In this document: in pieces, positions 1 to 64,000 of the stretch
Position numbering within the stretch: position 1 is the stretch's first letter
How the letters are laid out: each line of letters begins with the position of its first letter
Assembly: GCF_005047655.1 (NCBI RefSeq)
Contig: NZ_SUKF01000009.1
Coordinates: forward strand, 62,001-126,000
Direction: 5' to 3'
Origin: Sinimarinibacterium arenosum
GTDB taxonomy: Bacteria > Pseudomonadota > Gammaproteobacteria > Nevskiales > Nevskiaceae
Length of the DNA: 64,000 nucleotides
Notes under the pieces: generated by a model
What the model was told of the DNA's origin: nothing
Database searches by the model: none
Seen by the model: the letters and a program-made list of their open reading frames with translations, nothing else
Made by a program: the position numbers and the translations under genes

Positions 1-494
1 CAGGGCGAGTTCGGATGGCACATGGCGGACAACTGCCCGAGCAGAACCAGCAAGCCCTACACGACATGGCGGCAGGGGAGGCCGACATTCTGATCTCGAC
101 AACCATCGTCGAAGTCGGAGTGGATCTCCCTGGTCTGGCTCGCGCGGTAGTGGTTCAGGCGCAGCGGTTCGGCGCCAGCACGTTGCATCAGATTCGTGGC
201 CGTGTCGCACGGGCAGGGGGCCTCGGCTACTGCGATCTCTATGCGCCTGGAGCGGTGCGGCCGAAATCACTGGAGCGCCTGCAGGTGCTGGTGGACTGCA
301 GTGACGGATTCGAGATCGCGCGGCGTGATCTCGCGATTCGCGGGGGTGGGGACGCGACGATCTTCGGGCACCGGCAGAAGGGCAAACGGGCCAACGTGCT
401 TTTTCGTCATCGCACGATCTCAGACACGGTGCAGCAAGAGGCGTCCGAGCGGCTGCAGCTGGAGTGGTTTGGTCAGCGCGGATTCGACGACTGA
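1..494 (+). CDS. RecG-like SF2 helicase, C-terminal part (cut by window edge)
   Basis: The frame is open from the first bases, so the ATG at 15 is internal and the gene starts outside the window. Visible motifs are STTIVEVGVDLPG and QIRGRVARAG, which match helicase motifs V and VI of RecG/Mfd-type superfamily 2 translocases, including the arginine-finger block. The same blocks and the same C-terminal layout occur in the complete gene at 26244-28418, so the two are paralogues. RecG-type enzymes remodel stalled forks and branched DNA. The partner substrate here is unknown. The ATPase lobe with Walker A cannot be checked. Confidence 0.8.
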   Translation, partial: GRVRMAHGGQLPEQNQQALHDMAAGEADILISTTIVEVGVDLPGLARAVVVQAQRFGASTLHQIRGRVARAGGLGYCDLYAPGAVRPKSLERLQVLVDCSDGFEIARRDLAIRGGGDATIFGHRQKGKRANVLFRHRTISDTVQQEASERLQLEWFGQRGFDD

Positions 495-502
495 CTCCAC
501 GT

Positions 503-528
503 GCGGGGCGCTTGTCCAGCAATACCGT
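503..528 (+). promoter_or_regulatory. Class A promoter before the 567 gene
   Basis: GCGGGGCG (503-510), 12 bp, TACCGT (523-528), which runs into CGTCTAAG. It lies 38 bp before the start codon. It is a member of the replicon-wide motif described in the findings. Confidence 0.6.
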
Positions 529-566
529 CTAAGCGTTGGCCCGCTCACTGTTGAATTGGAGGCACC

Positions 567-776
567 ATGTACTTTGAACACACTGCGACCCCCTTGCGCC
601 TGGCCCGCGCCCATTCGTCGCAGCCGTTGTGTCCAAGCTGCACTGCAAAGCTCACGGCGGCCGAGATTGCAGGCGATGACGGTAGTCACGTCTGTACCGA
701 GTGCCGCAAGCACCCGGTGGGACGCCGCATCGTGGCTGAGACTCGCTCGCGCCGGGCCCCCGGCGCCGGGGCGTAG
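567..776 (+). CDS. Small zinc-ribbon-like protein
   Basis: This 69-residue protein has CPSC at residues 22-25 and CTEC at 43-46, a four-cysteine arrangement typical of a zinc ribbon. The start has a good ribosome site (GGAGG, 569 minus about 10 bp). It opens a tightly packed run of small genes (567, 786, 1103, 1422) with gaps of 2-9 bp, so they are probably one transcript from the promoter at 503. I do not recognise the family. A DNA- or RNA-binding accessory role is possible but unproven. Confidence 0.65.
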   Translation: MYFEHTATPLRLARAHSSQPLCPSCTAKLTAAEIAGDDGSHVCTECRKHPVGRRIVAETRSRRAPGAGA

Positions 777-785
777 GGGTAGCCG

Positions 786-1100
786 GTGGGCATCGACAAT
801 GTCGGCAGTGCGTATTGCCGTCACTGCGGTGCGCGCTTGCGCCTGTTCACCATTTTCAATCGCGACATGCAGGGCTTGTGCAAAGCGTGGCGGAGTCGGC
901 ACGAGCGTGTATGCGCGCGGCGGACGCCCGCGGAACGGCGCAAATGGGCACGCAAATACGAAGGGAAGGACCACGACGAAAGCGCGCTCGTTGTCGACAT
1001 GGAACATCCCGGGTTTCGCGATCTTGAGGTTCCGGCGCCCAATGACTCTGGAGGGCCCCAACGAACACATTCCGCGCATGCGCGCGACGATGGGAGGTAG
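786..1100 (+). CDS. Small cysteine-containing protein of unknown function
   Basis: A 104-residue protein read from a GTG start 9 bp after the previous stop, which suggests translational coupling. Cysteines 11, 14, 32 and 43 (CRHCG then two single Cys) could bind zinc. The rest is basic in the middle and low-complexity at the C-terminus. The assignment rests on operon position, the tight 2-bp gap to the next gene and the cysteine pattern. Function is not recognised. Confidence 0.55.
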   Translation: MGIDNVGSAYCRHCGARLRLFTIFNRDMQGLCKAWRSRHERVCARRTPAERRKWARKYEGKDHDESALVVDMEHPGFRDLEVPAPNDSGGPQRTHSAHARDDGR

Positions 1101-1102
1101 CA

Positions 1103-1417
1103 ATGGAGATGCACGACGAGATGATGTTGGACTACCCGCCGAGCCTCGCGGCGGCAAAGCAGTTGGGCGAGGTGCCGGCTGGCTTTGCGTTCTTTGAATT
1201 CGAGTGTCTGGGGGACCGCCCAGAAGAATTTACGGTTATGAAGGTTACGGGCGCGGTGTTTCGGGAAGCAAAGACCGGAAAAAACAAGGGGCGCAGGACT
1301 GTCGCCATTCCTGGCACAGAGCGCACGGTCTACGTCACTGCAGAGGCGATTCGTGATGCAACGCCGGCGGGGTATGGCGATGCCTTCCGCGCCAAGCTTG
1401 CAGCTGCCACGGAGTAA
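1103..1417 (+). CDS. Hypothetical protein, 104 aa
   Basis: The start at 1103 follows a strong GGGAGGT ribosome site. The protein has a mixed alpha/beta composition (AGFAFFEFE near residue 26, a Lys-rich stretch KTGKNKGRR near 59-67, then a hydrophilic helix). No known motif is visible. It sits third in the 567-1634 operon. The small basic patch could contact nucleic acid, but this is only a guess. Confidence 0.6.
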   Translation: MEMHDEMMLDYPPSLAAAKQLGEVPAGFAFFEFECLGDRPEEFTVMKVTGAVFREAKTGKNKGRRTVAIPGTERTVYVTAEAIRDATPAGYGDAFRAKLAAATE

Positions 1418-1421
1418 GGAC

Positions 1422-1634
1422 GTGAATCACTCAGAGGGGACTGCGATCGAGTTCCGATTTGTTGAGTACAACGAAACTCGGGCGCTTCGGGATAAGGAAG
1501 CCGCGCGTGTTGTGGTTATCCAAAGAGGCGCGGAACACTGGCTCTGGATGAGCAAGGCCGATATTGAATCGAACATGAAGACGTTTGGGCGCCACCCTGA
1601 ATTGGTGAAGGCTCACGCGGCATACAAGTTCTAA
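1422..1634 (+). CDS. Hypothetical protein, 70 aa
   Basis: I chose the GTG at 1422, preceded by AAGGA and only 4 bp after the previous stop, rather than an ATG further upstream that would overlap the preceding gene deeply. The protein contains FRFVEYNETRALRDKEAARV and HWLWMSKADIESN, giving a compact alpha/beta domain. I do not recognise the family. Confidence 0.55.
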   Translation: MNHSEGTAIEFRFVEYNETRALRDKEAARVVVIQRGAEHWLWMSKADIESNMKTFGRHPELVKAHAAYKF

Positions 1635-1679
1635 CGATGGGTAGTGTCGAAGTCGTGAATCCATGAGCGAGAAGAAACC

Positions 1680-2267
1680 ATGACCACCGTTGAAATCAAA
1701 GTGACGCGTGAACTGTTTCGTTTTCACAGTCAGCAAGAGTGGGTGAACAAAGCCCGTAGCTGGTATGCCAGCTGCGGGGTGCCCAAGGGGATGTACATCA
1801 CTGTGGATGCCAACGGCCACATCATGCACCGTGGCCAGTGCTTCGAGGCAGCGACCGCCGCCAACGCGTACCCGGTCACGGTTTACGAGTTGGCGACGAA
1901 CTGGGAGTACCGGCCTGACCCGGCTCCGGTCACAGCCAGCGCGGACGATGGCACCCACGACCCGCTGCAGGCCGCACACAGGCCGGGGATCGAGCCCCAA
2001 CGCTCCGAACCGGGGGCGCTCGCCGTCGGGCCGGGTGTGCTGGTCGGGAGGGCAACTGGCTGGGCCTGGGCGCAGAACCACGATGCCAAAGAGTGGAGCG
2101 GCGACTTCAGCACGCGCGCGGAAGCCGTGGGCGAACTCTTGGCCGCGCATCCACTCGGCGGCTGGGTCTGCCAGACCCGAGACGTGACCGCAGATGACCA
2201 GTGTCCTGCCGGAGAGGATTGGACGTTCGTGTGTGTGCCTGGCACGGCGGAGTTCGTGAGCCGGTAA
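1680..2267 (+). CDS. Hypothetical protein, 195 aa
   Basis: The start is preceded by GAGAAG 6 bp upstream. The N-terminal part (to about residue 80) is a compact aromatic-rich domain (TRELFRFHSQQEWVNKARSW). A Pro/Ala/Gly-rich linker follows, then a second small domain with GWAWAQN and WVCQTRD. The repeated Trp residues and two-domain layout are distinctive, but no catalytic motif is seen. Function unknown. Confidence 0.6.
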   Translation: MTTVEIKVTRELFRFHSQQEWVNKARSWYASCGVPKGMYITVDANGHIMHRGQCFEAATAANAYPVTVYELATNWEYRPDPAPVTASADDGTHDPLQAAHRPGIEPQRSEPGALAVGPGVLVGRATGWAWAQNHDAKEWSGDFSTRAEAVGELLAAHPLGGWVCQTRDVTADDQCPAGEDWTFVCVPGTAEFVSR

Positions 2268-2340
2268 GCGTTTGCCGAGAAGCAAGGCTCGCACAGAACT
2301 CGGTTCCGGACAGGGTCCGTGTCTGTCGGGGACCACCGTT

Positions 2341-2366
2341 GCGGGGCCCCCATGCGCCCGTAGGGT
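2341..2366 (+). promoter_or_regulatory. Class A promoter of the methyltransferase-helicase gene
   Basis: GCGGGGCC (2341-2348), 12 bp, TAGGGT (2361-2366) followed by GAAG. It is 26 bp before the start at 2393. Confidence 0.7.
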
Positions 2367-2392
2367 GAAGTCTCATCCCGCAGGAAGCTGCT

Positions 2393-5300
2393 ATGTCCAC
2401 CTGGTACACCCCGATGACCACCCGCACCAGCGCGGGCCAGCGAGTTCCCAAAGCTGGAGGTCTGTCAGAGCTGGCCGCGCGGCGCGTTGCGCACCAGGGA
2501 CAATTCTTCACCCCGACGGACGTTGCTGCGGTCATGTGGGAATTGGCTCTGACTGCCTTCGGGGATGAGGCCAATACCGGTCTGCACATCCTCGACAACA
2601 GCGTCGGCTCGGGCCGATTGCTGCAGTTCGCGCGCGCTCAGGATTCGGTGTATGGCTGCGACATCGACGCCGACACGCTGCGCGCCCTCGGCGATGCCAT
2701 GGAGGCCGGCGGCGTCAAGCACGATCTCCTCGCTGTCGGCATGGAGAACGTGGCGGCCGAGGGCATGGATGTCGCGCTGATCAACCCGCCATTCAGTCTG
2801 CACCTTGAGAGCCCCCGGCTCACCGCCTATCCCTGCTGCGCTTACGGCAAGTTCGGACCTTCAACAGCGGCGCTGTCTCATTGGTACTCGCTCTATCAGG
2901 CCATGGCCGCCTCGCGTGCGGTGATCGCCCTACTGCCGTCGAGCGTTGTCGACCAGCTCAACGAGCATCCGGAGATCGAGCGGGCGCTACACGCGGTTGT
3001 CCGCCTGCCGGTGAGCACTTTTGTGAACGAAGGCGCAGAAGTATCGACGGTACTCCTCGCGCTTGGGGCGCCGCGCCCTCAGGGCAGATCCGTGCGTATC
3101 GGCACTCTGGATGAGGCGCGCGCGCAGACTGCCGCATTCGCTCCGGCGCCGCTCCCGGAAGGCATGCGCCCGCCGACGCGGTTCGCATCGCTCAGCGTCC
3201 GTACTGGGGCGCCCACAATCACCGGGCCCGTCACCGGCGATGACCGCGTGCGCATCTATCGCTCCGGCCGCAACATCAAGTTCCGCTTCGCGTGCGCGTT
3301 CACGCATGCGCGAGTCATCAACGCCGTGCTTGAAAGTCCGCTCGGCTTCCGCAACCACCTCCAGAATCGTTACCCCGCAGGCATCGAATACCGGGGCTCA
3401 GCTCGCTTGCTGACCGAGGTACTGCTGTGCGGTACCACGCCCACTGAATACCTGGATCGTCTGTGCGCCATCATTCGCGCGGTGGACGGCATCCCCGAGC
3501 CCGATCGCGACCTGCTCGGATACCTGGCCCGCCGCTGGCGTGCGGTGCAGGTGGAAAGGACTCCGTTGCAGCGCACCATCTACGATCCGGACGGCGAGCA
3601 TAGCCGCGCGTCGCTTGATGGCGCCTGCGTCACGGTCGTCAAAACGCACCTGTGCGACCCGGCGTCGTTCTCCTCGCCGCTCGCGCGTGCCGGTCAGGAT
3701 GTGACGCTTGTTCGTGTCTCGGACTGCGAGCTCGAGCGCTATCGCTATTCGCTGGCGCCGAACATGCCGCCCCTGTCTGTGGACCAGCTCCGCGAGTTGG
3801 TGCAGCTGCCCGCAATCTCTTCGGGGGCGGAGTGGGTTCAGATCGAAGCCGGGCGCGCGGCTGCGTTCCCCGAACGCGCCGCGGCCATCGATCGCCGACT
3901 GTCTCAGGCCGGCGCCGATCCCTGGCTCGGTGGCTGGAAGTTCCAGCGTGATGATGTGATCGAACTGTGCATGACGCGCGGGGCAATCGCAGGACACCTG
4001 ATGGCCCTCGGCAAGTCGCGTATCGCAGCCGGCTGCTGCCTGGCCGGCGGGCAGCACAACGCCATCGTTGTTGAGGCCGGACTCGTCCCGGAGATGCTTG
4101 CGCAGTTCAAAGAGTTCGGGCTGCCGAGCGATCAGTACAAGGTGATTCGCAAACTCGGGGACCTGGAGGATCTGCGTCGCATCAATCTGATTTCGTATAA
4201 CACGCTGCGCAAACCCATTGGCAAAGGCTCGCGGGTCACTTTTGCAGCGCGACTGCGCCGTCGGTTCCACACCGTCTGCGCCGACGAAGGCTCGGTGCTG
4301 TCGCACACCGACACGGCGCAAACGCAGGCGCTACACCGGCTCTCAGCTACGCGCCGCATTGCCCTGGACGGCACCCCGATCGCGAGCTATCCGCGCAACG
4401 TTCTGCCGATGGTGTGCTGGGCCAGCCGCGAAGGCACGGCCTCACAGCCCTACGGCATGCGCAGCGCCTACATCACCGGCGAGCTGTTCTCATCGGCGTA
4501 TAGCGCGGAACGCGGCATTGACCGCTTCCGGGAACAGTTCGTGGTCACCGAATGGGTCACGCATCAGTTCGAGGATGACCTGCAGTCGGGCGGAAAGCGT
4601 GAGATTCCGAGCCTTGCCAATCTGGACCTCTACCGCCAGTTCATCGGTCGGCACATTCTGCGCCGCGTATGGGGCGAACCCGCTGTCGAGGCCCACGTCA
4701 GCATGCCGAAGCCGGAGTGCTCGACCGTCGAGGTGGCGTGGGATTCGGATCACCTGGAGACGTATGTCGCCACGGCGGAAGACTTCGTGGATTGGTGGAA
4801 GGCTCAGCGCCCAGACGTCCCCGGGCAGAAACTGAATCTTGTGTCGGTTCTGCTGCGCCTCGGTGCAGCCTGTCGGGCCGCCAGCATCCCGCAAGACCTC
4901 AAGGGCCCGCATGCGTGGACGGGTGGGCTGACGTCGAAGCAGCGGTGGTGCGTCGACACCCTGGAGAATCTGCACGCCGATGGCGGCACCGTGCTGTGCT
5001 TTTTCGAGAGCCCGCTCTGCGCTGCCCTGGTGGGTAGTGCGCTGCGCGCGCGGGGGGTCGATGCGCTGGAATTCACGGGGCTATCGAGCCCTACCCAACG
5101 AACGACGGCGCTGGACACAGACTTCCGCACCGGAAAGACCCGAATCATCCTGATGACCTTCGGCGTCGGTGCGCGCGGTCTCAACCTTCCCCAGGCGAGT
5201 CATGTTGTCTTCTACGACCGCATGTGGACACCTCGACAAGAAGAACAAGCGATGTACCGCGCCCTGCGTGTCGGGCGCAAAGGCGTGTTGAAGGTGATTT

Positions 5301-5527
5301 ATGCACACCTCACCGGCAGCGTCGACCTCTACAAGGCACAAATGGTCGCCTTCAAGCAGGACACTTCGAATGCCGGGCTGGACTTCGCTACGCCTGAGTT
5401 CTCGCCGTCCGACTTCGAGCACTGGATGACGATTCTGGACAACTTCTGCCAGTCGATCGGCAAAGCTCGGATCGAGTTGCGGCGGGCGCGGAACGATGCG
5501 GGCGCGGGGCGCCTGCTCGCGGCATAG
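2393..5527 (+). CDS. Fused DNA methyltransferase and SNF2-type helicase
   Basis: A 1044-residue protein. The N-terminal part has the SAM-binding motif DNSVGSGRL (residues 68-76) and the adenine-methyltransferase motif NPPF (131-134). The C-terminal half has a DEGS box near residue 630 and the helicase block GVGARGLNLPQASHVVFYDR with QEEQAMYR at about 924-956, typical of SNF2-like translocases. This architecture is known from phage and plasmid proteins thought to protect or modify DNA against host restriction (P1 DarB-like proteins). A classical Walker A is not obvious to me, so helicase activity is uncertain. It has its own class A promoter, and CAGGAAG serves as ribosome site. The role in anti-restriction is inference. 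Confidence 0.75.
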   Translation: MSTWYTPMTTRTSAGQRVPKAGGLSELAARRVAHQGQFFTPTDVAAVMWELALTAFGDEANTGLHILDNSVGSGRLLQFARAQDSVYGCDIDADTLRALGDAMEAGGVKHDLLAVGMENVAAEGMDVALINPPFSLHLESPRLTAYPCCAYGKFGPSTAALSHWYSLYQAMAASRAVIALLPSSVVDQLNEHPEIERALHAVVRLPVSTFVNEGAEVSTVLLALGAPRPQGRSVRIGTLDEARAQTAAFAPAPLPEGMRPPTRFASLSVRTGAPTITGPVTGDDRVRIYRSGRNIKFRFACAFTHARVINAVLESPLGFRNHLQNRYPAGIEYRGSARLLTEVLLCGTTPTEYLDRLCAIIRAVDGIPEPDRDLLGYLARRWRAVQVERTPLQRTIYDPDGEHSRASLDGACVTVVKTHLCDPASFSSPLARAGQDVTLVRVSDCELERYRYSLAPNMPPLSVDQLRELVQLPAISSGAEWVQIEAGRAAAFPERAAAIDRRLSQAGADPWLGGWKFQRDDVIELCMTRGAIAGHLMALGKSRIAAGCCLAGGQHNAIVVEAGLVPEMLAQFKEFGLPSDQYKVIRKLGDLEDLRRINLISYNTLRKPIGKGSRVTFAARLRRRFHTVCADEGSVLSHTDTAQTQALHRLSATRRIALDGTPIASYPRNVLPMVCWASREGTASQPYGMRSAYITGELFSSAYSAERGIDRFREQFVVTEWVTHQFEDDLQSGGKREIPSLANLDLYRQFIGRHILRRVWGEPAVEAHVSMPKPECSTVEVAWDSDHLETYVATAEDFVDWWKAQRPDVPGQKLNLVSVLLRLGAACRAASIPQDLKGPHAWTGGLTSKQRWCVDTLENLHADGGTVLCFFESPLCAALVGSALRARGVDALEFTGLSSPTQRTTALDTDFRTGKTRIILMTFGVGARGLNLPQASHVVFYDRMWTPRQEEQAMYRALRVGRKGVLKVIYAHLTGSVDLYKAQMVAFKQDTSNAGLDFATPEFSPSDFEHWMTILDNFCQSIGKARIELRRARNDAGAGRLLAA

Positions 5528-5563
5528 GGTTGGCAGACCACATAGTCGGGAACCCAGGTTGCC

Positions 5564-5872
5564 ATGTTTGCAAAAGAAGACTGCCTTGATGCCGTCGTTC
5601 ACATCGTCGACGAGCACTGCACGATTTACCCGCGGCGACGTGCCGCTCCGATCGTCACCCGCGTGCTGGGGCGGCGCGTAGCCGACGGCGTAGAGTCGAT
5701 CTATCTGGATCGCATGGTGCATGAGCCGCATCACACCCACGTGGCCGACTACCGCGTGAGCGGTGCTGTCACGACGATTCTGCAACGTCCTTATGGCCTC
5801 GCGCTGACTCCGGCACCCGCCGGCGCCTGCCCCCAAGAACTGAGCGGTACCGATGCCGAAGCCGAAGCTTGA
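5564..5872 (+). CDS. Hypothetical protein, 102 aa
   Basis: It lies 36 bp after the methyltransferase-helicase and is probably co-transcribed with it. The N-terminal 80 residues form an alpha/beta-like domain rich in His and Val (DAVVHIVDEH, MVHEPHHTHVADYRV). The tail is Ala/Pro-rich and acidic and overlaps the next gene by 20 bp. No recognised motif. Similar coding quality to its neighbours. Confidence 0.5.
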   Translation: MFAKEDCLDAVVHIVDEHCTIYPRRRAAPIVTRVLGRRVADGVESIYLDRMVHEPHHTHVADYRVSGAVTTILQRPYGLALTPAPAGACPQELSGTDAEAEA

Positions 5873-6104
5873 CTCAACGCCTGGTGGGCGACTGTTGACC
5901 TTCGGCGGCCTGAGCTTGACCCTTGCTGAGTGGGCAAAGCGAATGGATCTCGCAGAGGGGACGCTACGCAATCGCATCAACAAGATGGGGCAGGACCTTG
6001 CCCTGAGCACACCGAAGCGCAGCCTCAGTGAGGCGGGGCGCAAGGGCGGGGCCAAGTGGCGCGCACAGTCTCGGTCGCCTTGGCCTGCGTCCAACGACGG
6101 ATAG
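5853..6104 (+). CDS. Small helix-turn-helix-like protein
   Basis: This 83-residue protein has LSLTLAEWAKRMDLAEGTLRNRI (about residues 19-41; shortened here by meaning: a Leu-rich helix, then WAKRM, then GTLRNRI), which looks like a homeodomain-type helix-turn-helix as found in small phage and plasmid DNA-binding proteins. A basic tail follows. It overlaps the end of the preceding gene. It could regulate this gene group; its operator is unknown. Confidence 0.55.
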   Translation: MPKPKLDSTPGGRLLTFGGLSLTLAEWAKRMDLAEGTLRNRINKMGQDLALSTPKRSLSEAGRKGGAKWRAQSRSPWPASNDG

Positions 6105-6250
6105 GCGGGTTATGTCGCAGCCCGCCGTCTATTCCAGTGCAACTGGAGGGCATCGAAGCCGCGATGAAAGCTCCACGGCTCTCTCGGAGCCAGGCGGGCG
6201 CACGGGGCGCCTTTTCCGGGCGACGCACGCGCTGGGTCTGACGGCCCGTT

Positions 6251-6276
6251 GCGGGGCGCGTCCCCTCGGATACGGT
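6251..6276 (+). promoter_or_regulatory. Class A promoter before the 6301 gene
   Basis: GCGGGGCG (6251-6258), 12 bp, TACGGT (6271-6276), 24 bp before the start. The stretch 6105-6250 otherwise shows no gene. Confidence 0.7.
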
Positions 6277-6300
6277 GGACCTCATTAACCGGGGATGGAC

Positions 6301-6690
6301 ATGAGCGCGTCGCCAGACATCGTCAGGGCCACAAACTTCATTGAGTTGCGTCGCTCGGTGGCGGGGCAGTCGATACACACGATCGTGATGGAAGTTCGCG
6401 AGACCCTGCGGGATGGATTTGTGCTGCTCAGTATGAGCACGGGGGGGCGAGCGTTGCCGGATAGCGGTGCGCCTAGCGTTTGGGAGCCCGCCCGAGGGAG
6501 CTACAGCGCTTGCGTTTCTCGGGCGTTGGCGATATTGGACGCGTTACATCTGCGCGGATTCGCGCGCCTGGCGCCGCGGGTGCTGGAAACATCGCCGATC
6601 GACGGGGCGCGCTTCGTGTCCTTCGAGGAAATGCAGGCCGCGCGGCATGAGCCCATTCGCGCATGGGAGCGAAATGCGCTGTTTGGCTGA
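6301..6690 (+). CDS. Hypothetical protein, 129 aa
   Basis: I chose ATG 6301 (GGGGA 5-9 bp upstream) over the ATG two codons earlier, which sits too close to the ribosome site. The protein begins with a beta-rich half (FIELRRSVAGQSI, GFVLLSMSTGGRA) and ends with a helical half. No motif is recognised. It is a single-gene unit: its own class A promoter precedes it and a clear terminator hairpin follows at 6915. Confidence 0.55.
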   Translation: MSASPDIVRATNFIELRRSVAGQSIHTIVMEVRETLRDGFVLLSMSTGGRALPDSGAPSVWEPARGSYSACVSRALAILDALHLRGFARLAPRVLETSPIDGARFVSFEEMQAARHEPIRAWERNALFG

Positions 6691-6914
6691 GTCTGGCGAT
6701 TTGTCTTTCCCGCCTGCTCGGGGTATTTGTTGGTCTGGTTTTGTGAACCCCGCTCCCGAGGGGACATATCGGAGGCCCAGCCGTTTGGTGGCTAACCTGC
6801 GGCAGACAGTGAGGGTGCCTATTCCGTTCGCGCCACTTCGGTGAGCGCGGAGGCGAATCTCCAAACGCCCAGGGCTGACCGGTGGTTCCGACTGATCCGG
6901 ACAGTTGGCAGACG

Positions 6915-6938
6915 GCCCCATCTCGTATGGGGCTTTTT
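6915..6938 (+). terminator. Rho-independent terminator
   Basis: Perfect 7-bp stem GCCCCAT / ATGGGGC with a 5-base loop, followed directly by TTTTT. It lies between the 6301 gene and the class A promoter at 6969. No gene is seen in the remaining 6691-6968. Confidence 0.8.
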
Positions 6939-6968
6939 GCCTTTGTGCTGTCGATCGGCACCATACTC

Positions 6969-6994
6969 GCGGGGCCCTGCCTGGAGCGTAGGGT
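6969..6994 (+). promoter_or_regulatory. Class A promoter of the DNase-like gene
   Basis: GCGGGGCC (6969-6976), 12 bp, TAGGGT (6989-6994), 31 bp before the start at 7026. Confidence 0.7.
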
Positions 6995-7025
6995 GTCGCC
7001 CCGGACCCTCCATCAAGGACACTAC

Positions 7026-8123
7026 ATGCGCGCTCTCAGCGTCGTCGTACTCTTTCTGCTCGCTGCCTGCGCGCCGACACAGGCGCCCGAGAGTGAGCGC
7101 GCGCGCACGCAGCAGGTAACGCCCGGCAATGTCCGCATCGGCGCCTTCAACATGCAGAATTTCGGCCCCACAAAAAGTGGGAACCCGACGACCGTGAATT
7201 ACTTCGCCAAAGTTGTTCTCGAGTACGACGCCTTGGTGCTCCAGGAGATCGAGGATGCGTCGGGCGACGCGCCCGCGGTATTGCTCCACGAGGTCAATCG
7301 CATCTCCTCGCATCGTTATGAGCTGTCCCTGTCACCACGCCTGGGGCGCACCTCGGCGAAGGAGCAGTACGCCCTGATTTACCGCCCGGATCGCCTCTCG
7401 CTGCTGGCGGGGCAGTTGATCGCTGATCCCGAAGATGAGTTCGAGCGTGACCCGTTCGCGTTCACGATCCAGCATGACGGAATGAGCTACGGACTGATCG
7501 CCTTGCACGCAAAGCCCGATGACGCGGTGCGCGAGATCGATCAAGTCGCATTTGCGTACGACGCCTTTCGCAACGCGACCGGCATCGACAGCGTGATGAT
7601 TGTGGGAGATCTGAACGCCGATTGCAGTTACGCCAGCGACGCAGAGTTGCAGGCTACAGCGCTGTGCTCCGACACGCGGTTCAGTTGGCTGATCCCGGAC
7701 GGCGCCGATACCACCACCGGCACCACCGACTGCGCCTATGACCGCCTGGTCGTACGGGGGCCGATGGCCATGCGGCTGCTCGCGCCGGCGGTCTACCGCT
7801 TCGACCAGCACCTCGGCATCAGCGGGGGTTCGCTGTCGGATCACTACCCCGTTGAGGTCGAGCTTGGCTCGTCGGGTGGCGACTACTCGGGTTTCACCTG
7901 CGCGCCGCAAGCGGGTATGGCCGAGAGTCCGTATGAGCAACGCTCGCTGGGCCGGAACAGTTTCGCATCCACAAGCGGGTCGGGAGGCTCCAGTAGCGGC
8001 GGGTCTGGCGGCACCGCGTGCTGCCGCACCTGTTCGACGGGCAAGGCGTGTGGGGACTCGTGCATCTCGCGCGACAGCACCTGCCATGTTGCGCCCGGGT
8101 GCGCGTGCAACGCTGGAGGGTAG
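7026..8123 (+). CDS. Secreted DNase I-like lipoprotein with Cys-rich tail
   Basis: The 365-residue product begins with a lipoprotein signal (hydrophobic run ending LLAAC, Cys at about 15), so it should be lipid-anchored in the envelope. The body has the endonuclease/exonuclease/phosphatase fold motifs: FNMQNFG, LVLQEIED (metal-binding Glu), ALIYRP, ALHAKP, IVGDLNADC (catalytic Asp/Asn) and LSDHYPVE (final Asp-His). A Gly/Ser linker near residue 320 leads to a compact Cys-rich tail (CCRTCSTGKACGDSC, then CxC) seen at the end of some secreted nucleases. The start at 7026 is set by the AAGGA ribosome site and the promoter lying just upstream. Nuclease activity is inferred from motifs. Confidence 0.8.
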   Translation: MRALSVVVLFLLAACAPTQAPESERARTQQVTPGNVRIGAFNMQNFGPTKSGNPTTVNYFAKVVLEYDALVLQEIEDASGDAPAVLLHEVNRISSHRYELSLSPRLGRTSAKEQYALIYRPDRLSLLAGQLIADPEDEFERDPFAFTIQHDGMSYGLIALHAKPDDAVREIDQVAFAYDAFRNATGIDSVMIVGDLNADCSYASDAELQATALCSDTRFSWLIPDGADTTTGTTDCAYDRLVVRGPMAMRLLAPAVYRFDQHLGISGGSLSDHYPVEVELGSSGGDYSGFTCAPQAGMAESPYEQRSLGRNSFASTSGSGGSSSGGSGGTACCRTCSTGKACGDSCISRDSTCHVAPGCACNAGG

Positions 8124-8167
8124 GTGCGCGGCCTCAGGCCGCTGGCGGTGTCTAGGAGATACACCTT

Positions 8168-8194
8168 GCGGGGCGCGCTGCGTCCCGATTGGGT
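8168..8194 (+). promoter_or_regulatory. Class A promoter of the 5' nuclease gene
   Basis: GCGGGGCG (8168-8175), 13 bp, TTGGGT (8189-8194), 27 bp before 8222. The -10 half is weaker than in other sites. Confidence 0.5.
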
Positions 8195-8221
8195 GGTGTC
8201 ACTTGCCCGGCGAGACTGATC

Positions 8222-9016
8222 ATGTCCGAACAGCGCACCCCTAAACTGCTCGTCATCGACGCCTTGAATGTTGTGCGTCGATGTCATGCGGCAAACCCCG
8301 CAGAGAGCGCGATCGTCCGCGCGCAGGACTCCGTGCGGTCCTCCATCGGGTCGATGCGGCGAGCGCTCAATGAGCATGCCCCGACCCACGCGGTCGCAGT
8401 GTTCGACCAGGAAGGGCCCACGTGGCGCCACGCCCTCTACCCTGGGTACAAGGCGAGCAGGAAACCGATGCCCCCGCAGTTGCGTGCGGAGCTTCCGGGA
8501 CTTCGCGAGCAACTGGAATCCCAACTCCGGCTGCGGTCTGTCAGCCTTCCCGAGGTTGAAGCGGACGACGTGATTGCGTCGATCGTCCAACGCTGGTGCG
8601 CGCGTGACCATGGGGACGTCGTTGTGCTTTCGACCGACAAGGACCTCTGCCAACTGACTACGCACGGCGCTGTCGTCCGGGATCACTTCAAGCCGGAATG
8701 GCGCGACGCTGCCTGGGTCCAAGAGCGCTACGGCGTCGAACCGCCGCAGCTGGGTGACTTGCTCGCGCTCGCCGGTGATGGCTCGGATGACATCCCCGGT
8801 GTTCCGGGTGTGGGGGAGACCATCGCGGCTCGACTACTCGGCCAGTTTCATACGCTCGATGGTGTGCTCGAAGCCGCGTCGACACTCCCTGGAAAACTCG
8901 GGGAGCGACTACGGGAACATGCGCAGAGCGCTCGGCTGTCCCGTGAACTGGTCAGCTTCCGTATTGGCCCTGTCGGCGTCTGTTGGTCCGACCTGCGTTG
9001 CGCTGCTACCGCGTAG
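8222..9016 (+). CDS. 5'-3' exonuclease / flap endonuclease (ExoIX-like)
   Basis: A 264-residue single-domain 5' nuclease of the Pol I N-terminal domain family. Visible landmarks are LLVIDALN (first metal-binding Asp), FDQEGPTWRH with YKASRKPMP (arch region), EADDVIA, STDKDL (second metal cluster) and the helix-3-turn-helix GDGSDDIPGVPGVG. Without a polymerase domain it resembles ExoIX/Xni. The family acts on 5' flaps during Okazaki-fragment processing and repair. It fits with the ligase, RecA and helicases of this element. I used ATG 8222 because an upstream ATG would lie inside the promoter. Confidence 0.85.
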   Translation: MSEQRTPKLLVIDALNVVRRCHAANPAESAIVRAQDSVRSSIGSMRRALNEHAPTHAVAVFDQEGPTWRHALYPGYKASRKPMPPQLRAELPGLREQLESQLRLRSVSLPEVEADDVIASIVQRWCARDHGDVVVLSTDKDLCQLTTHGAVVRDHFKPEWRDAAWVQERYGVEPPQLGDLLALAGDGSDDIPGVPGVGETIAARLLGQFHTLDGVLEAASTLPGKLGERLREHAQSARLSRELVSFRIGPVGVCWSDLRCAATA

Positions 9017-9081
9017 CGCGGTCAGGGTGAATCCGCCGGGGCAGGGCATCGTGGGCGTTCTCACCCATCTCGCTGCTCGTA

Positions 9082-9438
9082 TCACGAGCGTCCAAACCGA
9101 TGGTTGAAGTATTCGTCGCTCATCGTCAGCAGCAAGATGAACTCCACGAATGCAACGATCGAGGGGATGAAGGTCCAACAGAACAGCAGGTAGATTACGC
9201 CCCAACCGACCTGGCCCAAGTAGAACTTATGGACCCCGAGTCCGCCGAGAAAGAACGCCAGGATCGCGGCTGACACACGGCTCTTGCCGTTCGGCGTCGT
9301 TGCGCCGAGGCTGATTGATGCCGGAGGAGCCATCTGCCGCACCCCGCATTTCGGGCAGATTTCCGCCCGCGAACTAATCACCGCCGCGCATTCCGAGCAG
9401 AACTTCTCGTCGGGCCCCTTTGCTGGTGCGTCAGTCAT
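9082..9438 (-). CDS. TM2-domain membrane protein with N-terminal zinc ribbon
   Basis: 118 residues from the ATG at 9438, which has GGGAGG 6 bp upstream. Cys14, 17, 28 and 31 (FCSEC and ICPKC) form a zinc ribbon. After it come two hydrophobic helices around FFLGGLGVHKFYLGQ, the signature of TM2-domain proteins (GxxGxHxFYLG). The family is widespread and its exact role is not settled. It is the only minus-strand gene in this stretch. Confidence 0.8.
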   Translation of the reverse strand: MTDAPAKGPDEKFCSECAAVISSRAEICPKCGVRQMAPPASISLGATTPNGKSRVSAAILAFFLGGLGVHKFYLGQVGWGVIYLLFCWTFIPSIVAFVEFILLLTMSDEYFNHRFGRS

Positions 9439-9534
9439 TGCTGCCTCCCATGTGTGCCGGCACCGACCGACGCGCACTGCTCTCCAGCAATGCAACTCCC
9501 GGCCTGTGATGTTTGGTTGTCACTATCGAGCGTA

Positions 9535-9540
9535 TAGACG
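9535..9540 (-). promoter_or_regulatory. Possible CGTCTA element before the TM2 gene
   Basis: On the minus strand the sequence reads CGCGTCTATACGC. It lies about 96 bp before the start, longer than for the other sites, and lacks a GCGGGGCG box. Weak. Confidence 0.3.
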
Positions 9541-9646
9541 CGACTGACAACCAGATTGCCAGCGTCGGATTCCGACATGACACATCGCGCTCCGAATGGC
9601 ACGCCTGCCGGGGAGGCTCCAGTCTCCTCGCACTATCTTCCGGCGG

Positions 9647-9672
9647 GCGGGGCCGCTGTGCATGGGTACGGT
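9647..9672 (+). promoter_or_regulatory. Class A promoter of the GHKL ATPase gene
   Basis: GCGGGGCC (9647-9654), 12 bp, TACGGT (9667-9672), 31 bp before 9704. Confidence 0.65.
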
Positions 9673-9703
9673 GGAGTCACTGATCCACGAATGGAAGAGC
9701 TTG

Positions 9704-11437
9704 ATGACCCTCCTTGTCGAAAGCCGCGAGAACTTTGTCGTCGCGTCAAACGTGCTCTATTTTCTGATCGAACGTCAGAGCGGTGAGCTATCGCGCGCTT
9801 TGATGGAGCTCGTGACCAACAGTATCGACGGAGGTGCGACACGCGTTGACGTGCTGCTGCCGCGCTCGGGCACCGGCTTCGAGGTCATCGACAATGGCGC
9901 CGGATTCAAGGACGCGGAGGAAGTGCGGGCTTATTACAAGCACTTCGCATTTGTCCACACCGGAGACCAGTACGCAAAGAGACGCCAATTCGGCTTCTTC
10001 GGTGTCGGACGCGGGCAAATCTGGCAGTGGGCAAGCACTCGCTATATCACCAACCACATGGAAATCGACACTGACGTCAAGGTTTCCGGTCTCGACTTTA
10101 CGCTGCGTGAATATTCCACAGTGCTACACGCCGGCTGCCGTATCGTTGGCACTTTCTATGAACCGCAAACACCCCTGAGCCTGCAAGCTACTGTGCGCGA
10201 ACTGGGAAAGTGGGCGCGCTTCATTGAGTGCCCCATCTACGTCAACGGTGAGTTGGTCACGCAGTCACGATCCGATATCGCGTGGTCACAGGAAGACGAG
10301 GTCGCCCACTATCAGTTCAACAGCGACGCCAGTCTTCTGGTCTACAACATGGGCATGTTCGTGTGCGCGCTGCCTGCCGGGAAGTTCGGCACCGGCGGTG
10401 TGATTCTGTCGAAGGTGCCGCTCGCCCTCGACATGGGCCGTACCCAGCCTCAGGCTGCTGTCTGTCCCGTGTGGCGGACAATACAGTCCCGGGTGCGCGC
10501 CCTTCATCGCAGCGCGGCGTTTTCATCGAAATCGCTCAGCGATGCGCAGCGCACCGCGATCATCAACGGGTTGTTGGCCGGCGAGCTCACATTGGCCGAA
10601 GTGTGGGACAAGCCTTTGTTCGTCACCATTAAAGGCCGTGGTTTGACGGTCGACTCTCTGGTAAGCGGTCAGCGCTTTACCATTGCTAACAATGATCACA
10701 GGGTCCTCGCCGATATTCTCCACGGCAAGGACGGACTTACCGTGTTGGCGGACAAGACCGTAGAGCAGTGGGGCCTGCGTCGATCGGTTGCCGCCAATGA
10801 GCCTGCCGGCGCGCTCAAGAAGATCCTTCTATCACTGGCTTCTCCGCTCGTGGACAGCCCCCTCTCTGGCCGCGTGTCTCGCTTGAGGGCCGAGTCGTTT
10901 GCTGAATTGAAGGACACGTACACGGGCGATCAGCGCGCGCTGACCGAGGAAGAAACCTCTCCCGCAGCGCGACTGGTGCTGGCGGCCGTTGAACGCTGCC
11001 TCAACTCCCCACCGGGCGCCCCGACCGAGCGCTTGCGACGCTTGGTCCCCGGAGTCTCGAAAACTGCCGCAGCGTGGACCGACGGCCATAGCACCATTTT
11101 CCTGACGGACACGATTCTGGAGCGCGCGTGGCGCGGCGAGTGGGGACTGCGCGAACTGTATCGAATCCTTGTTCATGAGTACGGGCACACCACCTCAAGT
11201 GAATCCGAGCACGTTCACGGCCCCGAGTTCTATCAGGCGTTTCATGATTTCATGATTCACAACGCTCAATCCGAAATTCATTTCGTCAGACGGTGGTGCC
11301 GCGTGTGCTGCGATCTGGCTGGGACGAAACGCTTTGCTCGGCTGCGACCGCCGAAGTGGGTTTCGGAGTTTCGCGGCGTGCCTGTCGACGACACGACTGA
11401 CACCGAGTCCGCCACCACGCCCGCCTGCGACGCCTGA
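9704..11437 (+). CDS. GHKL ATPase fused to a zinc-metallopeptidase-like domain
   Basis: 577 residues. The N-terminal domain has the GHKL (Hsp90/MutL/histidine-kinase) ATP site: ELVTNSIDGGAT (Asn, magnesium), DNGAGF and GFFGVGRGQ. Near residue 490 it has HEYGHTTSS, an HExxH zinc site with further His residues in HVHGPEFYQ. A cysteine pair and a Thr/Asp-rich tail follow. GHKL domains use ATP to drive dimer clamp movements; a linked protease-like site suggests ATP-gated cleavage of a protein, but no substrate is visible. I start at ATG 9704 (GGAAGAG upstream) because the promoter lies inside the longer open frame. Confidence 0.75.
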   Translation: MTLLVESRENFVVASNVLYFLIERQSGELSRALMELVTNSIDGGATRVDVLLPRSGTGFEVIDNGAGFKDAEEVRAYYKHFAFVHTGDQYAKRRQFGFFGVGRGQIWQWASTRYITNHMEIDTDVKVSGLDFTLREYSTVLHAGCRIVGTFYEPQTPLSLQATVRELGKWARFIECPIYVNGELVTQSRSDIAWSQEDEVAHYQFNSDASLLVYNMGMFVCALPAGKFGTGGVILSKVPLALDMGRTQPQAAVCPVWRTIQSRVRALHRSAAFSSKSLSDAQRTAIINGLLAGELTLAEVWDKPLFVTIKGRGLTVDSLVSGQRFTIANNDHRVLADILHGKDGLTVLADKTVEQWGLRRSVAANEPAGALKKILLSLASPLVDSPLSGRVSRLRAESFAELKDTYTGDQRALTEEETSPAARLVLAAVERCLNSPPGAPTERLRRLVPGVSKTAAAWTDGHSTIFLTDTILERAWRGEWGLRELYRILVHEYGHTTSSESEHVHGPEFYQAFHDFMIHNAQSEIHFVRRWCRVCCDLAGTKRFARLRPPKWVSEFRGVPVDDTTDTESATTPACDA

Positions 11438-11462
11438 CACCCCCTATTCACGAGGACATGCA

Positions 11463-11831
11463 ATGACAACAGTGCGCTCGACTGAGCCGACAACACCGAC
11501 ACCCGGCACGGGATTCATGGAGGAAGGCCGCTTCGTTGTGGCCTCCACCAGCCATCTCACCCGTGCTGACAACAACGTACTGACGAGCTTGGCTGAGGTT
11601 CCGCGTCACGCGCCGGTCCTGATCAGCGCCACCGGCTTCGGGTTTGTCGTCGGGCTCCATGGTCTGGATCCGATCGTCGACACCGACGCTGTCCGCACAT
11701 CGTTGCGCGAGCACGGGCTTTCGGAAAGCTTTCTTTCGCTGTGGGCCGACCTCGGCGCACGTGGCTTCTCGCTGTTGCAGCTGGATTGCGACGGTGCGCC
11801 GCTTCCGGGGTTTCCGACCTTCGCGTGGTAG
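11463..11831 (+). CDS. DUF5983-like protein
   Basis: 122 residues. The pattern FVVASTSHLT, then GFGFVVGL, then LLQLDCDG and a final FAW matches the DUF5983 family that recurs on plasmids and integrative elements. Its function is unknown. It lies 25 bp after the ATPase-peptidase gene and is probably co-transcribed. ATG 11463 has GAGGA 5-9 bp upstream. Confidence 0.65.
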   Translation: MTTVRSTEPTTPTPGTGFMEEGRFVVASTSHLTRADNNVLTSLAEVPRHAPVLISATGFGFVVGLHGLDPIVDTDAVRTSLREHGLSESFLSLWADLGARGFSLLQLDCDGAPLPGFPTFAW

Positions 11832-11832
11832 T

Positions 11833-11858
11833 GCGGAGCACGCCGCCGACAGTAGGGT
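11833..11858 (+). promoter_or_regulatory. Class A promoter before the 11903 gene
   Basis: GCGGAGCA (11833-11840), 12 bp, TAGGGT (11853-11858) followed by GA. It starts right after the DUF5983 stop codon. Confidence 0.65.
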
Positions 11859-11902
11859 GAGCTCATGGGTGCTGCCGCACCGATCGCCAGAGAGTCAGTG
11901 TC

Positions 11903-12115
11903 ATGCCGAGGATCAAGTTGTTCGTAGACACCGGGTTCGCCGAATGCAGTCACACGGATATCCTTGAGGTCGATGATGCCGACTGGGAGGCAATGAGCCC
12001 GGAGGAGCGCGACGCGTTCCTGGCGGAGGAGGCGCGCGAATTTATGGGCAACCACATCGACTATGGCGCATACGTCATGGACGATGCCGATGCTGCCTCC
12101 GGCGAGTCGGAGTAG
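11903..12115 (+). CDS. Small acidic protein (DUF7167-like)
   Basis: 70 residues, strongly acidic. It starts with a short beta unit (IKLFVDTGFAECSHTDILE), then an acidic helix (SPEERDAFLAEEAREF) and NHIDYGAYV. This order (VxTGF, EVDD, hydrophobic helix, HIDYG) matches a small family common in phages and plasmids, which I know as DUF7167. Function unknown. It is followed at 4 bp by the SLOG gene. Confidence 0.6.
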   Translation: MPRIKLFVDTGFAECSHTDILEVDDADWEAMSPEERDAFLAEEAREFMGNHIDYGAYVMDDADAASGESE

Positions 12116-12119
12116 CGCC

Positions 12120-12692
12120 ATGTGCTCCCCGATCCGCAAGGCAATCGAAGCTGCGGCGTCTGGTCTGCCGCCTGGCACGCGCTATGCCGGGATCGGTTCA
12201 CGTGACACACCGGAGCCGGTGCTGCGACTGATGGGCCGCATCGCCAGCCTGCTTGCGGAGCGCGAGTTCGTCCTCCGCTCTGGAGCGGCGCGGGGCGCTG
12301 ATTCGGCGTTCGAAGTCGGGGCCGGAAACTCGAAGGAAATCTTTCTTCCGTTCGAGCGATATAACGGGCATCCGTCGCCATTGTTCCAGTCGCACCCCGA
12401 AGCTGAGTATTTCGCCGGCCGCCATCACCCGGCGTGGGATCGGCTCGATGCTCGCACTCGCCAGTTCATGGTACGCAATGCCCAGATCATTCTCGGCCAG
12501 GACACACTGACGCCGGTGGCGTTCGTGGTGTGCTGGACCGCTGACGGTGCCAATGGCACTTCAATTCCCACCACGCGCGACACCGGCGGCACCGGTCACG
12601 CGATTCGCGTCGCAACCGAGTTTGGTATCCCCGTTGTCAATCTGCGCGCCTTCGACGGCGGCGTCGATGGGTGTCCTGCGTCCAAAAAGTAG
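12120..12692 (+). CDS. SLOG / DprA-like Rossmann-fold protein
   Basis: 190 residues. YAGIGSRDTPEP near the start, then LRSGAARGADSAFE, is the nucleotide-binding signature of SLOG proteins (the DprA and lysine decarboxylase-like group). The C-terminal GGTGHAIRVATEFGIPVVN completes the Rossmann fold. Family members bind nucleotides or single-stranded DNA, and many phage and plasmid versions are uncharacterised. The start at 12120 follows the previous stop with GGAG upstream, so the two genes are probably translated together. Confidence 0.75.
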   Translation: MCSPIRKAIEAAASGLPPGTRYAGIGSRDTPEPVLRLMGRIASLLAEREFVLRSGAARGADSAFEVGAGNSKEIFLPFERYNGHPSPLFQSHPEAEYFAGRHHPAWDRLDARTRQFMVRNAQIILGQDTLTPVAFVVCWTADGANGTSIPTTRDTGGTGHAIRVATEFGIPVVNLRAFDGGVDGCPASKK

Positions 12693-12775
12693 AATCGCGT
12701 TGCTCGTTCATCCTGATATCGATCCCGTCGCCATCCATCTCGGCCCGCTGGCCGTGCGCTATTCCTGCGGCCGTC

Positions 12776-12802
12776 GCGGGGCGCGGTAGATTTGGACACG
12801 GT
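12776..12802 (+). promoter_or_regulatory. Class A promoter before the 12830 gene
   Basis: GCGGGGCG (12776-12783), 13 bp, CACGGT (12797-12802), 27 bp before the start. Confidence 0.6.
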
Positions 12803-12829
12803 AGAGACATCCACTCGCCGGAGTTCCGC

Positions 12830-13234
12830 ATGTCTCAGTGCCCCGCATTTCATTTCCGCTCCTCGTTCATGGGCGAAAGCGATTACGACGTCACTGATGG
12901 ATTCGAACAGTATCGCGTCCATTGGCGTCATCACGCGCCCGACTATTCCCCGCACGGTCTGACGATCAGCCGTGAGCAATACGAGATCGATGTCGTGCGG
13001 ATGGTTGGCACCCTCCACCGCGGTGGCGGTGCGCCGATCGAACAGCGCGTCGTGGACGCTTTCAACGCGATGCTCGCCGAGCGTCACCAGGCCTTCGTCC
13101 GAGAGATGCCGGACGCTCCGGCCCCGCAGACGATGATGGATGCACCCGCGCTGGTGGTCGGTGCTCGATGGGATTCGTCACTGCACCGGATGGTGCGCTA
13201 CGACGAAAACCCGGCTGCCCGCCAGGCCGCGTGA
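12830..13234 (+). CDS. Hypothetical protein, 134 aa
   Basis: The start at 12830 has CCGGAG upstream and sits at the usual distance from the promoter. The first 40 residues are aromatic and His-rich (FHFRSSFMGESDYDV, WRHHAPDYSPHG). A helical middle follows, then a tail ending WDSSLHRMVRYDENP. No known motif. The longer open frame upstream would run through the promoter and is not used. Confidence 0.55.
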   Translation: MSQCPAFHFRSSFMGESDYDVTDGFEQYRVHWRHHAPDYSPHGLTISREQYEIDVVRMVGTLHRGGGAPIEQRVVDAFNAMLAERHQAFVREMPDAPAPQTMMDAPALVVGARWDSSLHRMVRYDENPAARQAA

Positions 13235-13248
13235 GAGGCAGGCGCCAC

Positions 13249-13254
13249 CGTCTA
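13249..13254 (+). promoter_or_regulatory. Class B (CGTCTA) element before the SprT-like gene
   Basis: CGTCTATAG, 27 bp before 13282. There is no convincing GCGGGGCG box upstream. Confidence 0.4.
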
Positions 13255-13281
13255 TAGATCACACACTGTGGGGGTCTGACT

Positions 13282-13830
13282 ATGCACGGCGGCGCTGATA
13301 GAGAACCTGACGCACATCTTCGCGACGCTGCTTACGTTCGCAACCGGGTGCTCCAGGCGGTGGCCCACTGGATCGGCGTAGCGAATGCACACGGGGGCTC
13401 ACACGGCCGTGCTCCCGTGCCGCTGCCCGCGACCCGTTTCGATCTACTCGGTGCAAAAGCCGGCACTGCGCATTCCCCGCGTCACGGGGCTGCGTTCATT
13501 CGTATCAACATGGATCTGCTCACCCGTTATCCGCGCGCGACGATTCAAGAGACTGTGCCGCACGAGGTTGCCCACATCGTGCAGCGCGCGTGGTGGAAGC
13601 AGACCAAGCCTCACGGCAAAGAGTGGGCAGCGGTGATGCAGATGTTTGGGAAGCAACCGTCGCGGACGCACTCCTTGCAGGTGCAGTATGCCGGCGGCAC
13701 GTTCGTTTACCGCTGCGCGTGTCGCGATATCCGCGTCAGCTCTCGACGCCATCGCACCATTCAGAGCCGGCCAGCCGCCTTTCGTTGTCGCCGGTGCTCT
13801 GCCGGAGTTCAGTTTGTCGGACCGGCGTAG
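13282..13830 (+). CDS. SprT-like metalloprotease domain protein
   Basis: 182 residues. VPHEVAHIVQ gives the HExxH zinc site, with a further His in KPHGKEW, the layout of SprT/Spartan-type proteases. The C-terminal part has cysteines in CACRD and CRRC, forming the zinc ribbon usual for this family. Spartan-like enzymes digest proteins crosslinked to DNA; the bacterial SprT group is less well studied. Its place among DNA repair genes agrees with such a role, which remains inference. Confidence 0.8.
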   Translation: MHGGADREPDAHLRDAAYVRNRVLQAVAHWIGVANAHGGSHGRAPVPLPATRFDLLGAKAGTAHSPRHGAAFIRINMDLLTRYPRATIQETVPHEVAHIVQRAWWKQTKPHGKEWAAVMQMFGKQPSRTHSLQVQYAGGTFVYRCACRDIRVSSRRHRTIQSRPAAFRCRRCSAGVQFVGPA

Positions 13831-13943
13831 CGCTCGGAGCGGCAACCCGAAGGGTTCTTGAACTGCGCAACGCCGAAAGGCGGACGTTTCTCGGCGGCCG
13901 GTGCGGACGCGTATCCGCGGCTTGTGAAGTCACTTCCGCGATA

Positions 13944-13968
13944 GCGGGGCGCGTTCTTCACCCGTCTA
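13944..13968 (+). promoter_or_regulatory. Class A/B hybrid promoter of the outer-membrane protein gene
   Basis: GCGGGGCG (13944-13951), 11 bp, CGTCTA (13963-13968) then GTAGTG, 30 bp before 13999. Same layout as the sites at 34780 and 44068. Confidence 0.65.
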
Positions 13969-13998
13969 GTAGTGAATGTCCACAACAGGAGAGTAACC

Positions 13999-14598
13999 AT
14001 GCTTCGCACCGTTTTGATTGTTCTCGCCACCGTCTTCGCGCCGATGGCCATCGCCAGCAACTTCAACGCAACTCTGATCGTCGGAGATCGGACGTTCTCG
14101 CAGAGCGACTGGGAGCCGGTCGATCGCGCCACGATGGTCGGCGTGTTCAGTGATGTGCGCCCGTATGAGGCCGTGCCGCTGTATGTCTCGGGTGGCATTC
14201 AGGTGTCGACGGGCAACGGCCGGGAGTGCTACGACAACTGTAGCTCGTCGGGAGGTCAGATCACTTCGCGACGCACGCGGCTGGAACTCTCCGAGGTAGT
14301 GCTGGGCTTCAAGCTGATGCCGCGCGTCGGCGACCTCTCGCTGTACCTCGGCGCGGGCGCGTCCTACATCGAGGCGGACGTGCAGGTGAGTGACGGTTAC
14401 GGCCGTGCGAGCGATCAGGACGGCGGCTATGGCTTCTATGGGCAGGCCGGATTGATCTGGCACTGGGGTCCCTGGCACCTCGGCCTGGAAGCGCGCGAGG
14501 TTGTCGGAAGTAAGGTTGCCCCGTTCGGCATGGACTCCGATGTTGACGGCCTGACCCTCGGCGTTCTCGCAGGCATGGACTGGGGCGCTGCGCAGTAG
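13999..14598 (+). CDS. Outer-membrane beta-barrel-like protein
   Basis: 199 residues with a clear Sec signal (MLRTVLIVLATVFAPMAIA, cut before SNFN). Alternating polar/hydrophobic strands follow (PLYVSGGIQVSTG, ELSEVVLGFKLMP, DLSLYLGAGASYIEADV, YGFYGQAGLIWHW) and the protein ends with a strand, as in small porin-like barrels. Two Cys residues in ECYDNCSS may form a loop disulfide. AGGAGAG stands upstream of ATG 13999. The ligand is unknown. A plasmid-borne surface protein could act in entry exclusion or adhesion. Confidence 0.7.
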   Translation: MLRTVLIVLATVFAPMAIASNFNATLIVGDRTFSQSDWEPVDRATMVGVFSDVRPYEAVPLYVSGGIQVSTGNGRECYDNCSSSGGQITSRRTRLELSEVVLGFKLMPRVGDLSLYLGAGASYIEADVQVSDGYGRASDQDGGYGFYGQAGLIWHWGPWHLGLEAREVVGSKVAPFGMDSDVDGLTLGVLAGMDWGAAQ

Positions 14599-14623
14599 CG
14601 GGGCAGCGCCCTTTGCATACGGT
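14598..14623 (+). promoter_or_regulatory. Class A promoter of the ligase gene
   Basis: GCGGGGCA (14598-14605), 12 bp, TACGGT (14618-14623), 31 bp before 14655. The first base overlaps the stop codon of the preceding gene. Confidence 0.7.
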
Positions 14624-14654
14624 TTGATCTGCGCCCCCATTTCTGGAGTACCGA

Positions 14655-16526
14655 ATGCCTGTCCTTCTGCCCCAACTGAGCGACGATGAACTGCTCGCGA
14701 CAATCGACCGCCTGAATACGGCGTACCGCGCCGGGACCCCTGAGGTCGATGACGATGTCTACGATCACGTATACCTGCAAGCGCTACGTGAACGGCACCC
14801 CGACCATCCGCTGCTGTGGAACGTCGAGCCAGAGCCGGTAGGTGCGTTCGGCGCACCTCATCGCCATGTCAGCGCCATGCTGTCGACGGAAAAGGCCTAT
14901 ACCAGCGATGAGGTTGGCGCTTGGATGCGCCGGGTTCAGAGTGCCGCCGCCGAGATCAACATTCCGGACGCTGACATTTGGGTCCGCATCACCGCGAAAC
15001 TCGATGGTCTGGCGGGCTACTGGGACGGAGCGGTGCTGGCGACTCGCGGAGACGGCGCATTCGGTCAGGATGTCACGCGCATTGTTTCGCGGGGCGTACA
15101 ACTGGATCGGGCGGTGATGGGGCCGGGCGAGCTGGTCATTCAGCAAGCGTATTTCGAAACCGCGATCGCCGAACAGTACGACATGGCACACGCGCGCAAC
15201 TTCATGGTCGGACTGGTGGGCGCCGACACCGTGAAGCCTCACCATTCTGAAGCGCTGGCGGCGGGCGTGTGCCGCTTTGTCCCGTACTCAACTCTCGAGT
15301 CCCGCGAGGCTGGGCTGGCGGAACTGCCGGAGTGCTATGCGCAGATGGCCGCGGAGCTTTGCGCGGCATCGGAGTACGCCACCGACGGCGCCGTTGTCGA
15401 AGTCCTCAATGTGGAGCTGCGCAAGGCAATGGGGGCGACGAGCCATCACCATCGCTGGATGCTTGCGTTGAAAACCGTGGGCGAAGTCGCCCAGACGCGC
15501 GTCGAATCCGTCACATTGCAGGTTGGTCGGACAGGTCGCATCACCCCCGTGCTGGAGGTTGCTGCGGTCGAACTGTCGGGTGCGACGATTCGGCGCTGCA
15601 CGGCGCATACGGCCCGGCACATCGAAAGGCTCGGCCTCGGGGCGGGCGCGCTGATAACCCTGGTTCGCAGCGGTTCAGTAATCCCAAAGCTGGTATCCGT
15701 CGACGAGCGGTCAACAGCCCCGGTCGATCTGGGCACCTGTCCATGCTGCGGGGCGGGCACGGTGTGGGACAACGACTATCTGGTCTGCCCCAATGTCGAA
15801 GGGTGCTCAGCTCAGGCCAGTGCGCGGCTGGAGCATTTCTTCTTGCGGCTCGGGGTGAAGGGCTTCGGCCCGAAGCTGTGCGAGCAGCTGTCGCAGGCCG
15901 GGGCCCTCGATCCCATCGCGATTCTGGAGATGAGCGTTGCGGATATGGGTCGCTGTGGTGTCTCCGCAGGGATCGCTGAGAACCTTCTGTCTGCCATTGC
16001 ACAGCGCAAGCAGGAGATCGTGCGCGACACCGATGCGATCGCCGCAGTCGGCGTGCGCCACCTCGGTCGGGGCGACTCGCGCAAGATTCTGGAACAGCAT
16101 CGTTGGCAGGACCTTGCCGGTTTGGACGCGACGGCGATTGCGGCCATTCCCGGATTCGGCGAGCACACGGCACGGATGATTGCCCCGCATCTGCCGGCGG
16201 TCTGCGACACGCTGTCTGCGCTTGTCGGGTTGGGCTTCAATATTGAAGCGACCGTTCGCCCCAGCGACATTGCCGGGTCCAATATCAGCGGCAAGAAAAT
16301 TGTGTTCACCGGCACCATGCCGCTGGGGCGCGCGCAAATGGAACAGCAAGCCCGTGCTCTGGGTGCGACAGTGCAATCTTCGGTATCGGCCGCAACCGAC
16401 ATTCTCGTTGTCGGAGACAAGGCCGGTTCGAAGAAGGCCAAAGCAGAACAGCTTGGCGTGCAGATTCTGCCGTTGGACGAGTACCGGAGTTTGATCGCCG
16501 GACCGACGGGCACAGCGCCCGTCTAA
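14655..16526 (+). CDS. ligA: NAD+-dependent DNA ligase (LigA-type)
   Basis: 623 residues, slightly shorter than chromosomal LigA (about 670). The catalytic lysine is Lys115 in AKLDG. The adenylation domain is followed by an OB region, a four-Cys zinc finger (CPCCG then CPNVEGC), helix-hairpin-helix units (GVKGFGPK, IPGFGEHTA) and a C-terminal BRCT domain beginning at KKIVFTGTM. The motif after the lysine is divergent from standard LigA, so this is an element-specific copy and not a recent chromosomal capture. It seals nicks using NAD+. With its own class A promoter it pairs logically with the 5' nuclease at 8222. Confidence 0.85.
   Translation: MPVLLPQLSDDELLATIDRLNTAYRAGTPEVDDDVYDHVYLQALRERHPDHPLLWNVEPEPVGAFGAPHRHVSAMLSTEKAYTSDEVGAWMRRVQSAAAEINIPDADIWVRITAKLDGLAGYWDGAVLATRGDGAFGQDVTRIVSRGVQLDRAVMGPGELVIQQAYFETAIAEQYDMAHARNFMVGLVGADTVKPHHSEALAAGVCRFVPYSTLESREAGLAELPECYAQMAAELCAASEYATDGAVVEVLNVELRKAMGATSHHHRWMLALKTVGEVAQTRVESVTLQVGRTGRITPVLEVAAVELSGATIRRCTAHTARHIERLGLGAGALITLVRSGSVIPKLVSVDERSTAPVDLGTCPCCGAGTVWDNDYLVCPNVEGCSAQASARLEHFFLRLGVKGFGPKLCEQLSQAGALDPIAILEMSVADMGRCGVSAGIAENLLSAIAQRKQEIVRDTDAIAAVGVRHLGRGDSRKILEQHRWQDLAGLDATAIAAIPGFGEHTARMIAPHLPAVCDTLSALVGLGFNIEATVRPSDIAGSNISGKKIVFTGTMPLGRAQMEQQARALGATVQSSVSAATDILVVGDKAGSKKAKAEQLGVQILPLDEYRSLIAGPTGTAPV
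16520..16525 (+). promoter_or_regulatory. Class B (CGTCTA) element before the 16564 gene
   Basis: CGTCTAAGGG overlaps the ligase stop codon (GTC TAA) and lies 38 bp before 16564. Confidence 0.45.
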
Positions 16527-16563
16527 GGGTCCAATCCAACAAGCACATCAAGGAAGAAAGCTC

Positions 16564-17097
16564 ATGGGTGACAACAGCGAAGCCGGACAGCAGCGGCACC
16601 AGGTCATGGTCGATGCAGTGATGGAAGGGCTTGAGGCGGGGAGGCCGGGGCGCACCAAAACCTGTGAGGGCATGCACGCCCTTTACGAGGCGACGACGCT
16701 CTACATGGCCCGCGAGATGCCGACCCAGCCGGAGAAGCTCCACGGATTGGATGTCGCAGCTGAACTGGCTTTGCGCACCGGCTATGAAGCTGCCGGGGTT
16801 GCATCACGAGACGGCGAGCACAGTCCGGAGGCACAGCGCCTTCACGATGGTCTGCGGTTGCTGACCACCGCGGTGGTCCGGGCGGTGTACCGGGGCGGGC
16901 ACGGTGACGCGCAGTGCCCCAACTGCATTTCGGCCGCAGTGCTGATGGGCCTGGCCAATGCTCTGATGGCAGAGAACGTTGCTCCGGACGCGGCAATCCG
17001 GACCGTACAGGAACGCGCCAGTGCGCTCCGGGTCAACGGCCCGGCCCCGATCGATCCCGGCCTGAAGGCGCTACTTCAGCCGCCTGCGAATCAGTGA
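16564..17097 (+). CDS. Hypothetical protein, 177 aa
   Basis: Mostly helical, with a single CPNC pair at about residues 118-121. The middle is rich in Leu/Arg helices (LRLLTTAVVRAVYR), and hydrophobic helices near the end (AAVLMGLANALMA) are too short for clear membrane spans. The ribosome site AAGGAAGAAAG precedes the ATG. No family is recognised. It is followed by a hairpin-capable stretch and the decayed antitoxin. Confidence 0.55.
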   Translation: MGDNSEAGQQRHQVMVDAVMEGLEAGRPGRTKTCEGMHALYEATTLYMAREMPTQPEKLHGLDVAAELALRTGYEAAGVASRDGEHSPEAQRLHDGLRLLTTAVVRAVYRGGHGDAQCPNCISAAVLMGLANALMAENVAPDAAIRTVQERASALRVNGPAPIDPGLKALLQPPANQ

Positions 17098-17163
17098 GCT
17101 CGGCCCCTCGCGCGCCTCTTGCGGAGAGACGCAGCGAGGGGAACGCAGTTATATCTCCACGGA

Positions 17164-17169
17164 TATAAT
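17164..17169 (+). promoter_or_regulatory. Sigma-70-like -10 with overlapping inverted repeat
   Basis: TATAAT sits at the edge of the inverted repeat TATATC-TCCACG-GATATA. It lies before the decayed antitoxin gene at 17191, a position typical of an autoregulated toxin-antitoxin promoter. No good -35 is seen. It differs from the GC-rich motif used by neighbouring genes. Confidence 0.4.
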
Positions 17170-17190
17170 TATGCAGCTGAGGAAACCGCC

Positions 17191-17480
17191 ATGAACCCCA
17201 AGATGCAGAGCTTCGTAGAAACCCCGCGCATGGAAACGTACGAAGACGTTTTCGACGCACTCTACCGCGACGATCCGGGCAAGGCGGCAGCGATGAAGCT
17301 GCGCAGCGACCTGCTGATGAATGTGCGTGCGTCAGCGCCTGGGGCGGCACCCAAGGGGAAAAGGCCAAGCGCCTGCAGATAACCCAGCCGCTGTTGAAGC
17401 TGGTGATGCGATGCTCCGACCCGCCGCGCTTCAGCTCCACGATCTGGTTGTGCTGTCGGCCCGCACCCGGGCCAAAGTGA
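17191..17480 (+). pseudogene. Frameshifted XRE-type antitoxin (HigA/COG5606-like) remnant
   Basis: The opening, including EDVFDALYRDDPGKAAAMKL and RSDLL, resembles the N-terminus of XRE antitoxins in the COG5606 group. The frame then loses similarity near 17330. The next expected block, WGGTQGEKAKRLQITQPLLK (like the WTQAEAAKRLGITQ helix-turn-helix), continues in the frame starting at 17340. A third block LRPAALQLHDLVVLSA resumes in yet another frame near 17410. Two frameshifts therefore break the gene. No toxin partner lies beside it. The similarity is judged by eye. Confidence 0.5.
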
Positions 17481-17494
17481 TGCGTATACGCATC
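17477..17494. promoter_or_regulatory. 18-bp perfect palindrome with TGCGTATACGCA-type core
   Basis: TGATGCGTATACGCATCA. The core GCGTATACGC occurs again at 33556-33565 and 45711-45720. It may be an operator. Confidence 0.4.
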
Positions 17495-17589
17495 ACCGGG
17501 CAGGGCTTTGCACATGGGTTTGGCATGTCGTACGTGCTGGTCCAATACGGTATCGCTTCAGCGGGTGCCGAAGGCCGCACGCTGACCTG

Positions 17590-17615
17590 GCGGGGCGCCG
17601 TGGCCCACATAGGGT
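17590..17615 (+). promoter_or_regulatory. Class A promoter before the 17641 gene
   Basis: GCGGGGCG (17590-17597), 12 bp, TAGGGT (17610-17615) then GGGGA, 25 bp before the start. Confidence 0.75.
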
Positions 17616-17640
17616 GGGGATTCCACACAAGGAGTTCCCC

Positions 17641-18345
17641 ATGGAATTTGGAATCGGAGATCCCGTTGTTCTCGACGGCACACTCGGCGTTGTCGTGGCC
17701 CGTGTTCGGGCCGACGACGACCCGCGCAAGTGCGTCCCTGCCGGCTCCCGCCTGACCCTGCGTGGCACCATTGCCGAGCGCGACCAGGTGACCTACCTGG
17801 TGCGGCCGAGCGGCGTGAAGCGTGTCATCTGGTCGCACAACAAGGATCTGACCGGCATTGTTCCCACCGTTCCGGTGGCGAGCGCGACCGCTGCTGCGGG
17901 CCGTGTCGCGGCGGATGTGATGTCGATTTCCGACGGCACCATGGCTGCACTGACGGGCTATCGTCAGACGGCAGACATCATTCGGGTCCGCCAGGCATTC
18001 GCCCAGCATGTCATCGGCGCCGAGGATTCCGGCACGCGCTTCGGCAGCTGGCTCGCTGCGTTCCGGTGGTTCCTCAACGGTGCCCCTGGCGAGGCGCTGC
18101 CGCTCTTCGATGAGAAGGACCGGATGTTCCTGCGCGAGCACTCCGGCGCCGTGCCTTCGGGCGTCGAGGCATGGATCGGACCGAACGGCGATACCTGGAT
18201 CTCCAAGGCGGACCGGCCGTTTCGACTCGATACCGGCTGGCCAGTGCTCGGCGAGGCGGACGGACTCCTGATCCGTGCTGGCTTTGTCCGCCGGCATTGG
18301 TACGTCGGGAAGCAGCGCGCCGCCTTCGAGGCGTGGCTGGGCTGA
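17641..18345 (+). CDS. Hypothetical protein, 234 aa
   Basis: The start at 17641 has AAGGAG 7 bp upstream. The N-terminal 70 residues look like a small beta barrel (FGIGDPVVLDGTLGVVVARV, DQVTYLVRPSGVKRVIW), similar in feel to SH3-like or KOW modules. The rest is helical and ends with aromatic-rich helices (RRHWYVGKQRAAFEAW). I do not recognise the family. It stands alone between two promoters. Confidence 0.6.
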   Translation: MEFGIGDPVVLDGTLGVVVARVRADDDPRKCVPAGSRLTLRGTIAERDQVTYLVRPSGVKRVIWSHNKDLTGIVPTVPVASATAAAGRVAADVMSISDGTMAALTGYRQTADIIRVRQAFAQHVIGAEDSGTRFGSWLAAFRWFLNGAPGEALPLFDEKDRMFLREHSGAVPSGVEAWIGPNGDTWISKADRPFRLDTGWPVLGEADGLLIRAGFVRRHWYVGKQRAAFEAWLG

Positions 18346-18460
18346 ATCTGGCGGGTCCCGCCGTCTACCTACCGAGCAGCACACCCTGCTGCTTTCCCCA
18401 TCTCGTGCATCTGCGCCTCAGGCGCCGATGTGCGTGCCTGAAATCGCGATTCCAAAACTG

Positions 18461-19345
18461 ATGAAAACTCTCACAACCTGCATTGCCCTCGCTGGGCTGT
18501 TCCTCTTCACCGTGCCGGGCGCCCACGCCTACGGCGTCGAAACCCAATCGCATTCCAAAACCTGGGAGGGGGTCGATCGTCCCTATGACGTTGTCGCTCC
18601 CGTCGGCACGACAGAGCCGGCGCCGGCCTTCCTGCTGTTGCACTACGCGGGCGGCAACGGCGCGGGAATGATCGCCAATGTCGAAGCGACACGCTGGGCG
18701 ACGGATCACGGCGCCTTCGTCATCGCTCCAAACGCGGTCGGCGGTCGCTGGGCAGACGAAGCGCGTGTTGGCGGCAGCGACGACGTCGGCTTCATTGCGA
18801 GCATTCTGGAGGACGCCATTGCGACTTACCCCATCGATAGTTCCCGGATCTATGTCGTCGGCATGTCCAACGGCGGATTCATGGCAACTCGTTTTGCCTG
18901 CGAGCGTTCCGATCTGGTCGCGGGCCTCGGTGTGGTGGCGGCAACCACGCGGAACAGCCAGCTCGCTTTGTGTCATCCCGAGTTTCCGGTGGCGACCGTA
19001 CTGATCCACGGCACCTGGGACCTGGTGGTGCCATACAGCAACCCCGTGGGGATGCTGTCGCAGCCCGACAACTTCCGCCTCTGGGCCGGCTTCAACGGCT
19101 GCGATCTGAGCTCGACGGTGAACTACGCGCTGCCTGATGGCGGCGCTGATATCACAACCAGCGCGGTGCAGCGCGTGGATGAGTGTTCCTCGGGGATGCC
19201 GGTGGCTCTGTATACGGTGACGCGCGGTGGCCACACCTGGCCGGACTGGAAGCCGCGGCTTCCTTCCGTGTACCTCGGTGCGACCTCACGGGATTGGTCC
19301 GCGACCGACGAGCTTTGGGCCGCGTTGTCTGCATACCGGAGATAG
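18461..19345 (+). CDS. Secreted PHB depolymerase / feruloyl esterase-like hydrolase
   Basis: 294 residues with a Sec signal (MKTLTTCIALAGLFLFTVPG, cut after AHA). The alpha/beta-hydrolase core has LLLHYAGGNGAG (oxyanion region), GMSNGGFMA (catalytic Ser in GxSxG), IHGTWDLVVPY (catalytic Asp) and GGHTWP (catalytic His), the arrangement of the LpqC/PHB-depolymerase family. It would cleave an ester-linked polymer or conjugate outside the cytoplasm. No class A or B motif is evident before it. I start at ATG 18461 because the signal peptide begins there. Confidence 0.8.
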   Translation: MKTLTTCIALAGLFLFTVPGAHAYGVETQSHSKTWEGVDRPYDVVAPVGTTEPAPAFLLLHYAGGNGAGMIANVEATRWATDHGAFVIAPNAVGGRWADEARVGGSDDVGFIASILEDAIATYPIDSSRIYVVGMSNGGFMATRFACERSDLVAGLGVVAATTRNSQLALCHPEFPVATVLIHGTWDLVVPYSNPVGMLSQPDNFRLWAGFNGCDLSSTVNYALPDGGADITTSAVQRVDECSSGMPVALYTVTRGGHTWPDWKPRLPSVYLGATSRDWSATDELWAALSAYRR

Positions 19346-19367
19346 GGCCTCGCTTGGGACTCGACGC

Positions 19368-19373
19368 CGTCTA
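19368..19373 (+). promoter_or_regulatory. Class B element 7 bp before a start codon (leaderless?)
   Basis: CGTCTAAGGGCCG then ATG at 19381. If CGTCTA is the -10, transcription should begin at or next to the start codon. Confidence 0.45.
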
Positions 19374-19380
19374 AGGGCCG

Positions 19381-20538
19381 ATGAACGACTCTGCCCAACC
19401 CCTCGACGACGTTTCGTACCTGGCGCAATGTCTGAACGCAGTTCAAAGCGTTCTGGCGCGTGACTCCATGGCGCTGCCGCCCCCGATCCTGAGTGGGCGC
19501 AGCGTCATGGATTGCGTTGCCGTACTCACGCCCGCCACGGCGCCGGATCGGTCCCAGCTTTGCCTTTACCTCGGGGTCAACGCCGCCACCCGGCGTCGCG
19601 CCGTCGCTCAGGCCGTCGCGGCGCTCGTGGTTCTGGTCCGGGAGCCTGGGCATCCCAACCCGTTCGCTGCGGCGCGCTGGGGTAAGGTCATGGAGTTCCT
19701 CAAGCAGGACCCCGGTGCTCCGGTGCAGGTCCAGATAGGCCCGCCGCCTCCGATCCTGACACCCGCAACACCCGCCGCCGCTCCCAAGAAGACTGCAGCG
19801 ACGGGACTCACGGTTGACTGGCTACCCCCGGAAGGGGCGCGCGCATTGCCCATCACCGATCGGTTGTTGCCCAAGGGTCCGCTCTCCGACAGTGATGCGA
19901 CGGAGTCCGCTGCCCGGATGATCTCTGCGCTGCTGGATCCACGTGGTCGCGCCTGGTGGGGGCGTGCCGGTAGCGGCGGGCTTGTGGCCGTCGTCGACCC
20001 TGATCAGCTGCGCATGAAGACGGCGTTTCTCGATGCGGTCGCGGACCGCGCGCCCTGCGGGGTGGGCGAGTTGGAACTGCGCCGTTGCATCCGAACGATG
20101 ATGCGCCCTCGGGATCACCTGGTCGGCGATGCGTTGCTGATGCTGGGGTGCCCTCCGGGGAGTTCCCAGGTCCAGTTGGTTGCGGCTGCTGGCGCGTGGC
20201 GTCTTGCGCGCCGGGTGCGGGACCAGATTCAGTACGAGGTCAGCCTCGAGTTCATGTGGGCCTCGCCCAGCCAGCGGGGCGCGTACCGCAAGGCGATGTC
20301 TTCCGTGCTGGGGCTGGCGCTGGCTGAGGAATTGGCCGTTGTGTGTGCGGACGCGAACCGCCTGGCCAAGGCCTTCAGCGTCGTCTCTCGGATACACGGA
20401 CGCAGCGAACTGGAGCAGGAGGGGGTTGCGATGGCCGCTGCTGCTGACGAGTTCAAGCGGCGTTGCAAGAAGTCTCGCGGCGGCGTCGCGTACGGCGGGC
20501 TCGATCTGAAACTGATCCGGCCACGGCTGTTCGAGTAG
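19381..20538 (+). CDS. Hypothetical protein, 385 aa
   Basis: A two-part protein. Residues 1-115 form a helical domain (YLAQCLNAVQSVLARDSM, RRRAVAQAVAALVVLVREPG). A Pro/Ala linker with PPPPILTPATPAAAP follows, then a 230-residue helical domain with LRRCIRTMMRPRD and a Lys/Arg patch KRRCKKSRG near the end. No catalytic motif is seen. The basic tail could bind nucleic acid. It has no spaced ribosome site and begins 7 bp after CGTCTA, consistent with a leaderless message. Confidence 0.65.
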   Translation: MNDSAQPLDDVSYLAQCLNAVQSVLARDSMALPPPILSGRSVMDCVAVLTPATAPDRSQLCLYLGVNAATRRRAVAQAVAALVVLVREPGHPNPFAAARWGKVMEFLKQDPGAPVQVQIGPPPPILTPATPAAAPKKTAATGLTVDWLPPEGARALPITDRLLPKGPLSDSDATESAARMISALLDPRGRAWWGRAGSGGLVAVVDPDQLRMKTAFLDAVADRAPCGVGELELRRCIRTMMRPRDHLVGDALLMLGCPPGSSQVQLVAAAGAWRLARRVRDQIQYEVSLEFMWASPSQRGAYRKAMSSVLGLALAEELAVVCADANRLAKAFSVVSRIHGRSELEQEGVAMAAAADEFKRRCKKSRGGVAYGGLDLKLIRPRLFE

Positions 20539-20541
20539 CTG

Positions 20542-20600
20542 GCGGGGCGCCCGGCGATCCGTTCCTATTCACGCTGGAGCGTCGCTATTCGATCCGTCTA
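20542..20600 (+). promoter_or_regulatory. Split promoter-like elements before the 20629 gene
   Basis: GCGGGGCG at 20542-20549 lacks a good TASGGT at the expected place. A separate CGTCTACAGG at 20595 lies 28 bp before the start. Confidence 0.4.
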
Positions 20601-20628
20601 CAGGGAAACAGTCACAAGGACTCATGGA

Positions 20629-22179
20629 ATGAACCGCACGCCGTCCCGCATTCGCCGCTACGATGACGTCAATCTAGCGTTCATTCGTTGGCTGCGTCCT
20701 GGGTTCTGGGGCGGCGACACCGATAAGCCCAGCAGCCCCGGCGCGAGGGACGCTTTCTATCGCCGATTGCACGCCGAGCTTGCCGTGATCGCGGCAAGGT
20801 GCGGCGTTACCCTTCCCTCTGCGGAGGAGCTGATCAATGGCGTGACCCTCTACATTGAGGATATTGATGTTTTGGCGCTCGAAAGCCTGATGCGCCTCGA
20901 AAACCACGCCTGGCATGAACTGTCGTTTCTCCCATCGAAGAGCCGCATTTTCGAAAGGGAGCTCCGCTGGTCACCCGGCCCTTGTGGTGTCTGCCTCAAC
21001 GCAGAGCAAGCGCTGACTTATGCGCTGTGGGGTGCTGACAATGCGCGCGTACCCCTGGTCGACGTCACGCACGATGGTGACGCTTTCTATCTACACGATG
21101 GCACCGGGACTGCGGTCGCTCGGATTGCGCCTGTGGTCTTCGACCCAGGGCCTTTGGGACTGCCCGACTTGATAGAAAATGCTCTTTCCGAGCAACTCAC
21201 CTTCGATTCGGTGCGCGCGGCCACGGCATTGCGCCAGATACCGCAATTGGTGCATCTCCGCGTGGATGATGAAACCGAGCGCGTTGAAAACGAGTATGGG
21301 CACGAAGCCTGCGGTTTTGTGTGTTCCCGGACGCCGGACAATCTCGTCCACTGCCTGCGACAATCGCTCGCACTCAACTTTGGAATCTCGCTGGGGCGCG
21401 ACGAGTCGGCGGACCTTTTGGCTCGGGCCGTTGGCGCCTCTTCTTGGGGCGAACTCGTGGGGCGCGGCGAACTTGAGTGCTTCGGGTGGCCTACGGAGCG
21501 GGTCATTTACGACGAGCGGCCAGGCAATGAGCGGTCCGTCGTCTCGCGCCGCTACTACCGGTCGATGTCCGATGCGGTCGCCGCCATGGTAACGCAGGAT
21601 CCTCACCAAACCGTCTCAGGGCACGACTTGGTTCCTGTCATGCGTGAGGCAATGGATGTTGGGAGTCTATATTTCGAACTGATTGATGACGTTTCTGGTG
21701 CCGTGCGGCAGTCATGTAACCTCGCGCGCCCAGTTTTCGACGCGTACTCCGCTACGTCGCCAAACGCGAAATTCATTGCACGCGCACAAGCGTTGATGGC
21801 CGCTCCAGATTTCCGCGCGGCGCTGCGCACTTATAGCGCCGCCGACGCACCGGTTGACCTCCGCGTTGTGAACGTCCTTCGACGCGCTCATTCAAAGCAA
21901 TCTGCAATTTTGAGAGTAAACAGTTCGTATATCGTCATCGATGGACACAGCCTTCACGATTCGCGCTACGAGTACATCGTTGCCGAGCGATATTCGCGCG
22001 ACGGCCGCTTTGTTGCTTCGTGTGTGCTGACCCCTGAGCAGCTGTCCCGGTCCGCCCGAGGCTGGGTCACTCATTCAGGGGACGACCAGCGCCCGTTCAC
22101 CTTCGGGTACGTGTCCGAATCTGATTGGCCCGTTCTGCTTGAGTTTCTTGGTCGGCCGATCGCCGACAGCCAGGAGTAA
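20629..22179 (+). CDS. Hypothetical protein, 516 aa
   Basis: Large soluble protein with no signal peptide. A middle block LLARAVGASSWGELVGRG resembles the short 'leucine-rich then SW-EL' helical motif that recurs in several plasmid proteins of unknown role. A Tyr/Ser-rich strand-forming region (SRRYYRSMSDAVAAM) and a beta-rich C-terminal third follow. Codon choice looks somewhat less GC-biased than in neighbours (for example around 21650-21950), which may mean a different origin. No enzyme motif recognised. Confidence 0.6.
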   Translation: MNRTPSRIRRYDDVNLAFIRWLRPGFWGGDTDKPSSPGARDAFYRRLHAELAVIAARCGVTLPSAEELINGVTLYIEDIDVLALESLMRLENHAWHELSFLPSKSRIFERELRWSPGPCGVCLNAEQALTYALWGADNARVPLVDVTHDGDAFYLHDGTGTAVARIAPVVFDPGPLGLPDLIENALSEQLTFDSVRAATALRQIPQLVHLRVDDETERVENEYGHEACGFVCSRTPDNLVHCLRQSLALNFGISLGRDESADLLARAVGASSWGELVGRGELECFGWPTERVIYDERPGNERSVVSRRYYRSMSDAVAAMVTQDPHQTVSGHDLVPVMREAMDVGSLYFELIDDVSGAVRQSCNLARPVFDAYSATSPNAKFIARAQALMAAPDFRAALRTYSAADAPVDLRVVNVLRRAHSKQSAILRVNSSYIVIDGHSLHDSRYEYIVAERYSRDGRFVASCVLTPEQLSRSARGWVTHSGDDQRPFTFGYVSESDWPVLLEFLGRPIADSQE

Positions 22180-22187
22180 CAACGCCC

Positions 22188-22928
22188 ATGCGAACCTTAC
22201 TGATCCTCTTGACCCTGGCTGCGGTGACCGGATGTTCCGAGCTGCAGGCGGTGACGCAGCGTGTGGACCTTTCGGCGCTGACCTTCGCTCCGAGCGAACC
22301 GCAGCACAGTATCGCTGCTGACCTGGCCATTCAGGAGGCCCGCAAAAGACTGCTGGAGCCCAGCCGGTCTGGCCACGCCGATCTGGACGCGCTGCGCCTG
22401 GTGACGCCGTATCTGGGAACCTCGGTCGAAGCGGCCGAGTTCGTGCTGGCCTCGGGTTTGACTGATCGGCCAGCGCCTTCAGCGGATGAGGCGCGCACGA
22501 TGCGCCAGTTGCGTGAACGGGCGCTGCGCACCGCGATCAGTAGCGGGCGCCTGTACCACCTTCCCAAATACTGGGCCGGGCTGTCCGAGCAACCGGCGCT
22601 GGACCTCACCATCTACGATCTGGCGTTCGCGGTCCCGGCCACCGCCTATGTCGCCGAGGAGTCCTACGACAGCAAGATCGGCGCCTGGGCGCAGCTGCAG
22701 CTCACGCGTTACTGGCTGGACGGGTGCCCGACGTCGCGCCTGGCGCGCGGCGCGCTTCAGCTCGATGACGGTGCCTGCAAGCCTCGCACGGAAGTGGCCT
22801 TGCACTTCGCCAAGCTCTACGTCGCCAACGCCTCGATTCCGCTCGAGGACCGCAATGCCGCCGCTGATGCGGTCGCGGATAGAATCGCCATACTGGAGGC
22901 TCTGCATCCGACACCCGAGGCGAAATGA
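22188..22928 (+). CDS. Lipoprotein, 246 aa
   Basis: Lipoprotein signal with lipobox AVTGC (Cys at residue 16). The rest is a helical, partly repeat-like protein with an exposed-loop Cys pair (DGCPTSR, DGACKPR). It overlaps the next gene by 4 bp (ATGA), so the lipoprotein and the membrane protease-like protein are made together and may act together at the cell envelope. It lies 8 bp after the 20629 gene. Confidence 0.65.
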   Translation: MRTLLILLTLAAVTGCSELQAVTQRVDLSALTFAPSEPQHSIAADLAIQEARKRLLEPSRSGHADLDALRLVTPYLGTSVEAAEFVLASGLTDRPAPSADEARTMRQLRERALRTAISSGRLYHLPKYWAGLSEQPALDLTIYDLAFAVPATAYVAEESYDSKIGAWAQLQLTRYWLDGCPTSRLARGALQLDDGACKPRTEVALHFAKLYVANASIPLEDRNAAADAVADRIAILEALHPTPEAK

Positions 22929-23803
22929 GTGATGGCTCGCGGCGATTCCTGCATGCGTTGACCCCGGGTCTGCGCCGCGCACTGGTGTCCTTGTCGTGGA
23001 TGGCGCTGATATCGGGTTTCGTCGCGATGCTGACGAGTCTGTATGCGCTCCCGACGGGGAACGAGTTCCGTCTCGGACCGGTGATCGTATCGGCCTACAT
23101 CGCGGCCCTTGCGTTTCTGGCGTTGCTGCTGCTGACCCTGTTGCTCTCTGGCGCAGTCCTGCTGCTGCTCGATGTGCGCTATCTGCTGATGCTGATGCTC
23201 GGCATCACGGCGTCCGTGGCAACGGTCCACGGGTTGGCCGGGGTTACGGCGAGTGTGTGGCCTGACTGGGTGGCCCAAGGCAGCCTGCGCATCGACTACG
23301 ATCCGGCGACGCCCGAGGTCCTGCGCATCTCGGGAGGAATGCCCTCCGATCTCGATCGACGCGTCGCCGCATTTCTCGACAGCCTGTCGCCGGCGCAGCG
23401 GCATCACCTCGAGTGGATTGATTTGGCGTCGGAGGGCGGCCAGCTGCGCGCGATGGTTCGCACGGTCGGTGTCCTCCGGGCCCACGGACTCACCCAAATG
23501 CGCGCGGCGGGGCCCTGCCTGAGTGCCTGCGCCCTGATGTGGCTGATGGGGGAGCGGCGTGTGGTCCTGCCTGGCGGCAGCATCGGTTTCCACGCCCCAT
23601 CAACGACACGCGGGGAGGATGCCGCGGCACTGTCCGTCGCCGTCGAGGAGTTCGTGTTCTGCGAGTCAGGAGATCCGATTCTGGCGCGCGCGGCGGCGTG
23701 GTGGCCGTCCAGCTCGATGTTCATGGTGGATTCGTTCTGGCTGGCTGAGCGGGGCATGATCGGCAAGTCAACCCAGGCGTGCCACCTGCAGCTGCCGGCG
23801 TAG
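22925..23803 (+). CDS. Membrane-anchored ClpP-like serine protease domain protein
   Basis: 292 residues. The N-terminal third has three hydrophobic spans (residues about 20-115). The C-terminal part has GPCLSACALMWLMGERRVVL followed by GGSIGFHAP. The Ser in CLSAC and His in GFH match the catalytic pair of periplasmic ClpP/crotonase-like proteases, with an acidic third residue further on. Such proteins are often found beside membrane proteins of unknown role. Coupled by overlap to the lipoprotein gene. The substrate is unknown. Confidence 0.65.
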   Translation: MSDGSRRFLHALTPGLRRALVSLSWMALISGFVAMLTSLYALPTGNEFRLGPVIVSAYIAALAFLALLLLTLLLSGAVLLLLDVRYLLMLMLGITASVATVHGLAGVTASVWPDWVAQGSLRIDYDPATPEVLRISGGMPSDLDRRVAAFLDSLSPAQRHHLEWIDLASEGGQLRAMVRTVGVLRAHGLTQMRAAGPCLSACALMWLMGERRVVLPGGSIGFHAPSTTRGEDAAALSVAVEEFVFCESGDPILARAAAWWPSSSMFMVDSFWLAERGMIGKSTQACHLQLPA

Positions 23804-23805
23804 CG

Positions 23806-23831
23806 GCGGGGCGGGCATGGCCGCGTAGGGT
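23806..23831 (+). promoter_or_regulatory. Class A promoter of the KTSC gene
   Basis: GCGGGGCG (23806-23813), 12 bp, TAGGGT (23826-23831) then GAAGG, 24 bp before 23856. Confidence 0.75.
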
Positions 23832-23855
23832 GAAGGGAGCCACCTGGAGCTCCTG

Positions 23856-24188
23856 ATGCGCCCCTACCTTCACAAGTCATTCTTCCAGTCCCGATCGCTG
23901 GCCTATGTTCGGCGCTATGAGGACTCGGAAGAGATGATCGTCGGCTTCCGCGACGGCACCGCGCGGCGGTACCCCTGCGTCGCGCTTTCTGACTACCAGT
24001 CCGTCGCCCGTTCGCGGGCTCCCGGTTCAGTGCTCCGGGGCTGGTTGCGTGATCGCAAGGCGCGGGGCTTGCCGCCCGGAGAAGAACTCAGCACGCGGCA
24101 GGTATTGGCGCTGGTCGGCGACGCAGGCTCTACGTCGGGGACCCGGCAGGCGGCAGATGGCAGCGCGGTGGCGGCGGCGTCCGTCTAA
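23856..24188 (+). CDS. KTSC-domain protein
   Basis: 110 residues. LAYVRRYEDSEEMIVGFRDG followed by RRYPCVALSDYQSV and GSVLRGWLR follows the KTSC-domain pattern (strand, GxxYxYxxVP, then a helix with a Ser and Arg). KTSC domains are found in RNA polymerase- and tRNA synthetase-linked proteins and in plasmid proteins, and may bind RNA. The tail is Ala/Gly-rich. The class B motif of the next gene overlaps its stop codon. Confidence 0.6.
   Translation: MRPYLHKSFFQSRSLAYVRRYEDSEEMIVGFRDGTARRYPCVALSDYQSVARSRAPGSVLRGWLRDRKARGLPPGEELSTRQVLALVGDAGSTSGTRQAADGSAVAAASV
24182..24187 (+). promoter_or_regulatory. Class B (CGTCTA) element before the 24216 gene
   Basis: CGTCTAAGGG overlaps the preceding stop codon (GTC TAA), 28 bp before 24216. 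Confidence 0.45.
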
Positions 24189-24215
24189 GGGACGAATCTC
24201 AAATGCTGGCCCCCC

Positions 24216-24860
24216 ATGAACGACGCACTGCCTGGCTCATCTGTTTCGCGACGCACACTGACCTACGCAGAGGCCATCGATCGCTTTGGTAGCCGTTGGG
24301 AGCGCAGCACCGATGGCACCATGGTGCGTGAGCAACTCGATACGACCGGCATCGCCGCCCCCGAGTTTCAGCGCGAGGAGATGATCCGACGCGCGCAGAA
24401 GACCCTGCGGATGCGCCGCACCGAGTTGGAGCGTCAGATCGCGCAGTTGAAGGACCGGATGGAGATGAAGGACGAAATTCTGCTGGCCAAGCTGTTCTAC
24501 CGCGACATCCTGCGCGACCTTGAGGTGGAAATCGCCGACCGGATGAAGCGCCTTGAACTGCTGCCGGAGGTTCCAATCATCGAGACGTTGGCGTACGACG
24601 GGGATTCAGGAATTCCCGTCACTGCACTCGCGCCGGGGAAGATCCTGTGGTTCGTCAACAAACAGACCGGTGTCGTGACTCAGGATCTGATCCTGCGTGT
24701 CGCGTTCAGCGTCGATGGCGTGCGCTACCGGATGCGCCACGGCGCGGAGGTTCTGCACCAGGTGGCCGGGGTGGTCTGCATCCACCCCGAGAACCTGATC
24801 CCGGCGCTGAGCCAACCGATTCCCGCCGACTCTCCCGCGAAACCACGCGTCGCGGCCTGA
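24216..24860 (+). CDS. Coiled-coil protein of unknown function
   Basis: 214 residues. Residues about 50-110 form a long charged helix (REEMIRRAQKTLRMRRTELE, then KDRMEMKDEILLAKL) suited to a coiled coil, with alternating Arg/Glu and Leu/Met. The C-terminal 90 residues look beta-rich (GKILWFVNKQTGVVTQDLIL). It could be a DNA- or membrane-associated scaffold. No family recognised. Confidence 0.6.
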   Translation: MNDALPGSSVSRRTLTYAEAIDRFGSRWERSTDGTMVREQLDTTGIAAPEFQREEMIRRAQKTLRMRRTELERQIAQLKDRMEMKDEILLAKLFYRDILRDLEVEIADRMKRLELLPEVPIIETLAYDGDSGIPVTALAPGKILWFVNKQTGVVTQDLILRVAFSVDGVRYRMRHGAEVLHQVAGVVCIHPENLIPALSQPIPADSPAKPRVAA

Positions 24861-24874
24861 GCCGTCCATCGTGT

Positions 24875-24880
24875 CGTCTA
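24875..24880 (+). promoter_or_regulatory. Class B (CGTCTA) element before the 24931 gene
   Basis: CGTCTATGGGTG, 50 bp before the start at 24931. Confidence 0.35.
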
Positions 24881-24930
24881 TGGGTGATGGGGTGCTATTG
24901 GAGCACCGCGCAATCGAGCGGAAGTAAGTA

Positions 24931-25524
24931 ATGGCGATCGATGCACTGGGTGAGGTGGGCGCTTCTGTGGCCCGCCACGTCGGCGCAACCATTCTCGGGG
25001 CGGTCAGCCTCCTTGTGACCGGCGTGGGAATTACCACCGCGCTGGCGCTGCTGTTCTGGCAAGTCCTTCGCCGCCTGTTCCCGGACCTGTGGCCTTCCTT
25101 TGAGGCGCTGATCGCCGATATTCCGTATCTCCACTCGCTCGGCGCGGTCGGCTTTATATGCCTGGCGCTGTGCGTCGCCTGGCTCTGCTGGCTGTCGGGG
25201 GTGGAGTTGTTCGAAACGCTTGGCCGGCGTGCCAGCGATCACGCGGACCGCGGATGGATCGCGTTCCTTGGCCGTCAGATTGGACGGCTGACACTGGGGG
25301 CGGCGTCCGTCGCAATTTCGGCTCTTGCGGTGCTCGGCCTGCTGGTCGCGGTGCTTGGCGCCATCGCGTGGGTGCTCCTCCCCCCGGAGACCATTCAGGC
25401 TGCGGCCGCACTGGTGTCGGCGCGTCATCTGTGGCCGCTGGCGACCTTTGCGGTCCTGGCGTTCGGCATCTGCATCGTGTGGCTGTGCTGGTCGATCGGC
25501 TACGCGATCGCACACGGCGAATAG
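24931..25524 (+). CDS. Four-helix membrane protein
   Basis: 197 residues with four hydrophobic spans: TILGAVSLLVTGVGITTALA, LGAVGFICLALCVAWLC, VAISALAVLGLLVAVLG and LATFAVLAFGICIVWLC. Short amphipathic loops lie between them. There is no signal peptide and no transporter motif. It is followed at 12 bp by the SSB gene. A role in envelope or plasmid surface functions is possible but not supported further. Confidence 0.65.
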   Translation: MAIDALGEVGASVARHVGATILGAVSLLVTGVGITTALALLFWQVLRRLFPDLWPSFEALIADIPYLHSLGAVGFICLALCVAWLCWLSGVELFETLGRRASDHADRGWIAFLGRQIGRLTLGAASVAISALAVLGLLVAVLGAIAWVLLPPETIQAAAALVSARHLWPLATFAVLAFGICIVWLCWSIGYAIAHGE

Positions 25525-25536
25525 GCGCACACACCC

Positions 25537-25935
25537 ATGTCCCGACGCTGCATCAACAAGAGCATCCTGATCGGACGCGTAGGCGCTGCCCCCACGCTCC
25601 GATCATTCCCGGACGGCGCTGCGCTCGCGACGCTGCGGCTGGCGACCGAGGAGCACTGGCCTGACCCCGTCACCGGTGAGCCGCGCGAACGTACCGACTG
25701 GCACAACATCGTCTTGCGCGACCGCCTCGCGGAGATTGCCGCGCAGTACGTCACCGCCGGGCAGCTCCTCCACATCGAAGGCGCAATGCGTACACGCAAA
25801 TACACCCACGAAGGTGTCGTGCGTTACATCTCCGAGGTACTGGCCACGGACATGCAAATGCTGGGCGGGGGGAAGCTCCGGGCCGGCGCGCCGTCTAGTA
25901 GTGACACACCTGAACAGCAAGAGGCGGCACCATGA
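25537..25935 (+). CDS. ssb: Single-stranded DNA-binding protein (SSB 1)
   Basis: 132 residues. The N-terminal NKSILIGRVGAAPTLRSF, then ATLRLATEEHW, TDWHNIVLRDRLAEIAAQY and LLHIEGAMRTRKY are the classic OB-fold landmarks of bacterial SSB (NkVxLiGxLGxDPE, W54-like HWxVxF, kGxxVyVEGxlrtrkY). The short tail lacks a good acidic DDDIPF end, ending instead EQQEAAP, so it may not recruit host partners. A second SSB lies at 57032. Confidence 0.85.
   Translation: MSRRCINKSILIGRVGAAPTLRSFPDGAALATLRLATEEHWPDPVTGEPRERTDWHNIVLRDRLAEIAAQYVTAGQLLHIEGAMRTRKYTHEGVVRYISEVLATDMQMLGGGKLRAGAPSSSDTPEQQEAAP
25892..25897 (+). promoter_or_regulatory. Class B (CGTCTA) element inside the SSB gene end
   Basis: CGTCTAGTAGTG, 34 bp before 25932. 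It has the same GTAGTG extension as the site at 13963. Confidence 0.4.
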
Positions 25936-26240
25936 TTCGACTCGCATTCGGCCTGATTCTCGCATCGGCCTTCGCAGCCATCGGGTGGGGGACCTACCTT
26001 CACGCGCTCGACGCGATCCGGCCTATGCTCCGGTTGCTTTGGCCGCTCCCGGACTATGCGGGCTCCTCCGCTGCGCCCAACATGGCCATTGTTCAAGCCT
26101 CGTATTACTTCGTTTGCATCGGATTGGGCCTTCTGGTGTCGTCGCTGCTCTCGGCGGTGTTCTTCGGTAGTGGCATGTTGCGGGCCCACCGGGCGGTATC
26201 GGGGCGTGCGGAGCCGGAGCGATCGAAGGACACCGCCTGA
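25932..26240 (+). CDS. Small two-span membrane protein
   Basis: 102 residues with two hydrophobic stretches: LAFGLILASAFAAIGWGTYL and FVCIGLGLLVSSLLSAVFF. It overlaps the SSB stop (ATGA), so it is translated with SSB. It ends in a charged tail (AVSGRAEPERSKDTA). No family recognised. Confidence 0.6.
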   Translation: MIRLAFGLILASAFAAIGWGTYLHALDAIRPMLRLLWPLPDYAGSSAAPNMAIVQASYYFVCIGLGLLVSSLLSAVFFGSGMLRAHRAVSGRAEPERSKDTA

Positions 26241-26243
26241 TTC

Positions 26244-28418
26244 GTGCCGCGCACACAGAAGTCCGAGGCGCCAGCGGCGCCAAGCGGGGCGCTTCCCGAC
26301 ATCCGGATTCACCCGATGACGGTGCCGGTCGAGTTCAACGATCTCACGGACGTCGTACGGTCCTACGATGCGGACACCCTGGCCGCCGGAGTGCAGCGAG
26401 GGGGTGATGTCGTGGTGTACGCGACCTCGGCGGTCGTGCATCCCCTCGACCCCGCGCATCCGCGCCCGCGTCTGACCGGAGCGTTGCGGGACTCGCAGGG
26501 GCGGACACTATCCTTCGCATGCCCGGACAGTGCTCAGGCGCTGGTGCGCTATCTACGTGGGCGCGAGGGGCGCCCGATTCTGTTGGCGGGGCGACTCATC
26601 TCCCGAGGCGAAACCTGGCTGCTGACAGCGCCTGAGCCCGTTGCTGGGAAGTGGCTCGGAAAGATGAGACCGGTGTACGCCGTGCCTCAAAAGACCTACG
26701 AGGCTCAGATCAACCGGGTGGACGACAGTGAGTCCGGCAGCTACCTGGCATCCGCACGTGTGCAGAACGTCTATCGTGAAAACGTCCTGGGCAAACTGCG
26801 GCGCAACATACCGCGGTGTGTTGAGGCGATCATCACCAAAGGCTTGAAGACCAACGGGGGCTTGCGCGCCGCACTCGGGCACGAACACGCAGCTCGCCCG
26901 CATCAACGCCTGGCGCAGCTGCTGACGGACATGCACTTCCCGCAGAGCGCGGCCCACGCACAAGAAGCGTCCGAACGCCTGGACCACGTCGCCGCCGTCT
27001 GCATGCTGCTTGACTCTATGGAGCGTGCCGCCGCCTCGCGGCAACAGCTCCTCGAGCGCAGATACAAGCCGTGCGGACTGGCGCCGGAAGCGGCGCAGAT
27101 GGGCTACCTCCCGTACGCCCGCCTGATGGCGCAGGTCCTGCCATTCGGCCTGACTGCCGAACAGCTGGACGCAGTCGCGTCCGCCCTCGAGGCGATTGAT
27201 TCTGGGGTGCCGATGCGTGCCATGCTGATCGGCGATGTCGGGTCCGGAAAGACTGCAGTGTTCGGCGTGATTGTGCGTGCCCTTCTGTTCGGTGGCGCCC
27301 GCGTCGCAGTGCTGCTGCCGGGCATCACGCTCGCACGCCAGGTGCATCGCAACCTCGCCGGATGGCTGCCGGAATTCACCACCGCGTTCATCGCAGGGGA
27401 CAGCGCGCCACCAGACCACACCGCGCAGCTCTGCGTAGGCACGACCAAAATGCTTTCGCAAACGAGCCGCGGCTTCCAGGCCGTGCTCGTCGATGAGCAA
27501 CAGAAATTCAGCCGGAATCGCCGCGAGGCGTTGATGGGGGATCGCGCTCATCTGCTTGAGATCACCGCGACGTGCATCCCTCGCAGCCAGGCCCTCGTGG
27601 AGAGTGGCCAGATCCACGTATTACGCCTGCAGCAGTGTCACGTGAACAAAGACATTCGGTCCCGCATCCATGCGCAGAACGAATGGAGTGTGGTCCTCGA
27701 AGCGATCGACCGCACGATTGCCGCGGGCGGGCAAGTCGCTGTCATCTTTCCTGCTCGCGATGCGACTTCGGTGAGGCGCTCGTCAGGAATCGACACCGTG
27801 GATGTTTCGCTGCTCTCCTTGATGGACAACGCCGAGTTCTGGATGTCGCGCTACCCGGGATTGGTGCGCATGTGTCATGGCGCACGCACCGACGAGGAGA
27901 ACGACCAGGCGCTGTGCGACATGATGAGTGGCACGGCGAAAGTGTTGCTGTCCACCACAATGATTGAGGTCGGCGTCGACCTGCCTGGACTTCGCCATAT
28001 CCTGATCATGCAACCGGATCGGTTTGGTCTGTCACAGTTGCACCAGCTGCGCGGACGCGTCGCGCGCGCCGGCGGAGTGGGTTACTGTGATCTGTACTTG
28101 CCCGTTGAGGTGAACAAGAAGGTTCGGGCGCGCCTGGAGTATTTCTGCGACACCTTCGACGGCTTCGCGTTGGCATCGTTCGATCTGGCCAACCGCGGAG
28201 GCGGTGACATCACGTCATCCGGACACAAGCAGTCCGGGACGCTGCCCAACAATCCGTTCCCTGATCGGGAAGTCAGCGTGCAAGCGCTGGAGAAGGCGAG
28301 CGCAGCGTTGCAGGCCGAATACTTCGGATCCGAGTGTGCATCGACGTTCCGGATTGCTGGGCCTAATCCCGCTGCCAGGCAACTGACGCGCGGGATACCC
28401 AACGACACCGCCGACTGA
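26244..28418 (+). CDS. RecG-like SF2 helicase (complete paralogue)
   Basis: 724 residues from a GTG start 4 bp after the previous stop. The Walker A motif GDVGSGKT lies at about residues 330-337 and the Walker B-like DEQQ at about 417. Motif V (LLSTTMIEVGVDLPG) and motif VI (LHQLRGRVARAG) follow at the C-terminal lobe, matching RecG. The N-terminal 200 residues resemble an OB/wedge region but are divergent. The same architecture is seen at the left edge of the window. RecG reverses forks and processes R-loops; for a replicon with its own recA, ligase and SSB a fork-rescue role is likely. Confidence 0.8.
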   Translation: MPRTQKSEAPAAPSGALPDIRIHPMTVPVEFNDLTDVVRSYDADTLAAGVQRGGDVVVYATSAVVHPLDPAHPRPRLTGALRDSQGRTLSFACPDSAQALVRYLRGREGRPILLAGRLISRGETWLLTAPEPVAGKWLGKMRPVYAVPQKTYEAQINRVDDSESGSYLASARVQNVYRENVLGKLRRNIPRCVEAIITKGLKTNGGLRAALGHEHAARPHQRLAQLLTDMHFPQSAAHAQEASERLDHVAAVCMLLDSMERAAASRQQLLERRYKPCGLAPEAAQMGYLPYARLMAQVLPFGLTAEQLDAVASALEAIDSGVPMRAMLIGDVGSGKTAVFGVIVRALLFGGARVAVLLPGITLARQVHRNLAGWLPEFTTAFIAGDSAPPDHTAQLCVGTTKMLSQTSRGFQAVLVDEQQKFSRNRREALMGDRAHLLEITATCIPRSQALVESGQIHVLRLQQCHVNKDIRSRIHAQNEWSVVLEAIDRTIAAGGQVAVIFPARDATSVRRSSGIDTVDVSLLSLMDNAEFWMSRYPGLVRMCHGARTDEENDQALCDMMSGTAKVLLSTTMIEVGVDLPGLRHILIMQPDRFGLSQLHQLRGRVARAGGVGYCDLYLPVEVNKKVRARLEYFCDTFDGFALASFDLANRGGGDITSSGHKQSGTLPNNPFPDREVSVQALEKASAALQAEYFGSECASTFRIAGPNPAARQLTRGIPNDTAD

Positions 28419-28442
28419 AGGTTCCCGCGAACGGGGAGGGAC
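28411..28442 (-). repeat. Degenerate terminal CRISPR repeat
   Basis: CCCGCGAACGGGGAGGGAC matches the repeat 3' half (CCCGCGCACGGGGAGGAAAC) with few changes, and CCGACT matches its start. A few extra bases sit between. The helicase stop codon (28416-28418) lies inside it. It marks the old far end of the array. Confidence 0.65.
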
Positions 28443-28449
28443 GGACAGA

Positions 28450-28875
28450 TCGGAATCCATGCCTAATCCCCAGCCTCACTGATCCATGTGTTCGCAACGC
28501 CTTGATTTGGAGCTGGCTCACACGGCGAGTCTGGGGCTGACACGGTTCGCGTTTCGACGGATGCCGTTGGTACAGCGGCTTTCGCCGCTGTCCGTCGGTG
28601 GGTATCACCCTCCACGCGCATAAGTTCGGCCCCTCCTGGGCCTACGCCGATTTCTGCGAAACAACGCAGTCCCTCGGCAAGGATGTTGTTCGCGGCGTTG
28701 ACGTCGCGATCGTGAGTCGTGCTGCAACTGGGCGGAACCGTCCGGCATGGATCACTCGAAACACTCCGCTGCGTCGCTCTGCTGCCAGCCTACAGATCCA
28801 CTGTCTCAAAACCTGAGCCCGTGAAGTTCCGGCTACGCATCCGCTCCGGCGGGCTCGAAACGTCCGTGTTTCGGC
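28450..28875 (-). mobile_element. Mini TnpB-derived element, copy 1 (inside a CRISPR spacer)
   Basis: About 426 bp, sharing both ends with the intact TnpB element at 49932-51454. The RE side (28450-28735) keeps the last part of tnpB (RuvC DRDVNAANNIL region onward) and the LE side keeps the other terminus. The middle is deleted at GCAACTG/GGCGGAACCG. The flanks, 7 bp on the left and 25 bp on the right, add to 32 bp, exactly one spacer, which supports both boundaries and insertion without target duplication. Confidence 0.8.
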
Positions 28876-29523
28876 GTGGCACGAGGCATGTCTCTCCATT
28901 CCGACTATCCCCGCGCACGGGGAGGAAACATGCGCGCTGCGAATCCCGATCATCCCTGCGTACAGGGAGTAGATTCTCCGCCGATCAGCGCCATGACGGA
29001 AACCGACCGATCAACCCCGCGCACGGGGAGAAGACTTCGTCAGGTGCACCGTCAGCGTCCTGAATCTCCGATTACCCCCGCGCACGGGGAGAAGACATCC
29101 AATCAGCGGCTTGTGCGAATACGCAGAGCCGACTATCCCCGCACTCGGGGAGGAGACGCCTACTTAAATACATACACCGCGTACTACGTCCGATTATCCC
29201 CGCGTACGGGGAGGCGACGAGTCCAGCAATGCGAAAGGGGTGATCGACGCCCGATTACCCCCGCACACGGGGAGAAGACGCGGCGGTGAGGAATGCCAGA
29301 AGGAGGCGAGGCCGATTACCCCCGCACACGGGGAGAAGACATCGGCGTGACCATCAACTCGGCGTCCAAAGTCCGATTACCCCCGCACACGGGGAGAAGA
29401 CCTGCATCCGACCACAGCGATGCTGGCTGTGCGCCGATTACCCCCGCACACGGGGAGAAGACAATGGCGCAACGCACGATGGAGGGACATGCTACCGATT
29501 ACCCCCGCACACGGGGAGAAGAC

Positions 29524-29573
29524 ACTTCCGGATTTTCTCAATGCTTCCGGAGCCCTGCGCCGACTTCCAATAG
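29524..29573 (-). promoter_or_regulatory. Short CRISPR leader region
   Basis: Only about 50 bp separates the csf3 stop from the first repeat. No class A or B motif is visible, so the array is probably read through from the csf operon or from a promoter inside csf3. Confidence 0.4.
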
Positions 29574-30212
29574 CTACCGACGCGCTGGCGGGGCGGGGAA
29601 GACACAGGGGCGAGGGGCGCCTGACCAGTACGGCGGGGCAGAGCGCAGCATGTCGACTCCGCACTCGTCATCGACAATGTGCCCCCAAGCCTTCCAGGTC
29701 TCGATCGGAACTGAACGCAGCGGCCGACCTTGGTCACTGAGCCCGTCGGTCTCCCACGGCTCAACGTCGACCCACTCCATACGCCCGAAACCATGGGCTG
29801 CGGCTTTGGCCCCAATGCCTGGCAGTGACTCGACCAGCTCCATGCAAGCGTCAGCATCGCCGTGGCCCAGGAAAGCGAGCTTCCCGATCCATGGAGTGCT
29901 CAGATCCAGCGCCGGTTTGAATTGTCCGCCGGCAATCAGCACCGTGATCCGCCCGCCGCGCTTGCGATGATCGCTGTAGCGATCGGAATTGAAGTCCCGG
30001 TGGCGCAGTGCCTGCGTAAACGCGGCCGTGACGCTGTGCCCGCGCTCAAGCTGCACGGAACTTCCGCACCAAACCCCGTCGCGTCGCGACAACGGAATGT
30101 CTGCGTGGGCCTTCTCGACATCGCCCGTGCGCTTGAAGATTGCCGCTGCGAGCAGCCCATCCAGACTCAAGTGCGGATTGAGCAGTGCCGCAGTGCGCAG
30201 CTGAATCGTCAT
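29574..30212 (-). CDS. csf3: Csf3, Cas5-like subunit of type IV-A CRISPR
   Basis: 212 residues from ATG 30212 (a GTG at 30236 overlapping the dinG end is an alternative). The N-terminal beta strand followed by LSLDGLLAAAIFKRTG is the characteristic Csf3 opening. FLGHGDADACMELVESLPGI, then GIGAKAAAHGFGRM, gives a glycine-rich loop of the RAMP fold. Csf3 caps the 5' handle side of the crRNA in the type IV effector complex. It is the last gene of the operon, next to the array. Confidence 0.8.
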   Translation of the reverse strand: MTIQLRTAALLNPHLSLDGLLAAAIFKRTGDVEKAHADIPLSRRDGVWCGSSVQLERGHSVTAAFTQALRHRDFNSDRYSDHRKRGGRITVLIAGGQFKPALDLSTPWIGKLAFLGHGDADACMELVESLPGIGAKAAAHGFGRMEWVDVEPWETDGLSDQGRPLRSVPIETWKAWGHIVDDECGVDMLRSAPPYWSGAPRPCVFPAPPARR

Positions 30213-30226
30213 TTTGAAACCCTGGG

Positions 30227-32290
30227 CTACTGACACAGTTGTCCCTCCTTGGTCATGACGCGTGCTTTCCCGTGACGCCGCAGCGACGCCAGATGCCGCT
30301 TCGGGATGACCGGCAGGTATCCCCGGCCGGGGGTGACTTTGCTGATGAGGCCGCGATCGAGTAGCGACTCCGCCAGTTCCGTAGGCAAGCCCACCCGTGG
30401 GTCGGCAAACCAGATCGTCGCTTCATCGCTTTCGCTACGGATCGGTCGCCCGATCCCCTGCGCGAGCTTGCGCATACACATGCTCCGTGCGACCGCGTAG
30501 GCGTATCCGGTGGCCGCTGATTCGTCACGCCCGTTCCGGATAGCCAGCTGCCGGCGTGCAGCAACCACCTCGGCGTTGATTCCCGGATTCGGCAACCGCG
30601 CGATAACCAGCTGTTTGATCAGCCCCGGAAGATCCAAACCCTCCCAGCTCGACGGCGAGATCCATACAGCATCCTTGCGCGCCCGAAAGTGCTCCAGGCA
30701 TCGCCCCCGATCTCCCGCGATCTGCCGCTGCACCACCAGCCGCGTTCCCAGGCCTTCCAGCAGGTCCGCAACCAGGGGGCCGTCGGTGTAGGCCGGAACG
30801 AGCACCAGGGTGCGCCCGCCGGCGTCGGCGGCCGCGCTGATGATCCTGGACAGGTGGAGCAGCCAGCTGGGCCGCACCACGGCCTGTTCGCCTTCCGACT
30901 CGTGGGGATTGCCGACGTCTGGAGAGCTGAACACGAATCTCAGTTGGCCATAGCGCTCCGGCTCAACGCCGCCCGATACATCCCGCTCATACTCCTTGAG
31001 GCCCAGAGAATTCGCGAACCGATAGAACTCCTCGCCAGCCACAGGCGTCAGGGTCGCGCTGGTGATCAGCACATGCCGCAGCTGCTGGCGCGTGGGATTC
31101 GACAACAGCCGCCCGAAGACTTGTCCAGGGTAGGGGTCGCACAGACCGATGCCGAGATAGCTGCGGACGGCGGTGCGCCGAACGTAGGGCATGCCGTACT
31201 GGCGCTCCCCACGAAAGGCTCCCCCGGTGCGATTGAGCATGGACAGGTCGTTGCGAATCGCGATGACAACCGGGCTCCGTTTGCGGCCCTTGAGCGCTGC
31301 CTGGGTCACCTCGGTGAATTCATGAATCAGGTCGCCGATCATCTTGCGCCCAGCGCCCTCGCTGCTGCCGGCAAGAAACGCGGTTGCAGCCGCCTGCGGC
31401 ACCAGCTGGTCGACCGCGTTCTTGAGGCGCTCCAATGCGGCCCGAGGCTCGGCCATGTTGCGCAACCCCGATAACGACGCGTCCAGCTCCCTCAGCGGGA
31501 CATAGTTCAGGGTGACGGCTTCCGCCATTCCGGGGAGGGCATCCGCTTCGTCCACCACCAGCGCGCACACCGGCTCCTCGTCGGCCGGCATCAGCGCCGT
31601 TGACCGGCCAATCGCGGAAAGCAGGACACTCGCCTGGGTACACAGCAGTACGCGCGCGGTTGCGGCGCGCAGCTGGTCGCGCTGGTAGATGGCGTCGTCG
31701 CCGTCATCTGCGCCAGGGTCAGCCGCATCCGACAGCACGACCTGCGCACGCGTGATGCCGTCAGGCAACTCGCCGTCCCACAGGCGCAGAATGCCGACCG
31801 TTTCCGCGTGGGTGACGAGTCCCACCAACGTCGCCAGCCGCGCGGCATCGGCGTCCGGGGTTGCTTCGATCAACTCGCGCACCGCTGCGGCCGACACGTA
31901 TTCGCTGCGGGCCACACGGATCGCGACCGTCAACTCCGCAAGCCTTGCCGGATCCACATGCCGGCGCAGTGCCGCCTTCGCGACATCCACCTGCGCGGGC
32001 AGTGACAGCAGCAGATCCACTGAGTGCGTGGCGACCGCGACGCGGCATCGGTGCCGCACCGCGTGCGCCAGCAGCGGCACCAGGTAGCCCAGGGTCTTGC
32101 CGACCCCTGTGCTGCCCTGCAGTAGTGCTACCCGTGGGTTCCCGGCCGTTGCGCCCTTGTCGAGGAGCCCTGCGGCGAGATGGGCGTATTCGACCTGTGC
32201 AGGTCGTACGCTGAACCCGGCGTAGGCATCCCCACAGGTTCCCCCGGGGCCGAGCACTGCGTCCACCACCTCCGAGAGCGAAGGCGTCAT
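30227..32290 (-). CDS. dinG: DinG-type helicase (CasDinG / Csf4) of type IV-A CRISPR
   Basis: 687 residues. Walker A is LLQGSTGVGKTLGYLVPLL near residue 57, the DEAD-like box is LVVDEADALPGMAE, and the C-terminal motif VI is KLAQGIGRPIRSESD. This is the superfamily 2 XPD/DinG layout. In type IV-A systems this 5'-3' DNA helicase is recruited by the crRNA complex and is needed for plasmid interference, which does not depend on DNA cleavage. The start overlaps csf2 by 4 bp. I do not see the iron-sulfur cysteines of chromosomal DinG, as expected for the Cas version. Confidence 0.85.
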   Translation of the reverse strand: MTPSLSEVVDAVLGPGGTCGDAYAGFSVRPAQVEYAHLAAGLLDKGATAGNPRVALLQGSTGVGKTLGYLVPLLAHAVRHRCRVAVATHSVDLLLSLPAQVDVAKAALRRHVDPARLAELTVAIRVARSEYVSAAAVRELIEATPDADAARLATLVGLVTHAETVGILRLWDGELPDGITRAQVVLSDAADPGADDGDDAIYQRDQLRAATARVLLCTQASVLLSAIGRSTALMPADEEPVCALVVDEADALPGMAEAVTLNYVPLRELDASLSGLRNMAEPRAALERLKNAVDQLVPQAAATAFLAGSSEGAGRKMIGDLIHEFTEVTQAALKGRKRSPVVIAIRNDLSMLNRTGGAFRGERQYGMPYVRRTAVRSYLGIGLCDPYPGQVFGRLLSNPTRQQLRHVLITSATLTPVAGEEFYRFANSLGLKEYERDVSGGVEPERYGQLRFVFSSPDVGNPHESEGEQAVVRPSWLLHLSRIISAAADAGGRTLVLVPAYTDGPLVADLLEGLGTRLVVQRQIAGDRGRCLEHFRARKDAVWISPSSWEGLDLPGLIKQLVIARLPNPGINAEVVAARRQLAIRNGRDESAATGYAYAVARSMCMRKLAQGIGRPIRSESDEATIWFADPRVGLPTELAESLLDRGLISKVTPGRGYLPVIPKRHLASLRRHGKARVMTKEGQLCQ

Positions 32291-33381
32291 GCCGCGTCTG
32301 CCGCGTCAGCAACGTCCTCGAACCGATACTGAAAGTCGCCGTTGCGGACCGCCTCGACGAATGCCTCGCGGGCTTCATGGATCGGCCCGGTGTCGGGCAT
32401 CTGTGCAAAGCCCTCGCCGTCGATGACGATCTCGCCCAGCTGCGTTACCTTGCGGCTGACGCGATGCTCCAGCTGCCACCGAGCCAGGAAGCGCCCGCAG
32501 CCATGCGCGCGGTGGCCCCCGAGGTACGGATCCTCGGCGAAGAGTTCGATGGCCGCCAGGACCAGGCCGAGCTCCGCCGGGCGATCAGTGTCCAGCACCA
32601 TCCGGTGTTCCAGAATCGTTCCGGTGGGAATCGCCTGGTAGCCCGCCAACGGCATGGCGACGGATTGCCCCCCATCAAGCAGCGCGGCGTCGATTTCCTT
32701 GACCCGCTTGATCTTCTCCTCGTGCACGGCGCTGTCCCGCTCAGCCTTGGCCTTCATCGCTTGCGCCAGGACCGTCTTGCGTTCCTTCTTGATCGCGCTG
32801 GTCTCGGTGGATGCTTTGAACATCATGTCCCACGCCGAAGGGGCATCCGCATCCAGGATCGACAGCATCTTGTCAGGCGACCGAAGCATGTCATCCGTAC
32901 GCATGCCCGGGTAGGCAGGGCATGCCGCCACAGAGATCGGGGTGCGTGGGTGCGCGTGATCAACGCTCAGCCGCCCAGGGACAAAATACTGATCCCCTGT
33001 GTCGGCGGCACCGAAGACTGCGATCTGCACATTGCGGTTACGCAGTGCCTCTCGCGCGGAAACGTCGTAGTACAGCGACGACGAGCCCCGACCGCGCGTT
33101 CCTCCGATGTTGAGCATGTATCCCGTACGCAGCGGAAACGCCGACTCCTTTCCGTCTTCGCGCAGCTGGCGCACGATCGCCTGCGTGCCCGCACGGCGCA
33201 GCGGACCGCGGAAGGACGCCGACGGCAGAAAGACCGTGTCGACCAACCCTTCGCCTTCGCGATAGATGGTCGTTACCGGCGGAGGCTGGGGATCACTGGC
33301 GCTCGCCGGCTTGGAGCCGGGGAGAGAAATGGCCAGCGGGGAAAGCAAGGTGAGAGTGCCGCGGAAAATAAAGGTGCTCAT
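32287..33381 (-). CDS. csf2: Csf2, Cas7-like backbone subunit
   Basis: 364 residues. The N-terminal MSTFIFRGTLTLLSPLAISL (RAMP strand, then SPL) and FLPSASFRGPLRRAGTQAI are typical of Csf2/Cas7. An insert of charged helix sits near residues 190-215 (KKERKTVLAQAMKAKAERD). The C-terminal part has LGGHRAHGCGRFLARW, a Gly-rich RAMP loop. Several copies coat the crRNA. It overlaps dinG by 4 bp. Confidence 0.8.
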   Translation of the reverse strand: MSTFIFRGTLTLLSPLAISLPGSKPASASDPQPPPVTTIYREGEGLVDTVFLPSASFRGPLRRAGTQAIVRQLREDGKESAFPLRTGYMLNIGGTRGRGSSSLYYDVSAREALRNRNVQIAVFGAADTGDQYFVPGRLSVDHAHPRTPISVAACPAYPGMRTDDMLRSPDKMLSILDADAPSAWDMMFKASTETSAIKKERKTVLAQAMKAKAERDSAVHEEKIKRVKEIDAALLDGGQSVAMPLAGYQAIPTGTILEHRMVLDTDRPAELGLVLAAIELFAEDPYLGGHRAHGCGRFLARWQLEHRVSRKVTQLGEIVIDGEGFAQMPDTGPIHEAREAFVEAVRNGDFQYRFEDVADAADAA

Positions 33382-33405
33382 CAGGGTGTCCTCAGGAAGT
33401 CGGAT

Positions 33406-33984
33406 TTACAGGAGAATCAACATGCCCAGGCCATAGGCCTTGCCCGCGCCAATGCCGGTGCGCAGACACTGGTCAAACAAACCGGTATCGGTGACTTGAA
33501 GTCGCCCGGTCACCTGGGCACGGCACTGGGTGATTGGAGGTCGTGCCGGTGTCTTGCGTATACGCAACGGGGGTAGCACCTCGACTCGGCAGTCGATGAC
33601 CGCAAATCCGCTGGCCGCCGCCTTGGCCTCGAACGCGTCACGAACCCCGGTCGCATCCGTCACCGCGACGCGATTGCGAACCCCGGTAACACGCTTCGAC
33701 GCATTGAAGATCAGCAGGAAATTGCTCTGGTCCCCTACGGACAGCGTCGGCAGGGGCGTGGCCGCGTGGAAAAACGCCTGAGCATCGCCCAGCGCAACCC
33801 CCTCGGGGACGCGCAGGCGAATCAAACGGTCGTTGCCCACTTCGCTTGTCGCGAACAGAGGGCGCTCCACGCGGCCCTCCAGAACTTCGTACACCAGCTT
33901 GTGCGTCCACACGCTGCGGTCGACATGCGCTGGGCATGCTTCGCGCGGCAGGCGCAGGTCGATATCCAACATCGCTGTGTTCAC
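33406..33984 (-). CDS. csf5: Csf5, Cas6-like crRNA-processing endoribonuclease
   Basis: 192 residues of a RAMP-type protein. The C-terminus CLRTGIGAGKAYGLGMLIL is the Gly-rich Cas6 loop that holds the repeat hairpin. The N-terminus has LDIDLRLPREACPAHVDRS with a His that may be catalytic, and basic residues near the middle. Csf5 cuts the transcript at the 3' side of the hairpin, giving crRNAs with a short 5' handle. It overlaps csf1 by 4 bp. A TTGCGTATACGCAA palindrome lies inside the gene (33554-33567). Confidence 0.75.
   Translation of the reverse strand: MNTAMLDIDLRLPREACPAHVDRSVWTHKLVYEVLEGRVERPLFATSEVGNDRLIRLRVPEGVALGDAQAFFHAATPLPTLSVGDQSNFLLIFNASKRVTGVRNRVAVTDATGVRDAFEAKAAASGFAVIDCRVEVLPPLRIRKTPARPPITQCRAQVTGRLQVTDTGLFDQCLRTGIGAGKAYGLGMLILL
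33554..33567. promoter_or_regulatory. 14-bp palindrome TTGCGTATACGCAA inside csf5
   Basis: Same sequence as at 45709-45722. It shares its core with 17477-17494. Its coding position makes function uncertain. Confidence 0.35.
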
Positions 33985-34745
33985 AGACTCACTCCTCCAC
34001 GTTGAATTTGACGAAGGCAGGTGGCCAGCACCGGCCAGGAATCCGATGACGGTTCGATCAGCCAGGCAGAACGTTCAGGAAAGAGGTCCGCCAGTGCGGG
34101 ATAGCGGAGATGCCAGCTGGCCAGCACCGCCTTGGCATGGGTAAACGGGTCGCCGGCCAGCGGGCCTTTCCCGAGCTGAACCCGAGCGGCGGCCAGTGGC
34201 GCCAGCTCGCGCGACTCCGGCATGGCATCACCGAAAGCGGTGAGCACCGCGCGGATGGCTCGGGCGTCGACGCACAGGGGTTTGCCCCCATTCAGATGAA
34301 CCGCGCGAGCCGAGATGGTCGGGCGGCAGCTGCGGACCACCTCTCGGTAGGCCTGTTCGAGTTGCACGAAGTAGGTGGGCTGCGTGGGTGGGTGCAACAC
34401 GAAGTCCGCCATCAGTACGTCGATGTTGGTCGCCGGTTGAATCGCCACAGTGCCGGGCAGCGGCTGCAGGGGCTTGAGATCGCCCCAGTAGCGCAATCCG
34501 GATCGACTGGCGATCACGACGTGCGAGCCGTTGGGGCCGGCGTTGACGGACTTGGACTGCATCGGCTTTTTGGCCCCCAGGGTCCAGCAGCTCGCGCAGA
34601 GCACTTCAGCCGCGCGGGGGAATACAGGCCCCTCAGCGCCGCAGCAGCAACACACCCCAGGGGACGGCGCGTCTGCCGGCAGGTACTGGTGTCCAAGCGC
34701 TTCAAACCACAGATCCTGGAAGGGGGGCAGGTCGTAATCAGGCAT
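33981..34745 (-). CDS. csf1: Csf1, large subunit of type IV-A CRISPR
   Basis: 254 residues. A zinc-ribbon region CCCCGAEG and LCASCW (Cys near residues 32-55) is the hallmark of Csf1. The rest is a helical body rich in Arg and Leu (YREVVRSCRPTISARAV). Csf1 is the Cas8-like signature protein of type IV. It is the first gene of the operon (csf1-csf5-csf2-dinG-csf3) and is preceded by its own GCGGGGCG-N11-CGTCTA promoter, between ThiF and csf1. Confidence 0.8.
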   Translation of the reverse strand: MPDYDLPPFQDLWFEALGHQYLPADAPSPGVCCCCGAEGPVFPRAAEVLCASCWTLGAKKPMQSKSVNAGPNGSHVVIASRSGLRYWGDLKPLQPLPGTVAIQPATNIDVLMADFVLHPPTQPTYFVQLEQAYREVVRSCRPTISARAVHLNGGKPLCVDARAIRAVLTAFGDAMPESRELAPLAAARVQLGKGPLAGDPFTHAKAVLASWHLRYPALADLFPERSAWLIEPSSDSWPVLATCLRQIQRGGVSL

Positions 34746-34779
34746 TCAGTCGGTTCTCATGTCGGTATCCGTGACCCAC

Positions 34780-34804
34780 TAGACGCACCGAGTGACCGCC
34801 CCGC
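34780..34804 (-). promoter_or_regulatory. Class A/B promoter of the csf CRISPR operon
   Basis: On the minus strand: GCGGGGCG (34804-34797), 11 bp, CGTCTA (34785-34780) then GTGGG, 34 bp before csf1. Same layout as the sites at 13944 and 44068. Confidence 0.7.
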
Positions 34805-34808
34805 TACT

Positions 34809-35621
34809 TCAGGCCGCCTGGTCCGTCGGTGCGTTGCTCGCGCGAAGGAATTCCCAGGTGGCCGGGTCGATCAGAATGGGCGTGACGCGACCTTTGGCCA
34901 TGTCCACGAAGGCGCCGTGGTGCTCGATGACCCCTTTGGTCAGCAGCGGCACCAGCACCGTGAACAGTCCCGCGTCCGCCACCATCCGGTTGATGCCGAA
35001 CTCTTGCTTGCGCAATGCGGCGGCGGCCGAGCAACTCGGGGCGTCGTCATCCTTGATCTCGCCGGCATTGGGGAATAGGTCAAAGAAATTTGGCAGTCGC
35101 GATCCGACTTTCGCATTCCAATTCCACAGGTGCCCCAGCACCGCCTGGCCGGAGTTGGCGGCATTGCCAAAATCCATCCACAGCTGCGAGTGATAGTCGC
35201 CGGGCCGATAGCGTCGTTCAGGGGTGTCGACCTGGTGGGCGAGGGCGATTCCGACACGCACCGATGCGCGATCCGTGCAGGTGATGAGCAGGTCCGTCGC
35301 GCCGATCTCAGTGCTGGGATCGTGGTCCTCCGCAACAGAGCGCCAGCCCAACCCATAGGCGATGTTGTACCTCGACGCCAGCACGGTGGCCTTGTTGTGC
35401 CCGACATCAGCCGGGACGAAGCGCTGCCGTCCGATGTTGCTGGCGCTGACGGTGTCTCCGTCTTGCAGGGTGACGTGCAGGCCGTGGGGATGCCCCAGCG
35501 CCTTGAGCGAGAAGTGGAGCCGGGCCAGCGTGTCGACCACGTCCGAGCCCGTGCCGCCGCACCCAAGAACTAGCACGCGTATGGGTTGGTCCAGCCAGTG
35601 TTTGGGGATGGTGTATTGCAT
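34809..35621 (-). CDS. PRTRC system ThiF-family protein
   Basis: 270 residues. The Rossmann motif VLVLGCGGTGSDVVDTLARL (near residues 15-34) and DGDTVSASNIGRQRFV define the E1/ThiF adenylation fold, in the form used in the PRTRC plasmid/integrative system. The usual ThiF catalytic cysteine is not evident to me. In other PRTRC clusters it sits beside ParB, E, C, F and B, but here it lies about 3 kb away, across origin 1, and directly before csf1. GGAGG stands 6 bp before the start, and a class A promoter precedes it. Confidence 0.8.
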   Translation of the reverse strand: MQYTIPKHWLDQPIRVLVLGCGGTGSDVVDTLARLHFSLKALGHPHGLHVTLQDGDTVSASNIGRQRFVPADVGHNKATVLASRYNIAYGLGWRSVAEDHDPSTEIGATDLLITCTDRASVRVGIALAHQVDTPERRYRPGDYHSQLWMDFGNAANSGQAVLGHLWNWNAKVGSRLPNFFDLFPNAGEIKDDDAPSCSAAAALRKQEFGINRMVADAGLFTVLVPLLTKGVIEHHGAFVDMAKGRVTPILIDPATWEFLRASNAPTDQAA

Positions 35622-35641
35622 GGAGCCTCCGGTGTGCCTTC

Positions 35642-35667
35642 ACCGTACGGCGGCCACCGCGCCCCGC
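35642..35667 (-). promoter_or_regulatory. Class A promoter of PRTRC ThiF
   Basis: Minus strand: GCGGGGCG (35667-35660), 12 bp, TACGGT (35647-35642) then GAAGG, 20 bp before the start. Confidence 0.75.
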
Positions 35668-35711
35668 AATGCCGTTTTCTGGCAGTTGCCACGGTTTTGG
35701 TACCCGTCCGG

Positions 35712-35717
35712 CGTCTA
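35712..35717 (+). promoter_or_regulatory. Class B (CGTCTA) element divergent from ThiF
   Basis: CGTCTAGGGG, 27 bp before the GTG at 35745. Confidence 0.4.
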
Positions 35718-35744
35718 GGGGATGTCCCCCTGCCGATCCCGCTT

Positions 35745-36416
35745 GTGTCCTCGCCTTCCAGTCCAACTCCACCGTCCGTCCGAGACGGCGTTCCGCACCC
35801 CGTCGTGGCTCACGCCATGATCGGGCGCACGCCGTTCGAGGACTTCCGCGCGAAGAGGGAGTGCGATCGCTTCGATTTCGTGATGACCTGTCACAACGTG
35901 GACCGTTTGCTGGTCACCTGGCTCCGCTGCGCGCGGGGCGAGGCGGAGCGGATCGCGATTCACAGAGAGCTGGGGGCGATCTTTGATGAACTGGCGCTTC
36001 CATTCTTCGACGAGCAGTACGTTGCCGCGTTGGCGGCGTGCCCGATGACTGTGGAGCGCATTGCGAAGACTTTGGGGTCCATCCGGTTGTCGCCCGGCGC
36101 GTTGTCGATGAGTTACACCAAGATTGGACCCGACTGGCCAGCACCCAATGGGGTGTCCGCGAGCTTCCCATTCCTCGCATCCGTGGTGGCGAAGATCACA
36201 GCCCTGGGCGCGGACCCGACCGAAGCCGGCTACTGGCAACCGTTTGTTCACCCTGTGGACCGCCAGATCAAGGTCATGGCGGCCGGCGCCATCGTCCGAG
36301 CGCAGGGGCTCACAGAAAGGAAAGTTCGCGACTGGCTGGCGAAGCCACTCCTTCGGCCTGACGACGTGATCATCGTCGAGTCAGCGTGGGAACGCAGGCC
36401 ATCGATCGGGCGGTAG
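35745..36416 (+). CDS. Hypothetical protein upstream of origin 1
   Basis: 223 residues if read from GTG 35745, which matches the usual distance from a CGTCTA element. ATG 35817 would give a shorter form, and neither has a clear ribosome site. The helical body has NVDRLLVTWLRCARGEAERI and MTVERIAKTLGSIRLSPG. The last 50 residues look like a helix-turn-helix (AAGAIVRAQGLTERKVRDWL). It could regulate the nearby replication gene. Divergent from ThiF. Confidence 0.55.
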   Translation: MSSPSSPTPPSVRDGVPHPVVAHAMIGRTPFEDFRAKRECDRFDFVMTCHNVDRLLVTWLRCARGEAERIAIHRELGAIFDELALPFFDEQYVAALAACPMTVERIAKTLGSIRLSPGALSMSYTKIGPDWPAPNGVSASFPFLASVVAKITALGADPTEAGYWQPFVHPVDRQIKVMAAGAIVRAQGLTERKVRDWLAKPLLRPDDVIIVESAWERRPSIGR

Positions 36417-37202
36417 CGCCCGGTTCCGGAATTCGGCGTTGTGGGCGCCACGCGCCGCTCACGATCAGGAGCACGGCGGTAAAGGACCGCCATTCCTGGT
36501 GTTACCGATATGACTTTTCCGACGAGGTCGGCTGTTAAGGACCGCCGTTCCTGGACTTATGGATATCCCTTTTCTGACAGGGCTGCCCGCCCAACGCGAT
36601 TATGGTATTTCACGCGTGGGCGACCCCGTGCTGCCGCCCGGCTTCCCTCTTTTTGGGGGGTGTTTTTGTGTGGTGATCAGGAATATTTTCGGCATTGCAT
36701 AGTTTTCATATCTGTAAAGCATAAAAGCATAGGGCCGCCGCCTCCTATATTTTCAATGTCTTACGTGCCCACAACCGGACAAAAACACGCTCTGGCAGGA
36801 CAAATGCACGGACTTCGGCCTTTCAACCGGACAAATGAGCGAGGGGTGGCAGGACAAAAACACGCGGACGGCCGGACAAAAACGCGACGCTGCCTGTGGA
36901 TTCTTTCCCCTGATGCGGCGTGTCCACGATCGACGCCCCGCGCGCCAGGCCAACGCCTCCCGAAAGCCGCTTATGGCAGGACAAAAACGCGACTGATTCG
37001 AGTCCCTGCACCGATCTCCCCGCGATAACCGGACAAATAGGCGACGGATTCGCGCTCGCCTCGCGGCGTTCACGGCACCACCGGACAAAAACACGACTGT
37101 GACCAACGCCCGCGACGGTCGGCTGTCGCTTGGCAGGACAAAAACACGACTCCGGATGGTACTCGCTGCCGTCTATGGACTTCCACCGTCGAGAAGCGAC
37201 GC
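36417..37202. other. Origin 1: AT-rich segment and nine 15-bp iterons
   Basis: No convincing gene lies here. An AT-rich tract runs from about 36640 to 36770. Iterons of consensus C(C/A)GGACAAAAACACG start at 36775, 36796, 36827, 36850, 36872, 36977, 37029, 37081 and 37134, all on the plus strand. The spacings cluster near 21-23 and 52-53 bp, i.e. whole DNA turns. A weak DnaA-box-like TGTGGATTC lies at 36895. The Rep1 gene follows at once. This is the layout of an iteron-controlled theta origin. Confidence 0.85.
36482..36554. repeat. Pair of direct repeats upstream of origin 1
   Basis: AAGGACCGCC(A/G)TTCCTGG occurs at 36482-36499 and 36537-36554, 55 bp apart. Each carries a small AGGA/TCCT inverted repeat. 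It is a candidate operator or Rep/regulator site. Confidence 0.5.
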
Positions 37203-38390
37203 ATGTCCAGAATGCCAGTGCCGAGAAAGCCGAGCCACGCCCGAAAGCCGCGGCGCCCACAGATTACTCCGGATTCGCTGGTTATTCGCTCGAACAGTTT
37301 GATGCGGGCGACCTGGGTTGTTCCCCCTACGGTGCATACGCACCGCCTGTTGGTCGCCGCCATCGCGGCTTTCGATTCCACGAGCGACCAGCCGCGTGTC
37401 ATCCGGATCGAGTGGTCGACGTTGTGCGCGATCTTCGACGCCTTCGGATCGATGCGACTCGGTCGCGCCAAGCTCAAAGCTGAGTGTGCGCGCCTGCTGA
37501 CACTCCAGTTCATCACGGACGGGGCGGGGGACGCGTTCAGCCTCGAGAACGCCATAGCGAAGGCGGAATACGACAATGGACTTCTGACCGTGACTTTCGC
37601 CGAAGCGGCGATCCCCCACCTGCAGGCGCTGAATGACTACACCGCATCGCGCCTGCGCTACATGAAGGATCTCGAGTCCGCCTATCAGTATTCGCTCTAC
37701 AACATCCTCGCGCCGGTCGCGCACTCGGGAACCGTGCGACTCCCCTTGAATGAGCTGCGTGCGTCGCTCGGCGTCCAAGCGGAGGCCTACCCGGAGTGGC
37801 AGGACTTCAACCGCCGCGTGCTGAAACCGGCGGTGGAGGGCGTCAGCAGACATTCCGACCTTCGCGTTTCCGCGCTGCCCCTGAAGCTGTTCGGCAAAGC
37901 GGTCAGTGACGTGCAATTCGCAGTGACTCGGGCCGTCGAGGCGCAAGACCCCCTGGAGCGGGCGATCACCGCGATGCTGGTGGCGCGCGGGGTCAACGAG
38001 ACGGTTGCGCGGGAAAAGGTCTACCTCTACCGCCCGCGCCATTGCATGGATCGGATCACCCTGTTCGATGTCCGCATGGCAGGGGGAGATATCATCAAGC
38101 CCGGCGCCTACCTCGCCACCATGCTGGGTGCGATCGAATTGACGCTGGATGACCCCGAGGAGATGCGCAAAGCGGCACTGCAGACTCTGGTGGAGGTGGT
38201 GTTCGGGATGTTCGCGTTGCTGCCGGCGGACACTGCCGCTCTGCTCAAAGCGGATTTCGCGAAAGGGCTGCCTGGACCTCAGGCTCTGACATTCGAGGAC
38301 TTCGGGCCCGACTACCCATCGATACGCCCGCTCTGGTTTCGATACCTGCGGTCACGGTTCGCCAGCGAACTGGTGAGACTCGAAGGGTAG
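37203..38390 (+). CDS. Replication initiation protein Rep1
   Basis: 395 residues. After a basic start come winged-helix-like blocks: VIRSNSLMRATWVVPPTVHT, GSMRLGRAKLKAECARLLTL and a second domain with DLESAYQYSLYNILAP, ELRASLGVQAEAYPEW, FNRRVLKPAVEGVSR. This resembles the two-winged-helix Rep_3-type initiators, where the second domain binds iterons. It lies directly downstream of nine iterons. It has no close similarity by eye to Rep2 at 54351. GAGAAG precedes the ATG. No class A or B promoter. Confidence 0.75.
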   Translation: MSRMPVPRKPSHARKPRRPQITPDSLVIRSNSLMRATWVVPPTVHTHRLLVAAIAAFDSTSDQPRVIRIEWSTLCAIFDAFGSMRLGRAKLKAECARLLTLQFITDGAGDAFSLENAIAKAEYDNGLLTVTFAEAAIPHLQALNDYTASRLRYMKDLESAYQYSLYNILAPVAHSGTVRLPLNELRASLGVQAEAYPEWQDFNRRVLKPAVEGVSRHSDLRVSALPLKLFGKAVSDVQFAVTRAVEAQDPLERAITAMLVARGVNETVAREKVYLYRPRHCMDRITLFDVRMAGGDIIKPGAYLATMLGAIELTLDDPEEMRKAALQTLVEVVFGMFALLPADTAALLKADFAKGLPGPQALTFEDFGPDYPSIRPLWFRYLRSRFASELVRLEG

Positions 38391-38399
38391 CGCGCCGTC

Positions 38400-38426
38400 G
38401 CGGGGCGCGGTGTGTCTCCTTAGGGT
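38400..38426 (+). promoter_or_regulatory. Class A promoter of the PRTRC operon
   Basis: GCGGGGCG (38400-38407), 13 bp, TAGGGT (38421-38426) then GGGGA, 25 bp before 38452. Confidence 0.75.
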
Positions 38427-38451
38427 GGGGATGTTCCCACTGGAGAGTCAC

Positions 38452-40263
38452 ATGCTGCTACCTGCCACTGAGCCGCCGGGCCCCGGCATCCTCGCTGATC
38501 TCGCGATTTCGGAAATCAGCGTCAAGGAGGGCCACAACCCTCGCCGGTACTTTGATCCCGCAAAACTGGACGAGCTGAAGGCGTCGATTCAGGCGCAGGG
38601 GGTCGTGCAGCCGATCCTGGTGCGCCCGCGTCCGGATGGCGGCCACTGGATCGTAGCCGGCGAGCGCCGCTTTCAGTGCGCCAAACAGTTGGGCCTGCTC
38701 AATATCCCGGCTCTGATTCGGGAGCTGACTGATCGCGAGGCGATGGCGGCGGCCGTAGCCGAGAACGCCAAACGCGTTGACATCACTCCGGCGGAAGAGG
38801 CCAAGACGGCTCGGCAAGCGCTCGACCTGCACGACGGCGATGAGGATCAGGCGGCGCGCTCACTCGGCTGGTCGCGGTCTACTTTCCGCGCTCGCTTGCT
38901 GCTGCTCAATGCCAGTGAGGTGGTGCTGGATGCACTAATGCGCGGCGCCATTCTCCTTGGGCACGCCGAACTGCTGTCGACCCTTCCGGACGAGTTGCAG
39001 GGCACGGTGCTTGAGCGCGTGCTGACCTACAACATCAGCGTGGCCGAACTCAAGCGCCAGTTGGCGAGCTTTACGCAGGAGTTGGCGGCGGCGCCCTTCG
39101 ACACCCGTCAGTGTGCGGGCTGTCCTCACAACAGCAGCACGCAGGCCAGCCTCTTCGAACAGCATGTGGGCGAGGGCCGATGCTCCGGCAAGAGCTGCTG
39201 GGACAGCAAGGTCGAGGTCCACCTTGAAGGGCTCAAAGCCGAGAAGGCCACCGAGTTCAACGTCGTCTGGTTTGACCGCGAGAAAGACCCTGACAGCTAC
39301 GTTCGCCTGGTGTGCTCCGGGCACGGTGCCGTAGGCCCCAGCCAGTTCGATGCGTGCAAGAGCTGCGCGTTCAATGGGGCGCTCATTGCGACGGTGCCAG
39401 GCAAGGCGGGCCGGGTTGCTGACGATGTGTGCTTCAACGTCGAATGCAACCGTGAAAAGGTTGCCTCATTCGCAGCGTCGCTTGCGTCGCCCGTTGAAGC
39501 GTCGGGATCGCAGGACAGCTCGCCAAAGGCGGCGGCCCAGCCGCAGGCCAAAGCGCAACCCGCGAAGCAGAAGAACACCAAGGCCAAGACCAGCGTCGCT
39601 GCAGCTCCCAAGAAGAACCTGCAGGCGGACCTGGCACTCATCCGTTCGGTGGCGTGCGATACCGTTCTGGCTGATCCGCAGCTGCGCCTCGCCTCGGAGG
39701 TTTACGCGCTTGCTCGTGCCGTCAAGCTCGACCGCGAGGCATTCGGACTCCCGAAAATGGGCGAGTTCGGACTAACCCCGTTCCTGACGCGCTCCGTTGC
39801 AGAGCTTGAAAACAACAAGACGGCCCTGCTGCGACTGTTGTTCGACGCGAAAACAGATGGGCCGGAACGCTTCACGCCGGACGATGAACCGACGCGCCTT
39901 CGCGTTCGCGACAGCGCGGCAATCCTGCAGTTGCGCGGCATCTCGCTCGATGGTCGATTCGTGCTCGATCAGGCGTATCTGGAAACGCTCACCAGTGCTG
40001 GCATTCAAGGGCTGCTTCAGGAAGCAGGCTTTGTCGAGTCGTGTGAAGGCGGCACCCCCGAAGAGCGCGAGAAGTCGTACCGAAAGTTGCTTGGCATGCG
40101 TCGTACCGATCTGATCCAGGCCGTGCTCAAGTCCTCCCACGACTTCACGTCGTTCGTCCCCGCCTCGGTCTATGCGGCCTGCGAGACGGCATTGCGGGGC
40201 GTGTCGCTACCTGGTCAGGTGGCCTCATCGACAACCACCGAGGAATCTTCTGATGCTCAATGA
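38452..40263 (+). CDS. PRTRC system ParB-family protein
   Basis: 603 residues. The ParB core has GHNPRRYFDPAKLDELKASI, IQAQGVVQPILVR and GGHWIVAGERRFQCAKQLGL (ParB box with GERR), then a helix-turn-helix (AARSLGWSRSTFRARL). C-terminal to this come Cys clusters (CAGCPHN, GRCSGKSC, then CKSCAFNG and CFNVECN) and a Lys/Ala-rich linker, typical of the PRTRC ParB and not of partition ParB. GGAGAG precedes ATG 38452. It opens the operon ParB-E-C-x-F-B. Confidence 0.85.
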   Translation: MLLPATEPPGPGILADLAISEISVKEGHNPRRYFDPAKLDELKASIQAQGVVQPILVRPRPDGGHWIVAGERRFQCAKQLGLLNIPALIRELTDREAMAAAVAENAKRVDITPAEEAKTARQALDLHDGDEDQAARSLGWSRSTFRARLLLLNASEVVLDALMRGAILLGHAELLSTLPDELQGTVLERVLTYNISVAELKRQLASFTQELAAAPFDTRQCAGCPHNSSTQASLFEQHVGEGRCSGKSCWDSKVEVHLEGLKAEKATEFNVVWFDREKDPDSYVRLVCSGHGAVGPSQFDACKSCAFNGALIATVPGKAGRVADDVCFNVECNREKVASFAASLASPVEASGSQDSSPKAAAQPQAKAQPAKQKNTKAKTSVAAAPKKNLQADLALIRSVACDTVLADPQLRLASEVYALARAVKLDREAFGLPKMGEFGLTPFLTRSVAELENNKTALLRLLFDAKTDGPERFTPDDEPTRLRVRDSAAILQLRGISLDGRFVLDQAYLETLTSAGIQGLLQEAGFVESCEGGTPEEREKSYRKLLGMRRTDLIQAVLKSSHDFTSFVPASVYAACETALRGVSLPGQVASSTTTEESSDAQ

Positions 40264-40741
40264 GCTGGCCAAACTGCTGCGCCCCGGCGACAGCTTGAAG
40301 TTTTCCATCGTTCAGACGCCTGCGGGCCTTCGTGTTGCCGTCGTGCCGGTGATGTCCGATTCCGTTCGCGGGGTAGTGAACGGAATCGAGCAAGCGGATG
40401 GCCCCGCGCTGCAGGCCGTTCGTGCGGCCCTGGCATTGCCGTTGGTAGCGACCCTCGACGCGGCGGACCCGGACGCTCAGTTCCGCTCTCTGCTGAGTCA
40501 GTTCGGCGCTGTGCGCGAGGAAGCGCACAGCGGCCTCGACAATCTGTTGCGCTCCATCAAGGACGCTGGGCGTGCTGCAGAAAACACGGCTGCTGCAAAG
40601 AGTAAGTCCGCGACGCCGGCCAAGGAGAGGGCCGGCAAGCCCGGTACCGTTCCGGAGCAAGCCGCAGCAGCGGCGCAGCCCGATCCCGGTCCCGCATCGG
40701 AAACCACACCGGGACCGAAGATCCCCGATTTGTTTGAGTGA
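40253..40741 (+). CDS. PRTRC system protein E
   Basis: 162 residues. LAKLLRPGDSLKFSIVQTPA followed by VVPVMSD is the usual opening of PRTRC protein E. Then come ALALPLVATLDAADPDAQFR, a helical block, and a Lys/Ala/Pro-rich tail. It overlaps the end of the ParB gene by 11 bp, with GAGGAA upstream. Function unknown beyond membership of the conserved cluster. Confidence 0.8.
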   Translation: MLNELAKLLRPGDSLKFSIVQTPAGLRVAVVPVMSDSVRGVVNGIEQADGPALQAVRAALALPLVATLDAADPDAQFRSLLSQFGAVREEAHSGLDNLLRSIKDAGRAAENTAAAKSKSATPAKERAGKPGTVPEQAAAAAQPDPGPASETTPGPKIPDLFE

Positions 40742-40753
40742 GGACATAAATCA

Positions 40754-40972
40754 ATGGGAACTTTCGTTCGCCCGACGCGGGTATTCATGATGTCCAGCGT
40801 CCGTCTCCCCGATCCCGATCCTGCGGCAACCCCCGAGGTTGTGCGCGATGAGTTGCTCGCCCCGAATTTCCCCCACCTGGCCTTCACCAGCATCGAAGGG
40901 CCGGAGCCGAGCGCGGATGGGTTGGAGTTGGTCTATCGGTTTGTCGCGCCGCCGGCAAAAACCAAGGGGTAG
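40754..40972 (+). CDS. PRTRC system protein C
   Basis: 72 residues. RVFMMSSVRLPDPDPAATPE and VRDELLAPNFPHLAFTSIEG match the PRTRC protein C pattern (F...P.P..tPeeVr......P.LttA.i.GP). A short beta/helix domain follows, ending LVYRFVAPPAKTKG. Gap of 12 bp after protein E. Function unknown. Confidence 0.8.
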   Translation: MGTFVRPTRVFMMSSVRLPDPDPAATPEVVRDELLAPNFPHLAFTSIEGPEPSADGLELVYRFVAPPAKTKG

Positions 40973-40977
40973 CCCCG

Positions 40978-41193
40978 ATGTCGAACGCACGCACGCGGCG
41001 GGCGGAAGAGCGCGCCATAGCCGCACTCAACCGGATGGCGCAGGGGATGCGGTACCGCAAGCCACCCAACGAATCGCGACTGTCCGAGAAGGAGGGCGCG
41101 CAGCTGGCGTTACATCGGGGCGTCAAGTCAATTCGCGTGCCCTCGACTCCGCTGGCCTCGACTGCCCCGCCACACCAGATCCCAATGGTGTGA
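40978..41193 (+). CDS. Small hypothetical protein within the PRTRC operon
   Basis: 71 residues, very basic (RTRRAEERAIAALNRMAQ, RYRKPP). It lies 5 bp after protein C, so it is probably co-transcribed. It is not one of the PRTRC proteins I know. It is followed by a class A promoter inside the operon. Confidence 0.5.
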   Translation: MSNARTRRAEERAIAALNRMAQGMRYRKPPNESRLSEKEGAQLALHRGVKSIRVPSTPLASTAPPHQIPMV

Positions 41194-41194
41194 T

Positions 41195-41220
41195 GCGGGG
41201 GCGCGGTGGGTCAGTAGGGT
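41195..41220 (+). promoter_or_regulatory. Class A promoter 6 bp before PRTRC F (leaderless?)
   Basis: GCGGGGGC (41195-41202), 12 bp, TAGGGT (41215-41220), then GGCGGC and ATG. The start codon falls where transcription should begin. Confidence 0.65.
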
Positions 41221-41226
41221 GGCGGC

Positions 41227-42291
41227 ATGGACACACCGCACAGCACATATTGGTTGCCCCCTCGCTTGTCTCCGGCATTCCTGGACTCGACTGAGGCCGC
41301 CGCGCGACTCCTCAGCTCGGACATTACGCTCGCAGGCATGGCCGCGAGTTCGCGGGCCCATCTGGCCACGTCAACCGCGTGGCTGCACGCCGCCGGCCTT
41401 GTGACCGATGCGGAGATTGCGAGCGCCTGGCACTCCTGTCAGGTGGTTGCAGCCTTGCGCGACGTTCTGTCGTCGGGAAAGGCGCGGCTCGCAGAACGCT
41501 TGCGGCGCCCGGAGGTTCCGGCCGGAAGCGCCTGGATGCACCTGGAGTTCACGACAGATGGCCTCGAGCTTTGCCATGAGTGGTGTGCCTACGCGGCAGT
41601 AATCCCGGTATTCAGTCCGCGTTTTCCTCGCAGCCGCATGCTTCGCGGGTTGGTGTATTCGGTGGCGTGCGATCTTGGGGCGAACTGCTTTGTTCCGGAC
41701 TTTTCCGCCTTTGTGGAGTCCTCGTGGTACCTGGGGTGCGCTCGCGACTGGCTGAAGCGGCGACGGTGGTCGGTCGAGGCCTTTGAGGCTCACCTGGAGG
41801 GCGGGGAAGATCGCTCCGATGAATACGACTTCGAGGAGGACCCCTTCTACAACATGGAGACCCCGACTCAAGTCGCCAACGCAATGTTCCTTCACCGGAC
41901 GCACATGCAACGGCTGCGCAACTCAATCGTGCAGCCTTCGGAGTACCAGCGGTGCCTGGAGAGACTTCCTCGCACCATTCGCCGGATGTCGATCGGGCGC
42001 TGGCTTGAGCAAGCGATCGCCCTTCTGGCCCAGCCGCCTTTGAGCCTGTCGGTGATGGAGCTGTCATCTGGTGGTGATGTCGCGCTCGAAGTCGGGTCGG
42101 TGCTGGTGACCGATCCTGCAATCCTTGAGGCATGCAACCTTGAGTGGAACATGATCGGCGAGGCTGGCGACGCTCCCTCCCGCGTGCTTCGCGGGGACAC
42201 CGAGTCTGCGATACAGGTATTGCAAGCTCTTGAGCGGGTGTCTGCTTGCGCGGCCCAGCTTCATCTCTTTCCGAATGAGGACTTCACATGA
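41227..42291 (+). CDS. PRTRC system protein F
   Basis: 354 residues. The N-terminal YWLPPRLSPAFLDS and the middle VPVFSPRF-like run, then LVYSVACDLGANCFVPDFSA and EEDPFYNMETP match PRTRC protein F. Mostly helical with no catalytic motif. It overlaps protein B by 4 bp. It starts only 6 bp after the -10-like motif. Confidence 0.8.
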   Translation: MDTPHSTYWLPPRLSPAFLDSTEAAARLLSSDITLAGMAASSRAHLATSTAWLHAAGLVTDAEIASAWHSCQVVAALRDVLSSGKARLAERLRRPEVPAGSAWMHLEFTTDGLELCHEWCAYAAVIPVFSPRFPRSRMLRGLVYSVACDLGANCFVPDFSAFVESSWYLGCARDWLKRRRWSVEAFEAHLEGGEDRSDEYDFEEDPFYNMETPTQVANAMFLHRTHMQRLRNSIVQPSEYQRCLERLPRTIRRMSIGRWLEQAIALLAQPPLSLSVMELSSGGDVALEVGSVLVTDPAILEACNLEWNMIGEAGDAPSRVLRGDTESAIQVLQALERVSACAAQLHLFPNEDFT

Positions 42292-43043
42292 TCGGCGTGT
42301 CCACCAGCACTCAGACTGAAGGGACGGTTCTACACTGCGCCCTGGTGATTGGCGCAACGCAAACGGAAGGCGTCTCCCGACCGTTTGTTCTACGGCACGC
42401 GTTCGACACCATTGGCGGGCAGAAAGCGCTGGGCGCGGGGCATCTGATTGATGCGAGCGCGGTGACCGAGATGCTTCAGCTTCTGCATCATGGCGATGGG
42501 GGCGCGCACGGGAGCCCGTTCCTTGCGGCGGACGTTGTGGCGCTTGCCGGAAGTTTTGCCGCGTGGGTGGTTCCTTCGGCAGTTCGCCCCATGTGGATCA
42601 CCACTCAGAAGGGCGCGAAGGCCTACAAGGTTCAGTGGCCACACCTGGTTGTGGCGACGGCGCCAGGACGTGTGTGGGTCGCGGCCGTGCCTCACGCGAT
42701 TCAGCGGGGGGACGATGTGCCGGTATTCCACGCCCCGTTGATGAACGTCGGCACGCGCGGGCAGGTATGCCTTCCCGCCGGGCTCTCCGTTATGGGCGGA
42801 ATTGCCGGGCGCGCGCAGGCGGAAAGCGCGCTGTTCGACACCAAGTTTTCGCACGTCAATCATCCGCACACGCTGCGCCTATCGGGGAAGGGCAAGGCGA
42901 TCAGCACTACGGCGCATCATGGGTTTTGGCGGCGCAAGGCCCGAGCCCAGGAAGGCGCTTCAGCTTCGGAGATGGTTGCGATGAACATGCGCCTGAGCCA
43001 ATGGGTGTCAGCGACCTACAGCGACAGCGCAACGGGCGGGTGA
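42288..43043 (+). CDS. PRTRC system protein B
   Basis: 251 residues. HALVIG-like opening, RPFVLRHAFD, PVFHAPLMNVGTRGQVCLPA and FDTKFSHVNHPHTLRL are typical of PRTRC protein B, whose core resembles ubiquitin-conjugating-type (E2-like) folds in family annotations. Together with the ThiF protein this points to a ubiquitin-like conjugation chemistry, as has been suggested for PRTRC systems; I cannot confirm a catalytic Cys. Last recognised PRTRC gene of this operon. Confidence 0.8.
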   Translation: MIGVSTSTQTEGTVLHCALVIGATQTEGVSRPFVLRHAFDTIGGQKALGAGHLIDASAVTEMLQLLHHGDGGAHGSPFLAADVVALAGSFAAWVVPSAVRPMWITTQKGAKAYKVQWPHLVVATAPGRVWVAAVPHAIQRGDDVPVFHAPLMNVGTRGQVCLPAGLSVMGGIAGRAQAESALFDTKFSHVNHPHTLRLSGKGKAISTTAHHGFWRRKARAQEGASASEMVAMNMRLSQWVSATYSDSATGG

Positions 43044-43071
43044 CAGATTGATGGGTTCTGGTATTTCGTTG

Positions 43072-43077
43072 CGTCTA
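43072..43077 (+). promoter_or_regulatory. Class B (CGTCTA) element after PRTRC B
   Basis: CGTCTACATACC, upstream of the hairpin at 43127 and the membrane protein gene. Confidence 0.35.
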
Positions 43078-43126
43078 CATACCTGTCGAAGGCACATCCC
43101 CCGATGAAAACCGCCGACGACTTTGC

Positions 43127-43152
43127 AGTGGGGCACCTCCGGGTGCCCCACT
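43127..43152 (+). promoter_or_regulatory. Perfect 11-bp hairpin in the leader of a membrane-protein gene
   Basis: AGTGGGGCACC-TCCG-GGTGCCCCACT, no T-run after it. It lies between the CGTCTA element and the start at 43183, so it could be a leader-RNA structure. Confidence 0.5.
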
Positions 43153-43182
43153 CACTTCAAACCACGAAGACACGACCGCAGC

Positions 43183-43530
43183 GTGCAGCTCATTGCCTAT
43201 CTCTATCCCACGCTGTGGCAGTTGTTCACGCTGTCATTTGCGTTGGCGGTCGGATCGGCAGGATGGTTGCTGACGTACCGGCATCACACGGCGCTCCACT
43301 GGCTTGCCGCATCAATTGTGGTCGCCATCGCGACTCTGGCGTACGGATTCACTGCAGCGCCCGCGGACGTTGTCGTTGGTGTGGTGGGGACGGCGACGCG
43401 TATGTCGTGTGATCCTGCGTTGGCCGCTCTGCATGTGGATGATTCCGGCCAGGCCTATGGCTCCCTGTTCGACGTGGCGTCCGCACGTCGCCACCTGTTG
43501 CTGTGCGCGCAGGGGCGCGCCGACTCCTGA
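43183..43530 (+). CDS. Small membrane protein
   Basis: 115 residues if read from GTG 43183, just after the hairpin; ATG 43123 is possible but its first 20 residues look non-coding. Two hydrophobic spans (LWQLFTLSFALAVGSAGWLL and LHWLAASIVVAIATLAYGFT) are followed by a soluble tail. It overlaps the next start (TGATG), indicating coupling. No family recognised. Confidence 0.5.
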   Translation: MQLIAYLYPTLWQLFTLSFALAVGSAGWLLTYRHHTALHWLAASIVVAIATLAYGFTAAPADVVVGVVGTATRMSCDPALAALHVDDSGQAYGSLFDVASARRHLLLCAQGRADS

Positions 43531-44057
43531 TGGACCTGGTGCTGCGCGTCGACGCCTCGCGCCCGCTGCGGCATGGCGATCTCCCTGAGTCCCTGCAGCG
43601 CGCGGTACTGTGCGGATGGAAGCACGTGCTGCTGGAACCACGCCGCAAGCTGTGGGTCGATGTGCGCGCCCTGGCGCATGAGTTGGTCACCAGCGAAACG
43701 CCGGTTGGCTTCGGCGCCATTCACGTCCCTTCATCGGCGCAGAGCTTGCTGGGCATCGAGCCCGGAGAGACGTTACTGCAGTTCCGCGAGCGTTTTGCTC
43801 GCAACGCTTTCGTGTGGAGAGCGGCACTGTGGGATTGGCGTCATGCAGCTGCCCTTGCGGGAATGCAGCAGGGGCTCGACAGGCCCGCGCTACTCATCCG
43901 TGACCGGCACGGCACCACCTTGCTGGATGGCCATCATCGGCTCGGGGCCCACGCGTTTCGATTGTCGGAGTGGATGCCGGCGGTGGTGGTCGAGGATGCT
44001 GCGCTGCTCCGGCGGCACAGCCAGAGGTTCAGAAAGACGCGGCGGTCACTGGACTGA
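43530..44057 (+). CDS. ParB-like (nuclease/CTPase N-domain) protein
   Basis: 175 residues. LLIRDRHGTTLLDGHHRLGAHAF in the second half matches the ParB-N/sulfiredoxin fold motif (VDGHHRL), which in ParB binds CTP and in relatives acts as a nuclease. The N-terminal part is unlike ParB and carries no DNA-binding helix-turn-helix. It could be an accessory kinase- or nuclease-type ParB-fold protein. Coupled to the membrane protein upstream. Confidence 0.55.
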   Translation: MDLVLRVDASRPLRHGDLPESLQRAVLCGWKHVLLEPRRKLWVDVRALAHELVTSETPVGFGAIHVPSSAQSLLGIEPGETLLQFRERFARNAFVWRAALWDWRHAAALAGMQQGLDRPALLIRDRHGTTLLDGHHRLGAHAFRLSEWMPAVVVEDAALLRRHSQRFRKTRRSLD

Positions 44058-44067
44058 GCCCGGTCGT

Positions 44068-44092
44068 GCGGGGCGGGCAAGGGGCGCGTCTA
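44068..44092 (+). promoter_or_regulatory. Class A/B hybrid promoter of the DUF6065 gene
   Basis: GCGGGGCG (44068-44075), 11 bp, CGTCTA (44087-44092) then GTGGGG, 32 bp before 44125. Confidence 0.7.
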
Positions 44093-44124
44093 GTGGGGTA
44101 CTCACCTCACCATAGAAACCCCCG

Positions 44125-44961
44125 ATGTCGGAAGACTCTGTGAATGATGATGCGTCAACCCAGCCCGTCCCGTTGAGCGCACGCGCGATTCAGGGAACGC
44201 TGCAGCTGGTGGCCTATCAGGTAAACCAGGACCCCATGCAGCTCCGGCGCGCGGCGCGCGAGCGGGCGTGGATGGAGGCGACCCCCGATCGCTTCGCAAA
44301 TCGGTGCCTGCCGCTGGTCCTGGGCTCCCAGCTTGGCTGGGAGATCCTGTGCCCAGTGGACCTGGCAGCAAGCTGGACCGGAGGACCCGCAAAGGAAGAC
44401 CTTACCGTACGCTTCTACGGACGCACGTCGGGCCTGGTGGGGTCGCACTTTGGCGCGGGGGTACTGACGTTCAACCCGGGCTGGCTGTTCCGTACCCCGC
44501 CTGGCATTGGGCTCCTGATGACCGGGCCGACAAACAATCCCAAGGCCGTCATCGGCCCGCTCGAAGGGTTCATCGAAACCGACGCCAGCCACATGACCGC
44601 CACCATGAATTGGCGCTTCGCCGCACCGGGGGAAGTGTTCTTTCGTCGCGGAGAGCCCATTGCCCGCATTCTGCCGTACCCCCAGTTCTTCATTGATGCC
44701 TTCGACGGGGCGCTCATGCGTAAGGAGCAGATGCCGGCGGATGCGCGCACCGAGTACGAGGGCTGGGAAGTCGCCCGCGGTGAGTTCCTCGCAAAGCTCG
44801 CTGGGCGAGACCCTGAGGCGCTCAAACGAGGATGGATGCGCCACTACATGCGCGGGGAGCACTTCGTCTCGGGCGAACAGTGGCCGACACATCAAACGCG
44901 ATTCCTGCACGGCGAATTTGTTGATCGCCGCAACGAATCCACGGAGGACCCCAATGATTGA
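44125..44961 (+). CDS. DUF6065-like protein
   Basis: 278 residues. GWEILCPVDLAASWTGG, then LTFNPGWLFRTPPGIGLLMT, GPTNNP and APLEGxIETD (here GPLEGFIETDAS), followed by MNWRF and GEPIARILPYPQFF, is the pattern of DUF6065 proteins found on many bacterial mobile elements. The fold looks beta-rich and is probably a carbohydrate- or nucleotide-binding jelly roll. Function unknown. It overlaps the Sel1 gene. Confidence 0.65.
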   Translation: MSEDSVNDDASTQPVPLSARAIQGTLQLVAYQVNQDPMQLRRAARERAWMEATPDRFANRCLPLVLGSQLGWEILCPVDLAASWTGGPAKEDLTVRFYGRTSGLVGSHFGAGVLTFNPGWLFRTPPGIGLLMTGPTNNPKAVIGPLEGFIETDASHMTATMNWRFAAPGEVFFRRGEPIARILPYPQFFIDAFDGALMRKEQMPADARTEYEGWEVARGEFLAKLAGRDPEALKRGWMRHYMRGEHFVSGEQWPTHQTRFLHGEFVDRRNESTEDPND

Positions 44962-45703
44962 GCCCCGGAACTTTGCACCGCTTCGCTGCCTTTGCGCGGC
45001 GTTTCTGTTGGCCTTCCTCATGCCCGCGTACGCCGGCGACGGCTATGCCGACGGCGTCGCAGCGTTCCGCCAGGGCGACTACGCCAAGGCGTATCAAATC
45101 TGGCTGCCGATGGCCGATTCGGGGGATGCCCGCGCCCAGTTCAGCGTTGGAACTCTCATGGCACGCGGCCAGGGTGTCGAGAAGAACGAACTCCTCGCAG
45201 TGGCTTGGTTTCTGCGTTCAGCGGAGCAGCGCTACGCGCTCGCCCAGTACAGCCTTGGGGTCATGCGTGACGAAGGAATTGGGATTCCCCGAGACGACGC
45301 GGAAGCGCGGCGTTGGTATGCGCTGGCGGCCGAGCAAGGCAACGCGTCGGCACAGGCGAACCTCTGCCAGATGTATGCGTCCGGCGAAGGCGGAGACAAA
45401 GAGCCCGCCAAAGCGATGGACTGGTGCAAAAAGTCCGCAGCCACAGGCAATCAGGTGTCAGCGGCGACGCTTGCTGAACTGAGGGCCGCAATGCCGACGC
45501 TCACCGTCGTCGTCCCCAAAGGGAATGTGCGTTCCAAGCCCTCCACATCGAGCGCCGTGGTGGCTCGGGTTGTTCGCGGTGACACCGTGGTGAGAACTGG
45601 CCCGCCCATCGACCAGTGGATTCCGGTTCTGATCTCGGACTCGCAAATTCACGGGTTTATTTTCGAGCCGCTGGTGTCGATGTCGACGGCGCGGATGCAC
45701 TAA
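44954..45703 (+). CDS. Exported Sel1-repeat protein with SH3-like domain
   Basis: 249 residues with a Sec signal (ends LLAFLMPAYA, cut before GDG). Then come Sel1/TPR-like repeats (GDARAQFSVGTLMARG, RYALAQYSLGVMRDEG, GNASAQANLCQMYASG), followed by a bacterial SH3-type domain starting NVRSKPSTSSAVVARV. Sel1 repeats bind proteins and SH3b domains bind peptidoglycan, so this is likely an envelope adaptor. It overlaps the previous gene by 8 bp. Confidence 0.75.
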   Translation: MIEPRNFAPLRCLCAAFLLAFLMPAYAGDGYADGVAAFRQGDYAKAYQIWLPMADSGDARAQFSVGTLMARGQGVEKNELLAVAWFLRSAEQRYALAQYSLGVMRDEGIGIPRDDAEARRWYALAAEQGNASAQANLCQMYASGEGGDKEPAKAMDWCKKSAATGNQVSAATLAELRAAMPTLTVVVPKGNVRSKPSTSSAVVARVVRGDTVVRTGPPIDQWIPVLISDSQIHGFIFEPLVSMSTARMH

Positions 45704-45947
45704 GTGCGTTGCGTATACGCAATTTCGATGCCGGTCTTGAATTTGTCGTGAACTCAGAATCCCCTTTTTAATCAGTATGTTACGGATTGTTCATAAACTA
45801 GATTATGTTACTTTCTATTGTATAAAGTTTTTATTGTGCAGTGTTTTGCGCATTTTAGGCAAGCCGCTATTCAGGACGCAGATGAGCTGCGTCAGACTTT
45901 GCCGATTGGGTACTGCGACGTGTGCTTGCTGCGCCCTGGTGTCCCGA
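45704..45947. other. AT-rich gap between convergent genes, with a palindrome
   Basis: No gene is seen. The tract 45760-45850 is very AT-rich for this replicon. TTGCGTATACGCAA lies at 45709-45722, just after the Sel1 stop. Since both flanking genes end here, no promoter is required, which makes the palindrome and AT tract unusual. Confidence 0.6.
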
Positions 45948-46490
45948 TCAGCCGCCGCAGGTCTTGCTCGTCGCGTTTGGATAGTCCTGGGCCAGGGCGT
46001 CAAAGCGCACCAGTCGCCACATGCGCTTCTGATCGTTGGCCACCGCGGACCGGATCTGTTCCGCGCGCTCTGCGCGTTCGTCGGCCGTGTACATCGACCG
46101 CAGGCAGCGCCGCGCCGTGTTGAGGTCCAGGGCCGCTGCCTTCACCGCATCTTCGCTTTGGTCCCAGTCAATCAACGCCATCGCGTTGGTCATGGCGGTG
46201 GCGACATCCTGCAGCGCCTTTTTCTGCATGGGACTATCCGGCAGTGACGCAATCACAGCGTCAACGTCATCGCGAACGCCGTTGCGGTTTGAGTCTATGC
46301 CATCGAACCCTGGCGGTGGCTTCGTGCTTCGCAGCGCCCGCGCTGATACCGACGTCGGCGTTGGCCCCATGTTCAGCGTCGACTCGATCATGACCTTCAA
46401 ATCCACGCCAAGCGTCGACAGCATGGAAAAGAATCCAGCTGACGCGGCGGCGATGATCATGTTCTGAGTTAATGTCACCTGGGGCCTCAC
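45948..46490 (-). CDS. Exported or membrane-anchored protein with an EF-hand-like loop
   Basis: 180 residues from a GTG at 46490. A hydrophobic N-terminal stretch (MIIAAASAGFFSML) is followed by FDGIDSNRNGVRDDVDAVI, a calcium-binding loop of the dockerin/EF-hand kind (DxNxxGxxDD). The rest is helical with a Cys pair (RRCLRS, SKTCGG). Last gene of a minus-strand run with transfer-like genes, so it may belong to the conjugation apparatus. Confidence 0.55.
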   Translation of the reverse strand: MRPQVTLTQNMIIAAASAGFFSMLSTLGVDLKVMIESTLNMGPTPTSVSARALRSTKPPPGFDGIDSNRNGVRDDVDAVIASLPDSPMQKKALQDVATAMTNAMALIDWDQSEDAVKAAALDLNTARRCLRSMYTADERAERAEQIRSAVANDQKRMWRLVRFDALAQDYPNATSKTCGG

Positions 46491-46545
46491 GCAATTGCGG
46501 CCCTTTCACAGTAGCGCCAGATGGGACCTCGAGGGTGCTACTTCG

Positions 46546-46986
46546 TCAGGCGCTGCCGCCCGCTAATCGCGCCATCGGGCGCAAACTTCCGGAGATCTCT
46601 TCACAGATTTCGTCCAGGCGTTCGTTCACGTCTGAAGGCAGATAGCGAAGCAATCGCCAGCCATTGCTCACCAGCAGGTTCTGGCGGCGTGTGTGCTCCT
46701 TGAACCCCTCGAGAGTTTTCGCGTGGTACTGCCATCCGTCAATTTCGATCGCCAGCCGCTGCGCTGGGAACGCGATGTCGATCCGAAACTTCCGACCAGG
46801 AACCGCTTGGGTGTATTCCCAGGCGACGGCATCCCCATACAACCCCTGAAGGACCTGCCACAGGCGCGTCTGCGCTGGAGACCCCTTCCCCGAACGGCGC
46901 GCCTTCGCTGAGCCGGATTGCTTGGCTTGCAGGACATGAAGCGGCTGCTTCAGGATGCCCCGGGCAAGCGCCTCGGCTTCCGACAT
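46546..46986 (-). CDS. DUF559/VSR-like endonuclease-fold protein
   Basis: 146 residues from ATG 46986 (GAGGGGA upstream). The second half has FRIDIAFPAQRLAIEIDGWQ (D ... ExD), then YHAKTLEGFKEHTRRQNLL and WRLLRYLPSDV, matching the restriction-endonuclease-like DUF559/VSR family. Active-site residues are the Asp in RIDIAF and the Glu in AIEID with a following Lys. It may nick or cut DNA; the target is unknown. Some such enzymes are encoded next to conjugation genes. Confidence 0.65.
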   Translation of the reverse strand: MSEAEALARGILKQPLHVLQAKQSGSAKARRSGKGSPAQTRLWQVLQGLYGDAVAWEYTQAVPGRKFRIDIAFPAQRLAIEIDGWQYHAKTLEGFKEHTRRQNLLVSNGWRLLRYLPSDVNERLDEICEEISGSLRPMARLAGGSA

Positions 46987-47089
46987 TCGGAGTCCCCTCG
47001 CCTTTCTTGCCACGGTTGCCCTACTCCACCGACATGTTGGCCTTACCGTACTGCGCCCCGCACGCCCCGCACGCCTGGGCGCGATGCGC

Positions 47090-47590
47090 TCAGTCGGTGT
47101 TCCGCGCGAGGTAGTCCTTGAGTTGGCGCAACGTAACCAGGCGTCGATCCTCGCCCACAACCAGGACGATTGCGGGGACTTGGCCGCCGGCGTACTTGGT
47201 GGCGATGTTGCCGCCGATATCCGGCAGCGCCACGATCTTGCGATTGATGACGCTTTCAAAGCTGACTGTCTTTGGGATCCTCCGGGGCACGATCACGCAG
47301 TAATAGGTGATGTCCAGGATCGCCCTGTAGTGCTCCGAGATCGCCAGCACTTCAGTCAGGAAATCCTCGCCTTCCGGGTCGCCGGCGTAGAACCAGACCC
47401 ATAGCCCTACCCTGCCCGGCCCTGGCATTTTTGGAGCCAGGCGCTCCGCGTTGGTTAGGGTCCGTAATTGCTCGCCCGTCGGCACCATGTACAGAGGCGG
47501 CACCGGATCGCGTGACCCGCTTGCCTGTGCCTGCTGGGTTCGGGCCAGGGTTGCCTGGGCCAATCTTTTCAATTGCTCATTGGGGTCCAT
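47090..47590 (-). CDS. Thioredoxin-like TrbC-type transfer protein (candidate)
   Basis: 166 residues. The start is taken at ATG 47590, overlapping the end region of the upstream TraU-like gene by a few bases. VWFYAGDPEGEDFLTEVLAI, YYCVIVPRRIP and GGQVPAIVLVVGEDRRL give a thioredoxin-like pattern without the CxxC pair, as in the TrbC/PFL_4709-like proteins of conjugative elements. No signal peptide is seen. Similarity is only by eye. Confidence 0.4.
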   Translation of the reverse strand: MDPNEQLKRLAQATLARTQQAQASGSRDPVPPLYMVPTGEQLRTLTNAERLAPKMPGPGRVGLWVWFYAGDPEGEDFLTEVLAISEHYRAILDITYYCVIVPRRIPKTVSFESVINRKIVALPDIGGNIATKYAGGQVPAIVLVVGEDRRLVTLRQLKDYLARNTD

Positions 47591-47592
47591 GA

Positions 47593-48702
47593 TCACATTC
47601 CAAAACAGCCCTGCAGCTCGGATTCCGACTTCACGCAGACTTGTGGCGACCACCAGAGGAACCCGAATTTGCCTTCCTTTGAATTGGTTACCTTCACGTC
47701 CACTTCATGCACGCTGCAGCCGGGGAAGAAACAGTTGAAAGGCTTGAGAATCGGGTAGATCGGCTCGTACTTGCAGTTGAGCGTTACCAAGTAGGGGAAG
47801 CGCTTTGTCACCCGGGAGGCGATATGGATCGCCCGATATCCGACGTGTGCCGCCACCACCGGGGGCGACGCGCCATCGGCGCGCATCTGACGCGGCAACA
47901 GGGGACCCCAGGTTCCGACGCAGACCGGATCCCTGAAGATTTGCCCGCCCCCGCCCCCCTGCCCTGGCCGCACTCCGAGAACGCACTGCTGGACAATCTT
48001 CGCGCCCTGCTCGAATGCCGGCACGATGTCGCGACAGCCGGTGCGCCAGTTCACGGTGTCGATCCCGGAGTCATAGCTGAGCTTCACATAGGTATTCAGC
48101 TGCCCCAGGACCTGGTCGATTACCTGGTCCACGAGGCCTTCAAGGAAATTCCCAGCTGCATCGCAGGCCTCATTCCCCTCGTTGATCGTCTTAATTTGCG
48201 AAAGCAGCACCCCAGGGGGCGCCCCTCCCCCGCCTGTCTTTTGTGCCTTGCAGAGGCAGTTGTAGTACCCCTCGAACATCAGTTCCCGCAGACGATCGAG
48301 GATCTCCCAGACCCGGACTTCGTACCCGCCCTCGGTGCGCGCACCGGCGATGCCCTGGTTAATGGTGCCGATCTGCGGCTCTCCCCCGCCATAGAAGATC
48401 GAGCCGCCGACATGTTTGTGGACCTCAATCAGCCCGGTGGGCAGATAGTCCGTGATGATGAAGAACACTTCGCCATAGACCACGAAGACTCCGATGATCC
48501 CCCACTCCATGCAGCCGTTGGGGGTGCCCAGCAGATCGGTCCCCACGTAGCCAGCCGTAATCAGCTGCTGCAGCGCAGAGCCGCCTTTGGCCTCGGCATA
48601 TTCGCCCGGGAGCGCGGTCAGAGCGGACGCGGCCAGTCCGGCCGTGAGTAGTTGGCGCCGGGATAGCGCTGCCTGAAGGATGTCGCCTGGGATTTTGTCC
48701 AT
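47593..48702 (-). CDS. TraU-like conjugative transfer protein (candidate)
   Basis: 369 residues from ATG 48702. A signal sequence with twin Arg (SRRQLLTAGLAASALTAL) precedes a Cys-rich exported body: NGCMEWGIIGVFVV, DYLPTGLIEVHKHVGGSI, NCLCKAQ, GCRDIVP, LNCKYEPIYPIL and NCFFPGC. This resembles the TraU/PFL_4710 proteins used in pilus assembly of F- and G-type conjugation. It starts 7 bp after a CGTCTA motif on the minus strand, so its message may be leaderless. First gene of the run 48702-45948. Confidence 0.55.
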   Translation of the reverse strand: MDKIPGDILQAALSRRQLLTAGLAASALTALPGEYAEAKGGSALQQLITAGYVGTDLLGTPNGCMEWGIIGVFVVYGEVFFIITDYLPTGLIEVHKHVGGSIFYGGGEPQIGTINQGIAGARTEGGYEVRVWEILDRLRELMFEGYYNCLCKAQKTGGGGAPPGVLLSQIKTINEGNEACDAAGNFLEGLVDQVIDQVLGQLNTYVKLSYDSGIDTVNWRTGCRDIVPAFEQGAKIVQQCVLGVRPGQGGGGGQIFRDPVCVGTWGPLLPRQMRADGASPPVVAAHVGYRAIHIASRVTKRFPYLVTLNCKYEPIYPILKPFNCFFPGCSVHEVDVKVTNSKEGKFGFLWWSPQVCVKSESELQGCFGM

Positions 48703-48709
48703 AGCCCCA

Positions 48710-48715
48710 TAGACG
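48710..48715 (-). promoter_or_regulatory. Class B element 7 bp before the TraU-like start
   Basis: Minus strand reads CGTCTATGGGGCT then ATG. The longer open frame with an upstream ATG would be translated through this motif. Confidence 0.45.
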
Positions 48716-48748
48716 TGCGGGATGGCCATCGGGTGCGTGAGTGATCTG

Positions 48749-48776
48749 GCGGGAGCATGCGGCGTCTATGTAGGGT
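48749..48776 (+). promoter_or_regulatory. Class A-like promoter, divergent from the TraU-like gene
   Basis: GCGGGAGC (48749-48756), 14 bp, TAGGGT (48771-48776) then GAAGG, 34 bp before 48811. CGTCTA overlaps the spacer. Confidence 0.6.
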
Positions 48777-48810
48777 GAAGGTCCCGTATCCCACGCGACA
48801 GAGGTCATCA

Positions 48811-49281
48811 ATGAATGCACCGAACACGGTGAGTGCACAACGGCAAGCCCGGGATCGCCGCACCGCTCTACTGCTGGAGGCCTGGCCGATGTTTCGGCCG
48901 CGTAAACCCGTCGGCGAGATGTCCGACGACGAGGTTGCAGCCTATCTGTCGGGCAATTGGCGCTTCCTGGGGTGGGCGCTTCTTGTCGCCGGCCTGCTTA
49001 TTGTGTGGTCGTTCATCAAACCGGACTCAATGCGGGCTCCAGCGCCGGTCCTGGCGGAGCGCTCGGCTGGCACTGTCGAGTCCGTCGAAGTTCATCACAC
49101 AGCATTCGATGTCAGCTCGACCGTCAGAACGACTGACGGCACATACCAGGTCTCTGGGGCGGTATCGGCGGCGCCGGGCGACTCCGCAGTCTTTCGGGAG
49201 TGGTCGAACCCAGCCGGTAGCGACTACCCTCGCCTGTGCGTCGCGTCGCGGATTAAATCTGTCTGCTACCGGCTCGAGTAG
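48811..49281 (+). CDS. Single-span membrane protein
   Basis: 156 residues. A cytoplasmic N-terminus with RPRKPVGEMSDDEVAAYLSG leads to one hydrophobic span (FLGWALLVAGLLIVWSFI) and a periplasmic-type beta-rich domain (TVESVEVHHTAFDVSSTV, TYQVSGAVSAAPGDSAVF) with two Cys near the end. No family recognised. Followed by a small gene 8 bp downstream. Confidence 0.6.
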   Translation: MNAPNTVSAQRQARDRRTALLLEAWPMFRPRKPVGEMSDDEVAAYLSGNWRFLGWALLVAGLLIVWSFIKPDSMRAPAPVLAERSAGTVESVEVHHTAFDVSSTVRTTDGTYQVSGAVSAAPGDSAVFREWSNPAGSDYPRLCVASRIKSVCYRLE

Positions 49282-49288
49282 CCGCCCC

Positions 49289-49531
49289 ATGCCGCCCCGC
49301 TCCCCTGCTGCGCGCGAGGTTTGCCTCAGTCGCCTGCCGCCTGAGTACAAGCGACACGCCTGGGACTGGATGAAACGGAACAACCCAGACCTCGCGGAAC
49401 TCCTCGGGCAGGACCCGACGTTCGCTTTCCTGTGCGAGCAGTTCGACCAGCCGACTATCTGGGTGCGCGCGGAGGACAGCGGCTTGAGCACGGAACAGCT
49501 CGCAGCGCTGCCTGCTGGACTCACGCGATAG
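49289..49531 (+). CDS. Small hypothetical protein, 80 aa
   Basis: The sensible coding part starts at ATG 49289, 8 bp after the previous stop. LSRLPPEYKRHAWDWMKRNN and ELLGQDPTFAFLCEQFDQPT form an amphipathic helical domain. No family recognised. Confidence 0.5.
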   Translation: MPPRSPAAREVCLSRLPPEYKRHAWDWMKRNNPDLAELLGQDPTFAFLCEQFDQPTIWVRAEDSGLSTEQLAALPAGLTR

Positions 49532-49667
49532 CGATTTCGCCACCTGTGCAGAATGCCCAGCCAATAAAAACAACACCTTGCGGCACCAATAGCCCTCCGG
49601 AGAGGCTGGCTCCTCGTCCTCGCATGGGCGCCGCCTATGGTTTGTGGCATTTCCCCCGTTATTACTA

Positions 49668-49683
49668 TGTTCCACGCGGAACA
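49668..49683. promoter_or_regulatory. parS-like site 1
   Basis: TGTTCCACGCGGAACA differs by one base from the classical parS TGTTCCACGTGGAACA. It lies near the partition operon at 52-54 kb. Confidence 0.65.
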
Positions 49684-49814
49684 TGAAATGTTTCCATGCC
49701 CTGAGCGGCTGACTCCATGCGTGAGCTCGGCAGCAAGCGTTTGGCGAGCCCAGCGCCGACATATTCGCGATAGCGCCACCCTATTGGTCGCCCTTTGTGG
49801 CTCGCCTCCGCCTA

Positions 49815-49830
49815 TGGCCCACGTGGAACA
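49815..49830. promoter_or_regulatory. parS-like site 2 (half match)
   Basis: TGGCCCACGTGGAACA matches parS at 13 of 16 positions, with an intact CACGTGGAACA half. Confidence 0.45.
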
Positions 49831-49931
49831 ATGTCCGCCTCCCCCTCACTCTGCGCGGATGTCCGATCACAGTTTCCGGGTACGGACAGCCCATGGCAAA
49901 GGAGCCCCGCCCATCGATCACAGTTTCCGGG

Positions 49932-51454
49932 TCGGAATCCATGCCTAGTCCCCAGCCTCGCTGATCCATGTGTTCGCAACGCCTTGATTTGGAGCTGGCT
50001 CACACGGCGAGTCTGGGGCTGACACGGTTCGCGTTTCAGCGGATGCCGTTGGCACAACGGCTTTCGCCGCTGTCCTTCGGTGGGTGTCACCCTCCACGCG
50101 CATCAGTTCGGCCCCTCCTGGGCCTACGCCGATTTCTGCGAAACAACGCAGTCCCTCGGCCAGGATGTTGTTCGCGGCGTTGACGTCGCGATCGTGAGTC
50201 GTGCTGCAACTGCTGCAGGTCCAGCTGCGATCTTTCAGCTGCAAGGCATCATTCACAGCGCCGCAGGCGCTGCAGGTCTTGCTGCTGGGAAACCACTGGC
50301 TGATCCGGCTGACGCTGCGGCCGGACCAATCGGCCTTGTAGATGATCTGCCGGTGCAACTCGGAAACGCCGGCATCGCTGATCGCGCGAGCCAGCCGGTG
50401 ATTCTTCACCATGCCCTTCACGTTCAGCGTCTCGATGCAGATGATCTGAGCCGCATCAACGATGCGCCGTGAAGCCTGATGCTGCGCATCACGCCGGCAG
50501 TCGGCGATCTTCGCCTGCAGCCTCCCGACCCGACGGCGGTGGGCGCGGTAGCGCCCACTGCCTTTGGTCTTGCGGCTCAGGCCGCGTTGCAGTCGTTTCA
50601 GATAGCGCGTCTTCCGCCGAAGGTGCGCCGGGTTTTCGATCTTCTCGCCGTTGCTGAGAATTGCGAGGTCCTTGACGCCGACATCGACGCCGACGGCACC
50701 GGCTGAGGCCGGTGCTGCAGTCGGGAGTGTTTCGCTGACGGCCATGCTGACGTGAAAGCGTCCGGCGCTGTCGATCGACACCGTAACCAGCTTGGGCATC
50801 ACGCTCGGGCGTCGGGACCAGACGACCTTGATCGGTCCCAGCAGCGGCAGCACCAGGGTTCCGGCGTCCCACGCTTTGACCTTGCCGGCGTGGCGATGAT
50901 CGAAGACGAAACGCACGGCGGCGGAGCCGCCGCGCTTCCGTCGCTTCGGGTACTTCGCTCTCCCCGCGAAGAAGTTCCGGAACGCCGCATCCTGATCGCG
51001 CAGCACCTGGGTGATGACACCGCTGTCGATTTCGGACAGCCAACTGAACTCCGGGTCGCGCTTCACTTCGGTCAGCCAGCGTGACAACTCGATGCTGCCG
51101 ATGCTCAGGCCGCGCCCGAACATCTCGGTCAGTTCTGGATCGTGGTAAGCGTCGCTACGGGCACGCAGGCACCTGTTCCAGACGAAGCGGGCCGCACCAA
51201 AGTGCCGGGCCAGCAGCTGGCGCTGGCTTCGCTTCGGGTAGCACCGCTGCCGACATGCGCGTTGCACCACGCCCCCTTTCGGTGGCGCGGCATCCGGGCA
51301 TGGCACAAGGCAGGAACCGTCCGGCATGGATCTCTTGAAAATCTCCGCTGCGTCGCTCTGCTGCCAGCCTACAGATTCACAGGCTCAAAACCTGAGCCCG
51401 TGAAGTTCCGGCTACGCATCCGCTCCGGCAGGCCCGAAACGTCCGCGTTCCAGC
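49932..51454 (-). mobile_element. Intact IS1341-type TnpB element
   Basis: About 1523 bp. It shares both termini with the mini-elements at 28450 and 60387. It carries tnpB only, no tnpA. The transposon-end RNA (omegaRNA) would be made from the low-coordinate end, past the tnpB stop, on the minus strand. The guide would start in the flanking iteron DNA. It inserted between iterons. Confidence 0.8.
49945..51327 (-). CDS. tnpB: TnpB RNA-guided endonuclease
   Basis: 460 residues. The RuvC active-site residues are all present: Asp in GVDVGVKDLAILSNG, Glu in IICIETLNVKGM and Asp in HDRDVNAANNIL. A zinc ribbon (CSACG ... CSSC) lies between the last two. An N-terminal OB/REC region with basic residues (CYPKRSQRQLLARHFG) precedes them. 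TnpB uses a transposon-end RNA to cut DNA and helps keep the element at its site. The exact start is uncertain; the first 20 residues may not be translated. No frameshift is seen, so it may be active. Confidence 0.85.
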   Translation of the reverse strand: MPDGSCLVPCPDAAPPKGGVVQRACRQRCYPKRSQRQLLARHFGAARFVWNRCLRARSDAYHDPELTEMFGRGLSIGSIELSRWLTEVKRDPEFSWLSEIDSGVITQVLRDQDAAFRNFFAGRAKYPKRRKRGGSAAVRFVFDHRHAGKVKAWDAGTLVLPLLGPIKVVWSRRPSVMPKLVTVSIDSAGRFHVSMAVSETLPTAAPASAGAVGVDVGVKDLAILSNGEKIENPAHLRRKTRYLKRLQRGLSRKTKGSGRYRAHRRRVGRLQAKIADCRRDAQHQASRRIVDAAQIICIETLNVKGMVKNHRLARAISDAGVSELHRQIIYKADWSGRSVSRISQWFPSSKTCSACGAVNDALQLKDRSWTCSSCSTTHDRDVNAANNILAEGLRCFAEIGVGPGGAELMRVEGDTHRRTAAKAVVPTASAETRTVSAPDSPCEPAPNQGVANTWISEAGD

Positions 51455-52012
51455 GAGTTTTCGGCAACGCGAACCGCGTCCCTCCCTTCCTCACCGTGCC
51501 GCGAGGATCGGCCAGCAGTTCCCTCCGATTCTGGACGCGCTTTGCGGACTGGGGTCGGGCGCGCCCGCGGGCAGGTGTGAGACGCCGAGCACCCGCCTTC
51601 GGTCTCGCAAGGACGTGAGCCCTCTCCGCTCACACAGCAGGACCATGACATTCCCTGCCGGTTCTCTCACGGCGTAGGCACGCCAGACCCCGTGGGCAAC
51701 TCTTGGGACGGCAGCTATTCGATCACGGTTTCCGGGGCCACGGCGGCGGGCGATCCGCTCGTGTGATCCACGCATTCTGATCCCGCGCGGCGTCGCCGCT
51801 GGTTCGTGGTCGCCTCCGGTGCCCGCCCCGCCTCCCCCGTAATGGGCCCGGAATTTGTGATCGTTACAAACGTCCTGCGCAGTCGCGCGGGCAAAGGCGG
51901 GGGGGACCGCTCCGGAAAAGAGAAGGGGGTATTTTCGACCCCGAAAATACCCCCTGCCCTGCACCCAACTACTTGTTTTTGCGTGATTCTCTGATTCGAG
52001 TCCCCGCGGGGA
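51455..52012. other. Gene-free region right of the TnpB element, with iterons
   Basis: Origin 2-type iterons occur at 51723-51736 (TCACGGTTTCCGGG) and inverted at 51847-51860 (CCCGGAATTTGTGA). A terminator hairpin lies at 51925-51954. No gene is visible otherwise. Confidence 0.6.
51925..51954 (-). terminator. Terminator of the parAB operon
   Basis: Perfect 12-bp stem GGGGGTATTTTC / GAAAATACCCCC with a 6-base loop. On the minus strand it is followed by TTCTCTTTT. It lies about 60 bp after the parB stop. Confidence 0.7.
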
Positions 52013-52996
52013 CTACTTGGTTTGCAGCTCCTTTTCCAGCTCCTTCAGCATCGCCTTGAACGCTTCCGTCACGGCCTTTGGATCGTCCCAGTTCACGTCC
52101 GCGGGCTCTCGCCCTAACACCTTGGTCATGACATAGCGCGCCACGGATTGGCTGCGAACGCTGCCGAGGGCGATCGACTTCGGCCGCCCCCGCTGTGCCT
52201 TCTTGGGCGGTGCCGCCGCCTCCATGATCTTGCGGCGCGCCGTCAGATCTTCTACTGACCCTTCGCTTTGGCGTGCCTGCTCCACGAACGCTGCCCGTTC
52301 TTCCGGGTCCGCGATTTTCACCGCCGCCTCGGCGGCTCGCAGGCCAATGTGCCCTGCTTCCAGTGCCGCGGAGACATCGGACGGGCCAGTGAGCACCGAC
52401 CACCAGCGGAAGGCCGCCGTGCGTGACAAGCCGACCCGCTGGCCAAGGGGGATCGCCCCGGTGATGGGAGCCTCATTGGCGGCGGCTTCCTCGACCACTG
52501 CGCGCAGGCCATGGAACAGCTCCGGGGTTGTCAGGTCCTCGCGCTGGACGTTTTCGACGAGCTGCTTCAGTCGCAGTTCTGTGGGCCGGTCCGGCAGGAT
52601 TTTGGCGGCGATGCGTTCCAGCCCGGCCACCTGGGCGGCCCACCATCGACGCTCCCCGGACAGCAATCGGTACACGCCCCCGTCCCGATACACCTCGATC
52701 GGATTGCGCTGGTCCGCCGATTTCATGGTGTCGGCCAGTTGAATGATCGACTCGACTTTTGCTCGCAGCGCCGGATCGGTCACAGATTCCGGGTCGCGCA
52801 ACATCTCCAGCGTGACTCCGAGTCGGCGGCTCTGATCGTGATCGGGCCGAACCGAGTCCACCGGGATATGGGCGATGTCGGCGAATTCGTTTCGGCGCAC
52901 CGGCGTTGCGACCTGCTGACCGATCAAGTCCGTGTGTTGCTGGGCCGCTGCAATGCGTGCGGCTTTGCCGCCCAACTTCAGCTTCATGCCGCTCAT
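52013..52996 (-). CDS. parB: Partition protein ParB
   Basis: 327 residues. VDSVRPDHDQSRRLGVTLEM, RNPIEVYRDGGVYRLLSGER and GERRWWAAQVAGL (the ParB CTP-binding box), then a helix-turn-helix with PLGQRVGLSRTAAFRWW. The C-terminal third is charged and helical (dimerisation). It should load at parS and spread using CTP. It overlaps parA by 4 bp. Distinct from the PRTRC ParB at 38452. Confidence 0.85.
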   Translation of the reverse strand: MSGMKLKLGGKAARIAAAQQHTDLIGQQVATPVRRNEFADIAHIPVDSVRPDHDQSRRLGVTLEMLRDPESVTDPALRAKVESIIQLADTMKSADQRNPIEVYRDGGVYRLLSGERRWWAAQVAGLERIAAKILPDRPTELRLKQLVENVQREDLTTPELFHGLRAVVEEAAANEAPITGAIPLGQRVGLSRTAAFRWWSVLTGPSDVSAALEAGHIGLRAAEAAVKIADPEERAAFVEQARQSEGSVEDLTARRKIMEAAAPPKKAQRGRPKSIALGSVRSQSVARYVMTKVLGREPADVNWDDPKAVTEAFKAMLKELEKELQTK

Positions 52997-54048
52997 ACCT
53001 GCACTCCCGTGTCTACCGCATCCGCCGTCGGCGCTTCCACGCCCACCGACGACTCATCGGCGCTTGCTTCCCGCCCGGCCTTGCGCTCACGGTTTGCCAG
53101 CAGGTAGGCGTCATCCGGCTCAAGGGTCTTCAGGCGCTCGGCTTCCTCTGGGAAAAGCACCGAACAAATCTTTGCGCACAGCTCAAGCGACCGCGCTCGA
53201 ATGTCCATCGATCGCGGCAGATCGAATGTCACGGCGGCCGGCGTGCCCTTGGTGTCCCGGTCAGTAACCGCCGCGCGCCGCGGAAGGATCGTGTCGATCA
53301 GCAGTGGCGAAATGCGCTCGTCCGAGTTCAGCTGGGACAAGTAGGCGTTGTGCGTGGAATAACGGGCGTCGAAGTGGTTGATGACCAGGCCCACCATGTC
53401 CAGCGGGCGATTCTGGGGGCGCGCAGACAACTCGAGTCGCCACAATCCCAGCATCTCGGACAGACCATCAATGCACTGTGCCTCCATGGTCAGCGGAATC
53501 ACCATGTGCGTTGCGGCACGAATGGCGGCTCGGACCAGGGGGGAGTCTTTAGGGCCGGTGTCGATGATCACGAGGTCAAAGTTGTCACAGACGTCTTCAT
53601 CGGACAGGAAGGCGTGGAGGCGGTTGATCACCATCTCACGCAGCTTCGTGCGATCCTGCTCCTCAACGCGCTGCAAGCCCGCTTTGTGCGCAGGCAGAAT
53701 CTGGAGATTCTCGATCGGGTACGGCAGCTCGACCGGGTAGGGCACCGCGAACCCGTCGAAGAAAATGTCGGCGCTTGAACTGCGCCCATTCCATTCGACG
53801 TCCTCTTCGGGATCGTATTCGGGATGGATCGGGGGCTCGGCGCCGTAGTCGTCGACTTTCATGCCGTTGAGCGAGAGCTTTGAAAGGGACGCCTGGTAGT
53901 CGAAGTCGATCAGCAGGACGCGCTTTCCGAGGAGATCCTCTCGGGAAGCATAAACAGCGAGAAGACGCGCGAGCGTTGTTTTGCCGACGCCCCCTTTCTG
54001 CTGAGCCACGGTAAGGACAACAGGGTAGCGTGCGCTTTGAGGTTCCAT
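52993..54048 (-). CDS. parA: Partition ATPase ParA
   Basis: 351 residues. The deviant Walker A QQKGGVGKTTLARLLAVYAS is near the start, then LLIDFDYQASLSKLS (Walker A-prime/Walker B region) and NFDLVIIDTGPKDSPLVR, MVIPLTMEAQ. This is a typical ParA/MinD-fold partition ATPase without an N-terminal DNA-binding domain, so it probably belongs to type Ib-like. The upstream DNA (54049-54130) is AT-rich and lacks the class A motif, in contrast to most genes here. It transcribes away from origin 2. Confidence 0.85.
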   Translation of the reverse strand: MEPQSARYPVVLTVAQQKGGVGKTTLARLLAVYASREDLLGKRVLLIDFDYQASLSKLSLNGMKVDDYGAEPPIHPEYDPEEDVEWNGRSSSADIFFDGFAVPYPVELPYPIENLQILPAHKAGLQRVEEQDRTKLREMVINRLHAFLSDEDVCDNFDLVIIDTGPKDSPLVRAAIRAATHMVIPLTMEAQCIDGLSEMLGLWRLELSARPQNRPLDMVGLVINHFDARYSTHNAYLSQLNSDERISPLLIDTILPRRAAVTDRDTKGTPAAVTFDLPRSMDIRARSLELCAKICSVLFPEEAERLKTLEPDDAYLLANRERKAGREASADESSVGVEAPTADAVDTGVQV

Positions 54049-54350
54049 GCTTTACTCCTGGGTACGGGCTTGCAGCTTTTTCACTTCAAGATTAAAAGCA
54101 TTACAAGCTTGGAATTCTTTACGATAACAATTAGTTACGGGGCCGTCGGTCACAACTTCCGGGTTTGCGATCACAGATTCCGGGCTATTTCTCACATTTG
54201 CCGGGCTCTGCGGTCACGAATCACGGTTTCCGGGTCTACCCAATCACAACTTCCGGGCGCCCCGCTGCAATCACATAATCCGGGTTGCAAGTTCGCCGGT
54301 ATTCCATCACTCTACGATCACAATCACAAGACCTGATGTGACTGTGATAG
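54049..54350. other. Origin 2: six 14-bp iterons upstream of Rep2
   Basis: Iterons of consensus TCACAnnTTCCGGG start at 54150, 54171, 54192, 54221, 54244 and 54271, all in the same direction, spaced 21-29 bp. An AT-rich stretch (54075-54140) lies on the parA side. They are unrelated to the iterons of origin 1. Extra copies lie at 49867, 49918, 51723 and 51847. Confidence 0.85.
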
Positions 54351-55820
54351 ATGGGAACACGTCGCGCAATTAGAGTCAAAACGTCTGGGCTGGCGGAGGA
54401 TGCTTCACCGCCGGTGATTGAGCGCGCGCCGGAAACAGTCCGGAGACCGCATGGGCTTGTCGAGCGGCTGCCCAGTGATGACGAACTCATCACGGCGCTT
54501 GCATCTGGGGTCCCTGACATTGCCGCAACCATTCGCACATCCAACGACCTGGTTCGCGCGCACTACAACCTGTCGATCAACGCGATGCGCGTCATGGCGT
54601 TCTACGTTTCACAACTCGACACCAAGACGACTCGGGATAGTGGCCAGTTTCCGCTGATGCGGATCGCGCTGTCGCACATCGCCGAGACATTCCCGGCGCT
54701 GGCCTCGTCAAAGAACATCTACAAGGAAATCGAGCTCGCGGCCGACGAGCTCTTCGACGCCCAAGTCGTGTTGCCAATCAACAACGGGCGAGGGGAGCGG
54801 TTGCGACTGCGCTGGGCGCCAACCTGCGGCAAGGTCGGCGGTCATCTGTTGATGCGCCTGAATGGCGACCTGATGCCGTACCTGCTTGACCTCAAGGAGC
54901 GCTACACCTCCAAACAGCTGATGTACGTTATTGAGCTGCGCTCGCCATATCACTGGCGACTCTATGAGATTTTCCGCAGCTACCTGTTCCGCGGTCGCTG
55001 CAGCCTGACGGTCGACGAGATGAAGGCCATGCTCGATATCGATTCGGGCCTCTACAAGAAGGTCGGGCACTTTGTATCCCGTATCCTCACGCCGGCGCTG
55101 ACCGCCATTGAACAGATCACCGATATACAGGTGACGATTGAACGGCCGCGGCGAGACGGCAAACGCATTTTGGGGTGGGATTTCCTGATCCGGCGTCAAG
55201 CGCAGCGCAAACTGATTCTGTCGCCGAAGGCCGCGCCGCTGATCGAGAAGATGATGCGGCTTGGAATCCCCGTGAAGACGGCCACCAGTTTTGCCGAGAA
55301 CTATGAGCCCGACTATCTGGCACAGCAGCTGGAGTTCATGACGGGCAAGGGATCGTCAGGTTATGTGATTGAAGATCCGCCGGGATTTTTGCGCGCCGCA
55401 CTGGAAGGGAATTTTGCGGCCGAGCGCGCAGAAGGAGCGTTGCTCGAGGCGGCCAAGCAGTCCGAGGTGGCCCGCGTTGCGCTGCACCACGCCGCCGAAG
55501 CCCGACTCCGAGAGGCCAAGTCCACGGCCGAGCAGTTGGCGCCGGCGGACTTCCGGCGTGACAAGGCGATGGCGATGTTTGATGCGTTGCCAGAACGCAA
55601 GCGACGTGAGGTGCGACAGGTCTTCGCGGACGGCCTGCCTACGGGAGCGTTCGGCCAACAGGTGGCCACCGCATTCAATGCGGGCGGGTTCGAAAATCCA
55701 CGCGTCGCGGCGATGTTTCGCAACTTCCTTGTGGACCACTTTGCAATTCCGGCGCCGACGCGTACGGAACTGCAGGAATACATCGCCTCGCACTGGGATG
55801 CCTACGCTCCCGCTTCGTAA
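54351..55820 (+). CDS. Replication initiation protein Rep2 (Rep_3 family)
   Basis: 489 residues. Blocks NDLVRAHYNLSINAMRVMAF, ELRSPYHWRLYEIFRSYLF, LTVDEMKAMLDIDSGLYK and ILTPALTAIEQITDIQVT are classic for Rep_3 initiators with two winged-helix domains. The C-terminal 170 residues add a helical region rich in Ala/Arg (EAAKQSEVARVALHHAAEAR). It lies right after six iterons. Its start codon follows TGATAG without a clear ribosome site. Confidence 0.85.
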   Translation: MGTRRAIRVKTSGLAEDASPPVIERAPETVRRPHGLVERLPSDDELITALASGVPDIAATIRTSNDLVRAHYNLSINAMRVMAFYVSQLDTKTTRDSGQFPLMRIALSHIAETFPALASSKNIYKEIELAADELFDAQVVLPINNGRGERLRLRWAPTCGKVGGHLLMRLNGDLMPYLLDLKERYTSKQLMYVIELRSPYHWRLYEIFRSYLFRGRCSLTVDEMKAMLDIDSGLYKKVGHFVSRILTPALTAIEQITDIQVTIERPRRDGKRILGWDFLIRRQAQRKLILSPKAAPLIEKMMRLGIPVKTATSFAENYEPDYLAQQLEFMTGKGSSGYVIEDPPGFLRAALEGNFAAERAEGALLEAAKQSEVARVALHHAAEARLREAKSTAEQLAPADFRRDKAMAMFDALPERKRREVRQVFADGLPTGAFGQQVATAFNAGGFENPRVAAMFRNFLVDHFAIPAPTRTELQEYIASHWDAYAPAS

Positions 55821-55876
55821 TGGAGCGGGGGAGGCGGGGCGTGGATATGGTGAGTTATCACTTACCGAGATTCCGG

Positions 55877-56167
55877 ATGAAAACTCCAGTGCCCAGCGCT
55901 ACCGACCAACTGCAGTCCCTCATTGCCGCCAACGGTCCCGTGATCAATGTGTGCGGGCGGTCGCTTACGGTAGATGGGATCTCCGGGACCGGAGACAGGC
56001 AGCTTGGGACTTTTCGCTCCGACCGAGCGGCGTATACCGGCGTGCGCTGTGCCCGCGCCAGCGTTCCCTCCCGCCCCGGGGCCGAAGTGTGGGCGGTGGT
56101 GTCTGGCGCCAGGACCGTTTGCACATTCGCGGTCCACGCGGGGCGTTTGATAGCCCTGGGTCGATAG
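55877..56167 (+). CDS. Small hypothetical protein, 96 aa
   Basis: I chose ATG 55877 over the ATG at 55820, which overlaps the Rep2 stop. LIAANGPVINVCGRSLTVDG and VWAVVSGARTVCTFAVHAGR suggest a small beta-rich domain with two Cys. A GCGGGGCG box occurs upstream at 55835 without a good -10. Low certainty. Confidence 0.4.
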   Translation: MKTPVPSATDQLQSLIAANGPVINVCGRSLTVDGISGTGDRQLGTFRSDRAAYTGVRCARASVPSRPGAEVWAVVSGARTVCTFAVHAGRLIALGR

Positions 56168-56221
56168 CCGGTTCATTTGCCATCCGGGTGGATGCGTTGG
56201 CAGCGCGGTGACACATCGACG

Positions 56222-56227
56222 CGTCTA
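56222..56227 (+). promoter_or_regulatory. Class B (CGTCTA) element before the 56259 gene
   Basis: CGTCTATAGG, 31 bp before the start. Same form as at 13249. Confidence 0.45.
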
Positions 56228-56258
56228 TAGGCTGACACACCACCTACGGGATGCCCGC

Positions 56259-56609
56259 ATGCTGTCGATAGTCGTCGCCGCTCAGCTCATGACTGCAATA
56301 CCGAATGCCGCATTTACGGCCGAGGTGCTTGAATGCTCGGACCGTGCCCGAGTCCTGATCGCCATTGCGCCGAATTACTTCCTGGCCAAGGACAGCATCT
56401 CCGTTCGTCAGGGCGGCGAGGCATTGACGATGCGCATGCCCCGGGCGGAGCACGCCGAATTTGCCGGCACCAGCGAGGATGTCTTTCGCAGACAGCTCTA
56501 CCTCGAAGCGGGGCCGCTGAAACCCGGACCGATTGAGTTGAGCTACCAGGGGTGTGACGAGGTCGCTTTGACCTGCCTTCCCCCCGTGGCCGTCACCTTG
56601 ACCTGCTAG
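56259..56609 (+). CDS. Exported nDsbD-like domain protein
   Basis: 116 residues with a Sec signal (MLSIVVAAQLMTAIPNAAFT, then cut near AEV). The C-terminal LSYQGCDEVALTCLPPVAVT matches the N-terminal domain of DsbD (YQGC ... CxPP), which passes electrons to DsbC. It lacks the DsbD membrane part. A DsbC/G-like protein is encoded at 60930, so the two may work together in the periplasm, for example on transfer proteins rich in Cys. Confidence 0.55.
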   Translation: MLSIVVAAQLMTAIPNAAFTAEVLECSDRARVLIAIAPNYFLAKDSISVRQGGEALTMRMPRAEHAEFAGTSEDVFRRQLYLEAGPLKPGPIELSYQGCDEVALTCLPPVAVTLTC

Positions 56610-56633
56610 CCCCCTCAGAGACCTACCACAGCC

Positions 56634-57032
56634 ATGTATCCCGAAATAGACGATCCTTCGATGGCCGGAGAATACGATGACGGGGCCGGATTCTCTGGGC
56701 CCGCCGTGTTCGCCTTTGTGAGCGAGGTGGAGCAGTGTGATGAGCCCTTGCCCGAAGACTGTGTTGCCATCCATCTTCAGAACCGCATCCTTCTGTATCG
56801 AACGTCTGCGCCCCTCGATTCGGTGCTCTCGGATCTGCTCGCGGACGTGATCGCCGAGCATGGAACGCTGGGGCAGGAGTACGGCATCCGCCTGATCGCA
56901 GAGTCTCAGTACGAGGTTCAGCAGATTCACCGCCCCTACGCCGCGCGCTCCGAATACAACATGCTTGGGGAGATCGGGGATTCGCGGTACTACGGCGGGC
57001 CGGCCCCCAAGGAATGGCTTGCGGTGGTCTGA
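56634..57032 (+). CDS. Hypothetical protein, 132 aa
   Basis: Acidic protein with an N-terminal IDDPSMAGEYDDGAGF and a middle hydrophobic part (CVAIHLQNRILLYRTS, DSVLSDLLADVIAEHG). It overlaps the SSB gene start by one base (TGATG), so they are translated together. No family recognised. The coupling suggests a role with SSB. Confidence 0.55.
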   Translation: MYPEIDDPSMAGEYDDGAGFSGPAVFAFVSEVEQCDEPLPEDCVAIHLQNRILLYRTSAPLDSVLSDLLADVIAEHGTLGQEYGIRLIAESQYEVQQIHRPYAARSEYNMLGEIGDSRYYGGPAPKEWLAVV

Positions 57033-57613
57033 TGTCCGGGGCCCCAACAAATCCAACGGTCAACCTCGCCATCCTCCTTGGAACACTCGGCACGATCCCT
57101 GAGGAGGTACCGCTTCCCGATGGAACGCTGCTGGTGCGGGCACGCTTGGTCACGACCGAGACCTGGACTGACCGAACCACAAACGCGCCGCGATCCCGTG
57201 ATAGCTGGCACAGGCTGTCGGCATCCGGAGAGATCGGTACGCAGTTGATGGAGGTCCCCAAGGGGGCCTATGTCTATCTTCAGGGGGTCCAGCGCCCCCA
57301 GACCTTCAAGGATCGGGCGGGAACAACCCAGGTTGCTGTCGACGTCGATGTTCGGCTGATCCGCGTGCTGCGAGCGCCGTCTGAATCCCCACCGGAGGAG
57401 GACACGGCGCCGAAAGCCGAGCAGGCGCAGCCCGCGTCTGATGCCGAGCTGGCAGAGGCGCCGTCTTCGGTCCCGGACGGTTCCGAATCAAGCGCTGAGC
57501 TTGCGTCCCCGAATCCTGAGCCAGAGCCTGAGCAAACACCCGCGCCGGGAAGCCACGCGCCCACCCAGGGCGATGCGGAGGAGAGCTCGATCGCTTACGG
57601 GCACAGCTTCTAA
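57032..57613 (+). CDS. Single-stranded DNA-binding protein (SSB 2)
   Basis: 193 residues. TVNLAILLGTLGTIPEEVPL, VRARLVTTETW, SWHRLSASGEIGTQLMEV and GAYVYLQGVQRPQTFKDRAG are OB-fold SSB landmarks, more divergent than SSB 1. A long acidic Pro/Glu/Ser-rich linker follows, ending IAYGHSF, not the usual DDDIPF. Two different SSBs on one element suggest separate roles, such as replication and transfer. Confidence 0.8.
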   Translation: MSGAPTNPTVNLAILLGTLGTIPEEVPLPDGTLLVRARLVTTETWTDRTTNAPRSRDSWHRLSASGEIGTQLMEVPKGAYVYLQGVQRPQTFKDRAGTTQVAVDVDVRLIRVLRAPSESPPEEDTAPKAEQAQPASDAELAEAPSSVPDGSESSAELASPNPEPEPEQTPAPGSHAPTQGDAEESSIAYGHSF

Positions 57614-57623
57614 TTCGCCCAGC

Positions 57624-58673
57624 TCAGGCGGCGAGCTGCCGACGCAGCAGATCGACTGCGCTATGTGCCTGCTCGATGACCTCACTGACGGGAACCTTCA
57701 GCGCTCGCGCGATGGTGCTGGGCGCAATCGGGTCCTGCCCATCCAGCTGGAACGCCGCGCGCAGGATCTGATGCTGAAGGGTCGGCAACTCGCCGAGTTG
57801 GCGCCGTAGCGAGACGATGTCGCACTCGGCATCGATCTCTGCCCAGTCGAAGCTGTCGGCCAGGCCGAGCGTCTCCTCAAGCGTTAGATCGTCCGTGCCC
57901 TCGATGACGTGGCTGAGGGAGATGAACTGCGGTGCAACGTCATCGGACGATGAGCGGCGGCTGATGCCGCGCTGGCGGGTCAGCTCATCCCGGATTCGGT
58001 GCTTTGCATAGGTGACCGCGTAGCTGGTCGAGAACTGCATCGTGTCCTCGCTCAGACGGCGATACGCGTCCTGCATGCCGAGCAGTGCTTCCTGCAACAA
58101 GTCCTCGTGGGTGTCGGTCACGCAGGTGCCGGCCGCCTTGCGCACCAGGTGCGCAGCCAGTCGGGCGCTTCCGCTCATGAGGGTATTTTCCATGCGCGCG
58201 AGGCGCTGGGTCACCGGGCCTACGCCGTCGGGCGTGCTCAGACCTTGTGCCCCGAGCTTGCGGATCAGCGCGAGCAGGGTTTGATGGCGCGGCACCACCA
58301 GGCGCGCCGCGGCCGCCAAGCCACGGGCCGACTTCCCGGTCAACGCCCGATCGATTGCGGACAAGGCCGCGGCCCGGTCATCACCGCCGGGGCGCTCCAG
58401 CAACGCCGGCATCTGCGCGGGCTGCGTATCCAGAACCATCGTCCGCAGTTCACGCCAGGTGCTGACCTCCGTGGAAAGGAGCATCCACAGGGAAGTGCGG
58501 GCCTGAATGATCTGGCGGATGAGCGATTCACGCTCCTCGTTGCTTTGGGCCGGGGGCAGTGCGGTCCAGAGCGAGCTGGACGTGTCGGTCACGGGCACCT
58601 TGCGTGCCGGCGCCGTCCGGCGACCGGGGGTGCCTTTCGGCGGGGATTTTGTCGGTGAGTCGTGGCCCGTCAT
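57624..58673 (-). CDS. Divergent sigma-70-family sigma factor
   Basis: 349 residues from ATG 58673. Region 2 is near residues 175-240: EDLLQEALLGMQDAYRRL, then FSTSYAVTYAKHRIRDELTR, like the DLIQEGNIGL and FSTYATWWIR core of primary sigma factors. Region 4 is near 295-349: LPTLQHQILRAAFQLDG, PIAPSTIARALKVPVSEVIE. A long basic or Pro-rich N-terminal part lacks the usual 1.2 landmarks, and a helical insert precedes region 2. The ATG at 58829 would run through a class A promoter at 58701, so it is not used. I infer that it recognises the GCGGGGCG...TASGGT motif, because of its own promoter and the motif's spread over the element. Confidence 0.8.
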   Translation of the reverse strand: MTGHDSPTKSPPKGTPGRRTAPARKVPVTDTSSSLWTALPPAQSNEERESLIRQIIQARTSLWMLLSTEVSTWRELRTMVLDTQPAQMPALLERPGGDDRAAALSAIDRALTGKSARGLAAAARLVVPRHQTLLALIRKLGAQGLSTPDGVGPVTQRLARMENTLMSGSARLAAHLVRKAAGTCVTDTHEDLLQEALLGMQDAYRRLSEDTMQFSTSYAVTYAKHRIRDELTRQRGISRRSSSDDVAPQFISLSHVIEGTDDLTLEETLGLADSFDWAEIDAECDIVSLRRQLGELPTLQHQILRAAFQLDGQDPIAPSTIARALKVPVSEVIEQAHSAVDLLRRQLAA

Positions 58674-58700
58674 GTCGAGAATTCCTGATTCGTTTTCCCG

Positions 58701-58727
58701 ACCGTATGAATCGAAGGGTGGCTCCGC
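58701..58727 (-). promoter_or_regulatory. Class A promoter of the sigma gene
   Basis: Minus strand: GCGGAGCC (58727-58720), 13 bp, TACGGT (58706-58701), 27 bp before 58673. It would allow the sigma factor to drive its own gene. Confidence 0.65.
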
Positions 58728-58792
58728 AAGGCCCCGTCCGGGCCCTATTTCATTCGCCGTCAGGCTCCGACTTTGGTTCTCCCATGGCGGTT

Positions 58793-58818
58793 GCGGGGCG
58801 CCTTCGGATGGGCAGGGT
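58793..58818 (+). promoter_or_regulatory. Class A promoter before the 58849 gene
   Basis: GCGGGGCG (58793-58800), 12 bp, CAGGGT (58813-58818) then GGGGA, 30 bp before the start. Divergent from the sigma promoter. Confidence 0.65.
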
Positions 58819-58848
58819 GGGGAGGTCAATCACACCTGTGGAGCCTGT

Positions 58849-59184
58849 ATGAATATGGAATCAACCCAGTGCCACGTTTTCCCGCTCTCTCCGGATGGCG
58901 TCGTCGTGATCCCGCTGGAGGTGCCTCACGAGGCGATCTGCATCGGGGTCAATAACTGTCAGCTGGTTTTCGAGCTGGGCGGGTCCGAACGGACCTACGA
59001 GTTGCCCATTGGCGATGGCATGCCGGTGCGGATCGAACAGCATGCGGTGTCAGCGGCCGGGGAGATGTCGCGATTCCAGGTGGCGGTGCCGGACCCTGAC
59101 GGCGGTCATCAGCTCGAGGTCACCGCGGATATCAGTGGCGCCCGCTGGTTTGTTGCGGGGCGCGTTCGTCCGCGTACGTTTTGA
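58849..59184 (+). CDS. Hypothetical beta-rich protein, 111 aa
   Basis: Starts at ATG 58849 with GGAG upstream. Nearly all of it is beta-like: [54 protein letters not shown]. It lies just before recA, whose promoter is within its 3' end. No family recognised. It could be a small sandwich domain. Confidence 0.55.
59155..59180 (+). promoter_or_regulatory. Class A promoter of recA
   Basis: GCGGGGCG (59155-59162), 12 bp, TACGTT (59175-59180), 39 bp before 59220. There is no LexA-type box here that I can see. Confidence 0.65.
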
Positions 59185-59219
59185 ACTGTCACATCTCTAT
59201 TTCCAACAGGAGCACGAAC

Positions 59220-60290
59220 ATGAGCACACTGCAAAATGCAGCAAAGATGGACGCATTGCGCGCCGCGATGAATCAGCTGGAGAAGAAGTACGGCCGCGGC
59301 ACGATCATGACGCTCGGGTCGGCGGCCAGCATTAACGTTGAAGCGATGTCCAGCGGTTCGCTGGCACTGAACCGTGCGCTTGGCATTAACGGCTTGCCGC
59401 GCGGTCGCGTCATTGAAATCTATGGCCCCGAGTCCTCGGGCAAGACTTCGCTGGCGCTGCAGGCGCTGGCCCAGGCGCAGCGCGCCGGCGGGGTCGGTGC
59501 GTTCATTGATGCCGAGCACGCACTGGATCCCGGTTGGGCGCGCAAGCTGGGGGTGAACGTCGAAGACCTGGTGCTGTCGCAACCCGACAACGGCGAAGCG
59601 GCGTTGGAGATCACGGAAATTCTCGTGCGCTCCGGAGCGGTCGACGTCATCGTCGTCGACTCGGTTGCGGCGCTGGTGCCCAGGGCTGAAATCGAAGGTG
59701 AGATGGGCGATAGCCATGTTGGGCTCCATGCTAGATTGCTTTCCCAAGCTTTACGCAAGTTGACTGCCGCGATCGCCAACTCGAAGTGCATGGTGATCTT
59801 CATCAATCAGATCCGCATGAAGATCGGTGTGATGTACGGCTCGCCCGAAACCACCACCGGTGGCAACGCCCTGAAGTTCTACGCATCCGTCCGCCTGGAC
59901 GTGCGCCGGGCGGAGGCGATCAAGGAAGGCGACCAGATGATCGGTCATGTGATGAAGGTCAAGGTGGTGAAGAACAAGGTAGCCGCCCCGTTCAAGCAGG
60001 CCATGGTTCCGGTGTTCTATGACCGCGGGTTCTGTCCGGCGACCGAGGCGCTTTCGCTCGGCGTCGAAGCCGGCATTTTCGAGAAGTCCGGTTCCTGGTT
60101 TTCGCTGGACGGCCAGAAGATCGGGCAGGGCCAGGCCAAGGCCGTTGAATGGCTGCGTGAGCATCCCGAGGTCGTTGATCGGGTGGTGCAGCAGCTGTCC
60201 GCTTCGCCGGCAGAAGCGGTGCCGCTGGAGGAACGCGATGCCGGCGATGCCGGCGATGCCGAGGAGCCGGGGGACCTGTCCGTTCACTAA
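59220..60290 (+). CDS. recA: RecA recombinase (plasmid-borne)
   Basis: 356 residues, full length. Walker A GPESSGKT at residues 69-76, Walker B region [23 protein letters not shown]-binding loop 1 [20 protein letters not shown], and loop 2 area [20 protein letters not shown] with [16 protein letters not shown]. The C-terminus ends in acidic repeats [13 protein letters not shown] that come from a 9-bp tandem repeat (about 60238-60262). CAGGAG precedes ATG 59220. A second RecA controlled by the element's own promoter would be independent of the host SOS response. Confidence 0.9.
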
Positions 60291-60304
60291 GGCCTGGACA
60301 TTCC

Positions 60305-60334
60305 AGCAGGCCCCCGATGTAATCGGGGCCTGCT
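60305..60334 (+). terminator. Hairpin after recA
   Basis: AGCAGGCCCCCGAT / ATCGGGGCCTGCT stem, one bulged base, 3-base loop, no T-run. It may stop transcription weakly. No gene is seen between here and 60387. Confidence 0.5.
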
Positions 60335-60386
60335 AGGGTGCGGGGCAAGTGAACCGTTTTTGGCGAGGGGCTTGGAGATCGCAATG

Positions 60387-60811
60387 GCCGAAACACGGAC
60401 GTTTCGCGCCCGCCGGAGCGGATGCGTAGCCGGAACTTCACGGGCTCAGGTTTTGAGACAGTGGATCTGTAGGCTGGCAGCAGAGCGACGCAGCGGAGAT
60501 TTTCAAGAGATCCATGCCGGGCGGTTCCGCCCAGTTGCAGCACGACTCACGATCGCGACGTCAACGCCGCGAACAACATCCTTGCCGAGGGACTGCGTAC
60601 ACTCGCAGAAATCGGCGTAGGCCCAGGAGGGGCCGAACTTATGCGCGTGGAGGGTGACACCCACCGAAGGACAGCGGCGAAAGCCGCGGTACCAACGGCA
60701 TCCGTCGAAACGCGAACCGTGTCAGCCACAGCCTCACCGTGTGAGCCGCTCCAGTCATAGGCGTTGCGAACACATGGACCCGTGAGGCTGGGGATTAGGC
60801 ATGGATTCCGA
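60387..60811 (+). mobile_element. Mini TnpB-derived element, copy 2 (opposite orientation)
   Basis: About 425 bp, the same ends and the same internal deletion junction as the copy at 28450-28875, in the reverse orientation. The end of the tnpB frame (DRDVNAANNIL onward) is kept at 60549-60760. It has small point differences from copy 1. No target duplication is seen. Confidence 0.8.
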
Positions 60812-60880
60812 CATAGGCTGGTCACCCATTTGTGGGGCAAAGGCCGAATAGCCCGCTCGGGCGCCCAGTGGTAGCCGAAA

Positions 60881-60910
60881 ACAAAAACGCCCCCGGAGTT
60901 CGGGGGCGTT
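60881..60910 (-). terminator. Rho-independent terminator of the DsbC-like gene
   Basis: Minus strand: AACGCCCCCG, 5-base loop, CGGGGGCGTT, then TTTGTTTT. It lies about 20 bp after the stop codon at 60930. Confidence 0.8.
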
Positions 60911-60929
60911 CTGGAGTTGGAGTAGCAAC

Positions 60930-61742
60930 TTAGGGGGTGGGGGTTGTCGCCGCAGCTTCGGCGCGACCGTACTTGGCAACCACCTGCTCGATCGTCGCCA
61001 CCATGGGTTTGCCGTCGACTTCCATGACGAACGCCGGCGTGCCCTGAAGCCCGGCCAGCTGCATCCAGTTGTACTGCTGCTGAAGCAACACGCCGGTCTC
61101 GGCCTTGGCTTTGTCGGATACCGGGTGCGCAGCAATGAACTGATCCAGGGTGCCTGCAGACTTGGCCGTCGCCGCGTCGCGCAGCACGCTCGCAGGGTCC
61201 TTTGCAGCCCAGACAGCGGCCATGATGTCGGCGCTGTTCGGATCCAGAAACATCACCGGCACCCAGTGGATATTGATTCCCTTGGCGTGGAAGTCGAGGA
61301 TCGCCATCGCGCAGTACGGGCAGTGCGGCTCATAGACGCCCCAGACATCCACTACCGGGCTGCCCTTCTCGGTGACGGTCTTGGCGTCGTTCTTCAGCTT
61401 CTTGAATCCGGCGGCCAGGTCGAACACATGCTCGCTGGTGTGTGTCGCCGTCAGATTCTGACCCTCGTTCCCGAACAGGGTGCCGATCACCGCGTAGTCG
61501 TCTCCGACCTGGTAGATCACCCCGCGGCCGCGCGGTGAGTTCACAGTGAATCCGATGATCTGATCGTTGACCTTGAAGGATTTCTCCGCCGTCGCATGAT
61601 TCAGCTCGAGGGCCTTGCTGACGGCCGCGTTGGGCGCGATCTCCGGGACGGGCGTGACTTCTGCGGCGGTGCCAGCGACAGCGCAAGCCGACATCAGTGA
61701 GCAGGCAAGGAGCACTGCGGTGAAATGAATCGGATGTTTCAT
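60930..61742 (-). CDS. Periplasmic DsbC/DsbG-like disulfide isomerase
   Basis: 270 residues from ATG 61742 (GAGGAA upstream). A lipoprotein-type signal (LLACSLMSAC) is followed by a DsbC-like N-terminal dimerisation region and a thioredoxin domain with EPHCPYCAMAILDF (active CPYC) and LQGTPAFVM (cis-Pro). Such proteins help fold Cys-rich secreted proteins, and conjugative plasmids often carry one. Fits the Cys-rich TraU-like protein at 47593. Confidence 0.8.
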   Translation of the reverse strand: MKHPIHFTAVLLACSLMSACAVAGTAAEVTPVPEIAPNAAVSKALELNHATAEKSFKVNDQIIGFTVNSPRGRGVIYQVGDDYAVIGTLFGNEGQNLTATHTSEHVFDLAAGFKKLKNDAKTVTEKGSPVVDVWGVYEPHCPYCAMAILDFHAKGINIHWVPVMFLDPNSADIMAAVWAAKDPASVLRDAATAKSAGTLDQFIAAHPVSDKAKAETGVLLQQQYNWMQLAGLQGTPAFVMEVDGKPMVATIEQVVAKYGRAEAAATTPTP

Positions 61743-61767
61743 GGTGTATTTCCTCGTGGGGCAATGC

Positions 61768-62613
61768 TCAAAAAGGTTGCGACGGATCCCGACGCTCCAG
61801 CGCCGGGTGGAGCCACCGCAATGAAACCTGGTCGGCCGCGTCGCCCCCGGACACGCTGAATCGCCCTCGGCGCCACACGGCAATTGCGTCGTCGTGAAGT
61901 GCTCGGGGGGTCAGCAGACGCTCAAGTTGCGTGGGGCCAACCTTCAACGTGGTGAAGGGCGAAAGGACGGTTGATGCGACGAAGCCGGCGGGGGGCGGCG
62001 CCGGCTCGGTCCGATGCACCTCAGGCTCAGCCGACAGATAGAGCCACAGCTTGAACAGGTGCCTGCAAAAGCCATCGAAACGTTCCCCGCCCAGGGCGTT
62101 AGCCGCAGATTGGTTGGCCTGCAGCGTGCGGGTGATGAGCCGGTTGACCGACTCACCGGGATCCTGCAGCACCAGATCAATCGGGACCAGGTTGCAGGCG
62201 GGGGAGTCGGCGACGCGGTCCACGACGTGCAGGCGATGCACTTCGCACAGGGTGGGTTCCAGGTTGAACCGCGCCCTTTCGTCGACGGACATGGCGATCG
62301 CGTCGACGGCCTTGCTTGCACAGTAGGTGCCGTCGATGCGCTTCATTTGCCCGGTACGGGACTGCGCGATCGACCATCCGACCACGGCCTGGCTCACGCC
62401 GAAGCCGTAATAGGCGTTGGCCGCGTCTAAAGGGAAGATGTGGGCCGCGTGTATGGAGTCATCGAGATCGGATTCCTCCAGCAATAGCTCCAATGCGTCG
62501 GTGCTGAGAACGACCGTCGCACCAGAATCGTTGCGGAACCGACGCACTGCCTCATGGGCACCAGGCCACATCGGGTGCGGGATATGTCGATAGGCGTGGG
62601 CTTCGGCCGTCAT
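61768..62613 (-). CDS. Hypothetical protein, 281 aa
   Basis: Start at ATG 62613, which lies 6 bp after a minus-strand CGTCTA motif. The sequence is mixed alpha/beta with VLSTDALELLLEESDLDDS, SVDERARFNLEPTLCEVHRL and FVASTVLSPFTTLKVGPTQL. No catalytic motif. Divergent from the RecD2-like gene. It lies 25 bp before the DsbC-like gene in the same direction, so they may be one operon. Confidence 0.6.
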   Translation of the reverse strand: MTAEAHAYRHIPHPMWPGAHEAVRRFRNDSGATVVLSTDALELLLEESDLDDSIHAAHIFPLDAANAYYGFGVSQAVVGWSIAQSRTGQMKRIDGTYCASKAVDAIAMSVDERARFNLEPTLCEVHRLHVVDRVADSPACNLVPIDLVLQDPGESVNRLITRTLQANQSAANALGGERFDGFCRHLFKLWLYLSAEPEVHRTEPAPPPAGFVASTVLSPFTTLKVGPTQLERLLTPRALHDDAIAVWRRGRFSVSGGDAADQVSLRWLHPALERRDPSQPF

Positions 62614-62619
62614 GCCCCT

Positions 62620-62625
62620 TAGACG
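62620..62625 (-). promoter_or_regulatory. Class B element 6 bp before a start codon
   Basis: Minus strand: CGTCTAAGGGGC then ATG at 62613. It lies in the gap between divergent genes. Confidence 0.45.
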
Positions 62626-62669
62626 TAACGATTGCCCGTTTGCAGGACGGAACGCGATAGAGGTGCACG

Positions 62670-64000
62670 ATGACAAGCGGACAGGCAGCGCCGACCACCT
62701 TGCAGGGCGAGGTCACAGAAGTCCTTTTCCGGAAGGAGGATTCCGGCTGGGGCATCCTGAAAGTGCGCGAGGCCCTTTCGGGGGAGGACCGCGTTGTGAC
62801 CGGGGTGATCGGCAACCTGGCGGCTGGGAACTTCCTGGAAGCGCGCGGGCAGTGGGTTCAGGGTCGGCGCGGCAAGGAGTTCAAGGCGTCATTCATCCGG
62901 AATAACCTGCCATCCCACCCCGATGGGATCATCAAGTTCCTGGCCAGCGGCGCGTTCATCGGAATCGGGCGAGGGATCGCGGAACGCCTGGTCGGGGCTT
63001 TCGGGTCGGAAACACTCAACATCCTGATGGAGTCCCCGGATCGGGTGGCCAAGGTGCATGGCGTCGGGCTCCGGCGTGCGCGGGCACTGCAGGATGCGCT
63101 GCTGCCGATGCGCATGGAGGCTCCCGTGCTGTCGGATCTGAACCAGGTGATGGGGCCCGCGATGGCGCAAAAAGCCGTGCAGGTGTTCGGCGGCCAGGCC
63201 GCGTCGATGATCAAGGACAACCCCTACGGCTTTACCGGGTCGATTCCCGGGTTCGGTTTCAAGCGCGCCGACAGCGTTGCGCTGGCCAATGGCATGAAGC
63301 CAGACAGCCCGGAGCGCCTGTCCGCCGCAGCGCTGTGGGTACTGAGGGACGCGGAGAGCTCTGGCCACTGTGCCTTGCCGCTGGATCTGCTGGAGTCCAA
63401 GGTGTCCGAGCTCACGGGGGTCGATCGGCAAGCGGTCGCGCGCGAACGCCTCAATGCGGTTTTGTCCGGAGAGACGACGAGCGTCGAGGCCGAGGACGGA
63501 CTCTATGTCATGCGCCGGGCCATGGCCGAGATGGAGGAGGCAGTCGCCACGGCCCTGCTGCGGCGGCTGGCCTCCCCGCTGGATGCGTCCGACCTGGGCG
63601 CGATCGATCAGCGCATCTCCCGGTTCGCACGGGCGCGCGGAGTGCCGTTGGACTGGCGCCAGCGGACGGGCGTCTCGCTGGCGCTGACGTCCCGCATCTC
63701 CGTCATTACCGGATTCCCCGGAACCGGGAAATCTGCGGCCCTGGCGGTGCTTGTGGACCTGATCGGGCATGACCGCGTCACCTTGGCCGCGCCCACGGGT
63801 GCTGCGGCGGAGCGTATGCGGCTGGCCACCGGGCTGACGGCTTCAACGCTGCACAGTCTGCTCGGCTACAAGCCGACCGGCGAATTCACCTATGGCGAGG
63901 ACAATCGCCTCCCGGTGAAGTTTCTGATCCTGGATGAGGGCTCCATGGTCGACCTGCCGTTGCTGCACGCGGTATTGATGGCGCTGCCCGACGACGCGCA
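62670..64000 (+). CDS. RecD2-like helicase, N-terminal part (runs off the window)
   Basis: Open from ATG 62670 to the end of the window (443 codons). The N-terminal part is an OB-like domain (TLQGEVTEVLFRKEDSGWGI). Helix-hairpin-helix units follow (SGAFIGIGRGIAERLVGAFG, KVHGVGLRRARALQD), as in RecD2. Near residue 350 the Walker A ITGFPGTGKSAALAVLVDL starts the helicase domain, with LLGYKPTGEF and the Walker B region KFLILDEGSMVDLP after it. RecD2 enzymes are 5'-3' superfamily 1 helicases in repair. The motif ribosome site is AGAGGTG. Confidence 0.85.
   Translation, partial: MTSGQAAPTTLQGEVTEVLFRKEDSGWGILKVREALSGEDRVVTGVIGNLAAGNFLEARGQWVQGRRGKEFKASFIRNNLPSHPDGIIKFLASGAFIGIGRGIAERLVGAFGSETLNILMESPDRVAKVHGVGLRRARALQDALLPMRMEAPVLSDLNQVMGPAMAQKAVQVFGGQAASMIKDNPYGFTGSIPGFGFKRADSVALANGMKPDSPERLSAAALWVLRDAESSGHCALPLDLLESKVSELTGVDRQAVARERLNAVLSGETTSVEAEDGLYVMRRAMAEMEEAVATALLRRLASPLDASDLGAIDQRISRFARARGVPLDWRQRTGVSLALTSRISVITGFPGTGKSAALAVLVDLIGHDRVTLAAPTGAAAERMRLATGLTASTLHSLLGYKPTGEFTYGEDNRLPVKFLILDEGSMVDLPLLHAVLMALPDDA

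Follow-up and report, generated by a model that had tools for sequence, protein, structure and literature searches.

The window analysed here is a 64,000-nt stretch of contig C24 (267,883 bp) from the 4.54-Mb assembly of Sinimarinibacterium arenosum. It encodes a divergent sigma-70-family protein close to recA, a set of PRTRC genes, an NAD-dependent DNA ligase and a run of five genes (34745-29574), four of which match type IV-A CRISPR or Cas6 models. C24 is probably a conjugative megaplasmid. Many of its genes are preceded by copies of one of two motif classes, A and B, which we infer to be promoters (Table 1). The original prediction had described such sites as a GC-rich promoter code, and all 14 positions it named carry the described sequence: five match the strict class A pattern (6251, 17590, 23806, 35642 minus and 38400), four have one mismatch in the box (2341, 6969, 9647 and 14598) and two have one in the -10 half (58793 and 59155). 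The remaining three (13944, 34780 minus and 44068) are indeed the CGTCTA hybrids it reported, but belong with the second motif class. That there are two promoter classes, and that the system is common to a known megaplasmid superfamily, had gone unnoticed.

Table 1. Predicted promoter elements and the sigma gene in the window.
Feature	Position	Strand	Score (bits)	Downstream gene or remark
Class A site, TACCGT variant	503..535	+	13.6	small ORF at 568
Class A promoter (predicted)	2341..2373	+	27.7	methylase-helicase gene 2393-5527
Class A promoter (predicted)	5504..5537	+	21.1	gene 5564-5872
Class A promoter (predicted)	6251..6283	+	21.4	ORF 6295-6690
Class A promoter (predicted)	6969..7001	+	18.8	endonuclease/exonuclease/phosphatase-family gene 7026-8123
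Class A promoter (predicted)	8168..8201	+	19.2	5'-3' exonuclease 8222-9016
Class A promoter (predicted)	9647..9679	+	27.0	HATPase gene, called start 9662
Class A promoter (predicted)	11833..11865	+	23.7	gene 11903-12115
Class A promoter (predicted)	12776..12809	+	17.8	gene 12830-13234
Hybrid, class A box + CGTCTA (at 13963)	13944..13976	+		13999-14598
Class A promoter (predicted)	14598..14630	+	17.8	NAD-dependent DNA ligase 14655-16526
Class B CGTCTA element	16520..16525	+		16564-17097
Class A promoter (predicted)	17590..17622	+	25.5	gene 17641-18345
Further class B CGTCTA copies	18362, 24182, 24875, 25892, 56222	+		
Class B promoter (predicted), leaderless	19368..19381	+		predicted +1 falls on the start codon of 19381-20538
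Class A promoter (predicted)	23806..23838	+	25.0	gene 23856-24188
Hybrid promoter (predicted)	34772..34804	-		gene run 34745-29574
Class A promoter (predicted)	35635..35667	-	27.2	PRTRC ThiF-family gene 34809-35621
Class A promoter (predicted)	38400..38433	+	20.1	PRTRC ParB gene, called start 38431
Class A promoter (predicted)	40194..40227	+	16.0	PRTRC E-like gene 40253-40741
Class A promoter (predicted)	41195..41227	+	22.4	gene 41227-42291
Hybrid promoter (predicted)	44068..44100	+		44125-44961
Class A promoter (predicted)	47038..47070	-	21.9	gene 46546-46986
Sigma-70-family gene, 349 aa	57624..58673	-		Pfam Sigma70_r2; aligned to RpoD of the host and to plasmid sigmas
Weak class A site, GCGGAGCC-N13-TACGGT	58694..58727	-	10.0	exactly at threshold; sigma gene
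Class A promoter (predicted)	58793..58825	+	15.9	conserved 109-aa gene 58855-59184
Class A promoter (predicted)	59155..59187	+	15.1	recA 59220-60290 (RecA equivalog match)
Class B promoter (predicted), about leaderless	62613..62625	-		61768-62613

The strict class A pattern, GCGGGGCG-N11-14-TASGGT, occurs seven times in the window against 0.02 expected from shuffles. In the whole assembly it has 32 matches, every one of them on C24, and none was found on the other 23 contigs (4,276,941 bp), as expected for an element-specific motif. The originally proposed spacing of 11-14 was too wide for these strict sites, which show only 12 (24 sites) or 13 (8 sites), with 12 the commonest as predicted. 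Among 84 other genomes of the order, the strict pattern with N12-13 has a single match in each of ten and none in 74. De novo expectation maximization (EM) on the 90 bp upstream of 286 C24 genes recovered the motif unprompted with an LLR of 637, compared to 131 and 134 for letter-shuffled C24 upstream regions; EM on the host chromosome, a comparison suggested along with the original prediction, gave nothing coherent. A held-out model that had learned from 223 upstream regions, none of them in the window, found 25 window sites at a threshold of >=10 bits and 21 at >=12 bits, whereas a 275.7-kb chromosome sample gave one (0.23 per 64 kb) and none, and Markov-1 sequences on average 1.7 and 0.5, respectively. 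As judged by the whole-assembly search and the held-out model, the class A motif is real and specific to the element.

Class A sites have a fixed geometry: the box GCGGGGC at -32 to -26, TASGGT at -12 to -7 with A-11 and T-7, and a CA initiator, with mostly 20-30 nt between the predicted +1 and the start codon. When the half-site GCGGGGC is taken by itself as an anchor, TAG/TAC is over-represented at +20, GGT at +23 and CAT at +31. At 17 of the 25 held-out window sites the called start lies -2 to 52 nt past the predicted +1. Sites 6251 and 9647 fit well by eye, the called start being missed or misplaced; for the HATPase gene behind site 9647 an in-frame ATG at 9704 suits the site better than the called start, as does, also by eye, start 38452 for the PRTRC ParB gene. 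Five held-out sites (5671, 48750, 49805 minus, 54265 minus and 55825) have no start close by. The box lies about 3 bp nearer to the -10 element than the usual -35 hexamer, a point against reading by a sigma. Both halves had been described as unlike TTGACA/TATAAT, which has to be qualified: there is a partial resemblance to sigma-70 elements (TAxxxT, and TTGCGG in many copies). For the PRTRC genes in Table 1, 34809-35621 has a 52% match to a gene annotated PRTRC ThiF in NZ_CP092105, and the PRTRC_E profile match of 40253-40741 is below cut-off.

Class B sites combine GG(G) at -25 to -23 (the box span can also be read as -26 to -22) with CGTCTA at -13 to -8, and some are predicted to be leaderless. 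They precede 30 genes on C24, compared to 72 for class A, and cluster in the part of the contig that carries transfer genes. Class B recurs in the Flagellatimonas plasmid NZ_CP092105, where the orthologue of 61768-62613 likewise has it, and in altered form in pSMJS2. Sigma-54 promoters have GG at -24 and GC at -12 with a 10-bp separation; this assignment was rejected, since the class B sites of neither C24 nor Flagellatimonas conserve the GC at -12. CGTCTA alone resembles ECF -10 elements. ECF sigmas are short two-domain proteins with a GGAAC-type -35, and an ECF regulon was rejected in view of a 349-aa sigma with a long N-terminal extension and of the class A box GCGGGGC.

The sigma protein comprises region 2, a 3.2-like region, a putative region 4 and a ~160-aa N-terminal extension, and domain 3 is missing. 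Region 2 matches PF04542 (Sigma70_r2) with 29.3 bits (cut-off 24; 7.4e-7), and C24 has no other sigma region-2 match. Pfam gave no region 4 match for this gene; region 4 aligns in register with RpoD, but the RpoD-type contact residues are replaced. Since the recognition helix of the C24 sigma is changed, a plasmid-encoded partner protein may take part: in both C24 and Flagellatimonas the helix does not have the basic residues that RpoD carries at the corresponding positions, and region 4 of these sigmas may not read the box unaided. The weak site in front of the C24 sigma gene has its predicted +1 at 58694, 21 nt upstream of the gene start; scanning upstream of the Flagellatimonas sigma gene with the C24 model gave no site.

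C24 is related to the Flagellatimonas plasmid and more distantly to the IncP-2/pQBR Pseudomonas megaplasmids (63, 39 and 30 reciprocal best matches with the Flagellatimonas plasmid, pSMJS2 and pQBR57, respectively). The transfer genes are homologous and keep their order across the transfer region, and we infer a single superfamily of C24 and the IncP-2/pQBR-like megaplasmids. Each of the six plasmids examined has a sigma gene; pTTS12 had been chosen from a list of sigma carriers, and the gene of pQBR103 falls below the Pfam cut-off and was recognised by alignment. In C24 and Flagellatimonas the sigma gene adjoins a small hypothetical gene and recA. The geometry is common to all six, whereas the box differs between groups (GCGGGGC, TGACAC or TGGCAC). 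For intergenic box copies 35-90 bp upstream of a called start, A-11 reaches 67-84% and T-7 67-81%, with a median leader of 21-26 nt; C-1/A+1 is raised in five plasmids and weak in that of Flagellatimonas. De novo EM gave a two-block motif in each of the six, weakest in Flagellatimonas, whose run reached the site-fraction cap as the negative sets did (excess per region 0.52 versus 0.22-0.34). Nothing coherent emerged from the host chromosome or from two smaller PRTRC contigs in which no sigma gene was detected (67 upstream regions each; 21 and 22 genes in common with C24). One of these two genomes does encode a divergent sigma, but on a different contig (G447:C14). The recognition helix is KERVRQ in pTTS12 and pQBR103 (box TTCTGGCAC), PERIRQ in pSMJS2 (box TTCTGACAC) and V-S/A-E in C24 and Flagellatimonas (box GCGGGGC). 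Like helices thus accompany like boxes, though both similarities also track overall plasmid relatedness. Promoter class agrees in all eight orthologue pairs in which both members carry one; in 18 of 61 pairs a class is recognised on one side only.

According to our proposal, C24 likely transcribes its own genes from private promoters, with host core RNA polymerase and the plasmid sigma reading class A. That the sigma programs the host polymerase in this way, as originally suggested, is the most likely reading of the comparative data, since the motif accompanies the sigma gene in six plasmids and is missing from the two sigma-less contigs, and boxes and helices are alike together; a partner protein might be involved. 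Rather unlikely is a T4 MotA-like arrangement, in which the -10 element is read by a host sigma (RpoD or another) and the GCGGGGC box by a plasmid-encoded DNA-binding activator. T4 MotA middle promoters have a box near -30 and about 12 bp to the -10 element, which the box position and the 12-13 bp spacing resemble. A-11 and T-7, the positions sigma-70 proteins need most, are conserved in class A, the hybrids pair the same box with a different -10, and the C24 and Flagellatimonas helices look like poor DNA binders. On the other hand, the sigma gene is found in all six plasmids, TASGGT is a poor RpoD -10, and the list of genes common to C24 and the Pseudomonas plasmids contains, on inspection (a weak argument), no obvious activator. 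With one sigma and two promoter classes on C24, and class B recurring in Flagellatimonas and pSMJS2, the plasmid sigma could instead read class B and something else class A, or one sigma both. We regard this as very unlikely, as class A is commoner and has a near-normal geometry for a sigma-70 protein, whereas the class B box seems too near the -10 for region 4.

An operator, or a DNA-structure signal for replication, segregation or strand entry, is a hardly credible reading of the motif. Of the 32 strict sites 30 lie on one strand, and so strong a bias would suit such a signal, but genes are similarly biased (248 of 286 on the plus strand) and both strict minus-strand sites lie upstream of minus-strand genes. 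Moreover, only 6 of 97 C24 PWM sites are inside genes and 91 are intergenic, on a contig of which only about a quarter is intergenic. The fixed distance to the start codon, the -32/-11/-7/+1 geometry with its CA initiator and its repetition in five relatives argue for promoters, as the original prediction had it. Next to no credence is left for ordinary vegetative promoters of a GC-rich host: the TTGCGG/TAxxxT resemblance speaks for them, but they are already contradicted by the lack of strict sites in the remaining 4.28 Mb of the assembly and the maximum of one in each of the 84 relatives, and disfavoured by the single PWM site in the chromosome sample and by the motif's absence from the two further PRTRC contigs that come from this order.

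If the plasmid sigma reads class A, this class would serve DNA metabolism, PRTRC and many genes of no assigned role, and the sigma gene itself is perhaps class A-driven, giving positive feedback. Sigma and box would drift together in each plasmid lineage, yielding a group-specific code with fixed geometry, and class B, concentrated around the transfer genes, would be read by some factor. Phage sigma factors and sigma appropriation (T4 gp55, SPO1 gp28, T4 MotA/AsiA) similarly let a mobile element redirect host polymerase to its own promoter classes; unlike these systems, C24 is a plasmid, carrying PRTRC genes as well as replication initiators and transfer genes. The closest precedent is, in our assessment, SigN (ZpdN) of Bacillus subtilis pBS32, a plasmid sigma that steers host polymerase to plasmid promoters and autoactivates, and for which the authors found no chromosomal promoters (PMC6751061). 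The common plasmid motif absent from the chromosome is shared with C24, while for autoactivation C24 offers a threshold site and Flagellatimonas none. In contrast to C24, SigN sits on a Firmicute plasmid, is induced by DNA damage and is lethal upon induction, and the passages on it mention neither a second promoter class nor a diverging series of codes (PMC6751061). IncP-2/pBT2436 and pQBR share with C24 homologous transfer genes, a PDDEXK/UvrD pair, RecA, the sigma gene and promoter geometry, but have TGGCAC or TGACAC instead of GCGGGGC. By word search of the main texts of PMC7070040, PMC9537497 and PMC8544851, "sigma" is absent or a company name, and no passage describes such promoters; RNA sequencing of P. 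fluorescens SBW25 with pQBR plasmids has been reported (PMC8544851). Our literature searches found no paper describing a private promoter code for these megaplasmids.

The usual view is that plasmids rely on the vegetative promoters of their host. Because C24 carries dozens of copies of a motif that the chromosome lacks and relatives with a sigma gene have their own versions, our data suggest that such plasmids may run their own genes through a private transcription switch. We somewhat favour the wider view that the whole superfamily, including IncP-2, which spreads multidrug resistance, is transcriptionally self-governing. On this view, the -35 specificity of each sigma would have changed together with dozens of promoters on its own plasmid, giving every plasmid group a private code that is unreadable for the host and for competing plasmids; a second private class would cluster at the transfer genes. 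A code co-diverging with the plasmid sigma would explain how huge plasmids control their own genes in new hosts. If true, these plasmids would offer a set of naturally matched sigma/-35 pairs, and much of the gene expression in a plasmid family of medical importance may hinge on one gene.

All 14 sites named in the original prediction were found: five match strictly, and the rest either carry a single mismatch or are hybrids with CGTCTA. The motif behind the prediction's roughly twenty sites of the form GCGGGGCG-N12-TASGGT (class A) was confirmed as real. The strict GCGGGGCG-type pattern occurs seven times in the window (0.02 expected) and 32 times in the 4,544,824-bp assembly, with 32/32 matches on C24, the unclosed 267,883-bp contig that holds the window at C24:62001-126000 and is read as a megaplasmid. 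The prediction had pointed to equal frequency on the host chromosome as evidence against it; the other 23 contigs hold no strict site at all. Of 84 other genomes of the order, ten have a match to the strict pattern (N12-13), never more than one per genome. On these whole-assembly and relatives searches an ordinary host promoter was rejected. The proposed motif search on upstream regions against shuffled DNA and chromosome was run by EM. Run without a seed on the 90-bp stretches preceding 286 genes called on C24, EM recovered the motif unprompted, as t.GCGGGGC.c.....G.t..GTAgGGTGga.tCa. (LLR 637; letter-shuffled controls 131 and 134), and the 180 copies of GCGGGGC alone are strongly enriched for TAG/TAC at +20, GGT at +23 and CAT at +31. 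A two-block model at ≥11 bits yields 97 non-redundant sites on C24, 91 of them intergenic and 72 no more than 120 bp before a start, with leaders peaking at 20-30 nt; these counts are partly in-sample. Trained outside the window only, the model finds 25 window sites at ≥10 bits, one site in 20 chromosome stretches (275.7 kb) and a mean of 1.7 in Markov-1 sequence. A called start lies close behind the predicted +1 at 17 of these 25 sites and none is near at five, where genes of C24, as of the Pseudomonas plasmids and control contigs, come from a simple in-house caller with some wrong starts.

Setting the T of TASGGT as -7 places the GCGGGGC box at -32 to -26, an A at -11 and a CA step at -1/+1. 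At 49 C24 sites, selected as box copies lying between genes and 35-90 bp ahead of a start, A-11 and T-7 each reach 67%, C-1 and A+1 each 47%, and the median distance from +1 to the start codon is 25 nt. This -11/-7/+1 anatomy makes an operator or a segregation signal unlikely. To deny both halves any likeness to sigma-70 elements was too strong, because TTGCGG can be read in many class A copies and then leaves a spacer of 16-17 bp, a usual sigma-70 value. A dyad search of 146 upstream regions of the host chromosome gave no clear TTGACA/TATAAT class for comparison.

C24 encodes a PRTRC ParB above cut-off, PRTRC B and E matches below their cut-offs, two initiator-like genes, RecA, NAD ligase, a 5' nuclease and a RecD2-type helicase (see table). 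Its CRISPR repeats are mostly spaced by 61 bp, and a predicted hybrid class A/B promoter precedes the first gene of the type IV-A set. The closest relative found is the 146,558-bp Flagellatimonas centrodinii plasmid NZ_CP092105 (ParB 50%), to which 71 C24 proteins matched, with 63 reciprocal best hits, and 61 at the cut-off used for orthologue pairs. There a sigma-70 gene lies beside a small gene and recA; the same three genes adjoin on C24, with the sigma gene inverted. Transfer genes are homologous with those of the Pseudomonas IncP-2/pQBR megaplasmids (TraD about 36%; 30 reciprocal best hits with pQBR57 and 39 with pSMJS2) and suggest that the element is conjugative; PLSDB types NZ_CP092105, pQBR57 and pSMJS2 as non-mobilizable. 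Across another 368 genomes of the class no TraD was found at 1e-100, and PRTRC ParB pair scans of genome and viral contigs confirmed none.

Coordinates of features on C24 (window positions) and of sigma-related loci elsewhere
Replicon	Feature	Position	Remarks
C24	N6-methylase + SNF2/helicase fusion	2393-5527	1044 aa; 57% identity to Flagellatimonas plasmid protein
C24	HATPase_c_3 (GyrB/Hsp90-type ATPase) protein	9662-11437	strong predicted class A promoter; no PADLOC match
C24	type IV-A CRISPR-Cas set	28901-34745	csf3, csf4/DinG, csf2, cas6-like, one gene without PADLOC match
C24	RepM-like initiator	37302-38390	below cut-off
C24	Rep3 initiator	54414-55820	
C24	divergent sigma-70-family gene	57624-58673 (-)	349 aa
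pQBR103 (NC_009444)	second, RpoH-like sigma gene	314529-315452	
pTTS12 (NZ_CP009975)	plasmid dnaN directly before sigma gene	224303-225409	
G447:C14 (L091), 32-kb contig	divergent sigma protein	10498-11628	376 aa; same genome has sigma-less PRTRC contig

Hexamer and dyad counts point to a further motif, class B. On C24, CGTCTA is found in 29 of the 210 upstream regions, where 2.5 would be expected; on the Flagellatimonas plasmid, CGGG-N11-TCTA is found in 16 of 105, where 0.25 would be expected. In anchored profiles GG(G) falls at -25 to -23, CGTCTA at -13 to -8 and an A at +1; sigma-54 was rejected for this class, the GC at -12 not being conserved. At 4/30 C24 and 5/14 Flagellatimonas sites the messages are predicted to be leaderless, since a distance of 12 or 13 nt puts the predicted +1 on or beside the start codon. 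Class A precedes 72 C24 genes and class B 30, and three genes have both. Within C24:122.9-239.8 kb, a stretch with secretin, T2SSE/F, PilS pilus genes, a TraC and a TraD-like gene, class A is assigned to 5 genes and class B to 17; the rest of C24 has 67 and 13. Under one fixed rule, the 61 C24-Flagellatimonas orthologue pairs comprise six B/B, two A/A and no mixed pairs, 18 in which just one member has a class and 35 in which neither does. Class B-like sites (GGGGCAC...CACTATTAGG) were seen on pSMJS2 (L117-L127), one ACTATT lying 11 nt before a start codon; on pQBR57, CGTTAT is enriched before genes and may be the class B counterpart.

One EM procedure was run on nine sets: six sigma plasmids (pTTS12 over 400 of 584 kb, pQBR103 over 400 of 425 kb), two PRTRC contigs of the same order without a detected sigma gene (G447:C2 whole, G449:C6 over 120 of 180 kb) and the host chromosome. 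Only diffuse models came from the PRTRC contigs (LLR 130 vs 113-116 and 132 vs 112-116; 67 regions each) and from the chromosome (184 vs 119-132; 171 upstream regions from 13 stretches). At box-chosen sites of all six plasmids, A-11 and T-7 reach 67-84% and leaders have a median length of 21-26 nt, while the boxes differ; one geometry therefore carries at least three box sequences. For Flagellatimonas, where C-1 and A+1 are weak (23% and 31%), an earlier free run drifted to a saturated, uninformative model (LLR 205 vs 141 and 155), a run seeded with the C24 model gave 162 (shuffled mean 134, maximum 152), and the capped run, like the negative sets, finished at the site-fraction cap. On these runs, class A is weaker there than elsewhere; the excess per region is 0.52, with 0.22-0.34 in the negative sets and 1.12-2.59 in the other five plasmids. 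The chromosomal comparison on the Pseudomonas side was a single TTCTGGCACAC pattern across 369 genomes of the class: 41 genomes have a match, at most three each, and the two plasmid stretches have 12 and 21.

EM models and sigma region-4 recognition helices of six plasmids (helices aligned to RERIRQIEAK of host RpoD)
Plasmid	Model	LLR vs controls	Helix
C24	GCGGGGC...GTAGGGTG	670 vs 125-128	VSEVIEQAHS
Flagellatimonas (capped free run)	ttGCGGGGcG...tA.ggtgG	182 vs 124-130	VAEALADGNR
pQBR57	CGATGACACA...At.aTgg...CA	456 vs 128-141	PQNISRLEKR
pSMJS2	GgTTCTGACAC...Aa..Tg	295 vs 124-129	PERIRQIEVQ
pTTS12	GgTTCTGGCACAC...tgA.aATg...cCA	606 vs 144-163	KERVRQIECE
pQBR103	GcTTCTGGCACaC...t.A..aTG...cca	1013 vs 133-147	KERVRQLEIQ

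pQBR57 and pSMJS2 have one sigma region-2 gene each, and so does pTTS12, which was chosen because it was listed as a sigma carrier; the sigma gene of pQBR103, chosen for its TraD, was recognised by alignment (16.9 bits, under the Pfam cut-off). Matches to the pQBR57 sigma came from 156 plasmid records, of which 132 are from Pseudomonas. The Flagellatimonas sigma matched only itself among plasmids. Searches with the C24 sigma protein among plasmids, phages, viral and genome contigs, and 368 further genomes of the class turned up no relatives; a PDB sequence search returned only RpoH (E 0.15), and a single-sequence AlphaFold model (pLDDT 52.8) was set aside.

Similar boxes accompany similar recognition helices, a pairing that fits a code set by sigma region 4 but is confounded by general relatedness. 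Against it, the helices of C24 and Flagellatimonas no longer carry the basic residues of RpoD, so that a partner protein could instead bind the class A box. As would be expected for feedback by the plasmid sigma, a weak class A site (10.0 bits, at threshold) precedes the C24 sigma gene, its predicted +1 lying 21 nt before the start; upstream of the Flagellatimonas sigma gene the C24 model found no site, and a TTGACA-containing stretch was seen there by eye instead. The original reading of an element-specific sigma regulon appears largely right but incomplete: the sigma-box link is one that we infer as well, while the two classes and the sharing of the system across a probable plasmid superfamily had been missed.

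The closest described system found is SigN of pBS32 (PMC6751061), a plasmid sigma factor whose regulon lies on the plasmid and which shows autoactivation; like it, C24 combines a plasmid sigma with a plasmid-borne promoter set, here presumably read by that sigma. Among titles of open-licence papers on plasmid-encoded sigma factors, pQBR57/pQBR103, IncP-2 and PRTRC we found no description of this code, and word searches of the main texts of three megaplasmid papers returned neither a sigma gene nor such promoters; negatives from such texts do not prove novelty. The promoter-like class A geometry recurs, with differing boxes, in the six sigma plasmids, and the plasmids' own sigma factors would be its likely readers.
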